Assembly (NCBI RefSeq): GCF_000003195.3
Contig: NC_012870.2
Location: 9,850,501-9,914,500 of the forward strand
DNA from: Sorghum bicolor
Lineage: Eukaryota; Streptophyta; Magnoliopsida; Poales; Poaceae
Length of the DNA stretch: 64,000 bases
Reading direction: 5' to 3'
Positions 1 to 64,000 of this stretch are shown here, in pieces (positions within the stretch are counted from its first letter, which is position 1; the number at the start of each line of letters is the position of its first letter). The notes under the pieces were generated by a model. It was not told where the DNA came from, ran no database searches, and saw only the letters and a program-made list of their open reading frames with translations. Made by a program: the position numbers and the translations under genes.

Positions 1-320
1 CATTAATACGCCAAGTACAACAGTGATACATTAACCACTCTCTAATGCACATGACTGTATCCAAAACAGTTATTAGATACCATTTAGTGTACTAAAAACA
101 ACTTGAGCAACTACACTTCTGTGGATGATGGCATCAATCACATTAGGCCAGTGTTGTTTATATAAACTAAACAAAGTAACAGCATTAACCATATGCATTA
201 AGGCCATGGATTACAAGATCTTCACTGCTTTCAGAAATCATCAAATAGAAACAAAAAGAAAAAATTATAAGTGCCAATTGAATGAGAAAATGGAATAAAA
301 AAGATACAACAATCACTTGC
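1..320 (-). other. Intron 1 (5' part) of the importin gene
   Basis: This is the start of the intron that follows the first coding exon of the minus-strand importin gene; the next exon lies outside the window. The donor read on the minus strand is AG|GCAAGT, a GC donor. I see no other coding sequence here. Confidence 0.6.
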
Positions 321-1739
321 CTGTACACGTGGGTTCTGGACATCATCCATTGCTGAAGCTAGTGCAGGTAGCACAACATGGTGCAACTGATTTTGCAACT
401 CAGGTCCCAGGTCCGTTGAAAGCTGTCCTATTGCATTAATTGCCGCCCACCTCACCCGTGGGTGAGGATCCTGGAAAGAATTCAGCACCATCCCAACCAC
501 CTGCTCCAGATTCTTAATCATCACCTTAGCAGAGCCCTCTGCAATCTGAGCTATGGTCACCAGTGCAGCATTCCGTCTCTTCCAATCTTCAGAGGAGAAA
601 AATGATGGGAGCAACTCAGCTGCCACGGCTAGAATCGTATTACCACCAACGGCAATTGACAGCCGGTCCAGACACTCCTGTGCGAAAACATAGCTTCCTG
701 TCTCTCCAGCGTCTTCCTCCTCTGACACCGCGGCATGCCATGCCGGTTCATCCTGGACATCGAGTAGCATAGTCATGAGCACCGCAAACAGCCGACCAAC
801 GTACCGAGGCAGCTTCCGCATCATCCCGGGCGCACGCTCCCGTGCCTCGGCAAGCGTGACGACAAACTCGACGGCAAGGTGGCGGGTGCCGTCCTCCAGT
901 CCTGGGGCCTCGGCAATCTGCAGCATGGAGGCGACCACGTCCGGCAGCTGGCGGCGCAGGAACCGCGGCTCTGCGCCGGCGAGCTCGATCATCATCTCCA
1001 GAGCCTCCTGGGCGGAGCCCTCGTTCCCACAGTTGAGCGACTCGGCTAGAGCACGCATCATGGCCGGGAGGAGGTCCTGGAATTGATCGCGGGCACCGGC
1101 AGAAGGAAGGGACTGGATGAGGCTGATGGCCGCGTTGAGCCCCGCGACGCGCACGTCGGCGGAAGAAGGGTGGGAGAGCGCGGCGAGGAGGAGCCCGTGG
1201 AGGTTGGGGAAGCTGGCTGCGAGGTGGGAAGCCAGCCGGGCCAGGATGTTGAGCGCCGACTCCTGCAGCCCCGGCGGGGAGGACGGGGAATCGATGGACT
1301 TGTACAGGAAACTGAGTAGGTCTGGCCACGCGTTGGCGGGCAGGAGGAAGGAGGCGAGCTCGGCGACGGCGTCGGAGAGCTTCCTGGAGACGGACCTGGG
1401 GAGCGCAGGAGCGGAGGCGGCCGAGAGGAGCAGCGCGCGGAGCGAGGACTGCGTGGCGGGCGACAGCGCGGGGTAGACGAAGGACTGGGACGACGGGGCG
1501 ATGAGGCGGCGCAGCAGCACGGCGGCGATGGGCGCGGAGGGGTGCGCCGGGGAGAGCAGCAGGTGCGCGAGGCTCAGCGCGAGCGCGTCCGGGTGGGACC
1601 CGCGGAGGGAGTGGAACTGCTGCTCCGCGCGCGACCGCGCCTCGTTGGCCGGGGAAGTAAGGTCCGCCAGCAGCGCCGTCAGCGCCGCCGGGTCGGCGCC
1701 CAGCACCGCCGCCGCGCCCGCCTCCGCCTGCGGATCCAT
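321..1739 (-). CDS. IMB3: Importin-5/IMB3-like karyopherin beta, first coding exon (gene runs off the left edge)
   Basis: N-terminal 473 codons of a HEAT-repeat nuclear import receptor of the KPNB3/RanBP5 type. Such receptors carry ribosomal proteins and other cargo through nuclear pores under Ran control; the Arabidopsis homologue IMB3/KETCH1 also imports HYL1. The protein starts MDPQAEAG and has helical HEAT-like pairs throughout. The exon ends in the conserved block MDDVQNPRVQ, which in the family continues with AHAA. The start at 1739 is chosen because upstream in-frame sequence is low-complexity proline/serine text not expected in the family, interrupted by a G-homopolymer. The exon ends CAG at 321 in phase 0, followed by GC rather than GT. 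Neither the family continuation nor the reading frame fits the nearby GT. Family assignment is firm; the gene is incomplete only because of the window edge. Confidence 0.88.
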
Positions 1740-2100
1740 GGGTGCACGGAACGACGCAGCGCGAGGGGGAGCGGGGAGGCGGGGGGGGGGGGGGATTCGG
1801 GTGGCCGCGCGGGATTTTTTTGGTTGGGTTCGTGGGGTGGGTTTTGCGGGGGAAGGCGGGGGGGAATTTTTGGGAGCGCCGCGGTGAGGCGAGGGGCGAA
1901 GGCGGGCGGAGGAGGAAGGGAGAGGCGATGGAGTCGAGACGGGCGGGCCGCGGACAGTGGAGGGTGGTGCCGTGCTGGGAGACGGGGCCCAGGGCCCAGG
2001 GGCTAGGAAGTGAGGTGTTGGAGTAGTACTGGTCCATGAGGAGTGGGTCCGGATGGTCATCAAAATCAGAACAGCGCACGCCACAGCTCACCTGCTAATT
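1740..2100 (-). promoter_or_regulatory. 5' leader and proximal promoter of the importin gene
   Basis: GC-rich sequence just upstream of the importin start codon, containing a G homopolymer of about 14 bases at 1781-1794. It is probably 5' UTR and core promoter. No TATA box could be assigned. A CT dinucleotide run follows at about 2131-2149. Confidence 0.4.
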
Positions 2101-2454
2101 ATGCCATCATATTCTGATTAGTGACTTCTTTCTCTCTCTCTCTCTCTTTTCTGGTTACTTTCAAACTTCGATTCTTGCGACAAACTTTCTGCAGACTTGG
2201 ATTCAACAGAGTTCTTGACGGGTCACTTTTCTGGAAGCTAGGATTTTCAGATTTAACAAAAATATCCTGGCTCTGCTTGGTTCAAACAAAATCTTGTCTA
2301 TAAGGTGAAAAAACCATGGGACTGGTAGATTTGTTGTAAGTTTCGTTGTGACAATTTTCTGGTGTTCCAATAAGCGCCATGTACATGAAAAGCTAACAAT
2401 GACGTTTTTATATGCTAAGCATGTGCTATCTCGACCGTCTAAATACCACATCAG

Positions 2455-3207
2455 AATAGCTATTTTGATGCCTCGACTATTACTCAAGTCTTAGTTTCGT
2501 CCTTAGACTTTTAAAACGGTCGTTTTAATCCTCAAACTCTACTTTTAAATTCAATTTTATCCTAGAACTATGAAGATGGTTGTTTTAGTTCTCAAACTTT
2601 ATATTTTGAGTTTCATTTCATTTAAAAACTATCAAAGTGTATTTTGTTCTTTAAACTTTTATTTTAACTCAACTTTGTCTACGTTGTACGTGGAACGTTG
2701 TACTGTTACACATGATTAGCTCCAGCACCACTAGCGATTGAAGACAGAAAAATAATATTTATCCAAAAACTCTTTCATGGCCATTGATAATTCCAAGCTA
2801 TTTTTTAGTGTTATCTTATAATGGTACCATTTATATATATCCAACTAAATCGATATTTGTGGGAGTAATTATAGTTGTATCAACACTATTTGTTCTTCAA
2901 GAATACATGGACATATTGAAACAATAGCAGATCTATAATGTTGATAATTTATGGATGAAATTATGCCTAAAATATAATGTTTTCCAATAGATAAAATCGA
3001 GTTGAAAGTAAAAGTTAAATGCACATTTGATAGTTTATGGATGAAATTGAGCCCAAAATGCAAAATTTAAGGACTAAAACAATTATCTCCATAGTTGTAA
3101 TATAAAATTAAGCGTAAAACTAAAGTTTGAGAAGCTAAATAACCGTTTTAAAAGTTTAAGAATGAAATTGAGCATCGAGTAATAGTTGAGGAACCAAAAT
3201 AGCTATT
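2455..3207. mobile_element. Foldback element with long inverted ends
   Basis: The left end starts aatagctattttg and runs through cctcgactattactc. The right end is its near-perfect reverse complement (gagtaatagttgagg ... caaaatagctatt). Similarity between the arms extends inward for roughly 150-300 bp, with shared themes such as 'ttaagactaaaac'. There is no transposase ORF. It is a non-autonomous foldback or MITE-like element. Confidence 0.6.
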
Positions 3208-3420
3208 GTGCCTAGTGTAGAGCATAGCAAAGTGAGTAGCACAAATCCTAAAGACAGTTTTCAACGGTGGAGATAGAGCAAGTTCAGCATAGCATGTACA
3301 TATTGTCATACATTTTTTAAAAACTAACCCACTCTAAATCTAAGATTTTTTTCAGTGGGGCTAGTGTTGATACAATTTAGACGGTGGAGATACGACTGTT
3401 TATACAGTGAAATCCACTTG

Positions 3421-3663
3421 GGCCTTGTTTACTTCCCAATTTTTTTGCAAAATTACTACAGTATCTTTTTCGTTTGTATGTGACAAATATTGTCCAATCA
3501 TAAACTAGCTAAGCTCAGAAGATTCGTCTCGTCAATTTCGACCAAACTGTGTAATTAGTTTTTATTTTCATCTATATTTAATACTCCATGCATACGTTTA
3601 AAAATTCGATGTGATGAGAAATCTGAAAAATTTTGCAAAACTTTTAGGGAACTAAACAAGGCC
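3421..3663. mobile_element. Tourist-like MITE, GGCCTTGTTTA family
   Basis: A 243 bp element bounded by ggccttgttta and taaacaaggcc, with the family core (gattcgtctcgtcaatt, tgtgtaattagtttttat, atatttaatac). Such ends with TTA/TAA duplications fit PIF/Harbinger-derived Tourist MITEs. Confidence 0.75.
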
Positions 3664-4311
3664 TTGCATATTTATCGCTACTATATTCATGCACGGATGG
3701 TCCGATGGACCCGGGATAGTACGGAGTACACTTTGAAAATATAACCAGGCACCAACTCTCTGAAGAGTACTCCTCTTTAAACATCTTCTGGAGCATGCGA
3801 ACGGTTTAAAACATGATTCAACAAATTTTAAAGCATGACCTGAGGAGGCCAGACAACTGTCGCTCCCGTTCCCGTCCGAAAAGCAAGAGATGCCGATGTC
3901 CAGAACCGGAGCGACATGGGCCTCGCCGCCTACGGGCTACGGAGTACTTCGGAACTCCACCCGAAGAGATGAGGCCATCAGGGCCTCAAATCACTACCTA
4001 TTTAATTTTTAGTAAGAATATTATTTATTTTCAATGATAATTTATATATAGTTAGCTTAGGAAGTCGCTAGCTGATGTGGAGAGTATTGTAAGAGAGTTA
4101 TTTATAGAATATCGTGCTAGATTAGTTATTTATAAGTCGCTAGCTATTTGATCTCTCTCCTCGATTGCCAATGAGAGTGTTATTTTTTTATTATTTTTAT
4201 ACCTCATCCCGCTAGTTATTTGTAAAATGTTATTGAGAGCCAATAGAATTTCTCGTAGCTAGCTACGTATTTGATAACCATTACGGATGGCCTACGGGCA
4301 GTGAGGCCTTG

Positions 4312-4512
4312 TTTAAGTTTCCAAAAATTTTCAAAATTCTTATTACATTGAATCTTACGGTACATATATAGAGCATTAAATATAGATAAAAAATAACTAA
4401 TTATATAGTTTATCTATAACTTGTGAAACGAATTATTTGAATTTAATTAGTCTATAATTAGATAATAATTATTAAATACGAATGAAAGTAATCCAAAACT
4501 TTTGCCAACTAT
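4312..4512. mobile_element. Truncated Tourist-like MITE
   Basis: Starts with aggccttgtttaagtttcc and carries the family core in reverse (cattaaatatagataaaa, taactaattatatagttta). The right inverted end is lost near 4510. Confidence 0.6.
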
Positions 4513-4677
4513 CGCGCTGATCTCTGCCACAGTGCCGCGACATGACGAAAAGTAGGGGAAAGGCAGCTAGAAATTGGACAAGGCCGTGTAGCTTGCACGA
4601 GATCTGTGGTGTCGCTTTATACTTCTATATGCTTATTTCGTTTTACGTGTATGACAGTCGTTTGATGAAATGCTACA

Positions 4678-4872
4678 AAGAGCTTGTTCGTTTGACAGAA
4701 AGTCATAACTAAAATACTATTTATTGATTTGTTGTGAGAGAAAATACTACTAAATAGTTAATAATTTCGACAGATAAGCTCAATATAACATTAAAAGTTG
4801 ACTTATAATAATTTATTATGAAAAAAACATTATTTACTCGTTTTCACATCAAAACAGCAAGCGAACAAAGCC
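4678..4872. mobile_element. Small MITE with gttcgttt ends
   Basis: Left end agagcttgttcgtttg and right end aagcgaacaaagcc are roughly inverted. The interior has the 'tgagagaaaatac' and 'cttataataatttatta' text that recurs near 8707, 43980 and 44183. Confidence 0.35.
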
Positions 4873-5007
4873 ATACATCGCTAAAATTTGATTTATAGTA
4901 ATTTATTATAAAAAAACATTCTTCGCTCGCTTTCGCAACAAATCAGTATATGCGACTGCCGAATCGGAAGCGCTGGCACCGGTCCTTGCTCGAACCAATA
5001 CACCTAA

Positions 5008-5212
5008 GCCTAGTCTCAATGCATGTTTCATAGAGTGTCATGCACATTAAATAAGATGTCACATAAACAAAATTGCTGACTTGGCAGGGTCATTAAATGA
5101 AGGAGTTTCGTAAGATGAGAGAGGAGTTTCATCCCCATGAAACTCCTATGGCTCGGTTACCTAGTTTATAGTCTTGGTAACTGTGTCATGAAACTATACA
5201 TTGAGACTGACC
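5008..5212. mobile_element. MITE of the GGCCAGTCTCAATG family, copy 1
   Basis: About 205 bp with ends gcctagtctcaatgcat and tgcattgagactgacc, reverse complements of each other. The interior contains gctgacttggcagggtcatt. Two close relatives lie at 5255-5459 and 17635-17840. Confidence 0.7.
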
Positions 5213-5243
5213 TTAGACCTACTGCTTTTAGGGCATGGTTTAA

Positions 5244-5693
5244 GGCCTTGTTTAGGCCAGTCTCAATGCATGTTTCATGAGAGTGTCATGCACATTAAAT
5301 AGAGTGCCACATAAGCAAAATTGCTGACTTGGCAGGGTCATTAAATGAAGGAGTTTCATCAGATGAGAGAAGAGTTTTATCTCCATGAAATCTTGTGGCT
5401 CGGTTACCTAGTTTATAGTCTTTGTAACTGTGCCATGAAACTATGCATTGAGACTGGCCTTAGTTCTGAAAAATTTTTGGATTTCGATACTGTAACACTT
5501 TTATTTTTATTTGATAAATATTATATAATCATAGACTAACTAGGCTCAAAAGATTCATCTCGTGATTTATAGGTAAACTGTGCAATTAGTTTTTATTTTT
5601 GTTTATATTTAATACTTCATGTATCTGCCACAAGATTCGATGTGACAGATAATTTTGAAAAGTTTTTTGTTTTTGGGTGAACTAAACAAGGCC
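5244..5693. mobile_element. Tourist-like MITE split by a second MITE
   Basis: The left end ggccttgttta (5244-5254) is separated from the rest of the element (ttagttctgaaaaattt onward, to aaacaaggcc at 5693) by a complete GGCCAGTCTCAATG element. The TTA at 5252-5254 is repeated at 5460-5462, the expected target duplication. Confidence 0.75.
5255..5459. mobile_element. MITE of the GGCCAGTCTCAATG family, copy 2, nested
   Basis: Ends ggccagtctcaatgcatg and atgcattgagactggcc are exact inverted repeats. It is flanked by TTA on both sides and inserted inside the terminal repeat of the surrounding Tourist-like element. Confidence 0.8.
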
Positions 5694-6059
5694 TGACCAT
5701 ATTTGTTTGAGCGTCTCACAAGCTTTCGGACCTTACGAAAAGTAAGGTTAAACTTCCGAAAGCTAAAAATCAGGAGTTCATTATAGTAAACTTTTGAGCT
5801 TTTGGTTTACGGGAATTGTTTAGATTTTAGAATGTCTAAAATCTTGTTAGTCTAAAAATGATCAAAAATTGAAATAAACAGTTGTTCCAAACTATAAGAC
5901 GTTTTATAAATTCATCTCTTCTTAGACATCTTCAGCCCCTTCAAAAGTTGTCTATAAAGATAAAGTCAATCCGTTAATTACAACGAACTCTAATACACAT
6001 CCATGGCTCATGATCTTATATCCTCGAACACTGGTCGATTAAACAAGTCAAGGCCACTT

Positions 6060-7135
6060 TGGGCGTGTGTTGGTAGCCTGTACCAGGCCTTGGGCCTGAC
6101 TGAGAATGTGCAAGTGGCCTTGTTTGATTCCTAGCATGTGTTTTGGATCCGGCCGGCACGGTGCTTAAAGCACTTTGGATCCAGCCTCCGAAGGAAAGCT
6201 CGAATTGGTCGTTTCTCGAGAGCCAAGCTTCGTTAATGCATCAACACTGGTTTTCATCACCTCTCGTAATTCATATCCTCACCTACCGCTCCTATCTCCT
6301 CTCTAACGCAAACCTCGCGGCACCGGAGCCACCACCTCGCGCCCGCCAGCGTCTTGCTCCACCACCTCGAGGCCACTAACGCCACCACCACCGCCCCTCC
6401 TCCCCGTCACGCCATGGTCGCCGCCCCTCTTCTCCCTGTCTCTGCTCGAGATCTGCCCCTCTTCTTGTCAGGACCGGGCTTGAGCTCACCCATGGCAATG
6501 AGCCATGCCTTCCCCCACAAGCTCGTTGAAGGAGGAGGCAGCTGGTGCGCGGCACCGGCAACGGGGACGACGACAACGACGACGACGAGCTCCACATGTT
6601 CTGGCGGCAGGAGGGTTGGACCACAACCAGATCTACTTTGACTAGCCTAATGAACGGTGGGTGGCGACGGTCTTGGGATCTATTTCGACCATGCCTCCTC
6701 CTTCAATGAGCAACGACACCACCTCCTTCGACGAGCAGCGCCACCACCATCACATCCTCCTCCTGCTCCTCTCCCTCCCCTACCCGTGCGCCTCTCCCTC
6801 CCCTGCCTGTGCGTGAGGAGGAGGCACGCACCAGGTCAAGCCGGTCAGGAGCCTCGCCCGATGGCCCTCCCGCTCGAGCTCACTCTCCCACTATTTGTTG
6901 AAATAACTGAAAGAAGAGAAGAAAGGAATGAGCGATAGCTTCACCGCAAGCTGCTCTAGGGTGACCATATACTTATGTGCAGGTAAAGTGGTAAACAAAC
7001 AAAGATCTCTACCAAGCCTGCCTCTGCTAGAAAATTAAACAAACAACAAGCATTCTATCTACTGGGCCTGGCCCCTAGCAGCCTGGCTCTCCTTGTCCGC
7101 CCAGGCTAAGAACATGTAGGGAAACAAACACGCCC
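6060..7135. other. GC-rich segment possibly carried by a transposon; no gene recognised
   Basis: The left text gggcgtgtgttgg and right text gggaaacaaacacgccc suggest inverted ends around a GC-rich, proline-coding interior. None of the short ORFs inside resembles a known protein. It could be a Pack-type non-autonomous element or old promoter-like DNA. Confidence 0.25.
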
Positions 7136-7141
7136 TCGTAC

Positions 7142-8415
7142 CTAGATAGACTATCATTGCTACTGGTTTAAAGACCTCGTCACTAAAGATTTTCGAACCG
7201 GCATAAGAAAAGTTATCATCATTGTCGTTTTTAGAAACAACGGTAATAAGGTTTTTTAAAAATAAAAAATGAGTTAAAAAACAAATTTAATACTAGGAGA
7301 AACAATAGTAGCTAGCCACACAAAGTCACTTAATTTCACTTTGCAGCTGGTAATACTCGAACCTATGTTCTCAAGCTTCACACATTCGGCCTCTAACCAC
7401 TTGACCTATGCCACATTTATGACCATTTAGGATATTCATCGTCCTCATCATTCTATATTCATCCGATCTTGAAATATTTAGGACCCTAAACGAATTCGAA
7501 TGTAAAGTTTTCGAGATCTACAACTTTAGTTTTGGTCATTTCTTCCTCCGAGATCGTTTGAAAAAATTGAATTTCAAATGTGAGGAAATTTAGCTATAAT
7601 TTTCCTTAGATAAATAACTCTAAATAAAAAGTTCTCAATTACAAAGTTTTATATTTTTTAAGATCTACAACTTTTGTTTTGATTGTTTCTCCACCTGAGG
7701 TTGTTTGAAGAAATCAAATTTTAAATATGAGATTCAAATGTATTTTTTGTTGGATAGATGGTTTCAAACGAAAAAGTTGTGAAGTATAATATTGCATAAC
7801 TTTTCGAGATTTAGAACTCTTGTTTTGGTCGCTTATCCATTTAAGATCCTTCACTTATGACTATAGTACATATAGATTCATTTGATATTAACTTCTATAC
7901 AATCTTGTGAAACAAATAACTTAGCATCAAAACAACTAAATAAAAAAAATGTGAATTACAAACTTGTATAACTTTTTGAGATCTACAACTTTATTTTGTT
8001 GTTTCTCCATCCAAAATCCTTTTAACCACTATATATTCATTTTGTGACTTTAGGGCATGTGGACTCCTTTGATATTAGCTCTATAAAATATTATGATAAT
8101 ATTAAACATTCATATGAATGTTATAAAGTTTAAACTAAAAGTTTTAGATCTCGAAAAGTACTATAACCTTGGTATAAAGTTTATCTTTATGAACATCATA
8201 TGAGAAAGTTATAAAGTTTTTCGTGCAACCTATCAGTGCGGGTTCAAACCATGAACTGACAATGATGACCTATTACCATTACCGGTTTTAGAGGTTTTAC
8301 CCCAAAACCCGGCAGTGATACACCGTCAACCAATATCACTGATGTTTTTTAAGAAAGCAACACTGATGGGCTGACAACGATGAAGACATCACTTATGTTT
8401 GCCAACGCAGTAGTG
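7142..8415. mobile_element. CACTA-like transposon relic with internal diverged repeats
   Basis: The right end reads ...cgcagtagtg, the complement of a CACTA-type terminus. Text near both ends includes accggttttagagg and ccggcagtgat, typical of grass CACTA subterminal regions. A diverged unit built on gagatctacaactttngttttg recurs near 7510, 7660, 7810 and 7980, and inverted near 8145. There is no transposase ORF. Confidence 0.45.
7345..7415 (-). repeat. tRNA-like (SINE-type) sequence
   Basis: On the minus strand it has an A-box-like tract (ggtcaagtggttagaggc) followed about 30 bases later by a B-box-like ggttcgagtattacc. It does not fold as an intact tRNA and is best read as a tRNA-derived SINE fragment. 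Confidence 0.35.
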
Positions 8416-9428
8416 CAGTACAAGTTTGTATTTTGGAAAGAAAGTTTCCAAACTTTTGCACACTAAATGGTTTAATATATTTAGACTTTTATAAAATTTC
8501 TTGTAGACTTTTAGAACTAATAACATGATAAGAGCAAATGCTTATGACTAAGAAATGGATCACAGATGTTGAATGCACCATTCTGATCATGCTGCATAGC
8601 CCGAGAGGTCTCTTCGGTTTGATTAGTGACCAGTGACACCAAGGACACAAGAAACCAAACAAAAATCTGTTCTCCCTATTCAAGCTTGTTCCCCGGTCTA
8701 AAAAGCTATAACTAAAAATACTGTTCGCTAATTTATTATGAGAGAAAATTATTTTTGGCTGACTTATAAGATAAGTGAACAGACTCACGCAAACAAAATT
8801 TGGTTTCAGGCGAAGTTAAATTTGGCCAACCAGATTTGTGCTGCCCCAGTTTGCCTAGCCAAGTGTCGATACTCTCCTCTGAAAACCAAAGAAAAATTTC
8901 ACAATTCTTTTTGTTTTTTAAAGAAATCACCGATACAACCCAAACACGCAGCAAAACGCATGAATGAAACTAGAGGCCCAGGAGCCAGCAGTTGGTCGTA
9001 CATCAGACAACAGCAGAACCGGCTGGCGGCTGGCGCGCCAGGGGCTCACGTGCTCTGTAGTCTGTACATCCCCATCCGAAAAAGGACCCAGAATTTTCAC
9101 AAAAAAAAGGACCCAGCGCAGTGCTCCGACCTCGGATGCTTTCGGTGGCTTCAGATGCGCGCGATGAGTTAGCACCACCAAGGCACTAGCCTTGTTTAGT
9201 TCCTAAATTGTAAAATCTTTTATATTTTTCAGTCACATCACATTTTATGACACATTAATAAAACATTAAATATAAATAAAAAAATTAAATATAGATAACT
9301 AATTACATATTTTATTTATAATTTATAAGACGAATCATTTGAGTCTATTTAATCTATGATAAGATAATATTTATCAAATACAAACAAAATTATCATAAAG
9401 CTCATTTTACATTTTTTTTTTGAACTTA

Positions 9429-9998
9429 GGCCTTGTTTAGGCCCTATTTAGGAAAAATTTTTTGGATGTCACATCGGATATGTCGGAAGGATATTGGGAG
9501 GGATTTTTAGAAACTAATAAAAAAACAAATTACATAGCTGAAACTGCAAGACAAATCTATTAAGCATAATTAATCTGCCATTAGCACATGTAGGTTACCG
9601 TAGCACCTAAGACTAATCATGGAGTAACTAGACTTAAAAGATTCGTCTCGCGATTTCCAACTAAACTGTGTAATTAGTTTATTTTTTATCTATATTTAAT
9701 GTTTCATGCATGTGTCCAAAGATTCGATAGGATGGATGGAAAATTTTTGGGTGGAAAACTAAACAGGGCCTTACTTCCAATTTTTTTTGCAAAATAGAAA
9801 TAGTAGTACTTTCGTTTGTATTTGACAAATATTGTCCAATTATAGACTAACTAGGCTCAAAAGATTCGTCTCGTCAATTCCGACCAAACTGTGTAATTAG
9901 TTTTTATTTCTATCTATATTTAATACTCTATGCATACGTCTAAAGATTCGATGTGACGGAGAATCTGAAACAAAATTTTTGAAGAACTAAACAAGGCC
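9429..9998. mobile_element. Tourist-like MITE, middle layer of the nest
   Basis: Starts ggccttgttta at 9429 and ends aaacaaggcc at 9998. TTA duplications lie at 9426-9428 and 9999-10001. It is itself interrupted at 9440-9770 by a third element. Confidence 0.78.
9440..9770. mobile_element. GGCCCTATTTAG/GGGCCTGTTTAG MITE, inner layer of the nest
   Basis: A 331 bp element with ends ggccctatttag and ctaaacagggcc and the larger-family core (gtcacatcggatatgtcgg, aaactaataaaaaaacaaa). TTA duplications lie at 9437-9439 and 9771-9773. It sits inside the left terminal repeat of the middle element. Confidence 0.8.
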
Positions 9999-10009
9999 TT
10001 AACAAGACC

Positions 10010-11640
10010 CATCGTCCTTGAGAACTCGACTTCGGCAGGACCGTAGGAGGAAGCAAAGGTCCCCGACCGTATCGGCGATGAACAGCGTCCAGAACATGGC
10101 CGACGCCGCGACAGTGCTCACTGCTCCTTGGCGCAGCGATGATCTCAGCAGGACCGTTCGGCGACAGTAGTGCTTCGTTCGCTGCTCCTGGGCGCGGGAC
10201 GCTGACACGGCCCACGGGACGGGCACGCCGCGGTGGCTGGCATGCAATGCAGCGGCCGCGAAAACGATCGCGCGCCGATCCGCGTTCCCGTCGCGGGGTC
10301 CCCGGGCCCCTGCGATGATCAACCACAGGCTGTGTCTCCAACCACGCCACGGCAGTTTTCCAACCGCACGGCCGGAGTTCGATACGTGCATGGTAGCGCC
10401 CACACGGCACACGCGCAGGCGCAGGGGTTGGCTTGCAGACGCGACAGCGCAGCGCCGCAGCGGCGGGAGATTCCCCTGAGCCCTGATTTCTGCTGCGATG
10501 CAGCGAGGGCAAAAGGCGAAGCAGCTCGAACTGTGAGTGGGGGGGCGTGGGGCAAGCAGCCGAGCCGAGGACTGAAGCGGCAGTGCAGCGCGTCGGGGCC
10601 AGCCGCCAGCGAGTCCTGCTTCACGAAAGGGATGGTGGCCCGCCCAAGGACGGGATCTGCACCGGTTGCTGCTTCCTTCAAGGACCCAAGATTCGTGCCG
10701 CTGATCAATGATCATCGCAGGCACCACGTGAAACGCAACATGACGGTGGCCACCCAACTTTTGGTCCAATCACTACATTAAGACAGTTCTGTTCAGGGCA
10801 TTTAGGGATAATAACAAGACCTAGGCATCTGGCAATGTAAATGCAACAAGCTCAGATTTAAATAGGCCTGAGCCTAAGAACTTTCGGGCAGCAAGCAACA
10901 AACAGCAACTCAACCAGCCAAACTGCGGAGACCCTAGAGTTAAGGTGAAGTGAAATTTACAGCGTCCCATCGGAAAACTACCTCCCTTTTCTTGATGTGC
11001 ATTCGGCTCCACCTCCACGTCTTTGCAGCCTCCAAGATCACAGGCGCGCGGCATGTTGAGACCGACACCGACCAGTGATGGGCTTTTCATCCAGGCTCGG
11101 CTGCTGGAGGCTGCTAGGGATGCACGCACACCCTGTGGGGACTGGGGACGAGGTGTTCCAGGGTACTGGAGAATGCGGGACCAACGATTTGCCTACATCA
11201 AGGAAACCAAAGAGATCAGTAAACTGGTAGCGAAAATGAGCCGAGTAGTTGAGTCTTGAGGGATTTGGACAGGACAGCTGGACAACTGCATCGTTTACCA
11301 TTTCGAGGGACTAAGCTGCCTACAAGTTCTCTCCATCAAAATTATAGAGGGTAGTACTATTGAAGGGGTAAGCAAACACTACCCATTCACCAAATGACGT
11401 AAACAAAAGTTGCAAACTGTCACTGTGAGAGGAAATATGCTCAACCTTCTATGATCCAGTTAGCTTACCTGTCACAATTCATTTACTGAAATGTGACATT
11501 TAGTTGCAAAGATGCTTACTCAAGAGGCTCACCTAAAACAACCACCTTTCCAAAACCCACAAAAGGGCCTTTCTAGTAGGAAAGATCACAGTTTGTACTT
11601 ACTATTTTTACTAAAAAACAGGTACAAAGAGAAAAAGATA
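10010..11640. other. GC-rich intergenic stretch, no gene recognised
   Basis: 10010-10780 is GC-rich with overlapping ORFs on both strands, none resembling a family I know. 10800-11640 is AT-richer. A short stretch at 11085-11150 faintly resembles the extreme C-terminal exon of EIN2 copy 3, so the relic of EIN2 copy 1 could extend this far. Confidence 0.35.
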
Positions 11641-12623
11641 ATTTCAGAGAGAAGATCACCTCAAGAATGCAAGCATATTTGGTAAGGGAAATCATCCTTT
11701 GACCCTGCCACTAGATCTACCAGTGAAACCTCACTCTTATTCAATTCCGAGCTGGCCACACCAAATGGCTGCTTGGCCTGAAGGGATTTAGCAGGGCTAG
11801 TGTTCATGCTTTGATGTCAGAAGATTGTGTCACAACTCGCAAGAGCCCCCTTATGTGCAAGTTGAGACTAGAACCTGGTTGCCAAGTCCACACATGGTGA
11901 TTTTTCATATGTATCCTACAGAGGAACCACCTGAATTGCAGCACCACTGTCAACATTAATTTGCTTCATGGTGATTTGTCATATGTATCCTACAGAGAAA
12001 CCACCTGATTTGCAGCACCACTATCCACATTAATATGCTTCATTCAACAAAAACATTCTTCTGCTTGCAGCAATCACCACAGATGAAGGTGAAACTGTGG
12101 TGTTTCTTTGAGTAATAAGTAGATAAGTCATCACTTTCACTCCCACAAACAGAGGTGCAATCATCATAGGACCAATGTCAAGTGTGAATTTAAATGATCG
12201 AGATAGGAATACTTGTTCATTGCATTGATCATTTGGTGTTTTACCTCAAGCAGACTTGTCGAATTCCAGAGCATGTGCCCCTACAATGCAGGCATCTGCG
12301 TATACTTCCACAACCATTTCAGTTGACATAAGCTTAGCTGATTTTGTTACCTCACGGCAAGGGTGAGCTTCAGGATTACTAGCCATATGGAGTAGTTGCT
12401 TCTAGAGTAGCGACAGAGCTGCCCATATGATCGAAAGCTGATCTAAGATGAGTGGTATGCCACAAAATTATTTCTGATGGCCTTTCGATGAATCCTGTGG
12501 AACAGGGATGACTAATGACCTCTGAACTTCATGTGCCCCATTTTTCAGAGAAGTTGCTTTGCTGCGATGAGTGGCATCCAACGTTTCTCTCTGTGATGAG
12601 TGCACGGACAACATTCTCTCAGC
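11640..12623 (-). pseudogene. EIN2-like: Decayed C-terminal tail of EIN2 copy 1
   Basis: Downstream of the copy 1 stop codon, the DNA still aligns in patches with the last large exon of copy 3. Directly after the stop comes AERMLSVHSSQRETLD-type text, matching copy 2 (SSVHSQRETLG). At 12036-12160 there is sequence matching the copy 3 block that encodes [18 protein letters not shown]. At 11640-11790 there is sequence matching the block around the QPFEQLFG region. The reading frame is broken repeatedly, and a 74 bp tandem duplication lies at 11895-12042. It cannot encode the EIN2 signalling tail. Confidence 0.75.
11895..12042. repeat. 74 bp tandem duplication in the EIN2 copy 1 relic
   Basis: Two adjacent units, each starting tggtgattt.tcatatgtat and ending near ttgcttca or atgcttca, spaced 74 bp apart with a few mismatches. 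Confidence 0.7.
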
Positions 12624-15600
12624 TTAATTACATGCTGATTTTAATGGAGTAACAGCAAGGAACAGTGCAAAACCAATAGATGCACAAGAGACCAGGACTA
12701 CAACGATATATGGAAGTAGCATAGGGTTTTCAGTGTTCCCTTTCAGGTCATTTGTCCAAGTGCTATCACCAAACAGAACTTCCGCCGCAAAAATGATATT
12801 TGTAAACAGCGTTAGAAGAAATGCTAGGAAGGACAATATTTGAACATATAGAGGTATCCGGTATCTGCCCATCAATAATCTTGATGAGGAAATGCGGAAA
12901 ACAGGTATAACAGACGAAGGAAGGAGCATAGCTTGGACAATTGGGCAGACGATAAGTAACTGATATAACCCTTCAAATCCTGCAACCTTCGCATGGTATA
13001 TAGTAGCAATCATGGCAAAAACCTTAGGTAACAGATGGTGTGCAAAAAGAGGCAGTTTTAGGCCGAAGAGATTCTCTGAAATTACATCACTGCCAATAAT
13101 ACACGTCACTGATACGATGTGGCCTGAAAAGATAAGGATCACCAATAATACAATTGGCGCCACAGGATTTGTAAGTACCTACAAAATACAAATGAAATTC
13201 AGGAAGGAGAGCTTCATCCTTCAATGCAGACTCCAAGCTTAAAGCGATACTATCTTTATTGAATATACGTTGGCCAGATCATGCAAAGGCTAAGTTTTTC
13301 AAGAAAGGTGAGGGACAAGAGCATCTCTAGCAGCTTCCCTATAACTCATTCTCTATGTCCCCATTCAGGGAACGAGCCTAAAAGAGAGTTTGTCTCCAGT
13401 GGCTCACATTCCCTATCTCCCAATCTTCTCTGTTTAGTTGATAATTCAAGCGGTTATAATTCAAACGGCCATAGTACATTAAAGTTGTTGGCCCGATTGG
13501 ATCTCAGATTCAGATCTGGGGAGGGAAGCTTAGCCCTTGACCGCTTGGATTGAATGGAAATGCAATGACTTACTTTTTTTACAATGGCACTGCCCCTGCT
13601 TTATAGGCAGAGGGCCAATGGAACAGAGAACACATAGCCAATTGAACAAAAGACTTGACGGATAAGCAGAGAACAGTGACACAAACCTGATTCATTAGCT
13701 GTCTAGCATCTTGGAAGTTAAGGGCCATTGTGTTTTTGGACTCATCAGCTGCTGAACTCAGCAGAATATAATTCACAAGAAAGATACCAGAAAATGCAAA
13801 TAGTATAGAAAAGAAGTGACCATGAAACAGAGAACCAAGCGTATGACCCTGAAATCTTCTCTGAACCTGCACACATGATAATATGATATCTGAATTAACA
13901 CGGATAAGAAGCCGAAGCAGATCAAACAAGCAAAGAATGAATCAAGAACAGCTCAGTACATTCAGTACCCCTATGGCGAATCAGTGATCAAGAACAACCA
14001 CTACACTCAGTAGTCAGTACCATAACATAAAACATCGTTCGTTCAAAAATAGCATAAAACATCACTTGCACCGTGGAAGACACATTCAAGATTGATAAGA
14101 CAAACTTTTAACGGAAGGCATGCTTGACAAAGCTAAGTGCACCAACTCATCACTTGCACCGTGAAAGACACATTCAGGATTGATAAGACAAACTTTTAAC
14201 AAAGGTATGATTGACAAAGCTAAGCGCACCAACTGTAGCTTCATATGTGTCATCTGACAAATGCAACTAATCACGAGAATGGGATGTTGGAAATTTACCT
14301 GAACAACTGATGAATGAGTATAAAAGTTGTGTACTATTATATTTGTGCCAAGTAGTGCCATCAGTGAGTAAGCACTTTCACCACTCAACTTGGGGAACAT
14401 TACGTTCGTATCGACAGGGGTCTTGGGATGGCTGACTAATAAACCAAGCACAAAACAAACTAGTGTAAAGCCAGATACGTAGGCATTAAACATTCCGGCC
14501 TTCCTCATGCTCTGCAATCAGCACAAATATAGGAACCAGAATAAGTTATAAAAAGTCTTAGAGCAGGTCATCCATTTATATACAGTACTTTCTTCTTTGG
14601 GAACTTATAAATTTACCAGAAGGGAGAGTGTATATGGTAGCAGATTAACTACAACACTTGTTAAACATACAACTGTGATAGGATCATTGCTTTCAAATAC
14701 AAGGTTGAACCCAACTACGATGCCTGCAATCTGAAAAATGTCATATGTCAAGTGCTTTTTCCTTGAAAATGTAAGTGTTTCAAATATACGAGCTACTTAA
14801 ATGCTCTGTTAATTTGTAATGGTACAAGCAAATGTATATCACGAGCACATAAAAATCCAAGATAAAGCATCATCAGAAAATGATTTTTTTTTCTGAAGTA
14901 TTTGTAGACATACCATGGTCAGTTCAGAAGTTAACAAGGACAGTCCTGCTTGAAGACCAAGAATAACACATATTTTCTGATTATACTCCTGGTGGCAAAT
15001 CTATTTGTTCATGTACAAATATAACAAGAAAAAAAGTCAAGATCTGCTGAAGACTCTGCTGAAAATAGATGAAGAAAATGTACAATAAAAGGGATATTTC
15101 TAGACAGAGTTTAAACCTCCAGCCATTAAGTTTTTGTTGTCACATGTGGATATCCGATGTTTTATTTCGGAAGATGGTGGCATTTTTTTTTTCAATAGAA
15201 GTATGTCAGAATAGCTACAACACTAGCATTTTTTTTTTCAGATACCTCCCACAAACACACACACAAAAAAAACACAAACAGTACAGGTACACACAGCAAT
15301 TTATGGTAGGTCCGCCATATCCTAATGAATCATCATTCTTATCGGTGAGACCTCCACGCTGTGGTTCTGGTGAGATTTCTACAGTTTGTAATTGCAAGAG
15401 AGGACTGAATAAATTCTTACCTCGGCAAGGTTCTTCCCGGTGACAATGCCGATACAACTCGAGAGGTACTGACACAGAATAGCTGATAAATTAAAAAGCA
15501 GCACGAGCAGGACAAGATCATAGCCAAACCGAGACCCAGCTTCCACTGCCACCAACCATTTCCCGAAGTCAAGATACCCCATTGAGACCACGAGTGCTGG

Positions 15601-15672
15601 TCCAAGGGTTCGGAAAGAATTATGCGGAGCATCTCCAGCAGCCAGGGACTCTATGGATCGCACACCGTCCAT
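12624..15672 (-). CDS. EIN2-like: EIN2-like protein, Nramp domain only (copy 1)
   Basis: Six coding exons, all with GT-AG junctions: 15421-15672, 14914-15000, 14617-14730, 14299-14511, 13687-13866 and 12624-13178. They encode 466 aa, starting MDGVRSIESL. The product covers the complete Nramp-like membrane domain of EIN2, the ER ethylene-signal transducer, with the family text [36 protein letters not shown] and FGDSTWTN. It ends [10 protein letters not shown] and then TAA, where copy 3 reads [12 protein letters not shown], so a single GAA-to-TAA-type change explains the stop. The start at 15672 is used because a 5' UTR intron acceptor lies 20 nt upstream, as in copy 3; the in-frame ATG at 15723 would then be intronic. 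It may be a truncated functional gene or a young pseudogene; exon structure and frame are intact. Confidence 0.8.
14061..14236. repeat. 88 bp tandem duplication in an EIN2 copy 1 intron
   Basis: Two units, each beginning atcacttgcaccgtg and running through gacaaagctaag, 88 bp apart, in the intron between exons 4 and 5. Confidence 0.7.
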
Positions 15673-16250
15673 TGTGCAGGAGCAATGATGGTCTGCAAAG
15701 CTCAGTATGGATCGACTGCTCACAAACTCAGGCCCTTTGTACTCTCTCGCTATGATCCAAGCAGCTTACTTTGAATTTCCAAAGCCCTAGTGAGTAGTGA
15801 CCTCAACTGATGATGGTAGGTCGGCTCACGAGGCGGCGAGATGGTTTGGCGATGGGGCCCGGCGATCGAAAGGCGGTTGGTGGCTTACCGCGGTGGTGCT
15901 TGCGGACAACGACCGGCGCGGAGGCCAGCGGCAGAGAAGAGGACCTCGTCTTCCTACCTAGGTTTCGGCCTAGCAGGCGCGATTTGCTCGGGAGATGACG
16001 GGCTGCCCACTAATGTCCGCAGGTGCGCCGTGGCCCGTGGCGAGGGAAGCGAGCAATAGCGCCACGAGACGCGTGGCGAGGCGAGCTGGGTGGCAAGCAT
16101 GCAGGAAGGACAGCGCGGACGCGCCGCTCTGGCGACGCCGTCGCGTGCCGGCGGTGGGCGGCGGGCGGTGCGATGTGATCCTCAATCCTCATCCAAGAGC
16201 AAGCGCAGCCCGCACGCGGTTGACGGGGCAGTGACCTGGGTCAAAGTTTT
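15673..16250 (-). promoter_or_regulatory. 5' UTR intron and GC-rich leader of EIN2 copy 1
   Basis: A 3' splice site (tgcag) lies 20 nt upstream of the start codon, as in copy 3. A plausible donor (CGCG|GTAAGC, exon side at 15889) closes a 5' UTR intron. The GC-rich sequence up to about 16230 is probably the noncoding first exon and promoter. The ORFs in it resemble no protein I know. Confidence 0.4.
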
Positions 16251-16272
16251 GCCTTTTATCGTTTTTCTTTAA

Positions 16273-16497
16273 CTTCTTGTTTAGTTTCAAAATTTTTTAG
16301 GAAATCATTTGTATTTAATAAATATTATTCAATCATAGATTAACTAGGCTTAAAAGATTTGTTTCGTCAATTCTGACCAAACTGTACAATTAGTTTTTAT
16401 TTTCGTCTATATTTAACCCTCCATACATGCGTCTAAAGATTCGATGCGACGAAGAATCTAAAAAATTTTGCAATTTTTTTTGAAACTAAACAAGACC
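16273..16497. mobile_element. Tourist-like MITE
   Basis: Left end cttgtttagtttc, right end aactaaacaagacc, with the usual core (gattcgatgcgacg, tagtttttattttcgtct). It abuts the next element directly. Confidence 0.65.
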
Positions 16498-16500
16498 TTA

Positions 16501-16737
16501 TTTAGATCTGATTTTTTTTTTAGAATTTTGACATTGTAGCACTTCCATTTTTATTTGACAAATATTGTCCAATCATAAAGTAACTAAATCTAAAAGATTC
16601 ATCTTGTGATTTATAGACAAACCGTGTAATTAGTTTTTGTTTTTATCTATATTTAATAATTCATGCATGTGCCGCAAGATTCAATGTGACGAGAAATCTT
16701 GAAATTTTTTTGGTTTTTGGGTGAACAAAACAAGGCC
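16501..16737. mobile_element. Tourist-like MITE
   Basis: Left end (acc)ttatttagatctga, right end gtgaacaaaacaaggcc. The core contains attgtccaatcata and gtgtaattagtttttg. It is followed by TTA, where the next element starts. Confidence 0.65.
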
Positions 16738-16740
16738 TTA

Positions 16741-17112
16741 GAGCATCTCCAGCAGACTACCTAAATAGACTATCTATCCCCAATTTGAGTAGTGGAGGGC
16801 TAAAAATCTACTCCAGCAAACTACCTATTCCACCCAACATATTTGTTGGCTACCTAAATCCCCCTCTCCACTACCCATTCCTGTTGGGTCAAGGACACTA
16901 CCCAAATCTTCTCTCCCACCCACACGTCTCTCTCTCCCATTAATGCTCTGATTGTGGGACCTAGAAGTCATCCTCTGCTAAGACAAAAATGGGTAGCTAG
17001 TTTTAGGTAGTACTGCTGGAGTTGAGAGCAAAATGTAGATAGTATTAAAATGAGTGGCTACTCAAATAAACATTTAGGTAGTCTAATTTAGGTAGCACTG
17101 CTGGAGATGCTC
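16741..17112. mobile_element. MITE of the GAGCATCTCCAGCAG family
   Basis: Ends gagcatctccagcagacta and gcactgctggagatgctc are inverted repeats about 370 bp apart. TTA duplications lie at 16738-16740 and 17113-17115. The interior has matching inverted 'acctaaata' text. Confidence 0.75.
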
Positions 17113-17634
17113 TTATTGATTTTTTTGAGAGAACTGGACGGGCAGAAAAGTCCCTACTGGAATTGTATTAAAGCAAAACAAGGGTACAAAGTCTTAAAAC
17201 AAAGAAAACAAAAGGGAAGGGAGGCCAACTTATTATTAATTCATATTTAGATTCTTGAGAAAAAAGATCGTAGAAATGGATCTATGTGAAGCATCTTTGC
17301 ATACGAGAGCTAATAATTAGCCTATGTTTTTTATACCAATTAGAACACCTACGTGGGCTAATTTGAATTAATAAGAGCTAATGTGGCTAGAGTTCATTAG
17401 CCCTGATTATATAGCCTATAATTAGCTCATCTTTAAAACATTTTCACAAGACGGGCTAACTTTTAGCGGGATCCTAGGCTTGCGAAAAGATTTTAGATTT
17501 TGACACTGAAGCATTTTCGTTTGTATTTACTCCGTAACAATTATTGTCCAACTATAGATTAACTAGGCTCAAAAGATTCGTCTCGTAAACTATAGACAAA
17601 TTGTGCAATTAGTTTTTGTTTTCGTCTATATTTA

Positions 17635-17840
17635 GGCCAGTCTCAATGCATAGTTTCATGACACAGTTACCAAGACTATAAACTAGGTAAGCGAGCCACA
17701 TGAGTTTCATGGAGATGAAACACCTCTCTCATCTGATGAAACTTCTTCATTTAATGACCCTGACAAGTCAGCAATTTTGCTTATGTGACATCCTATTTAA
17801 TGTGCATGACACTCTTATAAAACATGCATTGAGACCGACC
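17635..17840. mobile_element. MITE of the GGCCAGTCTCAATG family, copy 3, nested
   Basis: Ends ggccagtctcaatgcat and atgcattgagaccgacc. TTA duplications lie at 17632-17634 and 17841-17843, splitting the host motif atatttaatg/gctttatgc. Confidence 0.78.
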
Positions 17841-17917
17841 TTAGTGCTTTATGCATGTGCCACAAGATTTAATGTGATGAGGAATCTTGAAAAGTTTTTG
17901 AATTCTGAGGTGACTAA

Positions 17918-18384
17918 GGCCTTGTTTAGTTCCGAAAAGTGAAAAGTTTTCGGTACTGTAGCACTTTCGTTTGTTTGTGACAAATATTATCCAATCATAG
18001 ACTAACTAGGATTAAAAGATTCGTCTCGTAATTTACAGCTAAACTGTGTAATTAGTTTTTGTTTTCGTCTATATTTAATGTATCATGCATGTGCCACAAG
18101 ATTCGATGTGACAAGGAATCTTGAAAACTTTTTGGTTTTCAGGGTGAACTTTAGTTCCCAAAAATTTTTGCAAAACTTTTCAGATTCCCCGTCACATCGA
18201 ATATTTAAACACATGCATGAAGTATTAAATATAGACGAAAATAAAAACTAATTGCACAGTTTGATCGGAATTGACGAGATAAATCTTTTAAGTCTAGTTA
18301 GTCTATAATTAGATAATATTTGTCAAATACAAACGAAAGTGCTACCGTGCCGATTTTCTAAAATTTTTTAAACTAAACAAGGCC
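17918..18384. mobile_element. Two fused Tourist-like MITEs inserted as one block
   Basis: Begins ggccttgtttag and ends aactaaacaaggcc, with TAA at 17915-17917 and 18385-18387. Inside, the right end of one unit (gggtgaact) runs straight into the left end of an oppositely oriented one (ttagttcccaaa), with both inner termini partly lost. Confidence 0.65.
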
Positions 18385-18770
18385 TAAACAAGTCCCAAGT
18401 GAAAATAAAATGGATGGGCGACGGACGCACTGACGCCCGTGCGCACTCCGATGGCTGCCACGTGTAGCCCGACGGCATCGCATGGCGACAACCAACCATG
18501 GTGCCGTATGACAAACAAAGGTGGGCCCCGCCGCGTTTGGAGTGCACAAGAGCATCAGTGTGTTCGTCGTCCATGCAATTTAATCCAAGCAGACATGTTT
18601 ACGCAAAAGGCAAGACCCAAGACTCCATAAAGTCAAGATATGGTACATCTAGATGGGAGGTTTAAATGAATTGTCTCACATTTTGTAGATGACGGTCTCT
18701 TGATCCTCCAATACAAAGATGATATTATTTTTCTTCATGGAACATGATCTGCTCTAAGCTAAAGATCTTA

Positions 18771-19002
18771 GGCCTTGTTTAGTTTCCAAAAATTTTCAAG
18801 ATTTCTCGTCACATCAAATTTTGCGGCACATACATGAAGCATTAAATATAAATAAAAAAGATAACTAATTACATAGTTTATCTGTAATTTGCGAGATGAA
18901 TCTTTTGATTCTAGTTAGTCTATAATTGAATAATAATTGCCAAATAAAGTCGAAAGTGCTACAGTAGCAAAATCTAAAAATTTTCACGAACTAAACCAGA
19001 CC
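18771..19002. mobile_element. Tourist-like MITE
   Basis: Ends ggccttgtttagtttcc and gaactaaaccagacc. TTA duplications lie on both sides (18768-18770 and 19003-19005). 232 bp. Confidence 0.8.
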
Positions 19003-19311
19003 TTAATACACTAGTGTTATGTACCTTTCAGCAGCTCTCAGGATTGAAAATTAATTTTTAAAAGAGCGAGCTCTTTTGTTGTGGCAAGGCTAATGACTGT
19101 GACAAGTGTGTGCGTGATTTTTTGGTCCCAATACCGGGGGCTTACCATTTAAATACCGCTGTATTCCTATGCATCATCAAAAACTCTAACAAAGATTGGA
19201 CGTTGAGGAGAGATTTTAAAAAGAAAAGCTTTTTTCCATTAGAGGTTGACAAATTTTCCTTAATTCAGCCTTAAGATTCAAAACAAGTGCCTATTAAGAA
19301 GGAAATACTTG

Positions 19312-19552
19312 GGCCTTAGTTCCCAGAAAATTTTGCAAAACTTTTCACATTCCCTATCACATCGAATCTTGCAACACATGCATGAAGCATTAAGTATAGA
19401 TAAAAAGAATAACTAATTACACAGTTTGTCTATAATTTGCGAGATGAATCTTTTGAGCCTATTTAGTTCTATGATGGGACAATATTTGTCACATACAAAC
19501 GAAAGTGCTACAGTGGCCATTTTCCAAAAAAAATTTGGAACTAAACAAGGCC
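19312..19552. mobile_element. Tourist-like MITE
   Basis: Ends ggccttagttccc and ggaactaaacaaggcc, 241 bp, with the core cattaagtatagataaaa and gaatcttttgagcct. Confidence 0.75.
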
Positions 19553-19579
19553 TTGGCCTATAATACAATAACTCAAGTC

Positions 19580-20100
19580 CGTAAATGGCCAGGTGATTCG
19601 TGTTTTTGGTAGGGGCTAATGAAGGTCAAGGATGGTTTCTTAGGCCGTCCTTATTTCCGAGTTCAAGACAAATTACAAGTTCGATTTTGAAGGAACAATT
19701 GATTAGGAAATAAACAATTAAGGGGTGTCTATCCATCTCTCTGTAGGATTATGAGGAAAAAGTACGATACGGTGGCCAAAGCACTTAATGTGTTTTTAGA
19801 AGAGGTTCGGTGGATGTTAGTTTGATAATGTGGTAGACTTTAAAGTTGTGCCGGTCAACCTTACAAGTGAGAAACATCCATAGGAGTGGGAAGAGTCCGC
19901 TATGGAAAGTCCGCTATGAAAATTAAGAGTGCCTTTGAAAGTTAAAATTGTTCTTTGGTATCTCCAAAAATGAGTCACTTTTACAGAAAGTAATCTAGTA
20001 AAAAGGAATTGGCAGTGGAGTGTCAAATGTTGTTTTTAGATCCTTGAAGACAATTTAACATTTTTTATTTGATTGTTACTTTGCTAGGTTCATATAGAAC
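19580..20100 (+). pseudogene. LINE reverse-transcriptase C-terminal (zf-RVT) fossil
   Basis: Plus-strand text translates in broken frames to motifs of plant non-LTR retroelements. YPSLCRIMRKKYDTVAKAL is followed about 50 codons later by KLRVPLKVKIVLWYLQK, a stop, and NLVKRNWQ..VKCCF. The last part is the zinc-binding region found after the reverse transcriptase domain. Several stops and frame changes are present, so it is dead. Confidence 0.7.
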
Positions 20101-20710
20101 ACTATGCACATCACAAGCTACAATATCAGAAAAAAAATCATTATAACTTATATTAGTTTTGTATTACTTCATATCTTATTATACTTTATATAAATAGTGA
20201 TCCTCAATCTCATCCAAGAGCAAGCTGCAGCCCGCACGTGTCCGGTTGATGGGGCAGTGACCTGGGCACAGCAGGGCGATGGCCCATTACCAATTTACCA
20301 GAGTTGGTTATCTAAGTCAAAGTTTTTCCTTTTTGTATTTTTCATTTTTTCTGAAAGGAATTTTCATTCCATTGCTCAATACCGGCACCCCTGCCAACAT
20401 TGAAGTTGAAGGCGCCAAATCAGCGGTGGAGCTAGAGCAAATACGAGGGAGATACGTTTACCTCATGAATGCGTAGGATTTTACGGTGTAGATGTGAACA
20501 TGGTGAAATTTTGATCATAATCACTATTTTTTGATATTTTTGTGGGTGCATCCATCTCCTGTGTAGTCTATAGATCTACCCATGCACCAAATATAGCTCA
20601 TGCTACATAGAAGTTAGTTCATAGACTACTCTATTAGAAGCACGTGGCACATATTTGACTTGGAAAATTGCAAAACTCTCAGCTACCAGATCTTTAAGAT
20701 CATGGACTAA

Positions 20711-21027
20711 GGGCCTGTTTAGATTGGCAATGAAAATTTTTTAGGTGTCACATCGAATGTGTCGGAAGGATGTCGGGAGGGTTTTTTAGAAACTAATAAA
20801 AAAACAAATTACATAGCTCGTCAGGAAACTTCAAGACAAATTTATTAAGCATAATTAATCTGTCATTAGCATATGTGGAGTAACTAGGCTTAAAAGATTC
20901 GTCTCGCGATTCTCAACTAAACCGTGTAATTAGTTTATTTTTTTATCTATATTTAATGTTCCATGCATGTGTCCAAAGATTCGATAGGATGGATGAAAAA
21001 ATTTTGGGTGGGAAACTAAACAGGGCC
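20711..21027. mobile_element. GGGCCTGTTTAGATTGG MITE (larger family)
   Basis: Ends gggcctgtttagattgg and aaactaaacagggcc. Core cacatcgaatgtgtcggaag and aaacaaattacatagctcg. TAA flanks both sides. It is a shortened relative of 22083-22428. Confidence 0.78.
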
Positions 21028-21834
21028 TAAATCTCCAATCAATGTGATATTGATGCATTGACAAGATCAAAATGGCGAACAAGGACATGTTTTCTACAAT
21101 TTTGAACCACCTCATCTAAATTAGGTGGGGCTATGCATAGGGATGATGTTGCACTTGTCATCGGCGATCTAGGTGTAGGAAAAAATTACATGTCACAATC
21201 CACATCAGACTGTGAGTGAAGGTATTTGGATGTGAAGCTAAAATCGTGCTGCAGAGTATTTGAAGAAGCAATGACATTCATGTGACCTGTGCTAAAATTG
21301 TTGTACATAAATCTCACGCTAATCTATTTTTTTATTTACATCAATCAATATAAATTGTAAAGTGTGAAGAGAGTACAAGCTGCTAATTAATGAATACATT
21401 CTGACATATTTTGTCATTTGTATTTTTCTGATATCAATAGAAAACTTGTTTTCACTTGTATTTTTCCATTTGCACACTTTATTAATGGACAAACGTAAGT
21501 ATTGTCTCTATACCGTTAGCACAGGTAATATACTGATTTCAAGAAGTCAATCAAACTTAAATTTAATAAAATCTTAATAAAATCTATATAAAAGGTAAAT
21601 CTTTATGAGACAATCATACAAATAAACATCATTAGATTAATACCATCATATATTTTATAGAAAATCTTTTTAGAGGTACACATGTTGATTATTTTTTATA
21701 TAGATCTAGTTGAATTTGAGATTGATTAATCAACTCCTAGAGGTGTTAGGTGTGCATTTATTTTAGGACTGAGTGGGTATTGAACACTTTGTCTGCTGCA
21801 CATAGAGGAGTTTTTTTTTTTTTTACAACTACCC

Positions 21835-22035
21835 AGAGGAGGTTAGTGTTGGTGTTCGTACTTGTCTCTGACTGGATGGAGATAATTTCCCTCTGAATAT
21901 TGCGTTGCGAAAGCTCGCTAAGTGTACGTTGAGCTGAGCCTGATGGCCTGGTTGTGACTCCACAAATTGTGATTTTTCAGACGCCAGCTTACTAAGGTAT
22001 GACATATACATATTTGCAGCAGGACCAACTAGCTT
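21835..22035 (-). pseudogene. EIN2-like: Detached fragment of an EIN2 C-terminal exon (from copy 2)
   Basis: The minus-strand reading MYMSYLSKLASEKSQFVESQ, followed by QLNVHLASFRN, aligns with copy 3 [16 protein letters not shown] and its following HNVQREML text. The nucleotide match extends from the 'tttgcagcaggacc' block to 'ggtgttcgtact'. In copy 3 this part lies about 0.8 kb downstream of the DEFWG block. Here it is about 2.6 kb from the copy 2 DEFWG remnant, with MITEs and other repeats in between. Confidence 0.7.
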
Positions 22036-22082
22036 AAATAGACATTTATTTCGCTCGTTCCCCTTTCCTCGGTTATCATTTA

Positions 22083-22428
22083 GGGCCTGTTTAGATTGTA
22101 TATGAAAAATTTTTAGATGTCACATCGGATATGTCGGAAGGATGTCGGGAGGGGTTTTTAAAAACTAATAAAAAAACAAATTACATAGCTCATCAGGAAA
22201 CTGCAAGACAAATCTATTAACTATAATTAATCTGTCATTAGCACATGTGGGTTACTGTAGCACTTAAGGCTAATCATGGACTAACTAGGCTTAAAAGATT
22301 TGTCTCGCGATTTTCAACCAAACTGTGTAATTAGTTTATTTTTTTATCTACATTTAATGTTCCATGCATGTGTCCAAAGATTCGATGGGATTGATGAAAT
22401 TTTTTTGGGTGGGGAACTAAACAGGGCC
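22083..22428. mobile_element. GGGCCTGTTTAGATTG MITE (larger family)
   Basis: 346 bp, ends gggcctgtttagattg and aactaaacagggcc. TTA duplications lie at 22080-22082 and 22429-22431. Core gtcacatcggatatgtcgg. Confidence 0.82.
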
Positions 22429-22709
22429 TTATATCATTTCACTGAACTCGCCCTTGCCAAGTTCAGTCCAACAGAAAAGTCGAACCTTTTAGTATTAGCT
22501 TCTTGGGTAAGCTCACTTTTTTTTTCTGAGAGCACGACTTGGTGTGTATTTCATTAAGAAAAAATCCGATTGTCAAAAAAATGACTAAGATGACACGATG
22601 GGAGAATCCAAAGCGCAGTACACGAACCACAAAGATAGTAGTTTAGAACAACAAATACGAAAGAAAGAAAACACGTAAGGGAGAGAGCCCTTCGCCACAA
22701 CCTAACCAA

Positions 22710-22952
22710 GGCCTTGTTTAGTTTCGAAAAAATTTCGGATTTTGCTACTATAACACTTTCGTTTTTATTTGACAAATATTGTTCAATCATGAACTAACTA
22801 GGATCAAAAGATTCATCTCGTAATTTACAGACAAACTATGTAATTAGTTTTTGTTTTCGTCCATATTTAATGCTTCATGCATGTGCCGCAAGATTTGATG
22901 TGACGGAGAATCTTGAAAACCTTTTGGATTTCGGAGTGAACTAAACAAGGCC
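22710..22952. mobile_element. Tourist-like MITE
   Basis: Ends ggccttgtttagtttcg and gaactaaacaaggcc, 243 bp, with the core attcatctcgtaatttacag and tttaatgcttcatgcatg. Confidence 0.78.
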
Positions 22953-23012
22953 CAACTAGACCTGCAAAGAAAAACAAAAAGCAAAAGACTGTCAGCAGGG
23001 AGATGAAGCCGT

Positions 23013-23300
23013 GGTGGCAAAGCATCCACCAAGAAACACGGTGACAAAGCATCCGCTGAGGCCAACGCGGCGAAGCATCCGCGAGCAGAGGCCATCACAT
23101 GCACAACGGAACCCAAGCGACAACAACGACAAAGCATCCGCCAGGGCCAACGCGGCAAAGCATCCGCGGGCAGAGGGCATCACGCGCACGGTGGAACCCA
23201 AGCGACAACGACGACAAAACATCTGCCAGGGCCAATGTGGCAAAACATCCATGGATAGAGGCATCACGCACACGGTGGAGCCCAAGCGACAACTACGGCA
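23013..23300. repeat. 85 bp tandem repeat (about three copies)
   Basis: The marker gccaacgcgg (gccaatgtgg in the last copy) occurs at 23061, 23146 and 23231, exactly 85 bp apart. Each unit contains ggcaaa.catcc, cagagg.catcac and cccaagcgacaac. The period is not a multiple of three, so it is not a protein repeat. Confidence 0.8.
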
Positions 23301-23732
23301 ACACCGGACATCCGAACTAGGCAATCCAAAGCGAAGAAAAAACTGAAGCACACGCAGGCACAACACAAGTAGCAATAACTCCGACGAGAGCGAATGACGG
23401 ATAGTGGCCAACAACAAAGCCTCCAAGGAGGATATGACGTCAACAAACTCCAACAATGTTGAGAAGGCCTACGACGAATTGCTCCTTCGGCGACGCAACG
23501 TGGATGACATAGTTGCGCCATCGCTGCTGGCCCGAAGCTGAACCGAATCCACCCCGTCAGACACTCCGCTCCCCAGAGTAACAAGATCGAGGTGGAGGGG
23601 AGGACGTGGAGGAGAGAAGGTGGGAGGAGGCACTGGCGGAGCTAGGTGAGAGCCATACTGGGCCATGGCTCCCCTTTGCCTCCGTAATTTGCTGGAGCCC
23701 CTCTGATCTTGCACCATAAAGTCTTCGAGTTA

Positions 23733-23964
23733 GGCCTTGTTTAGTTTCCAAAATTTTTCAAGACTCTCCGTCACATCGAATCTTGCGGCACATGCATGAA
23801 GTATTAAATATAGATAAAAAAGATAACTAATTTCATAGTTTACCTGTATTTTGCGAGACAAATCTTTTGAGCCTAATTAGTCTATAATTGAACAATGTTT
23901 GTCAAATAAAACAGAAAGTGCTACAATAGCGAAACCTAAAATTTTTCGCGAACTAAACAAGGCC
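23733..23964. mobile_element. Tourist-like MITE
   Basis: Ends ggccttgtttagtttcc and gaactaaacaaggcc, 232 bp. Preceded by TTA. Confidence 0.8.
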
Positions 23965-24629
23965 TAGCTGTGACAGACCAGGCTAGATCGGCTGATGCTA
24001 TGATCATTGGTCAGCCATGCATGCCCCTAGATAGCAACCGTGTAGCACTCCCGCCATTTAGAAAAATAAAAAGCAGTTTTGTAGCAGTGCTCCCACCGCT
24101 GTTGCTCGGATCCATTACTTCATTACCATTTACTTTGCTTCTGTTGTTATCGTCGTTATAAGTCATGTTGATTCTTCTAAAAGTACTAATTGCATTCTGT
24201 ATACCGGAACTTAATTATAAGTACAAACACTATTTTTTTTACTATACTTATGTTGATTCAATTAGTAAATTGGCTTCTGTATGTATACATGCGCAGAAGC
24301 ATGCTTTTGATTTTTTTTGACAAATTAACCCTTGTTTTATCTTATTTCTGGCTCCGCCACGGAGGCACGAACAGCACCCAAACTTTTAGGGCCGCCGTGG
24401 GCTGCTGCCACCGCACGCCGGAGGGCAGCGCCGGTGGCCTAGCCGCCGCGGGCCGCCGCCGTGGCAGATGGAGGAGAGCCGGTGGGGGGCCTAGGGCGGC
24501 GGCGTGGTTGCTTCCCGAGTCGCTGAAGGGGGCGCTCGGAGAGACGGCGTGTGGGGAAGAACATTTTTCGTGTAGGTAAGCTCACCTGAACCGTGATAAT
24601 ACTCCGTAAAAAATATGCCCCCCCCCCCA

Positions 24630-25748
24630 GAACTCATCAAGAATTACTGCTAACTACCTCCTTGCTGCACGCCCTTTTCTTTAATTAAGGGAAAGCATCC
24701 GGCCTCCAACATTCAACAGTGAATGTGTATAGCCACACAGTACAGGAACAACACTTAGGCCAAACCGAAATCCGGTTACACAATCCAAAGCAGAACAGCT
24801 CCTCTAAGAGCTGATACTAACAAATATAACCAAGGTTTCAATACTCTTTAGAAAGGCTACCACTGGCATTACTATGACCACTTTTCTTATCCATGCTACA
24901 TGCAAGAAATGGTGGATCATGAGAAGTCAAAGGCGTATCTCCTCCAGCAGACTTCTCACTTTCCTCATCTGTGTAAACATTTGCTTAACATATTTTTTTT
25001 GAAAGGGCAGCAAGATCATTGCTGCAAAATTTACAAAATTTGTTAGAAGAAAAGGAATTGGCCCATTTTTGGAAAAAAGGCCCCAAAAACTGAACGACTG
25101 CACGATTCCAAAAGCGAAACTGTCCTGATCTCCAACTAAAAAGAACTCATACAGCTGACAAAACCAACACACAACTATGAAAACTGATGGTAACTAAAAA
25201 ATCACCACTAACTACAACCACCAACACCTCTTGCGAAACCACCACAGATCGATCCAAACAAGAAAGTTGACAACTATAAAATAACTGAGAAGACACCATC
25301 ATCTCTAAGAGCACCACTAGCATCACTGGCCAAACCATGAAATACTGAGAACCATGAAGGCAATTGGCAAAGCCTAAAAAGAAGGCCGACACACCATCGG
25401 AAAGGCATCAACAAGTTGAATGTCAAGTTGGTCAAGGGCTTGTCTCAGAGATTCTTCCACCTATGTCACCCTCATCTGAGTTGTCTTCACCTTCTTGTTT
25501 AACCACCATTTCATTTGAGGGCTTCATCTCGAAACATTCTGAAACGCTATGTTCTACTACGATGATAGTACAGATCTCTGGAACTGCTTGCGTCCACTCA
25601 ACACCAACTGATTTTGGCACCACATTGGTTATAGGTGGTGATGATTCAGCTTCAGGATTAACCAATGTATCCACAGTCAAAAGCTAGTTTCTGAGGAACC
25701 TCCAATGAATCCCTCAGAACAGCACCAACAGAAGACCTCTTAATTTCT
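24630..25748 (-). pseudogene. EIN2-like: Decayed C-terminal tail of EIN2 copy 2
   Basis: Sequence after the copy 2 stop still matches the copy 3 tail. At 25432-25680 an out-of-frame stretch reads VNPEAESSPPITN... VGVEWTQAVPEICT, matching copy 3 [13 protein letters not shown]... [14 protein letters not shown]. At 24635-24672 the minus strand reads RAARR*LAVILDEFWG against [16 protein letters not shown] in copy 3, so CAG has become TAG. A C homopolymer at about 24617-24629 marks where homology breaks off. Frameshifts and stops rule out a full EIN2 product. Confidence 0.75.
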
Positions 25749-28700
25749 TCATGTGTGTTCATGAACTGATTCCGTATGACCTTCCGATGAACCCATAAGA
25801 AAAGCTCCAACAGAACAGCTTTCAAATTCTTCATCCTCATTTTTTTCAAGACAAGTTGCTTCTCTATGAGTAGTGCCCAATGTTTCTCTTTGTGAGTGCA
25901 CGGACGACAAATGAGTCTGAGCTTCATTACTTGCTGATTTTAGTGGAGTAACAGCAAGTAACAGTGTAAATCCAATTGAGGCACATGAAGCTAGGACTAT
26001 AACAGAATATGGAAGTATGGCAGGGCTTCCAGTATCTCCTTTCAGGTTGTTTGTCCAAGTGCTATCACCAAACAGAATCTCTGCTGTGAAAATTATATTT
26101 GTGAACACCGCAAGAAGGAATGCAAGGAAGGCAAAAATTTCAACACATAAAGCTATCCTGTATCTTCCCATCAATAATCTTGACGAAGAAACACGTAAAA
26201 TGGGTATAATCGATGAAGGAAGAAGCATAGCCTGGATAACTGGGCACATAATAAGCAACTGATATATCCCTTCAGAACCAGCAACCTTCGCACAGTAGAT
26301 AGTAAGAATCATGGCCAAACCCTTATGTAGCAGATGATGTGCCGAAAGAGGCAGTTTAACACCAAAGAAGTTCTCTGAAATTACATCACCACTAACAATG
26401 CATGTCAATGAGATGATATGGCTTGAAAAGAGAAGGATCACTAATAGCACAATTGGTGCTGCAGGATTTGTGAATATCTGCAGAAGGCAAGAATCCACAG
26501 AAGTCAGGAAAGGGGTTCCATGCAGAATCCAAACTAAAAATACTTATTAATATGCACCAACCAGGAACTTAAGTTGTTTAGGAGTGGGAAGTAATAGGCT
26601 TGTAAATCAATGTAAGCACATATTTTTATTCTCCTTAACACCTATGGATGAACTAAAAAGCATTACAGTTATCATTTTCTTAAAATTGTGCCAGCCAGGT
26701 ATCTAGGTCCCAAACCTGACCTACTGAAACAATGCCATATACAAGTTCAATGCACCAAGCAGTTCATCAAAAAGCTTAACATGTTGAGGGAAGGTAGACA
26801 TCATATTTATAATACAAAAATTTCAGGCAATTGCAAATCCAAACAAGCAAGGCATAGGAGAAATGCAACATGCTGAACTCGTGATACTGTTTCTTGGCAA
26901 TTATTAAAAAAGCAACAGATGACACGATTTGACAAATAAACAGAAACTGGAGATACAAACCTGGTGCATTTGCTCCATAGCATCTTGAAAGTTCATGACC
27001 AATGTGTCACTGGATTCATCTGCTGCTGAGCTCAGGAGAATATAATTCACAAGGAAAATCCCAGTAAATATAAATAATATAGAGAAAAGGTGGTCGTGAA
27101 ACAGGGAACCAAGGGTATGGACTGAAGATCTTCTCTGAACCTGCATATATGATATCTGAATCAGTATACAACAAACCAAGAAAATCAAATAAGCAGAGAA
27201 CAGAAAAGAATGATTTGCGTAGTGAAATGGAAGAGAAAGTACAAAAGTACATTCCAACCAGCTTCTAGATTAGAGCGGAAAACCCCAGGGGTCACTGGAA
27301 CCCCTGTGCCGGTCCGCATTCCAAGCCTGGTACCTCTCCTTAACGATATGCCAGGAGGTGTCTCCCCCCAAGATCTATTTTTTTAAGTGAGTACATTCCA
27401 ACCACTTGACATGTATCTTTTTTTTTGGGAAACGATCGGCAGGAGATCTGCTGAACTTGTATTGTATAGAAGATAAGAAGGACCACTTGACATGTACCAT
27501 GAATTGCCATAACTAAAAACACTAACAACCTTAACACCATTTATTTTTTGAGTCCATTATATTGCCTTTGCTAATCAACTCTGTGTGCATTCTTGATGAA
27601 GATCAATTCATAAGTAATGGATCATAATAGGCAATACAGAGGACTTGTTTCTTATTATGAGAACTCTGACAACACGAAAGAAAACAAAAGGCTCCACCTA
27701 GTGACATAGGCTGCTTCAGATATGAAAGCAGCACAACCAAACACCAGTAACCTATTCATGAATCATGACAGAGCACTTTCTTACTCTGTTTTCATTACAT
27801 TTGAAAGGCCAACCCAAACATGAAGCAGCACAACCAAAAACTGATACCTAGTCATGAACATGATGTTTTCATTACATTTGGAAGGCAAACACCCCAACAT
27901 GAAGCAGCACAACCAAACACCAATAACCTAGTCATGAATCATGATAAAACACTTGCTTAATCTGTTCTCATTACATTTGAAACCCCCAACAGGTCTCCTT
28001 GCAGCCATATTTATACACAGCCAAGAGCTACAGATATGGTTGTGATAGCTTCCTAATTAATGCAGAGAATTACTACCTCAATCAGCCCTTATTTTCCTTA
28101 ACTACCAGGTAGAATCCTGCTAGCACTAAAGACTGAACCTGGGCACTAATCTGCACCTGTACTCTAATCTGGACACAAAAGATTATTTACTAACAACATT
28201 AAGCACCCCCATGGCCAGTCACATTTTCCCAGACACCACTTTTCATTAAATTCAGCACCCTGAGGCTTATTGTTGTTGGATCACTTTCAACGTGCAAGAC
28301 ACATTCATTAATGATTGATAATAAAACTTAATGGAAGATAAGTTTGGCAAAGCTAAGTTCTTGTACATGCCATCTGAAAACTTCACCTAAGGATTAGCAA
28401 GAGGCTTTAGATGTTAGAACTTACCTGAACAAATGCTGAATGAGTATAAAAGTTGTGTACTATTATATTTGTGCCAAGAAGAGCCATCAATGAGTAAGCG
28501 CTTTCACCACTCAACTTGGGGAACATCACATTCATATTGACTGGGGTATGGGGGTGACTGATTAATAAACCAAGCACAAAACAAAGAAGTGTAAATCCAG
28601 CTATGCAGGCATTAAATATCCCAGCCACCTTCTTATCCTATAATGAGCACGAGTAAGAAACTAGAATTACATAAGGTCTTAGTAGACTTAAGAAGATAAT

Positions 28701-30335
28701 CTTTTTATGATGGGGTTATTTGGGGATTTATAGATTTACCAAACGAGAGAGCGTGTATGGTAGTAGACCAACTACAACACTTGCAAAACATATGGCTGTG
28801 ATAAGATCGTCGTGTTCAAACACAATGTTGAACCCCACTGCCATGCCTGCAATCTAAAGTAGCCAAATGTTAAGTGCTTAGAAGATGAGAACTATGATGT
28901 GCTCTGGTAAGGAGTAACAAGTACTCATAAACTAAATGCATGCATACCATGATCTCATAAACGTCCAGAATGAAGCACAGCAGAGCGAAAAATCTAAAGT
29001 TTGTAGGCGTACCATTGTCAATTCAGAGGTCAACAAGGATAGCCATGCCTGAAGGCCGAGAACAACACATATCACCTGACTGTATTCCTGGCAGCAGATC
29101 TATCAGTCATGTAGAAGAACAGAGAGTAAGGTTAATATCTACCAAAGCCTATGCAGGAAACAGTTTAAGATAATTTAGAATGAAAGGAGCATTTACTAGA
29201 TAGAACTTAACCCCAAGCTATAAAGTTTATTGTTAACAGTTTTCCTTGTTTTTTATCTAATATTAAAAGAAGGAATTTTCTTTCTCCAAATTTTCATCCA
29301 TCACCCAGTCCCCCAGTCCGTCTATCCCTCCACTCCCTGACCATAAGAGTCCTGGTCGGTTTTACTAAGAGTAGGAGTACGTGATGAATTAGAGATAAGG
29401 ATCCTAATTGGTTATTGGTTTACTATCTCGTCCGTGACCTGAACTCACGACCCAGTGTTCATCTGAGTCAAAATAGTGCGCGTCTAGCCACAGTATAGAG
29501 TCCGATTCCAAGACGTATTGGAACAGACAACACAATGCAGAAGCATTTGCTAGTTGAAAGAGAAGTCAGAGATTAAAAATGGTAACTTGATTTCCTGTGA
29601 TCTGTACTGTCATTGTATCTATAAAACTGAGGTTATTGTGAGTAAATACTGTTTTTTTGACAGTCCTCACCAGCAACCCAGGAATAATTTTAACACAAAC
29701 AAGTAATAATACAGGCACACAGCAGAAAGTAACTAATTTAGTTACGTTGTGTTTCAGTCTTTCATTCAGAAAGTGGTACACTTCTTTTTTTAGGCTCTAA
29801 GACCAAGAGCTTTAGATTGCATATAACAGCAGTGATACAAACATTCAGGACTTGAGAATCCATCCTTGTCTACTCGAAGATAATTGCCACCCATACGCGA
29901 GATGCCAAATCATTGTTATGAATTGCATAAGAAACCTTATCATTTTCGAGGTCATGCTAAGCTACTAAGCTCTAGAATATCAGCTAGAATTAGTGACATC
30001 TCTACATGGTGGTTGTAGTGACTGGTAAGAGTTCTGAAAATTGTGTCTGAAGCAAGAACAAGAAAGTGCTCAGTAATTCATACCTTGGCAAGGTTCTTCC
30101 CAGTGACCATGCCGATACGAGTTGACAGATATTGACACAAAATGGCTGAGAAATTGAAGAGCAGCACCAGTAGCACAAGATCATAGCCGAACCGAGATCC
30201 AGCATCCACTGCTACCAACCACTTTCCAAGGTCAATATATGCCATCGAAATCACGAGTGTTGGTCCAAGGGTTCGAAAAAGTTTATGCTGAGCATCCCCA
30301 GCAGCCAGAGATTCTATACTCTGCATACTATTCAT
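25749..30335 (-). CDS. EIN2-like: EIN2-like protein, Nramp domain plus short tail (copy 2)
   Basis: Six coding exons: 30084-30335, 29013-29099, 28740-28853, 28425-28637, 26961-27140 and 25749-26477. All have GT-AG junctions, and the first five match copies 1 and 3 base for base in length (252, 87, 114, 213 and 180). The predicted 524 aa start MNSMQSIESL. They comprise the entire EIN2 Nramp-like membrane domain ([43 protein letters not shown]) and about 58 residues of acidic cytoplasmic tail, ending SVHEHT and then TGA. EIN2 proteins are normally about 1250-1300 aa; the nuclear-signalling C-terminus is missing. Introns have grown by local duplication (27722-27990) and other insertions. It may be an expressed Nramp-only protein or a pseudogene. 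Confidence 0.78.
27722..27990. repeat. Imperfect tandem repeat in an EIN2 copy 2 intron
   Basis: Three copies of a unit built on gcagcacaaccaaacaccag, taacctagtcatgaat and gttttcattacatttg lie head to tail, about 70-115 bp apart, in the intron between exons 4 and 5. Confidence 0.6.
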
Positions 30336-31640
30336 GGTGCAGAAATAACACTAATCAGCAAAATTTCAGTATCGATTATGGACCCAGACCACTAAGACTA
30401 ATAGCCAACAGTTGATCAAACTCAGGCCTTCTTGACTCTATATCTTTATGATCCGATAATTGGCCGACTACCAAACTTCAGAGAAGATGACCATCCACAG
30501 CACTGTAAAACCCAGGGCATGCCACTCCTCATCTAAGCTCAATCAATCACAATCCACAGCCTTTAACTTGCTTCAGAAAGATTTACACCACATAATTCTT
30601 GCGAGGATGTGGACTACTATCATACTATGGCTGAGAAGATAACATGTCTTTTCTTACAGAAATGGTGAGAGCACTGTAGAAGCAACCATGAATTAGTGAT
30701 GGAGTGTCTTCCTTCCAACCAAAATCTCCAATATTTATCTTCAAGAGGGGCGAAAGCTTAGGTTTCTGTACCTCAATTTTCAGGATCTTGCGCCCATGGA
30801 GGCAATAAACCTTAACAATAACAGCTAACACCGAGCCACCTGCAACATGATCAAAGCACCAGATCATATAGAGCCCAAGCAATCGAAAAAGAAACACGCA
30901 TCAAGGCAGCATGTAGTCAGACTACGAATCCTCTCCCCAACATATAAAAATGAACAATGCCTCCGAAAGAAACAAATCCCTTTGCCGCTGTTACCTTTTA
31001 TTCCAGGATTTTTTTCTCTCCCTATTTCGCTTGGGATTCCCCTGCCACAAGAGCTCTACACAAGGAACGAGGTAAGACCAAGAAATGCGCTGTGCAAACA
31101 AAGTTGCGAGCCCTACTGATAGTGAAAGCGGATTTCTGAAAAGTTTTGGGGGATCTTTCTACGGTGCCTTCTCGGCTAATATGGGAGAGAAGAACTGAAG
31201 AAGACAACTGACCCCTCTCCTCTTATTTGCTCCTCCGACATACATCGGTGGGTGGGATGGGAAACGATGGCGGCGAGCAGGGATGCGCCGACGCGTCGCA
31301 GAGGCTGTACTGTACGGGACCGAGATGGAGGCGGCGGGGTGGTGGCGGCGAGCAGTGACGTGGAGCCCTGGAGGAAGGACGACTGTACGAGACGTCGCGA
31401 GAGGACGCAGACGCAGCTACGCGACGATGCCAGAACCACTCGCCCCCAAACGGCCCAACCCAAGGTCGCGCATATCGGCATAGTATCACCTTCACCTGCC
31501 ATCGTCCATGGCAATTCGCAAGTGGCGAGCCTCGGCGACATCGATGACTTGGTTGCTTCCGAACTCGAATTTCGCTAACCTGAGCACAGTCCACAGGACT
31601 TTCAGGAACCAGGCGAAAGGGCCTGGACGCTAACCACACA
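30336..31640 (-). promoter_or_regulatory. Upstream region of EIN2 copy 2
   Basis: It occupies the gap between the copy 2 start codon and the end of copy 3. It probably contains a 5' UTR intron (acceptor just upstream of the ATG, as in the other copies) and a GC-rich leader at 31240-31600. The ORFs in the GC-rich part resemble no known family. Confidence 0.35.
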
Positions 31641-31935
31641 GCTTGACTACAATTTCACACAGGATGACAGGATGTAGACCAATGCCAACAACAGAGCTAA
31701 ACTTAACTGTACATCATTTCACAATGCTGATTGAGGAAACTACTAAAACTCATGCTGTACACCGAACAACATTTGGCAGTTTTGGCCCCTCGTGCGAACA
31801 TCACATCATATGCAAAAACTTGTAGGGGCCAAATGCTAAAAACGGGTACAGAAAAAGAAACAGGAATTCTTGCACCCATGACTCTAGAAGCAGCAAGATG
31901 GAACATGAACATGTTTTCTTCCTTTCTGTTTTGTT

Positions 31936-34900
31936 CTACCGCCTAGGCGGCGTCTTGTTGCCAAGCCTGCGCTTGTATCGCTTGAGCACAGAGAGCAGGT
32001 TCGCCTTCCCTTTGGGAAAGGCCACATCTCCAGCTGCTGTTCCGCTCCGGCCCTTGCGGCCTGAGACGGCTTGTTCCACGCCCTTGATCACCTCCAGTAT
32101 CATGGCTGCCGTGATGAAGCTGCCGGGGATGGGTTTGCCAACCGAGCCTGCTTTCAGGAGGCATGCACACGCCATTAGGGGTTTCCGGGGATTGGAGAGT
32201 GAAGGATCAATGATTCCCTACATGAAGTAAACAACAGCTCAGAACTAATATTGGGAGAGAATGAACACAAGAGCAGGGTTTTTTGTTCAGCGGCAATGTG
32301 ATCTTTAGATCCTGTAACTGCTGATGTAAACGTTTTCAAGCGTTGAAATGTAATCAGGAAAGGATTACAAAAATCTCTGCTATATGAACGAGGCACTGGC
32401 ATAACCAAAGGCTGAATCTATTCCTTAGGTTTACCCTTTTCTACTGGCATAAGAACAAGATGTGTAGTTCGCTGGGAAACAGGTGTGCAGTCAAAAGGAA
32501 TCACCTGAAGACGGTTGAGAACATATGTATACTTGCCCCAAAGTTCTGGTCTACTTTCCACACGGGACAGGTCTAGCACCCGATGGATACACCAGACACC
32601 AAAACTAACAATCAGTGAAGCCTGCCAAACACAACCATCTCCGCAATTTGGCACTCTGTGCACAGAACTGGTATCTCTGTCATCACTGGTTCCTCCCTGT
32701 GAAACTCTCTCGGTTTCAGAGACTTTATCAATTAGATTTTCATCACAACCGCCATTCTGACGAAACAGCCACTCCGATCCTTCCAGCTTCAAGAGCTTCA
32801 TGATGCAAAATCTAAGAGACTTAAGAAGTTCTGCCTCAAACTGTGTGTAAGAGAAATCATCCTTCATGGCACTACATGCTCCCTGGCCAGTGTTCACCTC
32901 ACTCCTATTCACCTCTGAACTTAACACACCAAATAATTGTTCAAATGGCTGTTGGGACCAAAGGAATTTGGTTTTGGTGTTTGTACCCGAATGTGTAGAG
33001 AGCATCTCTCTCTGAACATTATGTTGTGACAACTCAGTAAGTGGAGATGATGGTCTGACTGCTAAGTCCACATACCGTGATTTTTCAGATGCCAAACTAG
33101 TCAGGTATGCTAGATTTGCAGCAGGACCCAAACTTGCTTCATTCAACAAAGCATCTCTGCTCGCAGCAATTACCGCAGATATGTTAGGTGAACTGTGGTA
33201 CTTCTTTGAGTTAGCAGATGAGCCAACACTATCACTCCCACCAATGGAGATAGGATCATAATAGGATCTTTCCACTGCCATTGTACTTGAGCGGTTCAAT
33301 GTCGGGCTTTGCAAAGAGCTATCTCCAAATGAACCAAGGAGATTATGCGTATGAGCATTCATTGCAGAGCCAGTATAGGTGGGAATAGCAGATTCAGAAG
33401 ATCTAGGAGGTTGCCATGGGTCCAATGGAGTGCTAGAGTATGGATTTCGACTTGCATTTATCCCTTTCAAATAGTTTGCTAGCTGATACCCATGAATGGT
33501 AGCCGGTTGATAAAACTGGTTACTGGAGTAAGATGGAGTATGAAAATTTGAAAATAATTTAGCATTTTGCTCAAAGAAGGTTCTGCCTGAACTTGGAATA
33601 TCTCTATTTGGTAAATGCATGCTTTGAGACCATGTTGGTGGACCCATGGTACCCACCTGCAGACAGATACCTGTGTCTTGATTAGTGATATCTTTATCAT
33701 GAGAATCCCATGTGTTCAATACAGTAGCTGACCCTTGCATTACATCTCTCATCATTGAGTTACTGGAAGCTTCAATTGATAGGTTATCTTTCCTCACAGC
33801 AGAACCAGCTGCTCTCAAGTCCAGTCCAATCAAATAGTTGAAGCTTTTATTGTTGGCCTCTTGTGTAAGTTTACCACGATAATCAAAAAGTTGCCCCCAG
33901 AACTCATCAAGAATTGCTGCTAACTGTCTCCTTGCTGCACGTCCCAAACCAGACTGTTTTGAGATGAAACCACTGACATTACCAGCATCAGTATCATCTC
34001 CCCTGCTCAACATAAGAGATGGTGGGCCACCAGAAGGGAAAGAAGGTACCTTACCTCCATAGGACTTGTCAAATTCCAAATCATGTGACACCTCAGAATC
34101 CTTCTGTGCGCAAACATCTGGTTCCACTGGAACAATCTTCTCAGTCGCGCTCTTCACTTTGATGTTCTCTGCAGTACTTTGTTCTACTATGGTGTCAGTA
34201 CAAACTATTGACATTGGCTCTGTCCAGTCAACCTCAACAAATTTTGGCTCATCACGGAATGCAGGCGGTGAGAGGTGAGCTTCAGGATCCACTGTCCTAT
34301 GAGATGTTGGTTCTTGAGCATCATGATCAGACTCTGTAGCGGTATCAGAACACTCGGTATACTCCAAAGCTGATTTCTGATGACCTTCCAACGAATCCCT
34401 CGGAGCAACAGCAATAGACGACCACTGAACTTCTTCAAGTGGAACACTTTCAAGAGAAGTCTCTTCTCTATAGTGAGCAATGTTCAATGCTTCACTATGT
34501 GAGCACACAGACAAATTCTCGTTTTCAGCTTCATTACTTGCTGACTTTAGTGGAGTAACAGCAAGGAATAGCGTAAAAGCAATACTTGCAAAAGAAGTTA
34601 GGACTATGACAATATATGGAAGTAAAACAGGGCCGGATCCGGTGTTTCCTTTGAGGTTGTTTGTCCAGGTGCTATCACCAAACAGGATTTCCGCCACAAA
34701 AATGATATTTGCAAACAGCATAAGAAGAAATGCAAGAGTGGCAAGTATTTCAACATATAAAGATATTTTGTAGCAGCCCATGATTAATCTTGATGAGGAA
34801 ATACGGATAAGGGGGATAACAGTGGAAGGAAGGAACATAGCCTGGATAACTGGACAGATAATAAGTAACTGATATATCCCTTCAAAACCAGCGACCTTTC

Positions 34901-37712
34901 CACAGTAGATACAAGGAATGATGGCGAAACCCTTAAGTAGGAGATGATGTGCAGAATCTGGCAGTTTAACACCAAAAGTGTTCTTTAAAATCACATCACT
35001 ACCGATAATAGATGTCAACGAGATGATGTGGCTTGAGAAGATTAGGATCACTAACAACAAAACTGGTGCCACAGGACTCTCAAACATCTGCAGAAGACAA
35101 CAATACACAAACTTAGTAAGGAGCTTCAATGAAGAATCCATACTCAAAGTGATAGTGCTTTTCTCAGTTTCCATGCTGTTACAGGCTGTGTAAGGGTGAC
35201 AACATGAACAAGATAGGAATAAGGAAACATGTTATGTTCTCTGAGTTCGATTCCTTCTAGAACAGCAATAGGCAATAGCACAAAGGGCTAACAGATATTG
35301 GACGAACCTGGTTCATTAACTCAATACCATCTTGATAGTTAACAAGTGTTATATTACTGGATTCATCTGCTGCTGAGCTCAATAGAACATAGTTCACAAG
35401 AAAAACCCCAGTAAATACGAATAATACAGAAAACAGGTGATCATGAAACAGGGAACCAAGGGTAGGAGCTAGAGATCTTCTTTGCACCTGCACATATGAT
35501 ATCTGAATTAACATACAATCAAATAAGTAGAGAACAAATCAACGAAAATGGCCTGGTTTATCAAAGTGGAGTGCAGAGTGCAAAAGTATTAACACAATGA
35601 CTTGATGTGTTTTATAGTATTTTAAGGGAAGATTTTGAATGTTGTGTTAGTGGGCATGCATTTTGAATATGATATAACTAAATTGCATTCTAGTGAGATT
35701 TCTAATGTCTCATTAAATATAACTTCCTCGGTTCAGTTTTTGGCCTATCATGACGTTACTATGAATCAGAAGATTTTTTTTCTGTTTTAGTCACTGTGAA
35801 TCAGGTTATCAAGTTATAAACATGCTGCTAATAAATAGTATCATACACCACGAAGATCAATAAATTGCTGTAGACTAATGATGAATGTGATGCATTATAT
35901 GAGAAATACTGCGGATGGATACACATAAGTGAAAATAAAATGTACACATAAGTTGCTTTCGACATGAAACAAACACAACTGAAGCAATAATCCAGTCATC
36001 CTTTGGTAATAAGCATTATATTACTGTGTATTTAAGAAAAGTTACTCCTCCAGTGGTATTATTTGATTGCGAAAACATGAAACATTCTATACACTAAGAA
36101 GATGTGTCCGGCAATGAAAAACGCACATTAACTTAGTGCACCAGATGTAACTCCAAAGAGTCTCTGACAATTGTGATAAAGACTAATAATGAGCAATGGA
36201 CAGCTAGATTACCTGAACAACCGATGAATGAACATAAAAACCGTATGTTATTACATTTGCGCCAAGAAGTGCCATCAGCGAGTAAGCACTCTCACCACTC
36301 AACTTGGGGAACATCACATTCACATTGACAGGGACCTTTGGTTGACTGACTAATAAACCAAGCACAAAGCAAAGAAGTGTAAAGCCTGCTATGCAGGCAT
36401 TGAATGTTCCAGCCATCCTCCTGCCCTAGAATGAGCACAACCACGAAACCAGAAATATATAAGATATTAAAGAAGGTCGTCCTTTTTTGTGCAGCTCTTT
36501 GGGTTAATAAATTACCAGACGGGAGATAACATGTGGCAGCAGATAGACTACAACACTTGAAAAACATAGGCCTGTTATAATACCACCATATTCAAAAACA
36601 AGGTTGAAACCAACTGTTATGCCTGAAACCTGACAATACCAAATGTTAAATGTTTAAAAGATGGGGACCAGTTACATGCGCTAGCAGTGGCTAAAAGTAG
36701 TCTATCCATAACATGAACACGAATGTTCCCTAATGAAGCATGGACAAAAGATGAATCTGTCCAAGTGTGCAGACATACCATTGTTAGTTCTGCAATAATC
36801 AAGGACAGCCCTGCCTGAAGACTAAGAACAACATTTATTGTCTCACTGTACTCCTGGCAGCAAATCTACCGTCCATGTAAAAGTATGGCAAGTAATAGGT
36901 TAAGAAAATCAGAGGAATATGCTGAAAACATGAAGAAAACACATATCACAGAGGATCATTTTTCTCATAGACTTAAACATCAAACTAAAAGTCTGTTGAT
37001 AGATGTGAATATCTAAAGGGGCATACTTATCTTTTTTTTCAAGGGCTAACTATGAGATATTTAAATACAATCCCCCCCCCCCCCCCACACACACACAAGG
37101 GGAAAATCACAACAGCAGGAAATTATGCTTTGACTCTTAGATCGCAACATGTTTCTTTTTAGTCCAATAGTATTAAATGACAATATAGCATTACTACAAC
37201 AGCATTGAGACATGTGAAGACAAAGCCCATCACGTGGTTAATCAAATACTCCTGCTAACTTCTGCCTACATGAAAAATGCTTGCTTGGCAAACAGGTGAA
37301 CCATGAAATTAACATCCCAACTTACATATGAAACATGGAAATTCTCAAATTTTAATTTATCTCTTGCATCATGAGTTAGAACCAATAACATCTCTTCACA
37401 GTAGCTGTGACGAGAGTTCTACAAAATACTAAAGCAAGCAAGCACTCACTATACCCATACCTCTTTAAGATTCTTCCCAGTGACCATACCAATACAAATT
37501 GATTGATACTGGAATAGAATGGCTGAGAAATTGAAAAGCAGCACCAGCAACACTTGATCATACCCAAATCGAGATCCAGCGTCCATAGTCGCCAACCACT
37601 TTCCAAGGTCAATATACCCCATTGAAATCAGGAGTGTTGGCCCAAGGGTACGGAACAGATTAGGCCGACCATCCCCAGCGGCCAGAGATTCTATACTTCG
37701 CACACTGATCAT
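31936..37712 (-). CDS. EIN2: EIN2, ethylene-signalling transducer (copy 3, full length)
   Basis: Seven coding exons: 37461-37712, 36779-36865, 36516-36629, 36213-36425, 35308-35487, 32505-35087 and 31936-32217. They give 1236 aa. Residues 1 to about 460 form the Nramp-like multi-spanning ER membrane domain ([37 protein letters not shown]). The long cytoplasmic tail carries the conserved [16 protein letters not shown] block (about residues 665-682), [28 protein letters not shown] and [12 protein letters not shown]. The last exon holds [20 protein letters not shown] and the basic nuclear-localisation motif LKRYKRRL. In the known pathway CTR1 phosphorylates EIN2; when ethylene is sensed the tail is cleaved, enters the nucleus and activates EIN3/EIL. 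Length and motif order match rice EIN2, so this is the only copy here able to signal in the usual way. Confidence 0.93.
37070..37100. repeat. Poly-C/(CA)n tract in EIN2 copy 3 intron 1
   Basis: A run of about 15 C followed by acacacacac, a length-variable microsatellite. Confidence 0.7.
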
Positions 37713-38550
37713 GGTGAAGAAATAATGATGATCTGCAATGGATCAGTATGGATGCACACCTTCGAACAAAATATCCAATTGCTGCTTTGATCCAAGCACC
37801 TAATACAACTCTTTGAAGCTGAAGCTGGTGACCATCCACATCAACATAGAAGTTCTGAACATGGCATCCCCTTACCAATCTCTCCAACTATTCACAAAAA
37901 TGATGACTGCACAATTGTCGCAACTGTGTTTTCCTTGTACAGGAGTAGTGAGACCCACACCACAGCAGAGTTAATCATGCGCGACCAGGCCAAGTGTCTT
38001 CCTCCAAACCAGACATGAAGGCTTTAGATTCCCCCCACAACAATTATTCCAGAACCTCGCGACCGTATTGAAGCCGTAACCCCTGACCCTGACACGACCC
38101 ACCTAAAACAAAAATCGAGACACCATATTAGGCATAAGCAAACCGAAATCAAGCACTTCACAGGATCAAATGAAGAAACGAAAAATGCGGCAGGAAAACG
38201 TCGGGACCAAAGAACCAGCTTTCGAGCTCAGTGCTTCCCCTTTGTTTTTCCCCCATTTATTTATTACAAGGGCCCTTCCTTTTTTGGATTGGGATTCACC
38301 AACCGCCGAGCGCTCCGAAAAGCAAAACAACACGATCATCTTACCTCAGTCGTCGCCGTCGAGTGGCCGCAGCCTGCAAGGACGGCCGGAGGGCAGGCAG
38401 CGCGGTGCGGCGGCGGAGTCAAGCGGAGGCGTGAGTAGGGATGATCCCCCGAGCAAGGAAGCGGAGCGGGGGTGCGTTGCGTATGTACGTGGCGAGTAGC
38501 CGACTAGCGAAGCGGGTCGCGGCGCGGGGCTAGAACTAGAAGAACCGGGG
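37713..38550 (-). promoter_or_regulatory. 5' UTR intron, noncoding exon and promoter of EIN2 copy 3
   Basis: A tgcag acceptor lies 20 nt upstream of the ATG (exon side 37732). A donor reading gactgag|gtaaga has its exon side at 38345. The GC-rich sequence above it (to about 38550) is the likely noncoding first exon and core promoter. The splice sites are consensus, but the transcript is inferred. Confidence 0.45.
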
Positions 38551-38702
38551 CGAGCGGCTGGCGGCTGGCTTCGCCGGTCTGCTGTTTCAGGGGTCTTGGA
38601 CGGTGGTGACTAAGGCATTAAGCGGCAGATTACTGAAAAGTGAAAACCACCAGGCACCGGTTGGTGACTTTGGTCCACCTTGGCACTGAGTGATCACAGT
38701 AA

Positions 38703-40000
38703 GGCCATGTTTAGTTCCCCACCCAAAAACTTCTCACTTATTACATCAAACTAGTTAGTATACCCGTACGTTGCTACGGGATAGCTAAACTTTTATACTA
38801 AAATATATGGATCGCACAATAAGATAATAATACTATGAAAAAAATATCAAAGTTAAAATGACATTTAATCAAAGAAAGCAAAGTTCACAAAACTTGTGAA
38901 CTTGAATAAACTAACAATTATATTCCAAAAGATATTATCGTTCCGGTGATAACTTCTTTGAAATTACATATACTGAGTCATGGAAAGAGTCGAGCAACCA
39001 AAATAAAACTTAGAGTGACCAACAAATTATAATTGCCATGGGGCTAGGTACAGCCCATGCCATCATGAAACCTGATCGTAATTGGGCATCTCAATATTTC
39101 AACTTGAACACATTGAAACTCAGTTAACTGACAATCAATCAGTGAGAGACAATAATCAATTAAGAGGATTTCAATTAAGAGTCAAGCACTATTAAACATT
39201 ATGTATTCTCTTTCACAAGCAGACCTAGAGCCTAACGTATCATTAACAAAACCAGGTTTGCAAATGTTATGTCCTCCCATGCAACTGCATTAGATATAAA
39301 TACTGCATATAGGTATGTAATCACCAATTAAAAACAGTAAGTTGTTCCTGAAATTCCAAAACTTAACATGAGTTTCTTCAGTGCCTTTTGCCTAAGGTGC
39401 TGCTCTTCTCTTCTTAGTGAGCCCGGGGCGGTGGCAGTGTGGAGTCCAAGCTCTGCACAATACCCCTAGAACAATAATAGGAGATTAGGATCAATTCAGC
39501 CTAGTTGGCAACTGCTGTGAGGAGGGGGGCACATGAACTAAGACCTCATTGGTGAAATCGATGGCAACATCGCTGTGGATTGAACACACACTGCCAATAT
39601 GCTGCGCTAAATGTTTAATGAAAGTTTTTGAGCCATCAGATAAGCACTTGATGTGGTCCATTCAGCAGGTTTGAGATGAACCACACATTTAGAAGATATA
39701 AAAAAATCAATGATTATAAGGATAGCTTTGAAGCCTAGCATGCTATAAAAACTGGATCAAGCTAATTATTCACGGAATGCAAAAAAAAGTAGCATTATCA
39801 AGCCTATTACTTCATTGTAGCATCGCTCAAAAACGCTGAAATTTCAGGAAGGACGGATCCTCCAAACTATCAACATTGTCTGATTCAATGTTCAAAGAAT
39901 CTATTATTCGCAAAAGAATCTAAACCTAATAAATAAATAAAGCAAATACATGTTTGCTCAAATAAGTTTAGCCCTTTGTTCCTGAATCTAAGCCTAATAA
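38703..40000. other. Repeat-rich AT-rich intergenic DNA
   Basis: Starts with a broken GGCC.TGTTTAGTTCC MITE end (38703-38750) running into 'tacccgtacgttgctacggg', a hallmark of abundant grass repeats that I cannot classify. The rest is AT-rich, with no ORF of interest. Confidence 0.4.
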
Positions 40001-40064
40001 ATAAATCAGAGCACAAGATATTGTGTCATTTGCAGGATTTGCACAAGATAAATCAGAGCAAACC

Positions 40065-40340
40065 GGCGTCAGCGGAGGTGAAGGGGCACAGGCCGCAGAG
40101 ACGGATCGATCGGGGCTGCGGACGGCCGTGCGGCCGGCGGCCGGTCTCGTGGTCACGATGGAGTCCAAGATTAAAGAAGGCCATGAAGCTTTCATCAAAC
40201 TGGCATCAGCGGAGGTGTGGGGTGCAGACCGCGGAGACGGATTGGGGCTGCAGACTGCCGCACAGTCGGCGACTGGTGTCGATCTTGGTCAGGATGGAGG
40301 CCACCGTGATGCTTCGTGAGGTCGTTCACGATGTGAGGTC
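40065..40340. repeat. 137 bp tandem duplication in a GC-rich patch
   Basis: ggcgtcagcggaggtg at 40065 and ggcatcagcggaggtg at 40202 start two diverged units. Both continue through gagacggat, ggggctgc and a ggatggag/gatggagtcc end. Confidence 0.65.
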
Positions 40341-40743
40341 GTACGATAATTTGTTTTAGGGATGATGTGTGATCTCCGGTTTCCAAATTCGCGAAGAAGA
40401 CTACAGGCCGGGCGAGGGCGATGGAGATTGTGTTTTGTTTTCTTAGCCGTGACCGAAATTTTTGCTACTTAGGATTGGAAAGTGCTAGGGTGATGAAAAT
40501 TCACATAAAAAATCCTTTATTTTTTCTTATTTCATTTCGCACCTTCCACATCTCTGATTAAGTGATTATATATTATTCTCTATTGTAAATTTGCATCAGG
40601 AATCATTTCTTGTTTTTTATTTCAATTTTCACCCTTCCACCTCCTATACGGCACGGCATCGGTTGTTTCGCACGTAGAGGGGAGCGGGAGCGACCCAAAA
40701 AAAGTCGCACCATCTGGTGGTCTTACTTTTGTTCTTTTTAGTT

Positions 40744-40907
40744 GTAGGAGATTTGTCGATATATACAGAGGACATTAAATATAGACGAAAACAAAAACTA
40801 ATTATATAATTTTCCTGTAAATTATGAGACGAATCTTTTAAGCCTTGCCAAATAAAACAAAAATGCTACGGTAGCCAATTTAAAAAGATTTTGATCTAAA
40901 CAAGGCC
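40744..40907. mobile_element. Truncated Tourist-like MITE
   Basis: Only the inner core and right end remain (cattaaatatagacgaaaa, gagacgaatctttt, ctaaacaaggcc). Confidence 0.6.
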
Positions 40908-41721
40908 TAATACCATCAGTGCCACATTGCCACCCTTAATCATCACCACCTCAGCAAAACTTTACTGTGCATAAAAGGTTAATGTTATTAGTAATATCAT
41001 GAGTCTTTTTTTCAACGCAGAGATCCCTACATAAATATCACAAGAGGACACCTAAAAAATGGTCGGCCGTCTTTTTCTCTGAGGCCAGCGGCTCTCTCTC
41101 CCTTGCCTTTCTCTTCTCCGGCGCCCCTCCTCTCTAGTTGCCCTTGCCCCTGCCTTGGCACGTTAGGGCTTCTAGCACGCCACTACCTTCTCCCCCCTCT
41201 CGCCAGAGCTCCCTTGCCCTGACTTCGTTCGGCCGCCACCACTGCCGCTAGGGCCCCTAAATACCCTCCAGTTATTCTCATCGCCTGACTGGCCTTCCTC
41301 CCACCAAACCTTCCTTTTAAGCTCACCGAAGTTTGGGGAGATAAGAGAGAGGATTTGACGGAACCCTAACTCGCAAATCCAAGAGGAGAAGGAGGAGGAG
41401 GAGGAAGCCGCCTACCTCGCCGGTGCCGATGTCGGTGTCGCCAAAACCCACCGCCGCCACTAGAAGGGGAGGGTAGGAGCTACGTGGGAAGGAAGAAGGT
41501 GACACGCATGGGGGACCAGATGCGTTGACCGTGTGCGTGCGATGCGTTAAAAAAGTGGCCAGTTGTGTTAAAGTCATTACCACTGCAAGATCTAATTAAT
41601 AAAAAAACTTTAGTATTGGTTTATATGCTAGTCACATCATTGCATGATATTTTATGATCAAATGTGTCATATACTCATATAAAAAATATAACTACTTGTA
41701 GTGCTATATAAATAAAGTAGC

Positions 41722-41797
41722 ATATAGCGAACTAAGCGAATGGTTACTTGTGTTGGAACTTGTCCAATCAAGTTCAAGGTTCAAATCCTTGAATATT
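41722..41797 (+). repeat. tRNA-like (SINE-type) sequence
   Basis: gaactaagcgaatggttact resembles an A box, and ggttcaaatcc about 30 bases on is an exact B-box-like motif. The acceptor stem is not convincing. Confidence 0.35.
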
Positions 41798-42119
41798 TTA
41801 GTATTTTTTTAGATTTATTATAAAATTTAATGATATTATTCATTTAACGATAAGAACGTGTCGTCAACACCGAGATACTTATAGGGTTTGGCAGGAGATA
41901 GAAAGAATTTTGGAAGTAGATAGATCATGATTGATCTCGGTGGCTGAGTTGATGTCTAAATCAAAACTTGTAGAGAACTTGAATTAAGTTGGGCTAGCCA
42001 AACTCATTTTAACAGGTGGATGGTTCATCTGGTGGGAGCGGAGGAAGTTTGTCCATGGAGAAACTATCCAACATCCAACATGTTCGGCCTTTGCCACCTT
42101 TGACGACAAATTATAAGAG

Positions 42120-42655
42120 AGCTATGGAGAAGTGTAGCCTATTCAGAAAGAAGTGTGGAAGAAACCTCCATAAGGTAACCTATTAACCAATGTTGATACA
42201 AGTTTAGAGATGGAAAGTGGAAGGATAAGTGTTGTAATCAGAGATAGATTCTAGTGGGTCATTCATAGGAACTTCACACTCATATTTTGAGCATGTGGTT
42301 GATGCTCCATTGGCTGATGTAATGGCAGTAAAAAATGGTCTACTATTGGCACAACACATCAGGTACAATAGAATTATAATCCAATCAAATTATTTGGAAG
42401 TGGTTGAAACAATGTAACAAGGGTTTTTTTTGGCAGCAGCTGAGGCACCTATAAACGACATATATAATTATTTTTGGCAGGAGTTCCAGTCTATCTCTAT
42501 TGAACATTATGACCGGGAATCAAACCAGGTGGCGCATATACTAGCTGGGGAAGCTATTTCTTGGAAAGTCTTGCGTATTTGGGTGGATGAACTCTCTAGT
42601 TTCATTTTAGAGAGTTTGATAAATGATCTAACCATGTTTGCAAATCAATAAAATA
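42120..42655 (+). pseudogene. LINE-derived RNase H-like domain fossil
   Basis: Translates in shifting frames to the plant LINE RNase H domain. VWKKPP..NLLTNVDTSLE..SGRISVVIRDRF is followed by IIQSNYLEVVETM, a stop, and then EAPINDIYNYFWQEF and HYDRESNQVAHILAGEAIS. The spaced D.S/SN and RESNQVAH.LA motifs are diagnostic. Stops and frame changes show it is degenerate. Confidence 0.7.
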
Positions 42656-43680
42656 CGCTACATGGTATTAAAAAAAACATGAGAGGCGTGGCAAGGAGAA
42701 TGTAAGCCACACGGAATTGGAGAAAACTCAAAATACGTGGAGATAAAACTGTTGTCGCTTACGTATAGCGCATGATAAGATACACAGCGAGGACGTAAGC
42801 CACACGAAGGCATGGTGCACAACGATGATACAATTCATCACTAGGAAAAAAAACAATCTCCTCTTTTTTTTAAAAAAATAAAATATATATTATTAGTGTT
42901 ATTATAAATTATAAATGATATAAGAGCCTTGAGACTGATAAATACAGTACTACTGTAAGACAAAAGCGAGCAGGAGGCAAACCGAGATGGGCAGAGCGGT
43001 ATTCGTTCGTCTTGTTGCTCCAGCCTGCCTTCTTATCTTCTGATGTTTTTTCTCCTCAATTCTCTATCTCCAGCGCTTCACCCTAGCTAGAGGCTACTGT
43101 TGCCGACTTCTTGTCCGTTTGTTGGTACGGACGCACACAAGGGCCTCTCACGGTCACAGGTGGCACACCACCGTGGCAGGCAGACCTGATCGCTGAACTT
43201 CGAAACTGGAAAGGCTACGAGACGTTTTCATTTTCGCATCCGTGTCCATGCTGCACCTCAGATGGATCCTAAGATCACGCTGCCTCGCGAGTGGCGACTG
43301 ATCGAGCATGGAGGAACCCATTCCCGGCCATCTCGCCATGCGCCCGCGCCGCGCCGGCGGTTTTTAGTGCTGCCGCCTGCCGTGCGTGCACCGGCGGAGG
43401 GAGAGCTGTTCCCACTTCAGAAACAGGAGAAAGAGGAGATCGCGCGGGCGCCGGGCTGAGGCACACGCCGATCCCGTGTCGTGGCGCCACCGCCAACGGC
43501 AGCCAGCAAGTTAGAGGAATTGTTTCCGGCAGATTGTTGCACTCGTGAATTTTTTTGAATTGCAGTGCCTTTTTTTTTCTCTCCTCCCTTCGCTCGTGTC
43601 AGCTTGCTTGGCACAGCTGTGGTGTGCTGCAGCACTTTTGGTGCTCCTGCTAATAATCAAGTAATCAACCAACCGTGTTA

Positions 43681-44120
43681 GGGGTGTTTGATACTATGGG
43701 ATTAAACTTTAGTCCTGTCATATAGGATATTTAGATACTAATTAATTGGGAGTATTAAAATAGACTAATTAAAAAACAAATTACACATATGGCAGCTAAT
43801 TTGCAAGACGAATTTTTAAACATAATTAGTCCATAATTTTACAATATGGTGCTACAGTAAATATATGCTAATCATAGATTAATTTGGTTTAATAGGTTCG
43901 TCTTGCTAATTAATCTAATCCTATTCAATTATAGTTTTATAAGTAGATCATATTTAATTCTCCTATTTAGCATTTGAGTGATGTTCATTGGCTGAAAAGC
44001 CATGACTGAAAGTATCGTTCACTAATTTTTTTGAGAGAAAAATACTACTAGATGACTAGTAGATTTGACATATAAGCTCAAGTGAATAGGCTCTAAACTT
44101 TAGCACGTGATCCAAACGCC
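43681..44120. mobile_element. GGGGTGTTTGATACTA MITE carrying a small inner insertion
   Basis: Left end ggggtgtttgatactatggg after TTA. Right end aaactttagcacgtgatccaaacgcc is roughly inverted. Its core (aaacaaattacacatatgg, agacgaatttttaaacat) resembles the GGGCCTGTTTAG group. A second small MITE lies inside at about 43980-44095. Confidence 0.55.
43980..44095. mobile_element. Small MITE, gttcattggctgaaaagcc family
   Basis: About 115 bp from gttcattggctgaaaagcca to ataagctcaagtgaatag, with the tgagagaaaaatac interior shared with 44183-44297 and 8707-8784. Confidence 0.5.
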
Positions 44121-44182
44121 TTTTTTTAGGAGTGTAGGATCATCGTCAGATAGTTTTCTCCATTTCCCTTTTCCAATGGAAA

Positions 44183-44297
44183 GGCCTGTTCATTTGAATT
44201 TATTAGTCGAATATGCTAGCCATTCAGCAGTATTTTTTCCTTACAATAAATCAGCGAATAGTACTTTTAGTCATGACTTATCAGCTAAATAAACATG
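44183..44297. mobile_element. Small MITE, same family, inverted
   Basis: ggcctgttcatttgaattta to atgacttatcagctaaataa. It reads as the reverse complement of the family (gtacttttagtcatgactta). Confidence 0.5.
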
Positions 44298-44388
44298 TTG
44301 TAGGACTTGCAGTGCCATTCTTTCTAGTGTAGCGCTAATAACCCCAATATCACGCTCGGTTTTTTATAATAATATTGTGTTCAGCTAA

Positions 44389-44959
44389 GAGCATCTCCAA
44401 GAGTCTTTATGATTTCACTCTCTAAATAATCATTTAGAGAACTATTTTCATAAAAATTATTTTATACATTTCTTCACTCTCCAACAACTTTTCTATCTTT
44501 CATGCACACTCTAAAGAGTCTCGTCTTCTATTTTTTGTTAGCGAAAAATCCGGAATAGAAGATAACTATATTTGCATAATCATTTAGACAAGCTGTTGGA
44601 GGATAACTTTTCAAAAACTTTATTCCTAGAATTTAGCAAAGATTTAGAGAGTCTCTTGAAGTTGCTCTCTAAGAGCAACTCCAAGAGCTCTCTAAATCCT
44701 TTCTAAATGCTAGGAAAAGAGATTTTAGTGAAAAAAATATCTTCCAATAGTTTGTCTAAATGGTTATGCAAATATACCCATCTTTTATTCTGAATTTTTT
44801 GCTAGTCAAAAATAGAAGACGAGAATGGCTCCGTAGAGTGCGTACGAGAGATAGAAAAGTTGTTGGAAAGTGAAGAAATATATAAAGCGATTTTTATAAA
44901 AATGGTTCTCTAAATGATGATTTAGAGAGTGAGATTTGCAAAGACTTTTGGAGATGCTC
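44389..44959. mobile_element. Head-to-head pair of GAGCATCTCCAAGAG MITEs forming a 570 bp inverted repeat
   Basis: The left unit (44389-44667) runs gagcatctccaagagtctt ... ttgaagttgctc. The right unit (44673-44959) is its diverged reverse complement, gagcaactccaagag ... cttttggagatgctc. TAA lies outside on both sides and at the centre (44670-44672). A transcript would fold into a long imperfect hairpin. Confidence 0.8.
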
Positions 44960-45127
44960 TAAGGTCTCTTTTAGTATATCATCAACACCGGCTCTTATAG
45001 CTATTTCAAATCATTTTGTATCAAACGGAATAACATCAAATAGCTTCACTCAAGTGCTTTCAAAACCTACTGAGACAAAGGATAACTTTTTTTAACCGAG
45101 GGTATAGTTTTATCTAGTTCTAACTTT

Positions 45128-45319
45128 GGCCTTGTTTAGTTCACCCCAAAAATCAAAAAGTTTTTAAAATTCTCCGTCACATCGAATCTTACGATACATG
45201 CATGAAGCATTAAATATAGATGAAAACAAAAAACTAATTACACAGTTTGCCTGTAAATCACGAGACGAATTTTTTGATTCTAGTTAGTCTATAATTGGAC
45301 AACGGAACTAAACAAGGCC
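45128..45319. mobile_element. Tourist-like MITE with internal deletion
   Basis: Ends ggccttgtttagttcacc and ggaactaaacaaggcc are intact, but the element is 192 bp instead of about 240. The gap is between ataattggacaa and cggaacta. Confidence 0.75.
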
Positions 45320-45832
45320 TTACCCTAGTGGGCCCCTGGGAGGACGAAGGGCCGTTTTGCCCTGCATTGAGAAAAGGACACGCACATGACACGGCCAACC
45401 GGGGTACAGGGCGTCGGGGCTGCCAGAGAAGAAGTAGATCAGAGAAAAGGTTATGCGGACAAGAAGAAGAAATAGGAGAATATGAAAAAAAAAAGAGAAG
45501 GATATTTTGGTTTTATGTCCACTATTAGTAGCTATTTTGCTTTACTTTAGGCTCTAACTATTTACAAAACTAAAAACATGACTAAAGAGTAATTTACGAG
45601 ACGAATATTTTAACACTAATTAGTCTATGATTATACACTAATTACTAAATAAAATGAAGAGGTTACAGTACATGTTAAACTTTAATAATCCTAACCAAAT
45701 AGCCCCTTATATCAAAATCTGCTCGATTTGTAAAGTGGAGCTATGCAGAACGCAGGCTAAGCATTTTTTTAATGTTATATAGGTGTCGATAGCGAGATGA
45801 TGATATATTAGCTCGGTCCATCAAACACGTTT

Positions 45833-45857
45833 ATTTATATATATATATATATATATG
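45833..45857. repeat. (AT)n microsatellite
   Basis: A run of about 12 AT repeats. Confidence 0.8.
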
Positions 45858-46376
45858 AATAATAAAACGTGCCTACGTGCATCAGTGAGCACATGTGTAC
45901 CTAAAAGCAGTTCTAACCCTAAAACCATCTCGATGTTTGGCCAACCGTTGCAAACGCAAATGCAAAGGGACATGAGAAATAGTCTTTGATAATGGATTAC
46001 AGTGAAAGGATAGCGTAATTTCTGAAAAGATGTATCCGATTACATGGTAATGAATTACGGACCAAGCTAAAGCATACAAATGTAATGCAATCGCTTTCCC
46101 TCTGTAACCCGTTTGTGTAATAAAACTACAAATCGAACACTATCATTTTTTACGGGATAACAGATCGATGAATCATTCATTACTGTTACCATCAGAGACA
46201 CTTGAAATGTGGTCCAGATCTCCACCAAAGACGCCCCTGTCAACGTTTTTTTTTTTTGACGAATTAAAAGTTGAAACACATCAACACATCACACGCTGAC
46301 AATAGCGAACGCATATATATAGCTACCAATAAGCAGCACGTAGTATCATCCACGGCGGGACAAAACAAATCTCTGC

Positions 46377-49300
46377 TCAGATAGAGATGCTGTTGGGGAT
46401 GCCCATGGCAGTAAGCCCCTCGCCCTTCTCGCCGGTGGCGTCCGACGTGTTGGGGTACAGCAGCATGTAGGGAACCTTCACCGGCCCGTTCCGGTTCTTG
46501 AGCGCCGGGTCAGCGTTCATCTTCTCGATCCGCTTCTCGATCTCCACCAGCCGGCTGCCGAACCTCTTGAACGCGTCCAGCGCCTTGGCGTCTGACGTCC
46601 AGCGCTCCGGCTCGTCGCGCTGGCCGAGGTACACCTCGTCGGAGGCGTGCTTGGACAGGATCTCGATGAGCGAGATGCCCACGATGGTCTGGCGCTGGCT
46701 GGTGATGGTGCGGATGAACACCGTGTCCGCCTCCTTCTGCGACCCCGTCTCCAGCTTCCTGTAGTCGTCGCTGCCGGGCTCCGGCATCGGCCGCCGGCTC
46801 ACGGTCGGCCGGTTCGGCAGGTACCCCGCGTACGGGTACTGCCCGAAGTTGACGGCGGCGTGCAGCGCCGACGCCACCCAGATGATGGTGGTGCACGTCC
46901 TGGCCAGCTCCCTGACGGTGTTCATCTTGGGCCACCAGTCGCGGTCCATGAGGTCGCCGTGCCCGACCTCGCGGACCTCCGTCCACCACGCCTGCAGCTC
47001 CGTGTCGCGCCGGACGTCGATGTCGTGGGGGTAGTAGATGCTCAGGTACTCCTTCACCCACTGCTCGGTCGCCCACCACACCATCAGCCCGTCCTTGGCG
47101 TACGGGTAGTCCTTGATCAGCAGGCGGACGCCGAACGGGCTCCTCCCGTCCGCCACGGCGACGCCTCTCTTGATGAGATCGTTGGGGAGGGCCTGCTCGG
47201 TGAGGTTCCAGTTCTTGTACACGTCGGAGGACATCTCGAGCGCGTACCTGCCCGGGAACACGGTGAACTCGAAGATGCCGCCGCCGTTGATGAGCGTCTG
47301 CCGCGCCAGGCCGTTGATGGTCATGGTGTCGCGGAAGTGCGGGCGCAGCAGCTTGTGCACGGGGTGCACCGCGCTGAGCTGCCGGTTCGTGGCGATCACG
47401 AACGGCTCCATCACCGCGTGCGTGTTCAGCCTACGAACAAAACGAAGGCACACACGTATTACAGAACGTCAGTGTTAATTTCAGTAGCACTAGCGGTAGT
47501 AGCAGGGTATCGATCAGACACAAGATGGCTGGTCTCTGTACTATGCGTACCAGTGGCTGATGAGCTGATGCCAGCCCGAGTCATTGACGCAGGCGTAGGC
47601 TTTGGCGAGCTGCCAGATGTGGTGCTGCACGCCTGTGTGGGCAGGAGTATACACCTTGCTCACCGCGCCATGCCGCTGGCCTTTTGGGTTGGGCAAGCTG
47701 AGCTCGATGGCGATGGGCTTCAGCGTGTCATCGTCTTTCAGGAACAGCAGCGTCCTGGTGGCGTAGATGAAGTTGCCTTCCAGCTTGTTGATCCGGTCCA
47801 GGTACGGCATGAAGTGGTCGTGGTGGTCTAGGATGAAGAGCCTGTTCTTCCTCAGTGCCTGCACATAATGGTTTGTGATCAGAATGTTTCAGTTATGTAT
47901 GCTGTATGCATGCAAATGGTGTTCAGTTGTTCAGTGGCGCGCATACATCGTGCACTGTCAGGCCTTCCAGGTTGTGCTGAATGTGAGCCTCGGTTATCTT
48001 GCTGGTATGGTCACCATACACTCTTGGATCCAGAGTACTTGTAGCAGGGAACGTCTGCGATCATGAAAGACAATTTTTAATAATGTTAGAAACAACGTTA
48101 ATTACTTTATAGGAGAAGACGACGCATCTGAATCTGAATCTGATACAAGGGTCTAACCTCTAGTCGTCTGATAACCACTGGGTTCACGCCTGCAAGCGTT
48201 TCCCGCGCAAACTCCTCATCAGTCCTCCAGCCATACTTATCTTGTGGAGCCTTGTTTCGCGCGTCTAGAGTAGTACCAAGAAACCATGCAAGATTTAGGC
48301 GCAATCATGCAAACACTAGCTACCAGATTGACACAAAAAATTACCAAAAAAAACCAACCTGATTGGATGACATGTGGAAGGGGCATCTTCAGAGGGTCGT
48401 CGTGGCCACCAACCGGCAGAAGGCTTCTAAGGAACTCACTGGGGATCTTCTTCCTGATCTCAGCCAGTATCGGGTGATTCGGCGCTTCCGGACCAAGTTC
48501 ATAGAGCCTCAGGATGTCTTCAAAGGAATCGAACTCCTCCGGTACGCCGACGATGTCGAATTTTGTATTTATCAACGGAAGAACAGCCTCGACTACCGTC
48601 TTCAGAGAGTAGCCACGGAAGTCGTCCATCTTGAGATGCCCAAATCGTTCGTCGCGAGGGACGTAGACGTCCAGGGCCAGGATCTGCAGGAGATTAAGCC
48701 TGCTCTCTGACTTGGGGTCTGAATTAATTAACAGAGGAGGATTCTTACTTAATTAGTCAAGTGTTTGGATGCATGTACGGTTTTCAATTAATAGTTTTAG
48801 ATGCACAATGCGCACCGGTTTTGGTTGGGGCCCGGCCGGTTCTGCAGCGGCGGGGATATGGGTGATCTGGGGTGCCACCAAGGACCGGACGTGCGTCGTC
48901 TTTGCTCTTGTCTGGGTCACCAAGGTCGTTGTAGTAGTCGTAGCGGTACACACGGTCGTGCTTCTTGTATGGCCCATGGTTGTTGTCGCCTCGGAGAAGT
49001 TTGAGTTCATCTTGCCGGTAAGGCACCAACGGGGCAGGCATTTTGCTGGGCAGATACGTCTGCAGTATAATATGACCAGGATATCTTAAGCAGCAGCAGC
49101 AGCAGCAGGATGACAAATGACGCAGAAATACATAATTAAGCATTGGGGGAAAACAAAGGGGCCGGGGCAGAAGGAAGGAAGGAATCCGCCACTGACGTCG
49201 TTGGCAAAGAAGACGCGGTCTTGGGTGTAGCTCCTGTGGTTGTGGACCCAGGAGTTGGCGACGAAGACGACGGTGCCCTTGCCGGGGACGCCCTCCAGGG

Positions 49301-49807
49301 TGAGCGTCTTGAGGAACACCTCCTCGGTCTGGTGGTTCCTGACGAGGACGGCGCCGGGGATCCCCTGCGACTCGTCCCACTCGAAGTTCACCCGGAACAC
49401 CGTCTCCCCGTCCGTCCTGGACTTGAGCGACACCACCACCTCCTCCAGGTGCGCCGCCTTCCCAACCTTGCCTCGCCCCCCATTGCCTGCGTTTCGCGTA
49501 CGTGCGTGCCGTTTCGAAACAAAAAAAACCTTGTTAAATGAACCGCGTAGATAGGCGTGGCGTGGGAGGAGGAGCGGGAGGAGCCGAAGAGCATACGGTG
49601 GTCGGCCTTGGTGGCGCTGACGAGCTGGAAGGTGAGGCCGGTGTCCTGGCCGAGGATCTGGTGGATGCCGTCGAGGAGCGACGCCTGGAAGTGGCCCAAG
49701 TCGAGCGCGTCCTTCTTCACCAGCACCACGGTGCCCCGGATCCGGCCCTCGTTCCACGCCGCCTTGTTCTTCCCCGTCAGCCGGTCCGCGAACGCGTGAA
49801 GCAGCAT
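46377..49807 (-). CDS. LOX: 9-lipoxygenase, tandem copy A
   Basis: Eight exons: 49597-49807, 49197-49486, 48816-49059, 48359-48718, 48158-48264, 47947-48054, 47551-47858 and 46377-47430. They give 893 aa with all GT-AG junctions in frame. It oxygenates linoleic/linolenic acid to 9-hydroperoxides in the cytosol, the first step of defence oxylipin synthesis. An N-terminal PLAT/LH2 domain precedes the catalytic domain. Predicted iron ligands are H537 and H542 (WHQLISHW), H733 and N737 ([10 protein letters not shown]) and the C-terminal I893 (GIPNSISI). The LARQ alanine and the TV pair (FTVFPG) favour 9S specificity, and no plastid transit peptide is visible. Compared with copy B it lacks the intron after LIKR and has changed residues at [18 protein letters not shown] and HRNGG. 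It appears functional. Confidence 0.92.
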
Positions 49808-49954
49808 CCTGCCTGCTTGCCAATGCGATGTCCCAGCAAAAGCAAGCGGGGCTATGGAAATGGAACAACACTTTGGGCTGCTGTCTGTCTACTGGACTGC
49901 TTCTACTGCTGTTTGTCTGCTGACACGAGCTGGGAAGCCTGGGGCAGTGGGTCC

Positions 49955-49963
49955 TAATTATAG
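49955..49963 (-). promoter_or_regulatory. Probable TATA box of LOX copy A
   Basis: The minus strand reads ctataatta about 150 bp upstream of the start codon, in GC-rich surroundings. A plausible core promoter position, not proven. Confidence 0.4.
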
Positions 49964-50150
49964 GCCGTCGTGGACTAGCAGCCACGCTCGCGTGCGGCAC
50001 GCCGGCACGTGGTGGTACCGGGCCTCCACTGTTCACACACGGCACTGCAGCAGGGGACCAGGGGCTCACCGAGACAAGCATAGCCAAAACAAAAGGTGCT
50101 CGGCAACGGGTGGCTCTCCCAAGAGCAACTCTTTTGATAACTCTTTATTC

Positions 50151-50362
50151 AGTTGGAAAATTTTTTGGATTTTAGGTACCGTAGCACTTTTCGTTTGTAT
50201 TTGTTAATTATTGTTAAATTATGAACTAATTAGGCTTTAAAAGATTCATCTCGTAAATTACAGTTAAACTGTGTAATTAGTTTTTATTTACGTTTATATT
50301 TTGTACTCCGCAAGATTCGATGTGATGAATAATCTTGAATTTTTTTATAACTAAATAAGGCC
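50151..50362. mobile_element. Degraded Tourist-like MITE between the LOX genes
   Basis: Core (accgtagcacttttcgtttg, gattcatctcgtaaattaca, aagattcgatgtgatg) and right end taactaaataaggcc are present; the left end is lost. Confidence 0.6.
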
Positions 50363-50931
50363 TAAAACAAAAGGTGCTGAATATGACAGGCCAGCTGCTC
50401 GGGCTACACGTGGCACGGCCAAACGAATTAGTTCTAAAAATAAAATTCTGAAAATATTATTTTTAGATTTTTTTTAAAAGAGCTAGAAATAAAATGCAAA
50501 AATTGCAGGGACAGTGAATGCGATCGGCAGGCTGGTACGTTCTGTAAACTGAACAATATAACAATTGTTTGCTTAAACTTATCCGTCGTATTTTTTAAAG
50601 AAAAAATAGTAGTGTTTTTTCTCACCATAAATCACTATCAGCCAAATTTTAACGAGCTGAACGGGAAATCTTGCTAGTCGTTCTAGAGCTTAGCAGCCAA
50701 AAGCGTAAAATATGATCATGTTTAGACATTCACGTTATTGATTCGAACGTTATTGATTCGAGAACATTTACATTCTCATATATTATAAATATTGTCTCAA
50801 GATTTTGTTTTTATTTTATTCCCTTTTTCTTCCGAAAACATGGTTGCCAAGCTCTGGAGACAGTTTAGGATGACTTTGGTTGGGTTTTTAGGAGCTGACT
50901 TTGCTTTCAAAAATCCAAAAAGACTAAGGCC

Positions 50932-51275
50932 CTGTTTAGTTCCCTATCCAAAATTTTTTTATCCATCCCATCGAATCTTTGGACACATGCATGGAACATT
51001 AAATGTACATAAAAAATAAACTAATTACACAGTTTAGTTAAGAATCACGAGACGAATCTTTTAAGCCTAGTTACTCCATGATTAGCCTTAAGTGCTACAG
51101 TAACCCACATATGCTAATGACAGATTAATTATGCTTAATAAATTTGTCTTGCAGTTTCCTGACGAGCTATGTAATTTGTTTTTTTATTAGTTTCTAAAAA
51201 CCTCTCCCGACATCCTTCCGACATATCCGATGTGACACCCAAAAAATTTTCGTTCCCAATCTAAACAGGCCCTAA
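50932..51275. mobile_element. GGCCCTGTTTAG MITE (larger family)
   Basis: Left end ggccctgtttagttccc, right end ccaatctaaacaggccc, about 344 bp, in the opposite orientation to 22083-22428 (catccgacatatccgatg lies near the right end). Confidence 0.8.
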
Positions 51276-51371
51276 CCAAAAGAGTAGGAACTAGAACCTG
51301 CTTTTTCAGAAGTAGCTGTTTTTGGATACTACAGTTATGAAAGCACATGAATCCTGCTTTTTTGTGCTTTC

Positions 51372-51675
51372 TGCTCTTGGAATGGTGAAAATAGAGAGTT
51401 GTGCAGTTGTTTCAAAGAAGAGAGAGACATGAGGTAGATTTTATACTTGTTTCGCACAAAAAACTGCACAACTATTTTGGATTTTGGCCTCATGTCTCCC
51501 TCAAGAGCTCCCCCCCCCCCCCCCAAAAAAAACCACAAATGGATTCATGTGCTTTCATAACTAGTAATGGTGATAATAACAAGAAAATTGTTGGAATGGT
51601 GAAAATAGAGAGTTGCCTCAAGAGCTCCCTCCCTCCCCCCCCCCCCCCCCAAAAAAAAAAAACCACAAGTGGCCT
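51372..51675. repeat. Partial duplication with poly-C/poly-A tracts
   Basis: tggaatggtgaaaatagag occurs at about 51376 and again at about 51592. ctcaagagctccc followed by C and A homopolymers occurs at about 51500 and about 51617. The second copy is shortened. Confidence 0.65.
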
Positions 51676-52485
51676 TCATGAAGACAATAACTTCTGCATT
51701 TTTAGTTAAACTAAACATAATTCTGAAAATTTTGTATTTTATTATTCCAAAATAGTTGACATTTTGTATTTTGCATTTTTCTAGAATTAAACACCCCCTG
51801 ACCGTGTCCGTGTTCCACGTTCGCTTTTTGCCGAAAATGCACATATGGACGGACAGCCAGCCTGGCTGCCTGGCTGGGCCCTGCCGCGGTGCCAGGTGTG
51901 AACGGTGCAGGCCGATACCACCGCGTGCCGTGTGGCTAGTCCATAACGACCTCTATCTTCAAACGGATTGCTCAGGCAAGGCGTTTTCATGGTATTATTA
52001 TAAACGGTAATGCTCTGTGCAAGGCGTTTTCTAGGCCTATCGCCTATGGACCAATCCGTTTAATAAGCGATCATATAGACCAAATAAACACTAATACGAT
52101 GTGTCCAATTGTTTACTGTTTAGCGTGTATTTTGATTCACACTGATGTGTGTTTCACTGTCTCTATATATATTTGTTTCCACGATCGGGCCATTCACCCC
52201 ATCTGAAGAGTTACAGTAGTCTGATAGGCTAAGAAATGAGCTGACGAACTTTTATTCTTAACCAAGAAAAAAAACATACAAATTCCAAAAAAAAAAGAAA
52301 AAAAACATACATGACAATATTATTCAGGCGTGGCTCCTGTTCTCAACCCTACAGATTATGGTAACAGATAACAATCCTCATCTCCACCCACAACCCTGAA
52401 ACTGACGAAACCAACGAAGAAACACATTGCACGGCGCATCAAAACATTTACATACCGTCCTACGAAAGATACAATCTGCCCAGGC

Positions 52486-55400
52486 TCATATGGAGATGCT
52501 GTTGGGAATGCCCATGGCAGTAAGCCCCTCGCCCTTCTCGCCGGTAACGTCCGACGTGTTGGGGTACAGCAGCATGTACGGCATTTCCACCGGCCCCTTT
52601 CGGTTCTTCAAGGTCGGGTTGTCGTTCATCGTCTTGATCCGGTTCTCAATCTCCACCAGCCGGCTTCCGAATCTTTTGAACGCATCCAACGCCTTGGCGT
52701 CTGACGTCCATCGCTCAGGCTCGTCACGCTGGCCGAGGTACACCTCGTCGGAGGAGTGCTTGGAGAGGATCTCGATGAGCGAGATGCCCAGGATGGTCTG
52801 GAACTGGCTGGTGATGGTGCGGATGAACACCTTGTCGGCCTCCTTCTGCCCCGCTTCCAACTTCTTGTACTCATCGCTGCCCGGCTCCGGCATCGGCCGC
52901 CGGCTCACCGTCGGCCGGTTCGGGAGGTACCCGGCGTATGGATACTGCCCAAAGTTGACAGCTGCGTGCAGCGCAGATGCCACCCAGATGATGGTCGTGC
53001 ACGACCTAGCCAGCTGCTGGACGGTGTCCATCCTGGGCCACCAGTCTCGATCCTTAAGGTCGCCGTGCGCCTCCTCACGCACCTCCTTCCACCATGCCTG
53101 CAGCTCCACATCACGCTGGACCTCACCGTCGTTAGAGTAGTAGACATCCAAGTACTCCTTGACCCACCGCTCAATCGCCCACCAGATCACGAGCCCATCA
53201 ACGGCATATGGATAGTCCTTGATCAGTAGTCGGACACCATATGGGCTTGACTGATCCGGTACAGCCACACCTCTGAAAGCACAACCAGAAGAGTAAACCC
53301 GTCAGAATCAAACAGTTTTTAGAAGCTCTTCTGCATTACCATCTCGTCAGCTCTACTGCTCAATGTAGTATGCACGTACCTCTTGACGAGATCTGCGGGG
53401 AGAGCCTGCTCGTTGAAATTCCAGCTCTTGTACACGTCGGAGGACATCTCCAGCGCGTATTTTCCAGGGAACACGGTGCGCTCGAAGATGCCACCGGCGT
53501 TGATGAGCGTCTGGCGTGCCAGGGCGTTGATGTTCAATGTGTCACGGTAGTGTGGGCTCAGCAGCTTATGCACAGGATGCACCACACTGAGCTGCCGGTT
53601 TGTTGCGATCGCGAACGGCTCGATCACCGCGTGTGTGTTCAACCTGCAAACACACATAGACACAAGATTGATGTTTCGGTATCTCCATACATAAAAAAAA
53701 AATACCAGAAACATTTAGCCTTTTTTTTTGCGAGAACATTTAGCCGTTTTGGTAGCAACAGAACAAACTAAGGAAGAACTCCGTACCAGTGGCTGATCAG
53801 CTGATGCCAGGCAGAGTCGTTTACGCAGGCGTAAGCCTTGGCAAGTTGCCAGATGTGACCCTCCACGCCAGTGTGAGCCGGGGTGTACACCTTGCTGACC
53901 GCACCGTGCTGCAGACCATCAGGGTGAGGCAGGCTCAGCTCGATGGCCAGGGGCTTCAGGGTGCCATCGTCCTTCAAGAACAGTAGGGTCCTGCTTGCAT
54001 AGATGAAGTTTCCCTCCAACTTGTTGATCTTGTTGAGGTAAGGCATGAAACTATCATGGTGGTCTAGGATGAAGAGCCTGTTGTTCTTCAGTGCCTGCAC
54101 AGGGTTTGTTATGGCAATCAATCGATGGTTTTAAGCAATTGTTTGTATTGAATCTTTCAGTTATATGTGCATGTGTTCAGTCCAGCATACATTCTGCACC
54201 GACAGGCCTTCCAGGTTATGCTGAATGTGAGCTTCAGTGATCTTGCTGGTATGGTCCCCATATTGACTTGGGTCCAAGGTACTTTTAGCAGGGAACTCCT
54301 GAGATCATGAAAAAGAAAAATTTTAAAGCTCTTTACTCAGTTATGGGGCAAGTGTATTTGCCAATTCATATGATGCAAGATGCTAACCGTCAGACGTTTG
54401 ATGATTACTGGGTTCACGCCTGCAAGTGTCTCTCTCGCAAACTCTTCATCAGTCCTCCAGCCAAACTTGAACTCTGGAGCCTTTTTCAATACATCTGGTG
54501 CATACCAAGATTTAGCCTTAGTCATGGTACAACTTTTTAGTTCAAAAATCGGATTAACATAGAAAAATTGTTCAGTTACCTGATTTGATGATATTTGGAA
54601 GGGGCATCTTTAGGGGGTGGTCATGACTACCATTTGGCAGAATACTTCTAAGGAACTCACTGGGGATTCTCTTCCTGACCTCTGCTACTAGTGGATTGTT
54701 GGGTGCTTCTGGACCCAGTTCATAGAGTCCGAGGATATCTTCGAATGAATCAAACTCCTTTGGTGTATCATCGACAAAAGTCCCTAATGTTGGAAGAACA
54801 GCCTCAACGATTGCCTTCAGTGAGTACCCAAGGAAGTCTGACATCTTGAGATGCCCAAAGCGTTCATCACGCGGGACATAGATGTTCAGGTTCAACAGGA
54901 AAAGCCTGCTCTCTGAATTTGGGTCTGCAGAAAAAGTTACCAACAAGGATTTCAGCCAAAATTTCTGACATCTTGTATGGACCAAAATGTAGCTGACTTG
55001 AACTTACCTTTTTCTGTTGGGTGCCGACCAGTTCTGCAGCGACGGGGATATGGGTGTTGGCTGCCACCAAGGATCGGCCGAGCATTGTCTTCACCCTTGT
55101 CTGGGTCACCAAGGTCATTGTAGTAGTCATAACGGTAGACGCGATCATGCTCCTTGTATGGTCCAGGAGTATCATCACCACGGAGAATCTTGAGTTCATC
55201 TTGCCGATAAGGAACCAAAGCCGCAGGCATTTTGTTTGGCAGATAGGTCTGCAAAACAGGAATAGAGTGACTGACCTGTTTTTCTTTTAGATAAGGGAAC
55301 AAAGTTCCAGCCTCTACCATCCACCGATAGTACACAGCTTAGAGTTGAGAATACAAAAAGAAGCCACAAGGCTTCCAAAGCACAAGAAAAGAAACAAAAT

Positions 55401-58173
55401 ACAGCATCTGCCCAGCTAGTGAAGCTTAGGACTATTAGCTGATAGGTCTGCTAATTTTCCGCAATATCATATGAGAGGAGAGAAAAGGCTATATTGACTT
55501 GTGTTCTAGTGTTCTCTGTTGGGTGGATCTAGTACCGATAATATCCAGAGAGGAAAACTACAACAATAAAAATAACGTGTTGTAAAAAAACAATACAAAA
55601 ACAGTGAGTAAAGTGATTTTTTTCCACTCAGCAAATTATCAAGCCATGTCAACCATCATGAGCCACATATCTCTCCTGCATGTTCGGAAAAAAAGAACAT
55701 TCTTCTTCCCAACTAAATGATATGCAGCTCTCCTATGCGTTTGAGAAGATAGTGCAACATGAGGTAATTCAGACTTCAGGATGTTCAATTTGTGATTGTG
55801 TGATCGTAACCGGACTGAACCTTGTATTTATTTCTCCTTCTTTTGACTATCAAGAGAGAGTTATACAAGACTTGAGATATTGCTGCTGATATCTATCAAC
55901 CAGTTCTGGATCAACAAATGCGCACCATGGATTCTTTCAAATAGCTTTATTAAGCAGCACTACTTGGAGATACTTTAGTCATATGCTACTAAAGGTAGTA
56001 GAAAGTTGCTGATCATGAGCAACTTGCTGTTTTAATCTAAGGCAATCAGTAGAAAACTCGTTTAGCCTTGTCGAATAGATGAGGCAAGCGAAATGTTTTA
56101 TCATCCACGTGGAAACAATCAGTGCCTATTTTTCTAATGTCTGTGTCAGTGATAAGACAACGTTAGATACGATTTATGGTGAAGCCATACAGAAATCACA
56201 CAACAATTTACTGTAACCGTACCTTGTAGCTGCAGTGGCAACAAGCACAGCCGAACACTTTGATTGCTGCCGGCTAGCCGTAATGTGAGTGATGAGTGTG
56301 TGGGTGCGGGTGTTGTGTTCGATAGTACTAGTAGTACTTGTGTACAGATAGCCCATGGCAATGATTGTCAATACAGTACGGTCATATGTGGACTTGGCCG
56401 GAAGACCAAGCTGGCCAATTTGGCAGCTATAGTAAACCGGTGTACCCAATCCAGGTGAACAATAAAAAAAATGAGCCAATAGCAGAGTACTTATTCTAAT
56501 CACGGCTCTTTGCACTTTTCACTAGATAATGCGTAGCATCAAGATCTAGGTACAGCTAACATGGTACTGTACTCTACATAATTCATACAAAAGGCTTTTC
56601 GCTTTTAAAATGAATAGTTGTTCAGCATCCAATCCGTGGTCCCTAACCACATTTCGTTGCAAATAATCTTAAGATGTGTTTATCAGAAGCAAGTGTCTTT
56701 TTTTTGGAATTTGATCAATAAAGTACTTTTTAGTCTTAGCAGCAAAATGTAACCCTCGATTTTCAATGGCTATATAAAATTGCATCATAGTCTATATGTG
56801 AAACTATCAACAAATGTTGCACAACCACCACTAAAACCACGCTTCAGTTACATCACTAGCATATTGATGTGCGCATAACACAAGATGTTCCGGCCTTGTT
56901 TACTTCCAAAAAAATTTTGCAAAATTTTTTACATTTCCCGTCATATCGAATCTTTAGACGCATGCATGGAGTAATAAATATAGACGAAAATAAAAACTAA
57001 TTGCACAGTTTGGTCGAAATTGACGAGACGAATCTTTTGAGTCTAGTTAGTCCATGATTGGACAATATTTATCAAATACAAACAAAAATGCTACAGTGTC
57101 CATTTCCCAAAATTTTTTGGAACTAAACAAGGCCTTAGTGATTTTCGCTACACAGGCCGTCACAATTCTTTCTTTCCTTACGCACGATCGTGATGCAGCA
57201 GCAGCAGCAGCAACGGGACCAGCGAAGGCAAAAACGAAGGACTCAGATGCCATCATCAGAATTCAGAAAAAAGGAATATATACTCACGTCGTTGGCGAAG
57301 AAGATGCGTTCCTGGGAGTAGAGCTTGTGCGGGTAGATCCATGAGTTGGCGACGAAGACGACGGTGCCCCCCTGCCTGCCGGGGACGCCCTCCAGGGTGA
57401 GCGTCTTGAGGAAGAACTCGGCGTGCTGCAGGTTCCTGACGCGGACGGCGCCCGGGATCCCCTGCGACTCGTCCCAGTCGAAGTTCACCCGGAACACCGT
57501 CTCCCCGTCCACCTTGGACTTGAGCGACACCACGGCCTCCTCCAGGTGCGCCGCCCTCCCCACCTTGCCACGGCCACCATCGCCTGCAATTTTTTTCGTT
57601 TTTAATCGATCAATCAATTCAATCTAGTAAAAATCATATTTAGTAAAAATTCAATCCTCCAGGTGTTGTCGCTTTGCTTGCAGTGAAAATTCTATCTAGT
57701 AAAAATCATATGGACATTGCGGTGAAAATTCAAGTAAAAATTTCGACGGGTCCTAAACGCCTGCAAGTCTCGATCCATGGTGGGAGTGGAATAGTAGCCC
57801 CCATCGACTTTGCGACGGTCCCGCGAAGCAGATGGTTGAAGGAGTTGCCGTGGAAGCCATAACGAATGTGAGGTTCCATGTGTCCTGTTGTGCAAAACGC
57901 GCCATCGCATTGAATGACCCCCAAGGCCCCAACAACTCTTCCATGTCATGTCCGGCGACCATGGCCCAGTTCAAACTTGAAACTGCAAGACCTGCCACGG
58001 CAAAACGCCAAACCCCCCATCCCTGTCCATGGGAGCAGTTAGCTGTTCCTCGCTGCGGGTCCCACATACCAGCGACCCGACTCACGGCTCGCGGTTACTA
58101 CGCCTGACGATCCTGTCCCCTGCCTGGCTGTCTGGGGTCTGGCTATGCCACGCCTGGTTTAGTTTCCAATCTA

Positions 58174-58215
<42 letters not shown>

Positions 58216-59044
58216 ATAAATATAGACAAAAATAAAAACAATTTGTATAGTTTACTTATAATTTGCGAAACAAATCTTTTGAATCCAATTATTCTATAAT
58301 TAAATAATAATTATCGAATACAAACAAAAATACTACAACAGTCAAAGTTAAAAAAATTTTAGCGAACTAAACAAGACCTCAATCATTTAAGAGTATTTTT
58401 TCACGTGACAATAAATCTACCAATCATTTAACTGATGTTTTTCTCACCACGAATCAGCTGAGTAGTGCTTTTAAGCGTGACCTACAGTCAGGGTGGACGG
58501 TGAATGGGTGGTCACAGACTCGCAGTTTTTTCTTTGCTGTACGAGCACAAATTCTACAGATTTCATCAGCGTAACAGCGTTGATTGAAATTACTATTGAT
58601 GAAATGTTGCCTATCCTACATATATTTATTATAGAAAAATAGGAAAAGGGAAACCGAAATGGCCTGCGAAACGCACGGCGGACGCATGACGTACGTTCCG
58701 GCGACGGCCAGCGAGCGCGCGCCGCCGGCGTCACGGCCCGCGGCCACCGGGAGCGGGAGCGGGGCGCGCGTTCAGTATTGAGATACGCAAGGGGGAGTGG
58801 GGGCGTGAGGGTGAGGCAGGGGGCCGCGCTTACTGGGGTCGGCCGCGGTGGCGCTGACGAGCTGGAAGGCGACGCCGTCGTCCCAGCCGAGGATCTTGTG
58901 GACGCCGTCGAGCAGCGAGGCGTTGAAGTCGCCGACGTCCAGCACCTCCTTCTTCACCAGCTTCACCGTGCCGCGGATCTTGCCCTCGTTCCACGCCTCC
59001 TTGTTCTTCCCCGTCAGCCGGTCCGCGACCCCGTGCCAGAACAT
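52486..59044 (-). CDS. LOX: 9-lipoxygenase, tandem copy B
   Basis: Nine exons: 58834-59044, 57288-57583, 55008-55248, 54580-54924, 54388-54494, 54191-54298, 53787-54094, 53380-53643 and 52486-53272. They give 888 aa starting [10 protein letters not shown], in frame throughout. It has the same reaction as copy A: cytosolic 9-lipoxygenation of C18 polyunsaturated fatty acids. A PLAT/LH2 domain is followed by the catalytic domain. Predicted iron ligands are H533, H538, H729, N733 and I888. RTVFPG carries the TV pair and LARQ the S-type alanine. The sequence is closer than copy A to the maize 9-LOX proteins as I remember them (e.g. [18 protein letters not shown]). Introns 1 and 2 are long (about 1.25 and 2.0 kb) and hold MITEs. 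An intron at 53273-53379 separates LVKR from GVAV and is absent from copy A. Confidence 0.93.
56892..57134. mobile_element. Tourist-like MITE inside LOX copy B intron 2
   Basis: Ends ggccttgtttacttcc and ggaactaaacaaggcc, 243 bp. It lies about 150 bp from the exon 2 donor without touching it. Confidence 0.8.
57584..58833 (-). other. Intron 1 of LOX copy B
   Basis: A long first intron between a GTAAGC donor and a TTGCAG acceptor. It contains a degenerate MITE with a TA run (58151-58379) and a stretch with open frames on both strands (57750-58110) that I could not relate to any protein. Confidence 0.7.
58151..58379. mobile_element. Degenerate Tourist-like MITE with an internal (TA)n expansion
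   Basis: Ends gcctggtttagtttcc and gcgaactaaacaagacc. The core has been partly replaced by about 17 TA repeats at 58176-58210. Confidence 0.65.
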
Positions 59045-59220
59045 GGCCGCTCTCTCGCTCCTCGCTCCTCAGGGACAGGGAAAGCCGGCGGCGGGCGCGG
59101 CGCAGCGCGGTGGCTGGTGGGTGGATGGCTTGCCTGCTCGCTCCCTCGCCTGCCAATGTGATGTGCCGCCAAGCAAGGCAAGGCAAGGCAGGGTTATGGA
59201 ACTGCGGCTGCCCTGCGCCG

Positions 59221-59230
59221 CAATATATAG
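59221..59230 (-). promoter_or_regulatory. Probable TATA box of LOX copy B
   Basis: The minus strand reads cctatatattg in GC-rich DNA about 180 bp upstream of the start codon. Confidence 0.45.
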
Positions 59231-59299
59231 GCGGCCGCGGCTGCTGCTCGACTCGGCTGCTCTTTACTGGTCACTGCTCTTGCCAGCGATGAAGGCGAC

Positions 59300-60240
59300 A
59301 GCGACATGTATACGAAAAAAAAAGAAGAACAAGATGATTGATGATGACAATGAAAAACTAAAAAAAATGCGGGGATTCGGATTGTATGGTAGGGTATGGT
59401 ATGGTACACGTCGGCATCACAGGATTTGGGGATCGTGCGGCTTTACCATGGCAATGGTGATTACAAAACCATCAGGCTGGGGCTGGCGGCTGGCCCGGCC
59501 ACATGCGCATAACGGGTCGCCGGTGCCAGGTCCACGCCGAGCCAGGCAGCATCGCGCAGGTGCAAGCGAGCGAGAGCCCGAGCTGACTGTCCAAAGCGCC
59601 GGGACCGAACGAAACCGCGGAGACGCGGTGGAAACCCGCGGCCTGCTTCGCCGGTCAACCGGGTCGTGTCTCGTGTGGTGCTATTTGCCATGTCATGCGC
59701 TGATGCGCATCCGCCCGGACCGGCCCCGGCAGCGGCGGCTAGCGCACGCCGCCTCGGAGGGCGATGACAGAGACAGACGAGACACGTCGTTGCGAGTGCA
59801 GACCCCGAATCAGACTTCAGCGGTCAAGAACGTACTGGGAGTCGCGTGCAGAAATCTTTACGGAGCTGGGCTGTCGTCGCCGATCATGTGGCCGTGATCG
59901 TACACGGGCGGTCGCGTGCCGTGCTTAATGTTGTTTTTGTGAGTGAGTGGTGTGGTCCTGGAATGAAACAGAACCGGGGGGGGGGGGGGGACAGGGACTG
60001 GACATTTACGGGTCTTAATTGCTGGCGTTGATCGTCCCGGGAATGATGACAGTGCATTTGCATCCGCCGCGATCACGGAGATAGACACCGTGTAAAACTC
60101 GACAAGAAGCCAGACCCCACTCGGGCAGCGGATTTAGTTGCTGCACATTTCGCCAACACTGATTGGCATGACTGTTTAACGGTTGAAACGATTGGCATGG
60201 CAGTTTAGCAGTTGAAAAAAATTATGTGGCAATCTAAGAG
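59300..60240. other. Upstream DNA of LOX copy B, no gene recognised
   Basis: GC-rich sequence with overlapping ORFs on both strands and a G homopolymer at about 59978-59990. No recognisable protein. Probably distal promoter. Confidence 0.4.
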
Positions 60241-60360
60241 AAAAGAATAAATTTCTTTTTTTCTTTTTTTTCTTTTTTTGCTACGAAAGGATCTGAACCG
60301 CACTTAGTTGCTTGTATAACTCAACTTTATACTTAACCAATTGGGTTACGTTCACTTTCT
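60241..60360 (-). mobile_element. Short tRNA-derived SINE with A-rich tail
   Basis: On the minus strand, gtaacccaattggttaag (A-box-like) is followed about 35 bases later by ggttcagatcc (B-box-like), then a short linker and an A-rich tail broken by single G residues. This order fits a pol III SINE. Confidence 0.5.
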
Positions 60361-61189
60361 AATAATCGTTTATAATAGTTGAAAAAAATAGTACTAAACT
60401 GTTAACCCGTGAATATGAGATGTCGTCATCATCTGCAGCAGCTTCCTCAATCCCCGTCGCGTCGGACCTCAGGCTCAGGCAGCAGCTTCCTCAAAGATCT
60501 GCGGCAGCGGTTCGAGACGAGTCAGTATTAATTAACTAACAAAACGGCAGGTGCTTCGCGTGCTAATCGAGGACGGATCGTACGAGGGAGTGATTAATTC
60601 CACGGGATTACAAATTTGGTGAAGGCGAGCCATCGAAACGGGGCAGTATACATTTCTGCTCCAGATGTCTTTGCTTGTAAACCAAGTTCAGAAAAGGCGC
60701 GTTGGGTGACATTCCGGGGTTTGAATTGAGTGTCGTCAGGTCAGAATGCAAGAACAAGTCGATAGCGGTTTTTCAGATAGGAGAAGATTCTTCGCCTGGT
60801 CACACTAGATTTTTCTGACGGCTTGCTTGACGCTATATGGAGTACTATAGTACGTCTCTATAAAATACGCACTCCACTCCTCCCTATATACTATACATCC
60901 AACTACTGCTATCCTATCGAACTTACCATATTATATGCACAGCTGGATCATACGCACTACATTTTGGACGATTGGCAACTTGATCGAATTTAAGATATAC
61001 CTAGTGTCATGTACACTAGGAATACTCTTCATACTGCAGAGAACGGCATATGGCCATATTTTACAGCTTACCGCTCACGTCAAACGAACTAGATAGGCAT
61101 GCTAAACGGGCTCCAAATTCTGAGAATTTTACAATGCATTCCCTCCTGGACGTGATGGGGACGTGAACACGTGAGACATTGCAATCAAA

Positions 61190-62052
61190 GGGTTCGACAC
61201 CGTAGTGATCATCGAAACGCCCACAGCATGGGTTCCGCGCCGTAGTGATCAATTGTCCGTTTGTTTCAATTTAGTTAGTATTTCAGTTATTATATCATCA
61301 TCGTGATCCGCATGGCTTTAACGTTTAGTACTTATTCTGATCCTGATCACATATATATCCGGAGAGCTGACAGCTGAGCGATGATATACTAATTGGATTG
61401 AACCTCATTCCAGTGGGGAGAGAGAGAGAGAGATCGGAAAAGATGATTTCACTTAGACTTGTTCAGTTTTTTTTTTTTTTTTGCAAAATGGATATGTAAC
61501 ATTTTCGTTTGTATTTGACAAATATTGTCTAATTATAAACTAACTAGGCTCAAAAGATTCGTCTCGCAAATCACAGATAAACTGTATAATTAGTTATTTC
61601 TTTTATCTATATTTAATTTATAAATACCCACAGTTCTTCTCTAATGTGATCTATAGATACCCGTGGTTCTTCTCTAATGTATTTTAATGAATTAAATATA
61701 CAATTTTTCTATCATTTTTTATTTAGTTCATTTAGTTACACTGAAAAAGAACCGCAGATACCCCGTTTGGAGCATCGTCCCAAGTCCAACACCATAATGA
61801 TCATCGAAACAGTCCGCGCCGTAGTGATCAATTGTACTTTTGTTTCATTTAGTTAGTATTTCAGTTCGGATCGAAAAAAAAAGTATTTCAGTTCGGACGA
61901 AATGGGTCTTTCCATCATCGTGATCAGCATGGCCTTAACGTTTAAAACTTATTATTCCTGATCACATAACCGGAGAGTTGGGCGATGATATAATAATTGG
62001 ATTGACCTCCTTCCAGGGGGGCAAAGAATGGAAAAGGTGATTTCACCTTTTT
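61190..62052. repeat. Diverged direct duplication of about 260 bp
   Basis: 61190-61450 and 61783-62052 share, in the same order, cgccgtagtgatcaattgt, tagttagtatttcagtt, atcatcgtgatc.gcatgg, ttaacgttta, cctgatcacat, gatgatat.a.taattgg and gatttcac. The copies start about 590 bp apart, with a MITE fragment between them. Confidence 0.75.
61459..61620. mobile_element. Truncated Tourist-like MITE between the duplicated segments
   Basis: Left half only: cttgttcagtttttttt, attttcgtttgtatttgac, attcgtctcgcaaatcacag, then loss at tatatttaattta. Confidence 0.6.
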
Positions 62053-62099
62053 TTTGGGTGCCTTCCAGGGACAGTGGGGACTAAATAAAGGGAAAGCAA

Positions 62100-63384
62100 C
62101 GTGAAAAGGAGATAAGGCTTTTTATGAAGGATTATATGAGTGTAGAAAGATGATATGATATTTAAAAATGTAAAACAACAAACATACAATTATATGGAAA
62201 CAGCACGCAGTAAAAAACAACAACAACTAATGGACACATCACCAAACGCACGCACTCTAGCAGGTAGCTAGAGACGACAACTCATTCGTGAGATTAACTA
62301 CATATATTGACCTGTCTTTTAGTGATTTGGATGCGTTGGATGGAATTTGCAACCATAAGAAAACATAACCATACTAAACGCAAGGTGCCAAAAGTTGACG
62401 GATTAGTCAACTGCTAACCGCTGCTTCGGGACGATCAGAAACCACTGAAAAATCTGAAAGGGAATTTAGTACAGCACTGCACTTATTACTACCAACGTAC
62501 GTAGTAGTATACTAGGCACAGCTTCACTAAACACGTGTGGAACAAAATGAACAAGGAGTATATATATCACAGCATCTAATCATGACATCTGTTCCATTTA
62601 GCATTATTTGTCGCTCTGTGCAGCACGCAGCAGTGGCACATTATCAGCTTCACCCACCACGCCCGCCACGAGGGTCGACGGCGACCTAGCCTGCCGCGCC
62701 AGCCTGGCTCGCAGCTGCAGCATGCCCCCCTACGCCCAGGAGCCGCTTCTGAGAACGTACGTAGAGTGTGTACCACTGTATCTTGTGTTATCAAAGTATA
62801 ACTACTACTGTACGGAGTAGTTTAGAGTTTTTGACTTCGTTATGATCTTCCGTGATCTTCGATAAGATTCCTTCTTTTTATATGTATATGAATATGTATA
62901 TGTACATACATACGGAGTACATACAAAAAAAAATCTTCCATGATGCGCCTAGCTGTGATTAAAACTGGAATCAGAAAGCCAGCGGTTCTTTGTCTCTGGC
63001 GAAGAGGTGATGTCTGCGCTGCTTGCTCGACTGCTTGCACGCAGCGAAGCGGTGTTAACCAGGCTGCCGGCCATTTAGTTGTTTGGATTTTGTTGTTTGG
63101 ATTTTGTCGGATTCACCTCAATCTATATCTGTTGGAGTGGACTAGAGTGAAGTTTAATTCAAATTCTACTTCAATTCATCTCAATACACGTGGATTGATT
63201 GAATCCGACTATATGCAAACAAGGCCTAAAATGTTCTTTGTGCTCAGGACTACTGTGCTCAAGTCCACGTCTGCACCTGGATAACTCAAAGGCTGACGAC
63301 GACTCGTGGGCTGAGGCGAGCCACCGAGGTCTCTCCGTCTCGGCAGATGCTCTCACGAGTCCATCCAAATCTCCCGCAGTAGTA
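62100..63384. other. Intergenic DNA, no gene recognised
   Basis: AT-rich at first, then a short GC-rich patch near 62620-62760. No ORF resembles a known protein. Confidence 0.4.
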
Positions 63385-63626
63385 GGCCTTGTTTAGTTCA
63401 CCTAAAAAGCAAAAAGTTTTCAAGATTTCCCGTCACATTGAATCTTGCGGCACATGCATGAAGCATTAAATATAAACGAAAGCAAAAACTAATTACACAG
63501 TTTAGCTGGAAATCGCGAGACGAATCTTTTGATCCTAGTTAGTCCATAATTGGATAATATTTGTCACAAACAAACGAAAGTGCTACAGTACCAAAATCCG
63601 AAATCTTTTCGGAACTAAACAAGGCC
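63385..63626. mobile_element. Tourist-like MITE
   Basis: 242 bp, ends ggccttgtttagttcacc and cggaactaaacaaggcc. Flanked by GTA rather than TTA on both sides. Confidence 0.8.
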
Positions 63627-63797
63627 GTAGTAGTACGTGTTTACCTTAACTGATTACTGTACGTCCTTACCGAAAAGTTCGCAGATTTATAGTGGCCTTA
63701 TTTTTCAGATAAGTCTCCTGCGTGATGCATGCGGATCAGCACAGGCGCCAACCAATCCGTATTCAGTAAGCAGTCGCCATTAGGTGAAGGTCTGCAT

Positions 63798-63880
63798 GAT
63801 TGCATCTACCACTTTTTTTTTTTGAAAAAGATTGCATCTACCACTTTTTTTTTTTTGAAAAAGATTGCATCTACCAGTTT
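63798..63880. repeat. 32-33 bp tandem repeat
   Basis: gattgcatctacca followed by a T run and gaaaaa is present at 63798 and 63830, with a third partial copy at 63863. Confidence 0.75.
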
Positions 63881-64000
63881 TTTTATAAGGCATCTACTAG
63901 TACATACCGCCTCGAGGTCAACAGTTTCCACTGCCCTGATGAGTACTCTGTTTTTTTTTTTTTTGCTCGACTCCACTGCTGGTGTTAGGATCCTCAAATC

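Follow-up and report, generated by a model that had tools for sequence, protein, structure and literature searches.

What the transporter-like head of EIN2 is for is an old open question, and a locus on sorghum chromosome 1 raises it again: three EIN2-type genes lie there head to tail, and two of them have the head without the signalling tail. Are these two working genes, or what is left of full-length ones? We addressed this in a window of 64,000 nucleotides (the whole stretch of DNA that was analysed; all positions refer to it). A sequence-only reading of the window had described three copies in the same orientation with copy 3 complete, and both descriptions hold; the shared orientation, for which that reading had given no strand, is that of the minus strand. 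In our exon model, copy 3 (31936..37712, minus strand) is a complete EIN2-type gene of 7 exons (37712-37461, 36865-36779, 36629-36516, 36425-36213, 35487-35308, 35087-32505 and 32217-31936) encoding 1236 aa. It combines an Nramp head with a C-terminal domain containing a nuclear-localisation signal (NLS), with the motif LKRYKRRL near the end of the protein, and its tail has an omega of 0.33 against the chromosome-3 EIN2. A public model of this copy (P0083, 'isoform X2') is identical except for four residues missing at the start of exon 2. No further EIN2-like pieces were found in the window plus 10 kb on each side (E<=1e-3), and no Rfam match reached the gathering thresholds at positions 9000-40000. 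Lipoxygenase genes lie near the array in sorghum, as they presumably also do near Os03g49400 in rice.

Copies 1 and 2 are head-only EIN2 paralogues of six exons each, both on the minus strand. Copy 2 (25749..30335; exons 30335-30084, 29099-29013, 28853-28740, 28637-28425, 27140-26961 and 26477-25749) encodes 524 aa and ends in TGA, and copy 1 (12624..15672; exons 15672-15421, 15000-14914, 14730-14617, 14511-14299, 13866-13687 and 13178-12624) encodes 466 aa and ends in TAA. As had been claimed, both keep all six Nramp exons in frame, with canonical splice sites and no stop or frameshift in the heads. Exons 1-5 are equal in length across the three copies (252, 87, 114, 213 and 180 nucleotides), and the five head introns are all phase 0 and GT-AG. 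The EIN2-type N-terminal Nramp-like membrane domain is present in both copies, at 62.6% (copy 1) and 65.0% (copy 2) identity to the head of the chromosome-3 EIN2 (L009); the Pfam Nramp model scores 214 bits in copy 2 of cultivar Tx430 and 204 bits in P0012, a copy-1 orthologue. Both had also been said to end just after the Nramp domain. With the head end set at the motif TPLKS (a cut chosen in this analysis), this is right for copy 1, whose stop lies 3 codons past the head, and wrong for copy 2, whose stop lies 61 codons past it.

Downstream of both stops are relics of the tail (minus strand). That of copy 2 falls into two parts with some 2 kb of different DNA between them: a nearer part (24624..25748, relic span 25958-24624; pieces 25748-25501 and 24674-24624) with two frameshifts, and a farther part (21833..22511; pieces 22511-22458 and 22035-21833) that is collinear with the copy 3 tail. 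The decayed tail of copy 1 (11682..12623, relic span 12659-11682; pieces 12623-12234, 12171-12036 and 11906-11682) contains several in-frame stops. The last third of the EIN2 tail and the NLS exon were not found downstream of either copy, so that the cytosolic C-terminal domain with its nuclear-localisation motif is absent from copies 1 and 2; nor was there a spare tail or NLS copy among the best candidates of a search of the sorghum genome. A tail-only partner gene was considered and rejected: the C-terminal 205 aa of copy 3 matched chromosome 4, and a weak Nramp-like piece just upstream of the match (E 0.007) suggests a divergent EIN2-like gene there rather than a tail-only one.

Purifying selection acts on the Nramp heads of copies 1 and 2. 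The dN/dS of the Nramp exons had been proposed as a check on function, and both copies lie well away from neutrality: the branch omega, which averages over the time before and after tail loss, is 0.35 for the copy 1 head (60 bootstraps, 0.25-0.53; omega=1 rejected, 2dlnL 25.5) and 0.24 for the copy 2 head (bootstraps 0.17-0.39; omega=1 rejected, 2dlnL 31.6). The pairing that had been named as refuting function, missing transcripts with neutral dN/dS, does not apply. About 7 stops per head are expected under neutrality, and zero stops occurred in 2 of 2000 runs for each copy (simulated without indels over the estimated branch of each). As a control, the leftover tail of copy 2 (60 codons) looks neutral against copy 3 (omega 0.97); against the chromosome-3 EIN2 its omega is 0.23, with dS saturated at 2.56. 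The copy 3 head has a long end branch in the tree (0.14) and an omega of 0.66 (bootstrap 0.41-1.18), which beats a single common omega by 2dlnL 11.3. We do not claim that this head is relaxed or faster: its high omega accompanies a low dS estimate, and amino-acid relative-rate tests with the chromosome-3 EIN2 as outgroup indicate no acceleration (unique changes 48 and 46 for copy 3 versus copy 2, 43 and 52 for copy 3 versus copy 1).

A tree built from 188 EIN2-like sequences was used to place the three copies; many of the relatives in it are gene models, and some of these are faulty (P0010, P0052). In the clade of copies 1 and 2, 38 of 39 rows are short (at most 657 aa), and Aristida P0098 is full length; in the copy-3 clade one of 17 rows is short and the other 16 have at least 882 aa. 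Single-exon ORFs, five in each clade, stop 47-110 codons past the head in the former and run to 882-918 aa in the latter. These results show that the tandem EIN2 family of PACMAD grasses consists of one line of full length, that of copy 3, and others with a short or dead tail and an intact, constrained head. A single truncation may underlie copies 1 and 2, for which the test did not reject it (p-AU 0.084). Short forms of Pooideae, known from gene models only, derive separately; one truncation common to PACMAD and Pooideae was rejected, at a cost of 197.7 log units. P0003 and P0012, six-exon ORFs free of introns, match the maize orthologues of the head-only genes, which points to spliced transcripts in maize.

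On this evidence, to which the predicted full Nramp fold of the heads adds, copies 1 and 2 are more likely to be functional genes than remnants, and that they are old, retained, head-only EIN2 paralogues is, as a whole explanation, the reading we favour with reasonable though incomplete confidence. It is unlikely that they are instead decaying pseudogenes that lost the tail first, with heads still unhit and a low omega left over from selection before the loss. Branch omega cannot tell early from late constraint, and the varying stop positions among species and the decaying leftover tails fit such a course; however, short forms occur across eight grass genera (Sorghum, maize, Miscanthus, Panicum, Setaria, Urochloa, Aristida and Stipagrostis), and the heads are well conserved between sorghum and maize, with 427/461 residues identical between copy 2 and the maize-type orthologue P0003 (leftover tail, 44/61) and 412/457 in a second comparison. 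Moreover, copy-1 types of Setaria, Urochloa and Panicum share the end ..KDA, which indicates an old stop with the head intact.

Less probable still is a job of the heads outside ethylene signalling, such as the transport of metals or other solutes. The predicted structure of the head-only proteins is a full Nramp fold that matches Nramp/MntH transporters, whose length they also share, and the TM6 histidine is present in every member of the copy-1/2 clade in which that position can be read (the mis-spliced P0010 excepted). The TM1 metal-site motif of NRAMP transporters is DPGN, whereas copy 2 has DLGK and copy 1 has DFGK, altered as in EIN2, and by sequence the heads group with EIN2, inside EIN2B. 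That the tails are real but mis-assembled or mis-modelled is very improbable, for although many short database proteins are gene predictions and some are clearly wrong, the window itself shows the stops, copy 2 of Tx430 (P0001) has the same length and end (457/463 head residues identical), and single-exon and intron-free ORFs of other contigs have short ends in the relatives.

As retained head-only paralogues, copies 1 and 2 would be made as membrane proteins without a nuclear effector, located in the ER if they behave like EIN2. The sequence-only reading proposed that, if expressed, they could dimerise with EIN2 or bind receptors and so might form a built-in decoy system. The passages of literature examined held no evidence of EIN2 dimers, and EIN2 receptor binding is mapped to the soluble C-terminus with the NLS (PMC6566107, PMC12290401); since this interface is missing from copies 1 and 2, receptor binding through it is not expected, and we regard it as unlikely. 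For the Nramp-like domain of OsEIN2, the reported binding partner is MHZ3 (PMC11252128). The most plausible mechanism, put forward tentatively from this binding, is competition for partners of the EIN2 head such as the stabiliser MHZ3: the heads might occupy them, leaving less signalling-competent EIN2 and thereby tuning ethylene signalling. It is a somewhat more doubtful proposal that grasses evolved tailless EIN2 proteins more than once and retained them as ethylene attenuators holding head partners such as MHZ3, with at least one origin in PACMAD grasses (for the copy-1 type, before the split of Aristida/Stipagrostis from Panicoideae) and another in Pooideae.

Head-only EIN2 genes preserved by selection in sorghum, maize and millets would mean that the head does something by itself; these genes would be ready-made material for testing it, and could help explain differences in ethylene response between cereals and Arabidopsis. 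No prior description of head-only EIN2 genes of grasses appeared in the titles and abstract openings searched, a search that most subscription papers fell outside. The description of EIN2 as single-copy fails for grasses, rice reportedly having four EIN2 genes (PMC5869255).

Truncated paralogues of receptors and signalling proteins can act as dominant negatives. Copies 1 and 2, known from sequence alone, resemble them in retaining a binding part without the output part. With EIN2 proper (Arabidopsis At5g03280, rice OsEIN2.1/MHZ7, the sorghum chromosome-3 gene) they share the Nramp-like head and the exon plan, but they lack its cytosolic tail and NLS, and hence a nuclear effector. OsEIN2.2 (Os03g49400, which we infer to be rice rows P0133 and P0146) forms the copy-3 line with its grass orthologues and belongs to the same EIN2B clade; that line is full length, whereas copies 1 and 2 are its tailless sister lines within the PACMAD grasses.

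The window corresponds to bases 9850501-9914500 of contig C1 (80,884,392 bp) in the 709-Mb sorghum genome, and the gene name SORBI_3001G125400 identifies this contig as chromosome 1. Three EIN2-type genes lie in it, all on the minus strand throughout (copy 1, 12624-15672; copy 2, 25749-30335; copy 3, 31936-37712). In each of them the Nramp membrane domain (hereafter the head, ending at the motif TPLKS) is built from six exons, of which exons 1-5 have the same lengths in all three copies, with five phase 0, GT-AG introns and no stop or frameshift. Copy 3 continues through a long exon 6 into exon 7 (1236 aa in total), and a stop codon follows the end of the head after 3 codons in copy 1 and after 61 codons in copy 2. 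The exon models and stop positions thus confirm the sequence-only reading of three same-strand EIN2-type genes, of which only copy 3 has a full cytosolic tail. Two database proteins named Sorghum bicolor, P0002 and P0083, are identical or near-identical to copies 2 and 3, respectively. In P0083, which is public isoform X2 for copy 3, the first four residues encoded by exon 2 (36865-36854) are missing, as if splicing had used a second acceptor 12 bases further on. Elsewhere in the window, the stretch separating copies 1 and 2 holds clustered, diverged repeats of 100-240 bp (16286-23965) that lie in both orientations and are probably small transposable elements. The window further includes two adjoining lipoxygenase-type genes on the minus strand (46377-55338; Pfam scored one frame of the first gene, 46377-47468), and the start of an importin-5-like gene, also on the minus strand (231-2087).

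A whole-genome search for the Nramp family gave 44 matches. Those at C1:9.86-9.89 Mb are the array, and those at C3:1.29 Mb belong to a full-length EIN2 of 1272 aa, modelled from locus L009 (G000:C3:1284000-1293999), which groups with the canonical EIN2 clade in the tree; the others were taken collectively, not one by one, as ordinary NRAMP transporters. The canonical gene of sorghum is on C3 (L009); that of maize is on chromosome 3 according to a table in PMC9072831, and the gene names in Setaria and Panicum (2G040900 and 2KG063100) point to chromosome 2, so it is possible that canonical EIN2 changed chromosome.

Downstream of copies 1 and 2, remnants of the tail persist on the same strand and in the original order, carrying stops or frameshifts; the conserved last third of the tail and the NLS exon were not found downstream of either copy. 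According to PMC12290401, the final 80 tail residues are important in an ABA assay in moss; the same paper cites earlier work in which NLS removal strongly reduced ETR1 affinity. A genome search with the last part of the tail (best 10 candidates scored) recovered copy 3, the EIN2 of chromosome 3 and a divergent site on C4. The last of these, locus L014 (G000:C4:57126000-57135999), has at about 4642-6500 on the minus strand a 582-aa frame like the EIN2 tail (39% over 109 aa) and, upstream of it, a segment weakly resembling Nramp, which suggests a divergent EIN2-like gene.

A codon model of the four sorghum genes (463 codons) put branch omega (dN/dS) in the head lowest on the chromosome-3 EIN2 (0.19), followed by copy 2 (0.24), copy 1 (0.35) and copy 3 (0.66). 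Omega of 1 was rejected for copy 1 (2dlnL 25.5) and copy 2 (31.6) and was not rejected for the copy 3 branch (1.5); the range over 60 bootstraps was 0.25-0.53 in copy 1, 0.17-0.39 in copy 2 and 0.41-1.18 in copy 3. As controls, the leftover tail of copy 2 (60 codons) gave 0.97 against copy 3, and copy 3 gave 0.32 against the chromosome-3 EIN2 over the same stretch. The leftover tail against the chromosome-3 EIN2 gave 0.23, which counts against a reading in which the head alone was retained, but dS there is saturated (2.56). One of 23 relative-rate tests (17 head, 6 tail) exceeded a chi2 of 3.84: against a Brachypodium outgroup, copy 1 had changed faster than copy 3 (58 vs 37 changes, chi2 4.64).

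An AlphaFold2 model of the 524-aa copy-2 protein of cultivar Tx430 (P0001; 33 rows) has a mean pLDDT of 76, falling below 50 at residues 483-524, and the top PDB matches of this predicted structure are Nramp/MntH transporters. At the TM1 motif, copy 1 has DFGK and copy 2 has DLGK. In the alignment examined, every row of the copy-1/2 clade whose TM6 position can be read keeps the histidine, except the mis-spliced P0010; at this position (copy 3 exon 4, 36425-36213) sorghum copy 3 has Y and four Panicum-type copy-3 rows have N.

In two sequences the head is not interrupted by any intron: P0003 (526 aa; longest contig 2722 bp), identical to maize P0005 at 448 of 456 aligned residues, and P0012 (470 aa; 2981 bp), identical to maize P0024 at 442/442. 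We infer that their source, lgn, consists of RNA assemblies. Processed retrocopies would lack introns too, yet they would leave unexplained the exact skipping of exons: the maize-type copy-1 sequences P0025 and P0026 are of the P0012 type minus exactly exon 3, P0002 lacks exactly exon 3 of sorghum copy 2 (28853-28740), and maize P0005 lacks exon 4. Such skipping preserves the frame because every one of exons 1-5 is a multiple of three in length; loss of exon 3 would delete one membrane helix.

Relatives were collected with copy 2 (82 proteins, 288-917 aa), copy 3 (187 proteins, 120 of them listed) and a short-form alignment (98 proteins), with about 8000 candidates scored each time. A careful tree started from 85 hand-chosen listed proteins and the four sorghum genes (89), of which 78 were kept after dropping 11 with scant head sequence or duplicate or faulty models. 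Its copy-1 clade (16 rows, including Aristida and Stipagrostis) and copy-2 clade (9 rows, Panicoideae) are all short, the longest protein having 657 aa; P0098 (Aristida 007810), which is full length, is placed next to the copy-1 clade in a weakly supported position (94/66), and grouping copies 1 and 2 without it costs 0.8 log units (p-AU 0.084). To avoid hand choice, a second and quicker tree took in 188 rows, namely the four sorghum genes and 184 of the 219 protein ids returned; P0071-P0082 and P0197-P0219 were omitted, all of them taken as bacterial NRAMPs apart from P0218 (267 aa, 74% identity over 14% of the query). Here 38 of the 39 copy-1/2 rows have at most 657 aa (P0098 has 1236 aa), and 16 of the 17 copy-3 rows have at least 882 aa (P0039 has 516 aa), a split with Fisher p 7e-12 among rows that are related, hence non-independent, that include some fragments or faulty models among the short ones, and that come from searches each limited in length range. 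Single-exon exon-6 ORFs of the copy-1/2 clade on other contigs (P0058, P0191, P0192, P0195 and P0196) end 47-110 codons past the head, three of the five starting in the intron preceding exon 6; five comparable ORFs of the copy-3 clade have 882-918 aa. Gene models also give short forms in Pooids, one of which (P0016, 740 aa) retains part of the tail. A single origin of these and the copy-1/2 forms is rejected, as forcing 25 copy-1/2 and 12 short Pooid rows into one group costs 197.7 log units (p-AU 0.0002).

More striking than the sorghum array is how widely short EIN2 genes with still constrained heads occur in grasses. Given this constraint, the taxonomic spread and the intron-free maize matches, we favor, with some reservation, the retention of head-only copies 1 and 2 for a function over their decay. 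The earlier proposal of a possible decoy role for copies 1 and 2 is partly supported. Such a role would probably not involve competition at the receptors: the receptor-binding part of EIN2 is described in PMC6566107 as the C-terminus with the NLS, and a head-only protein, having no such interface, should therefore not compete there. According to PMC11252128, MHZ3 binds the Nramp-like domain of OsEIN2 and prevents OsEIN2 degradation, and head-only proteins could titrate MHZ3.
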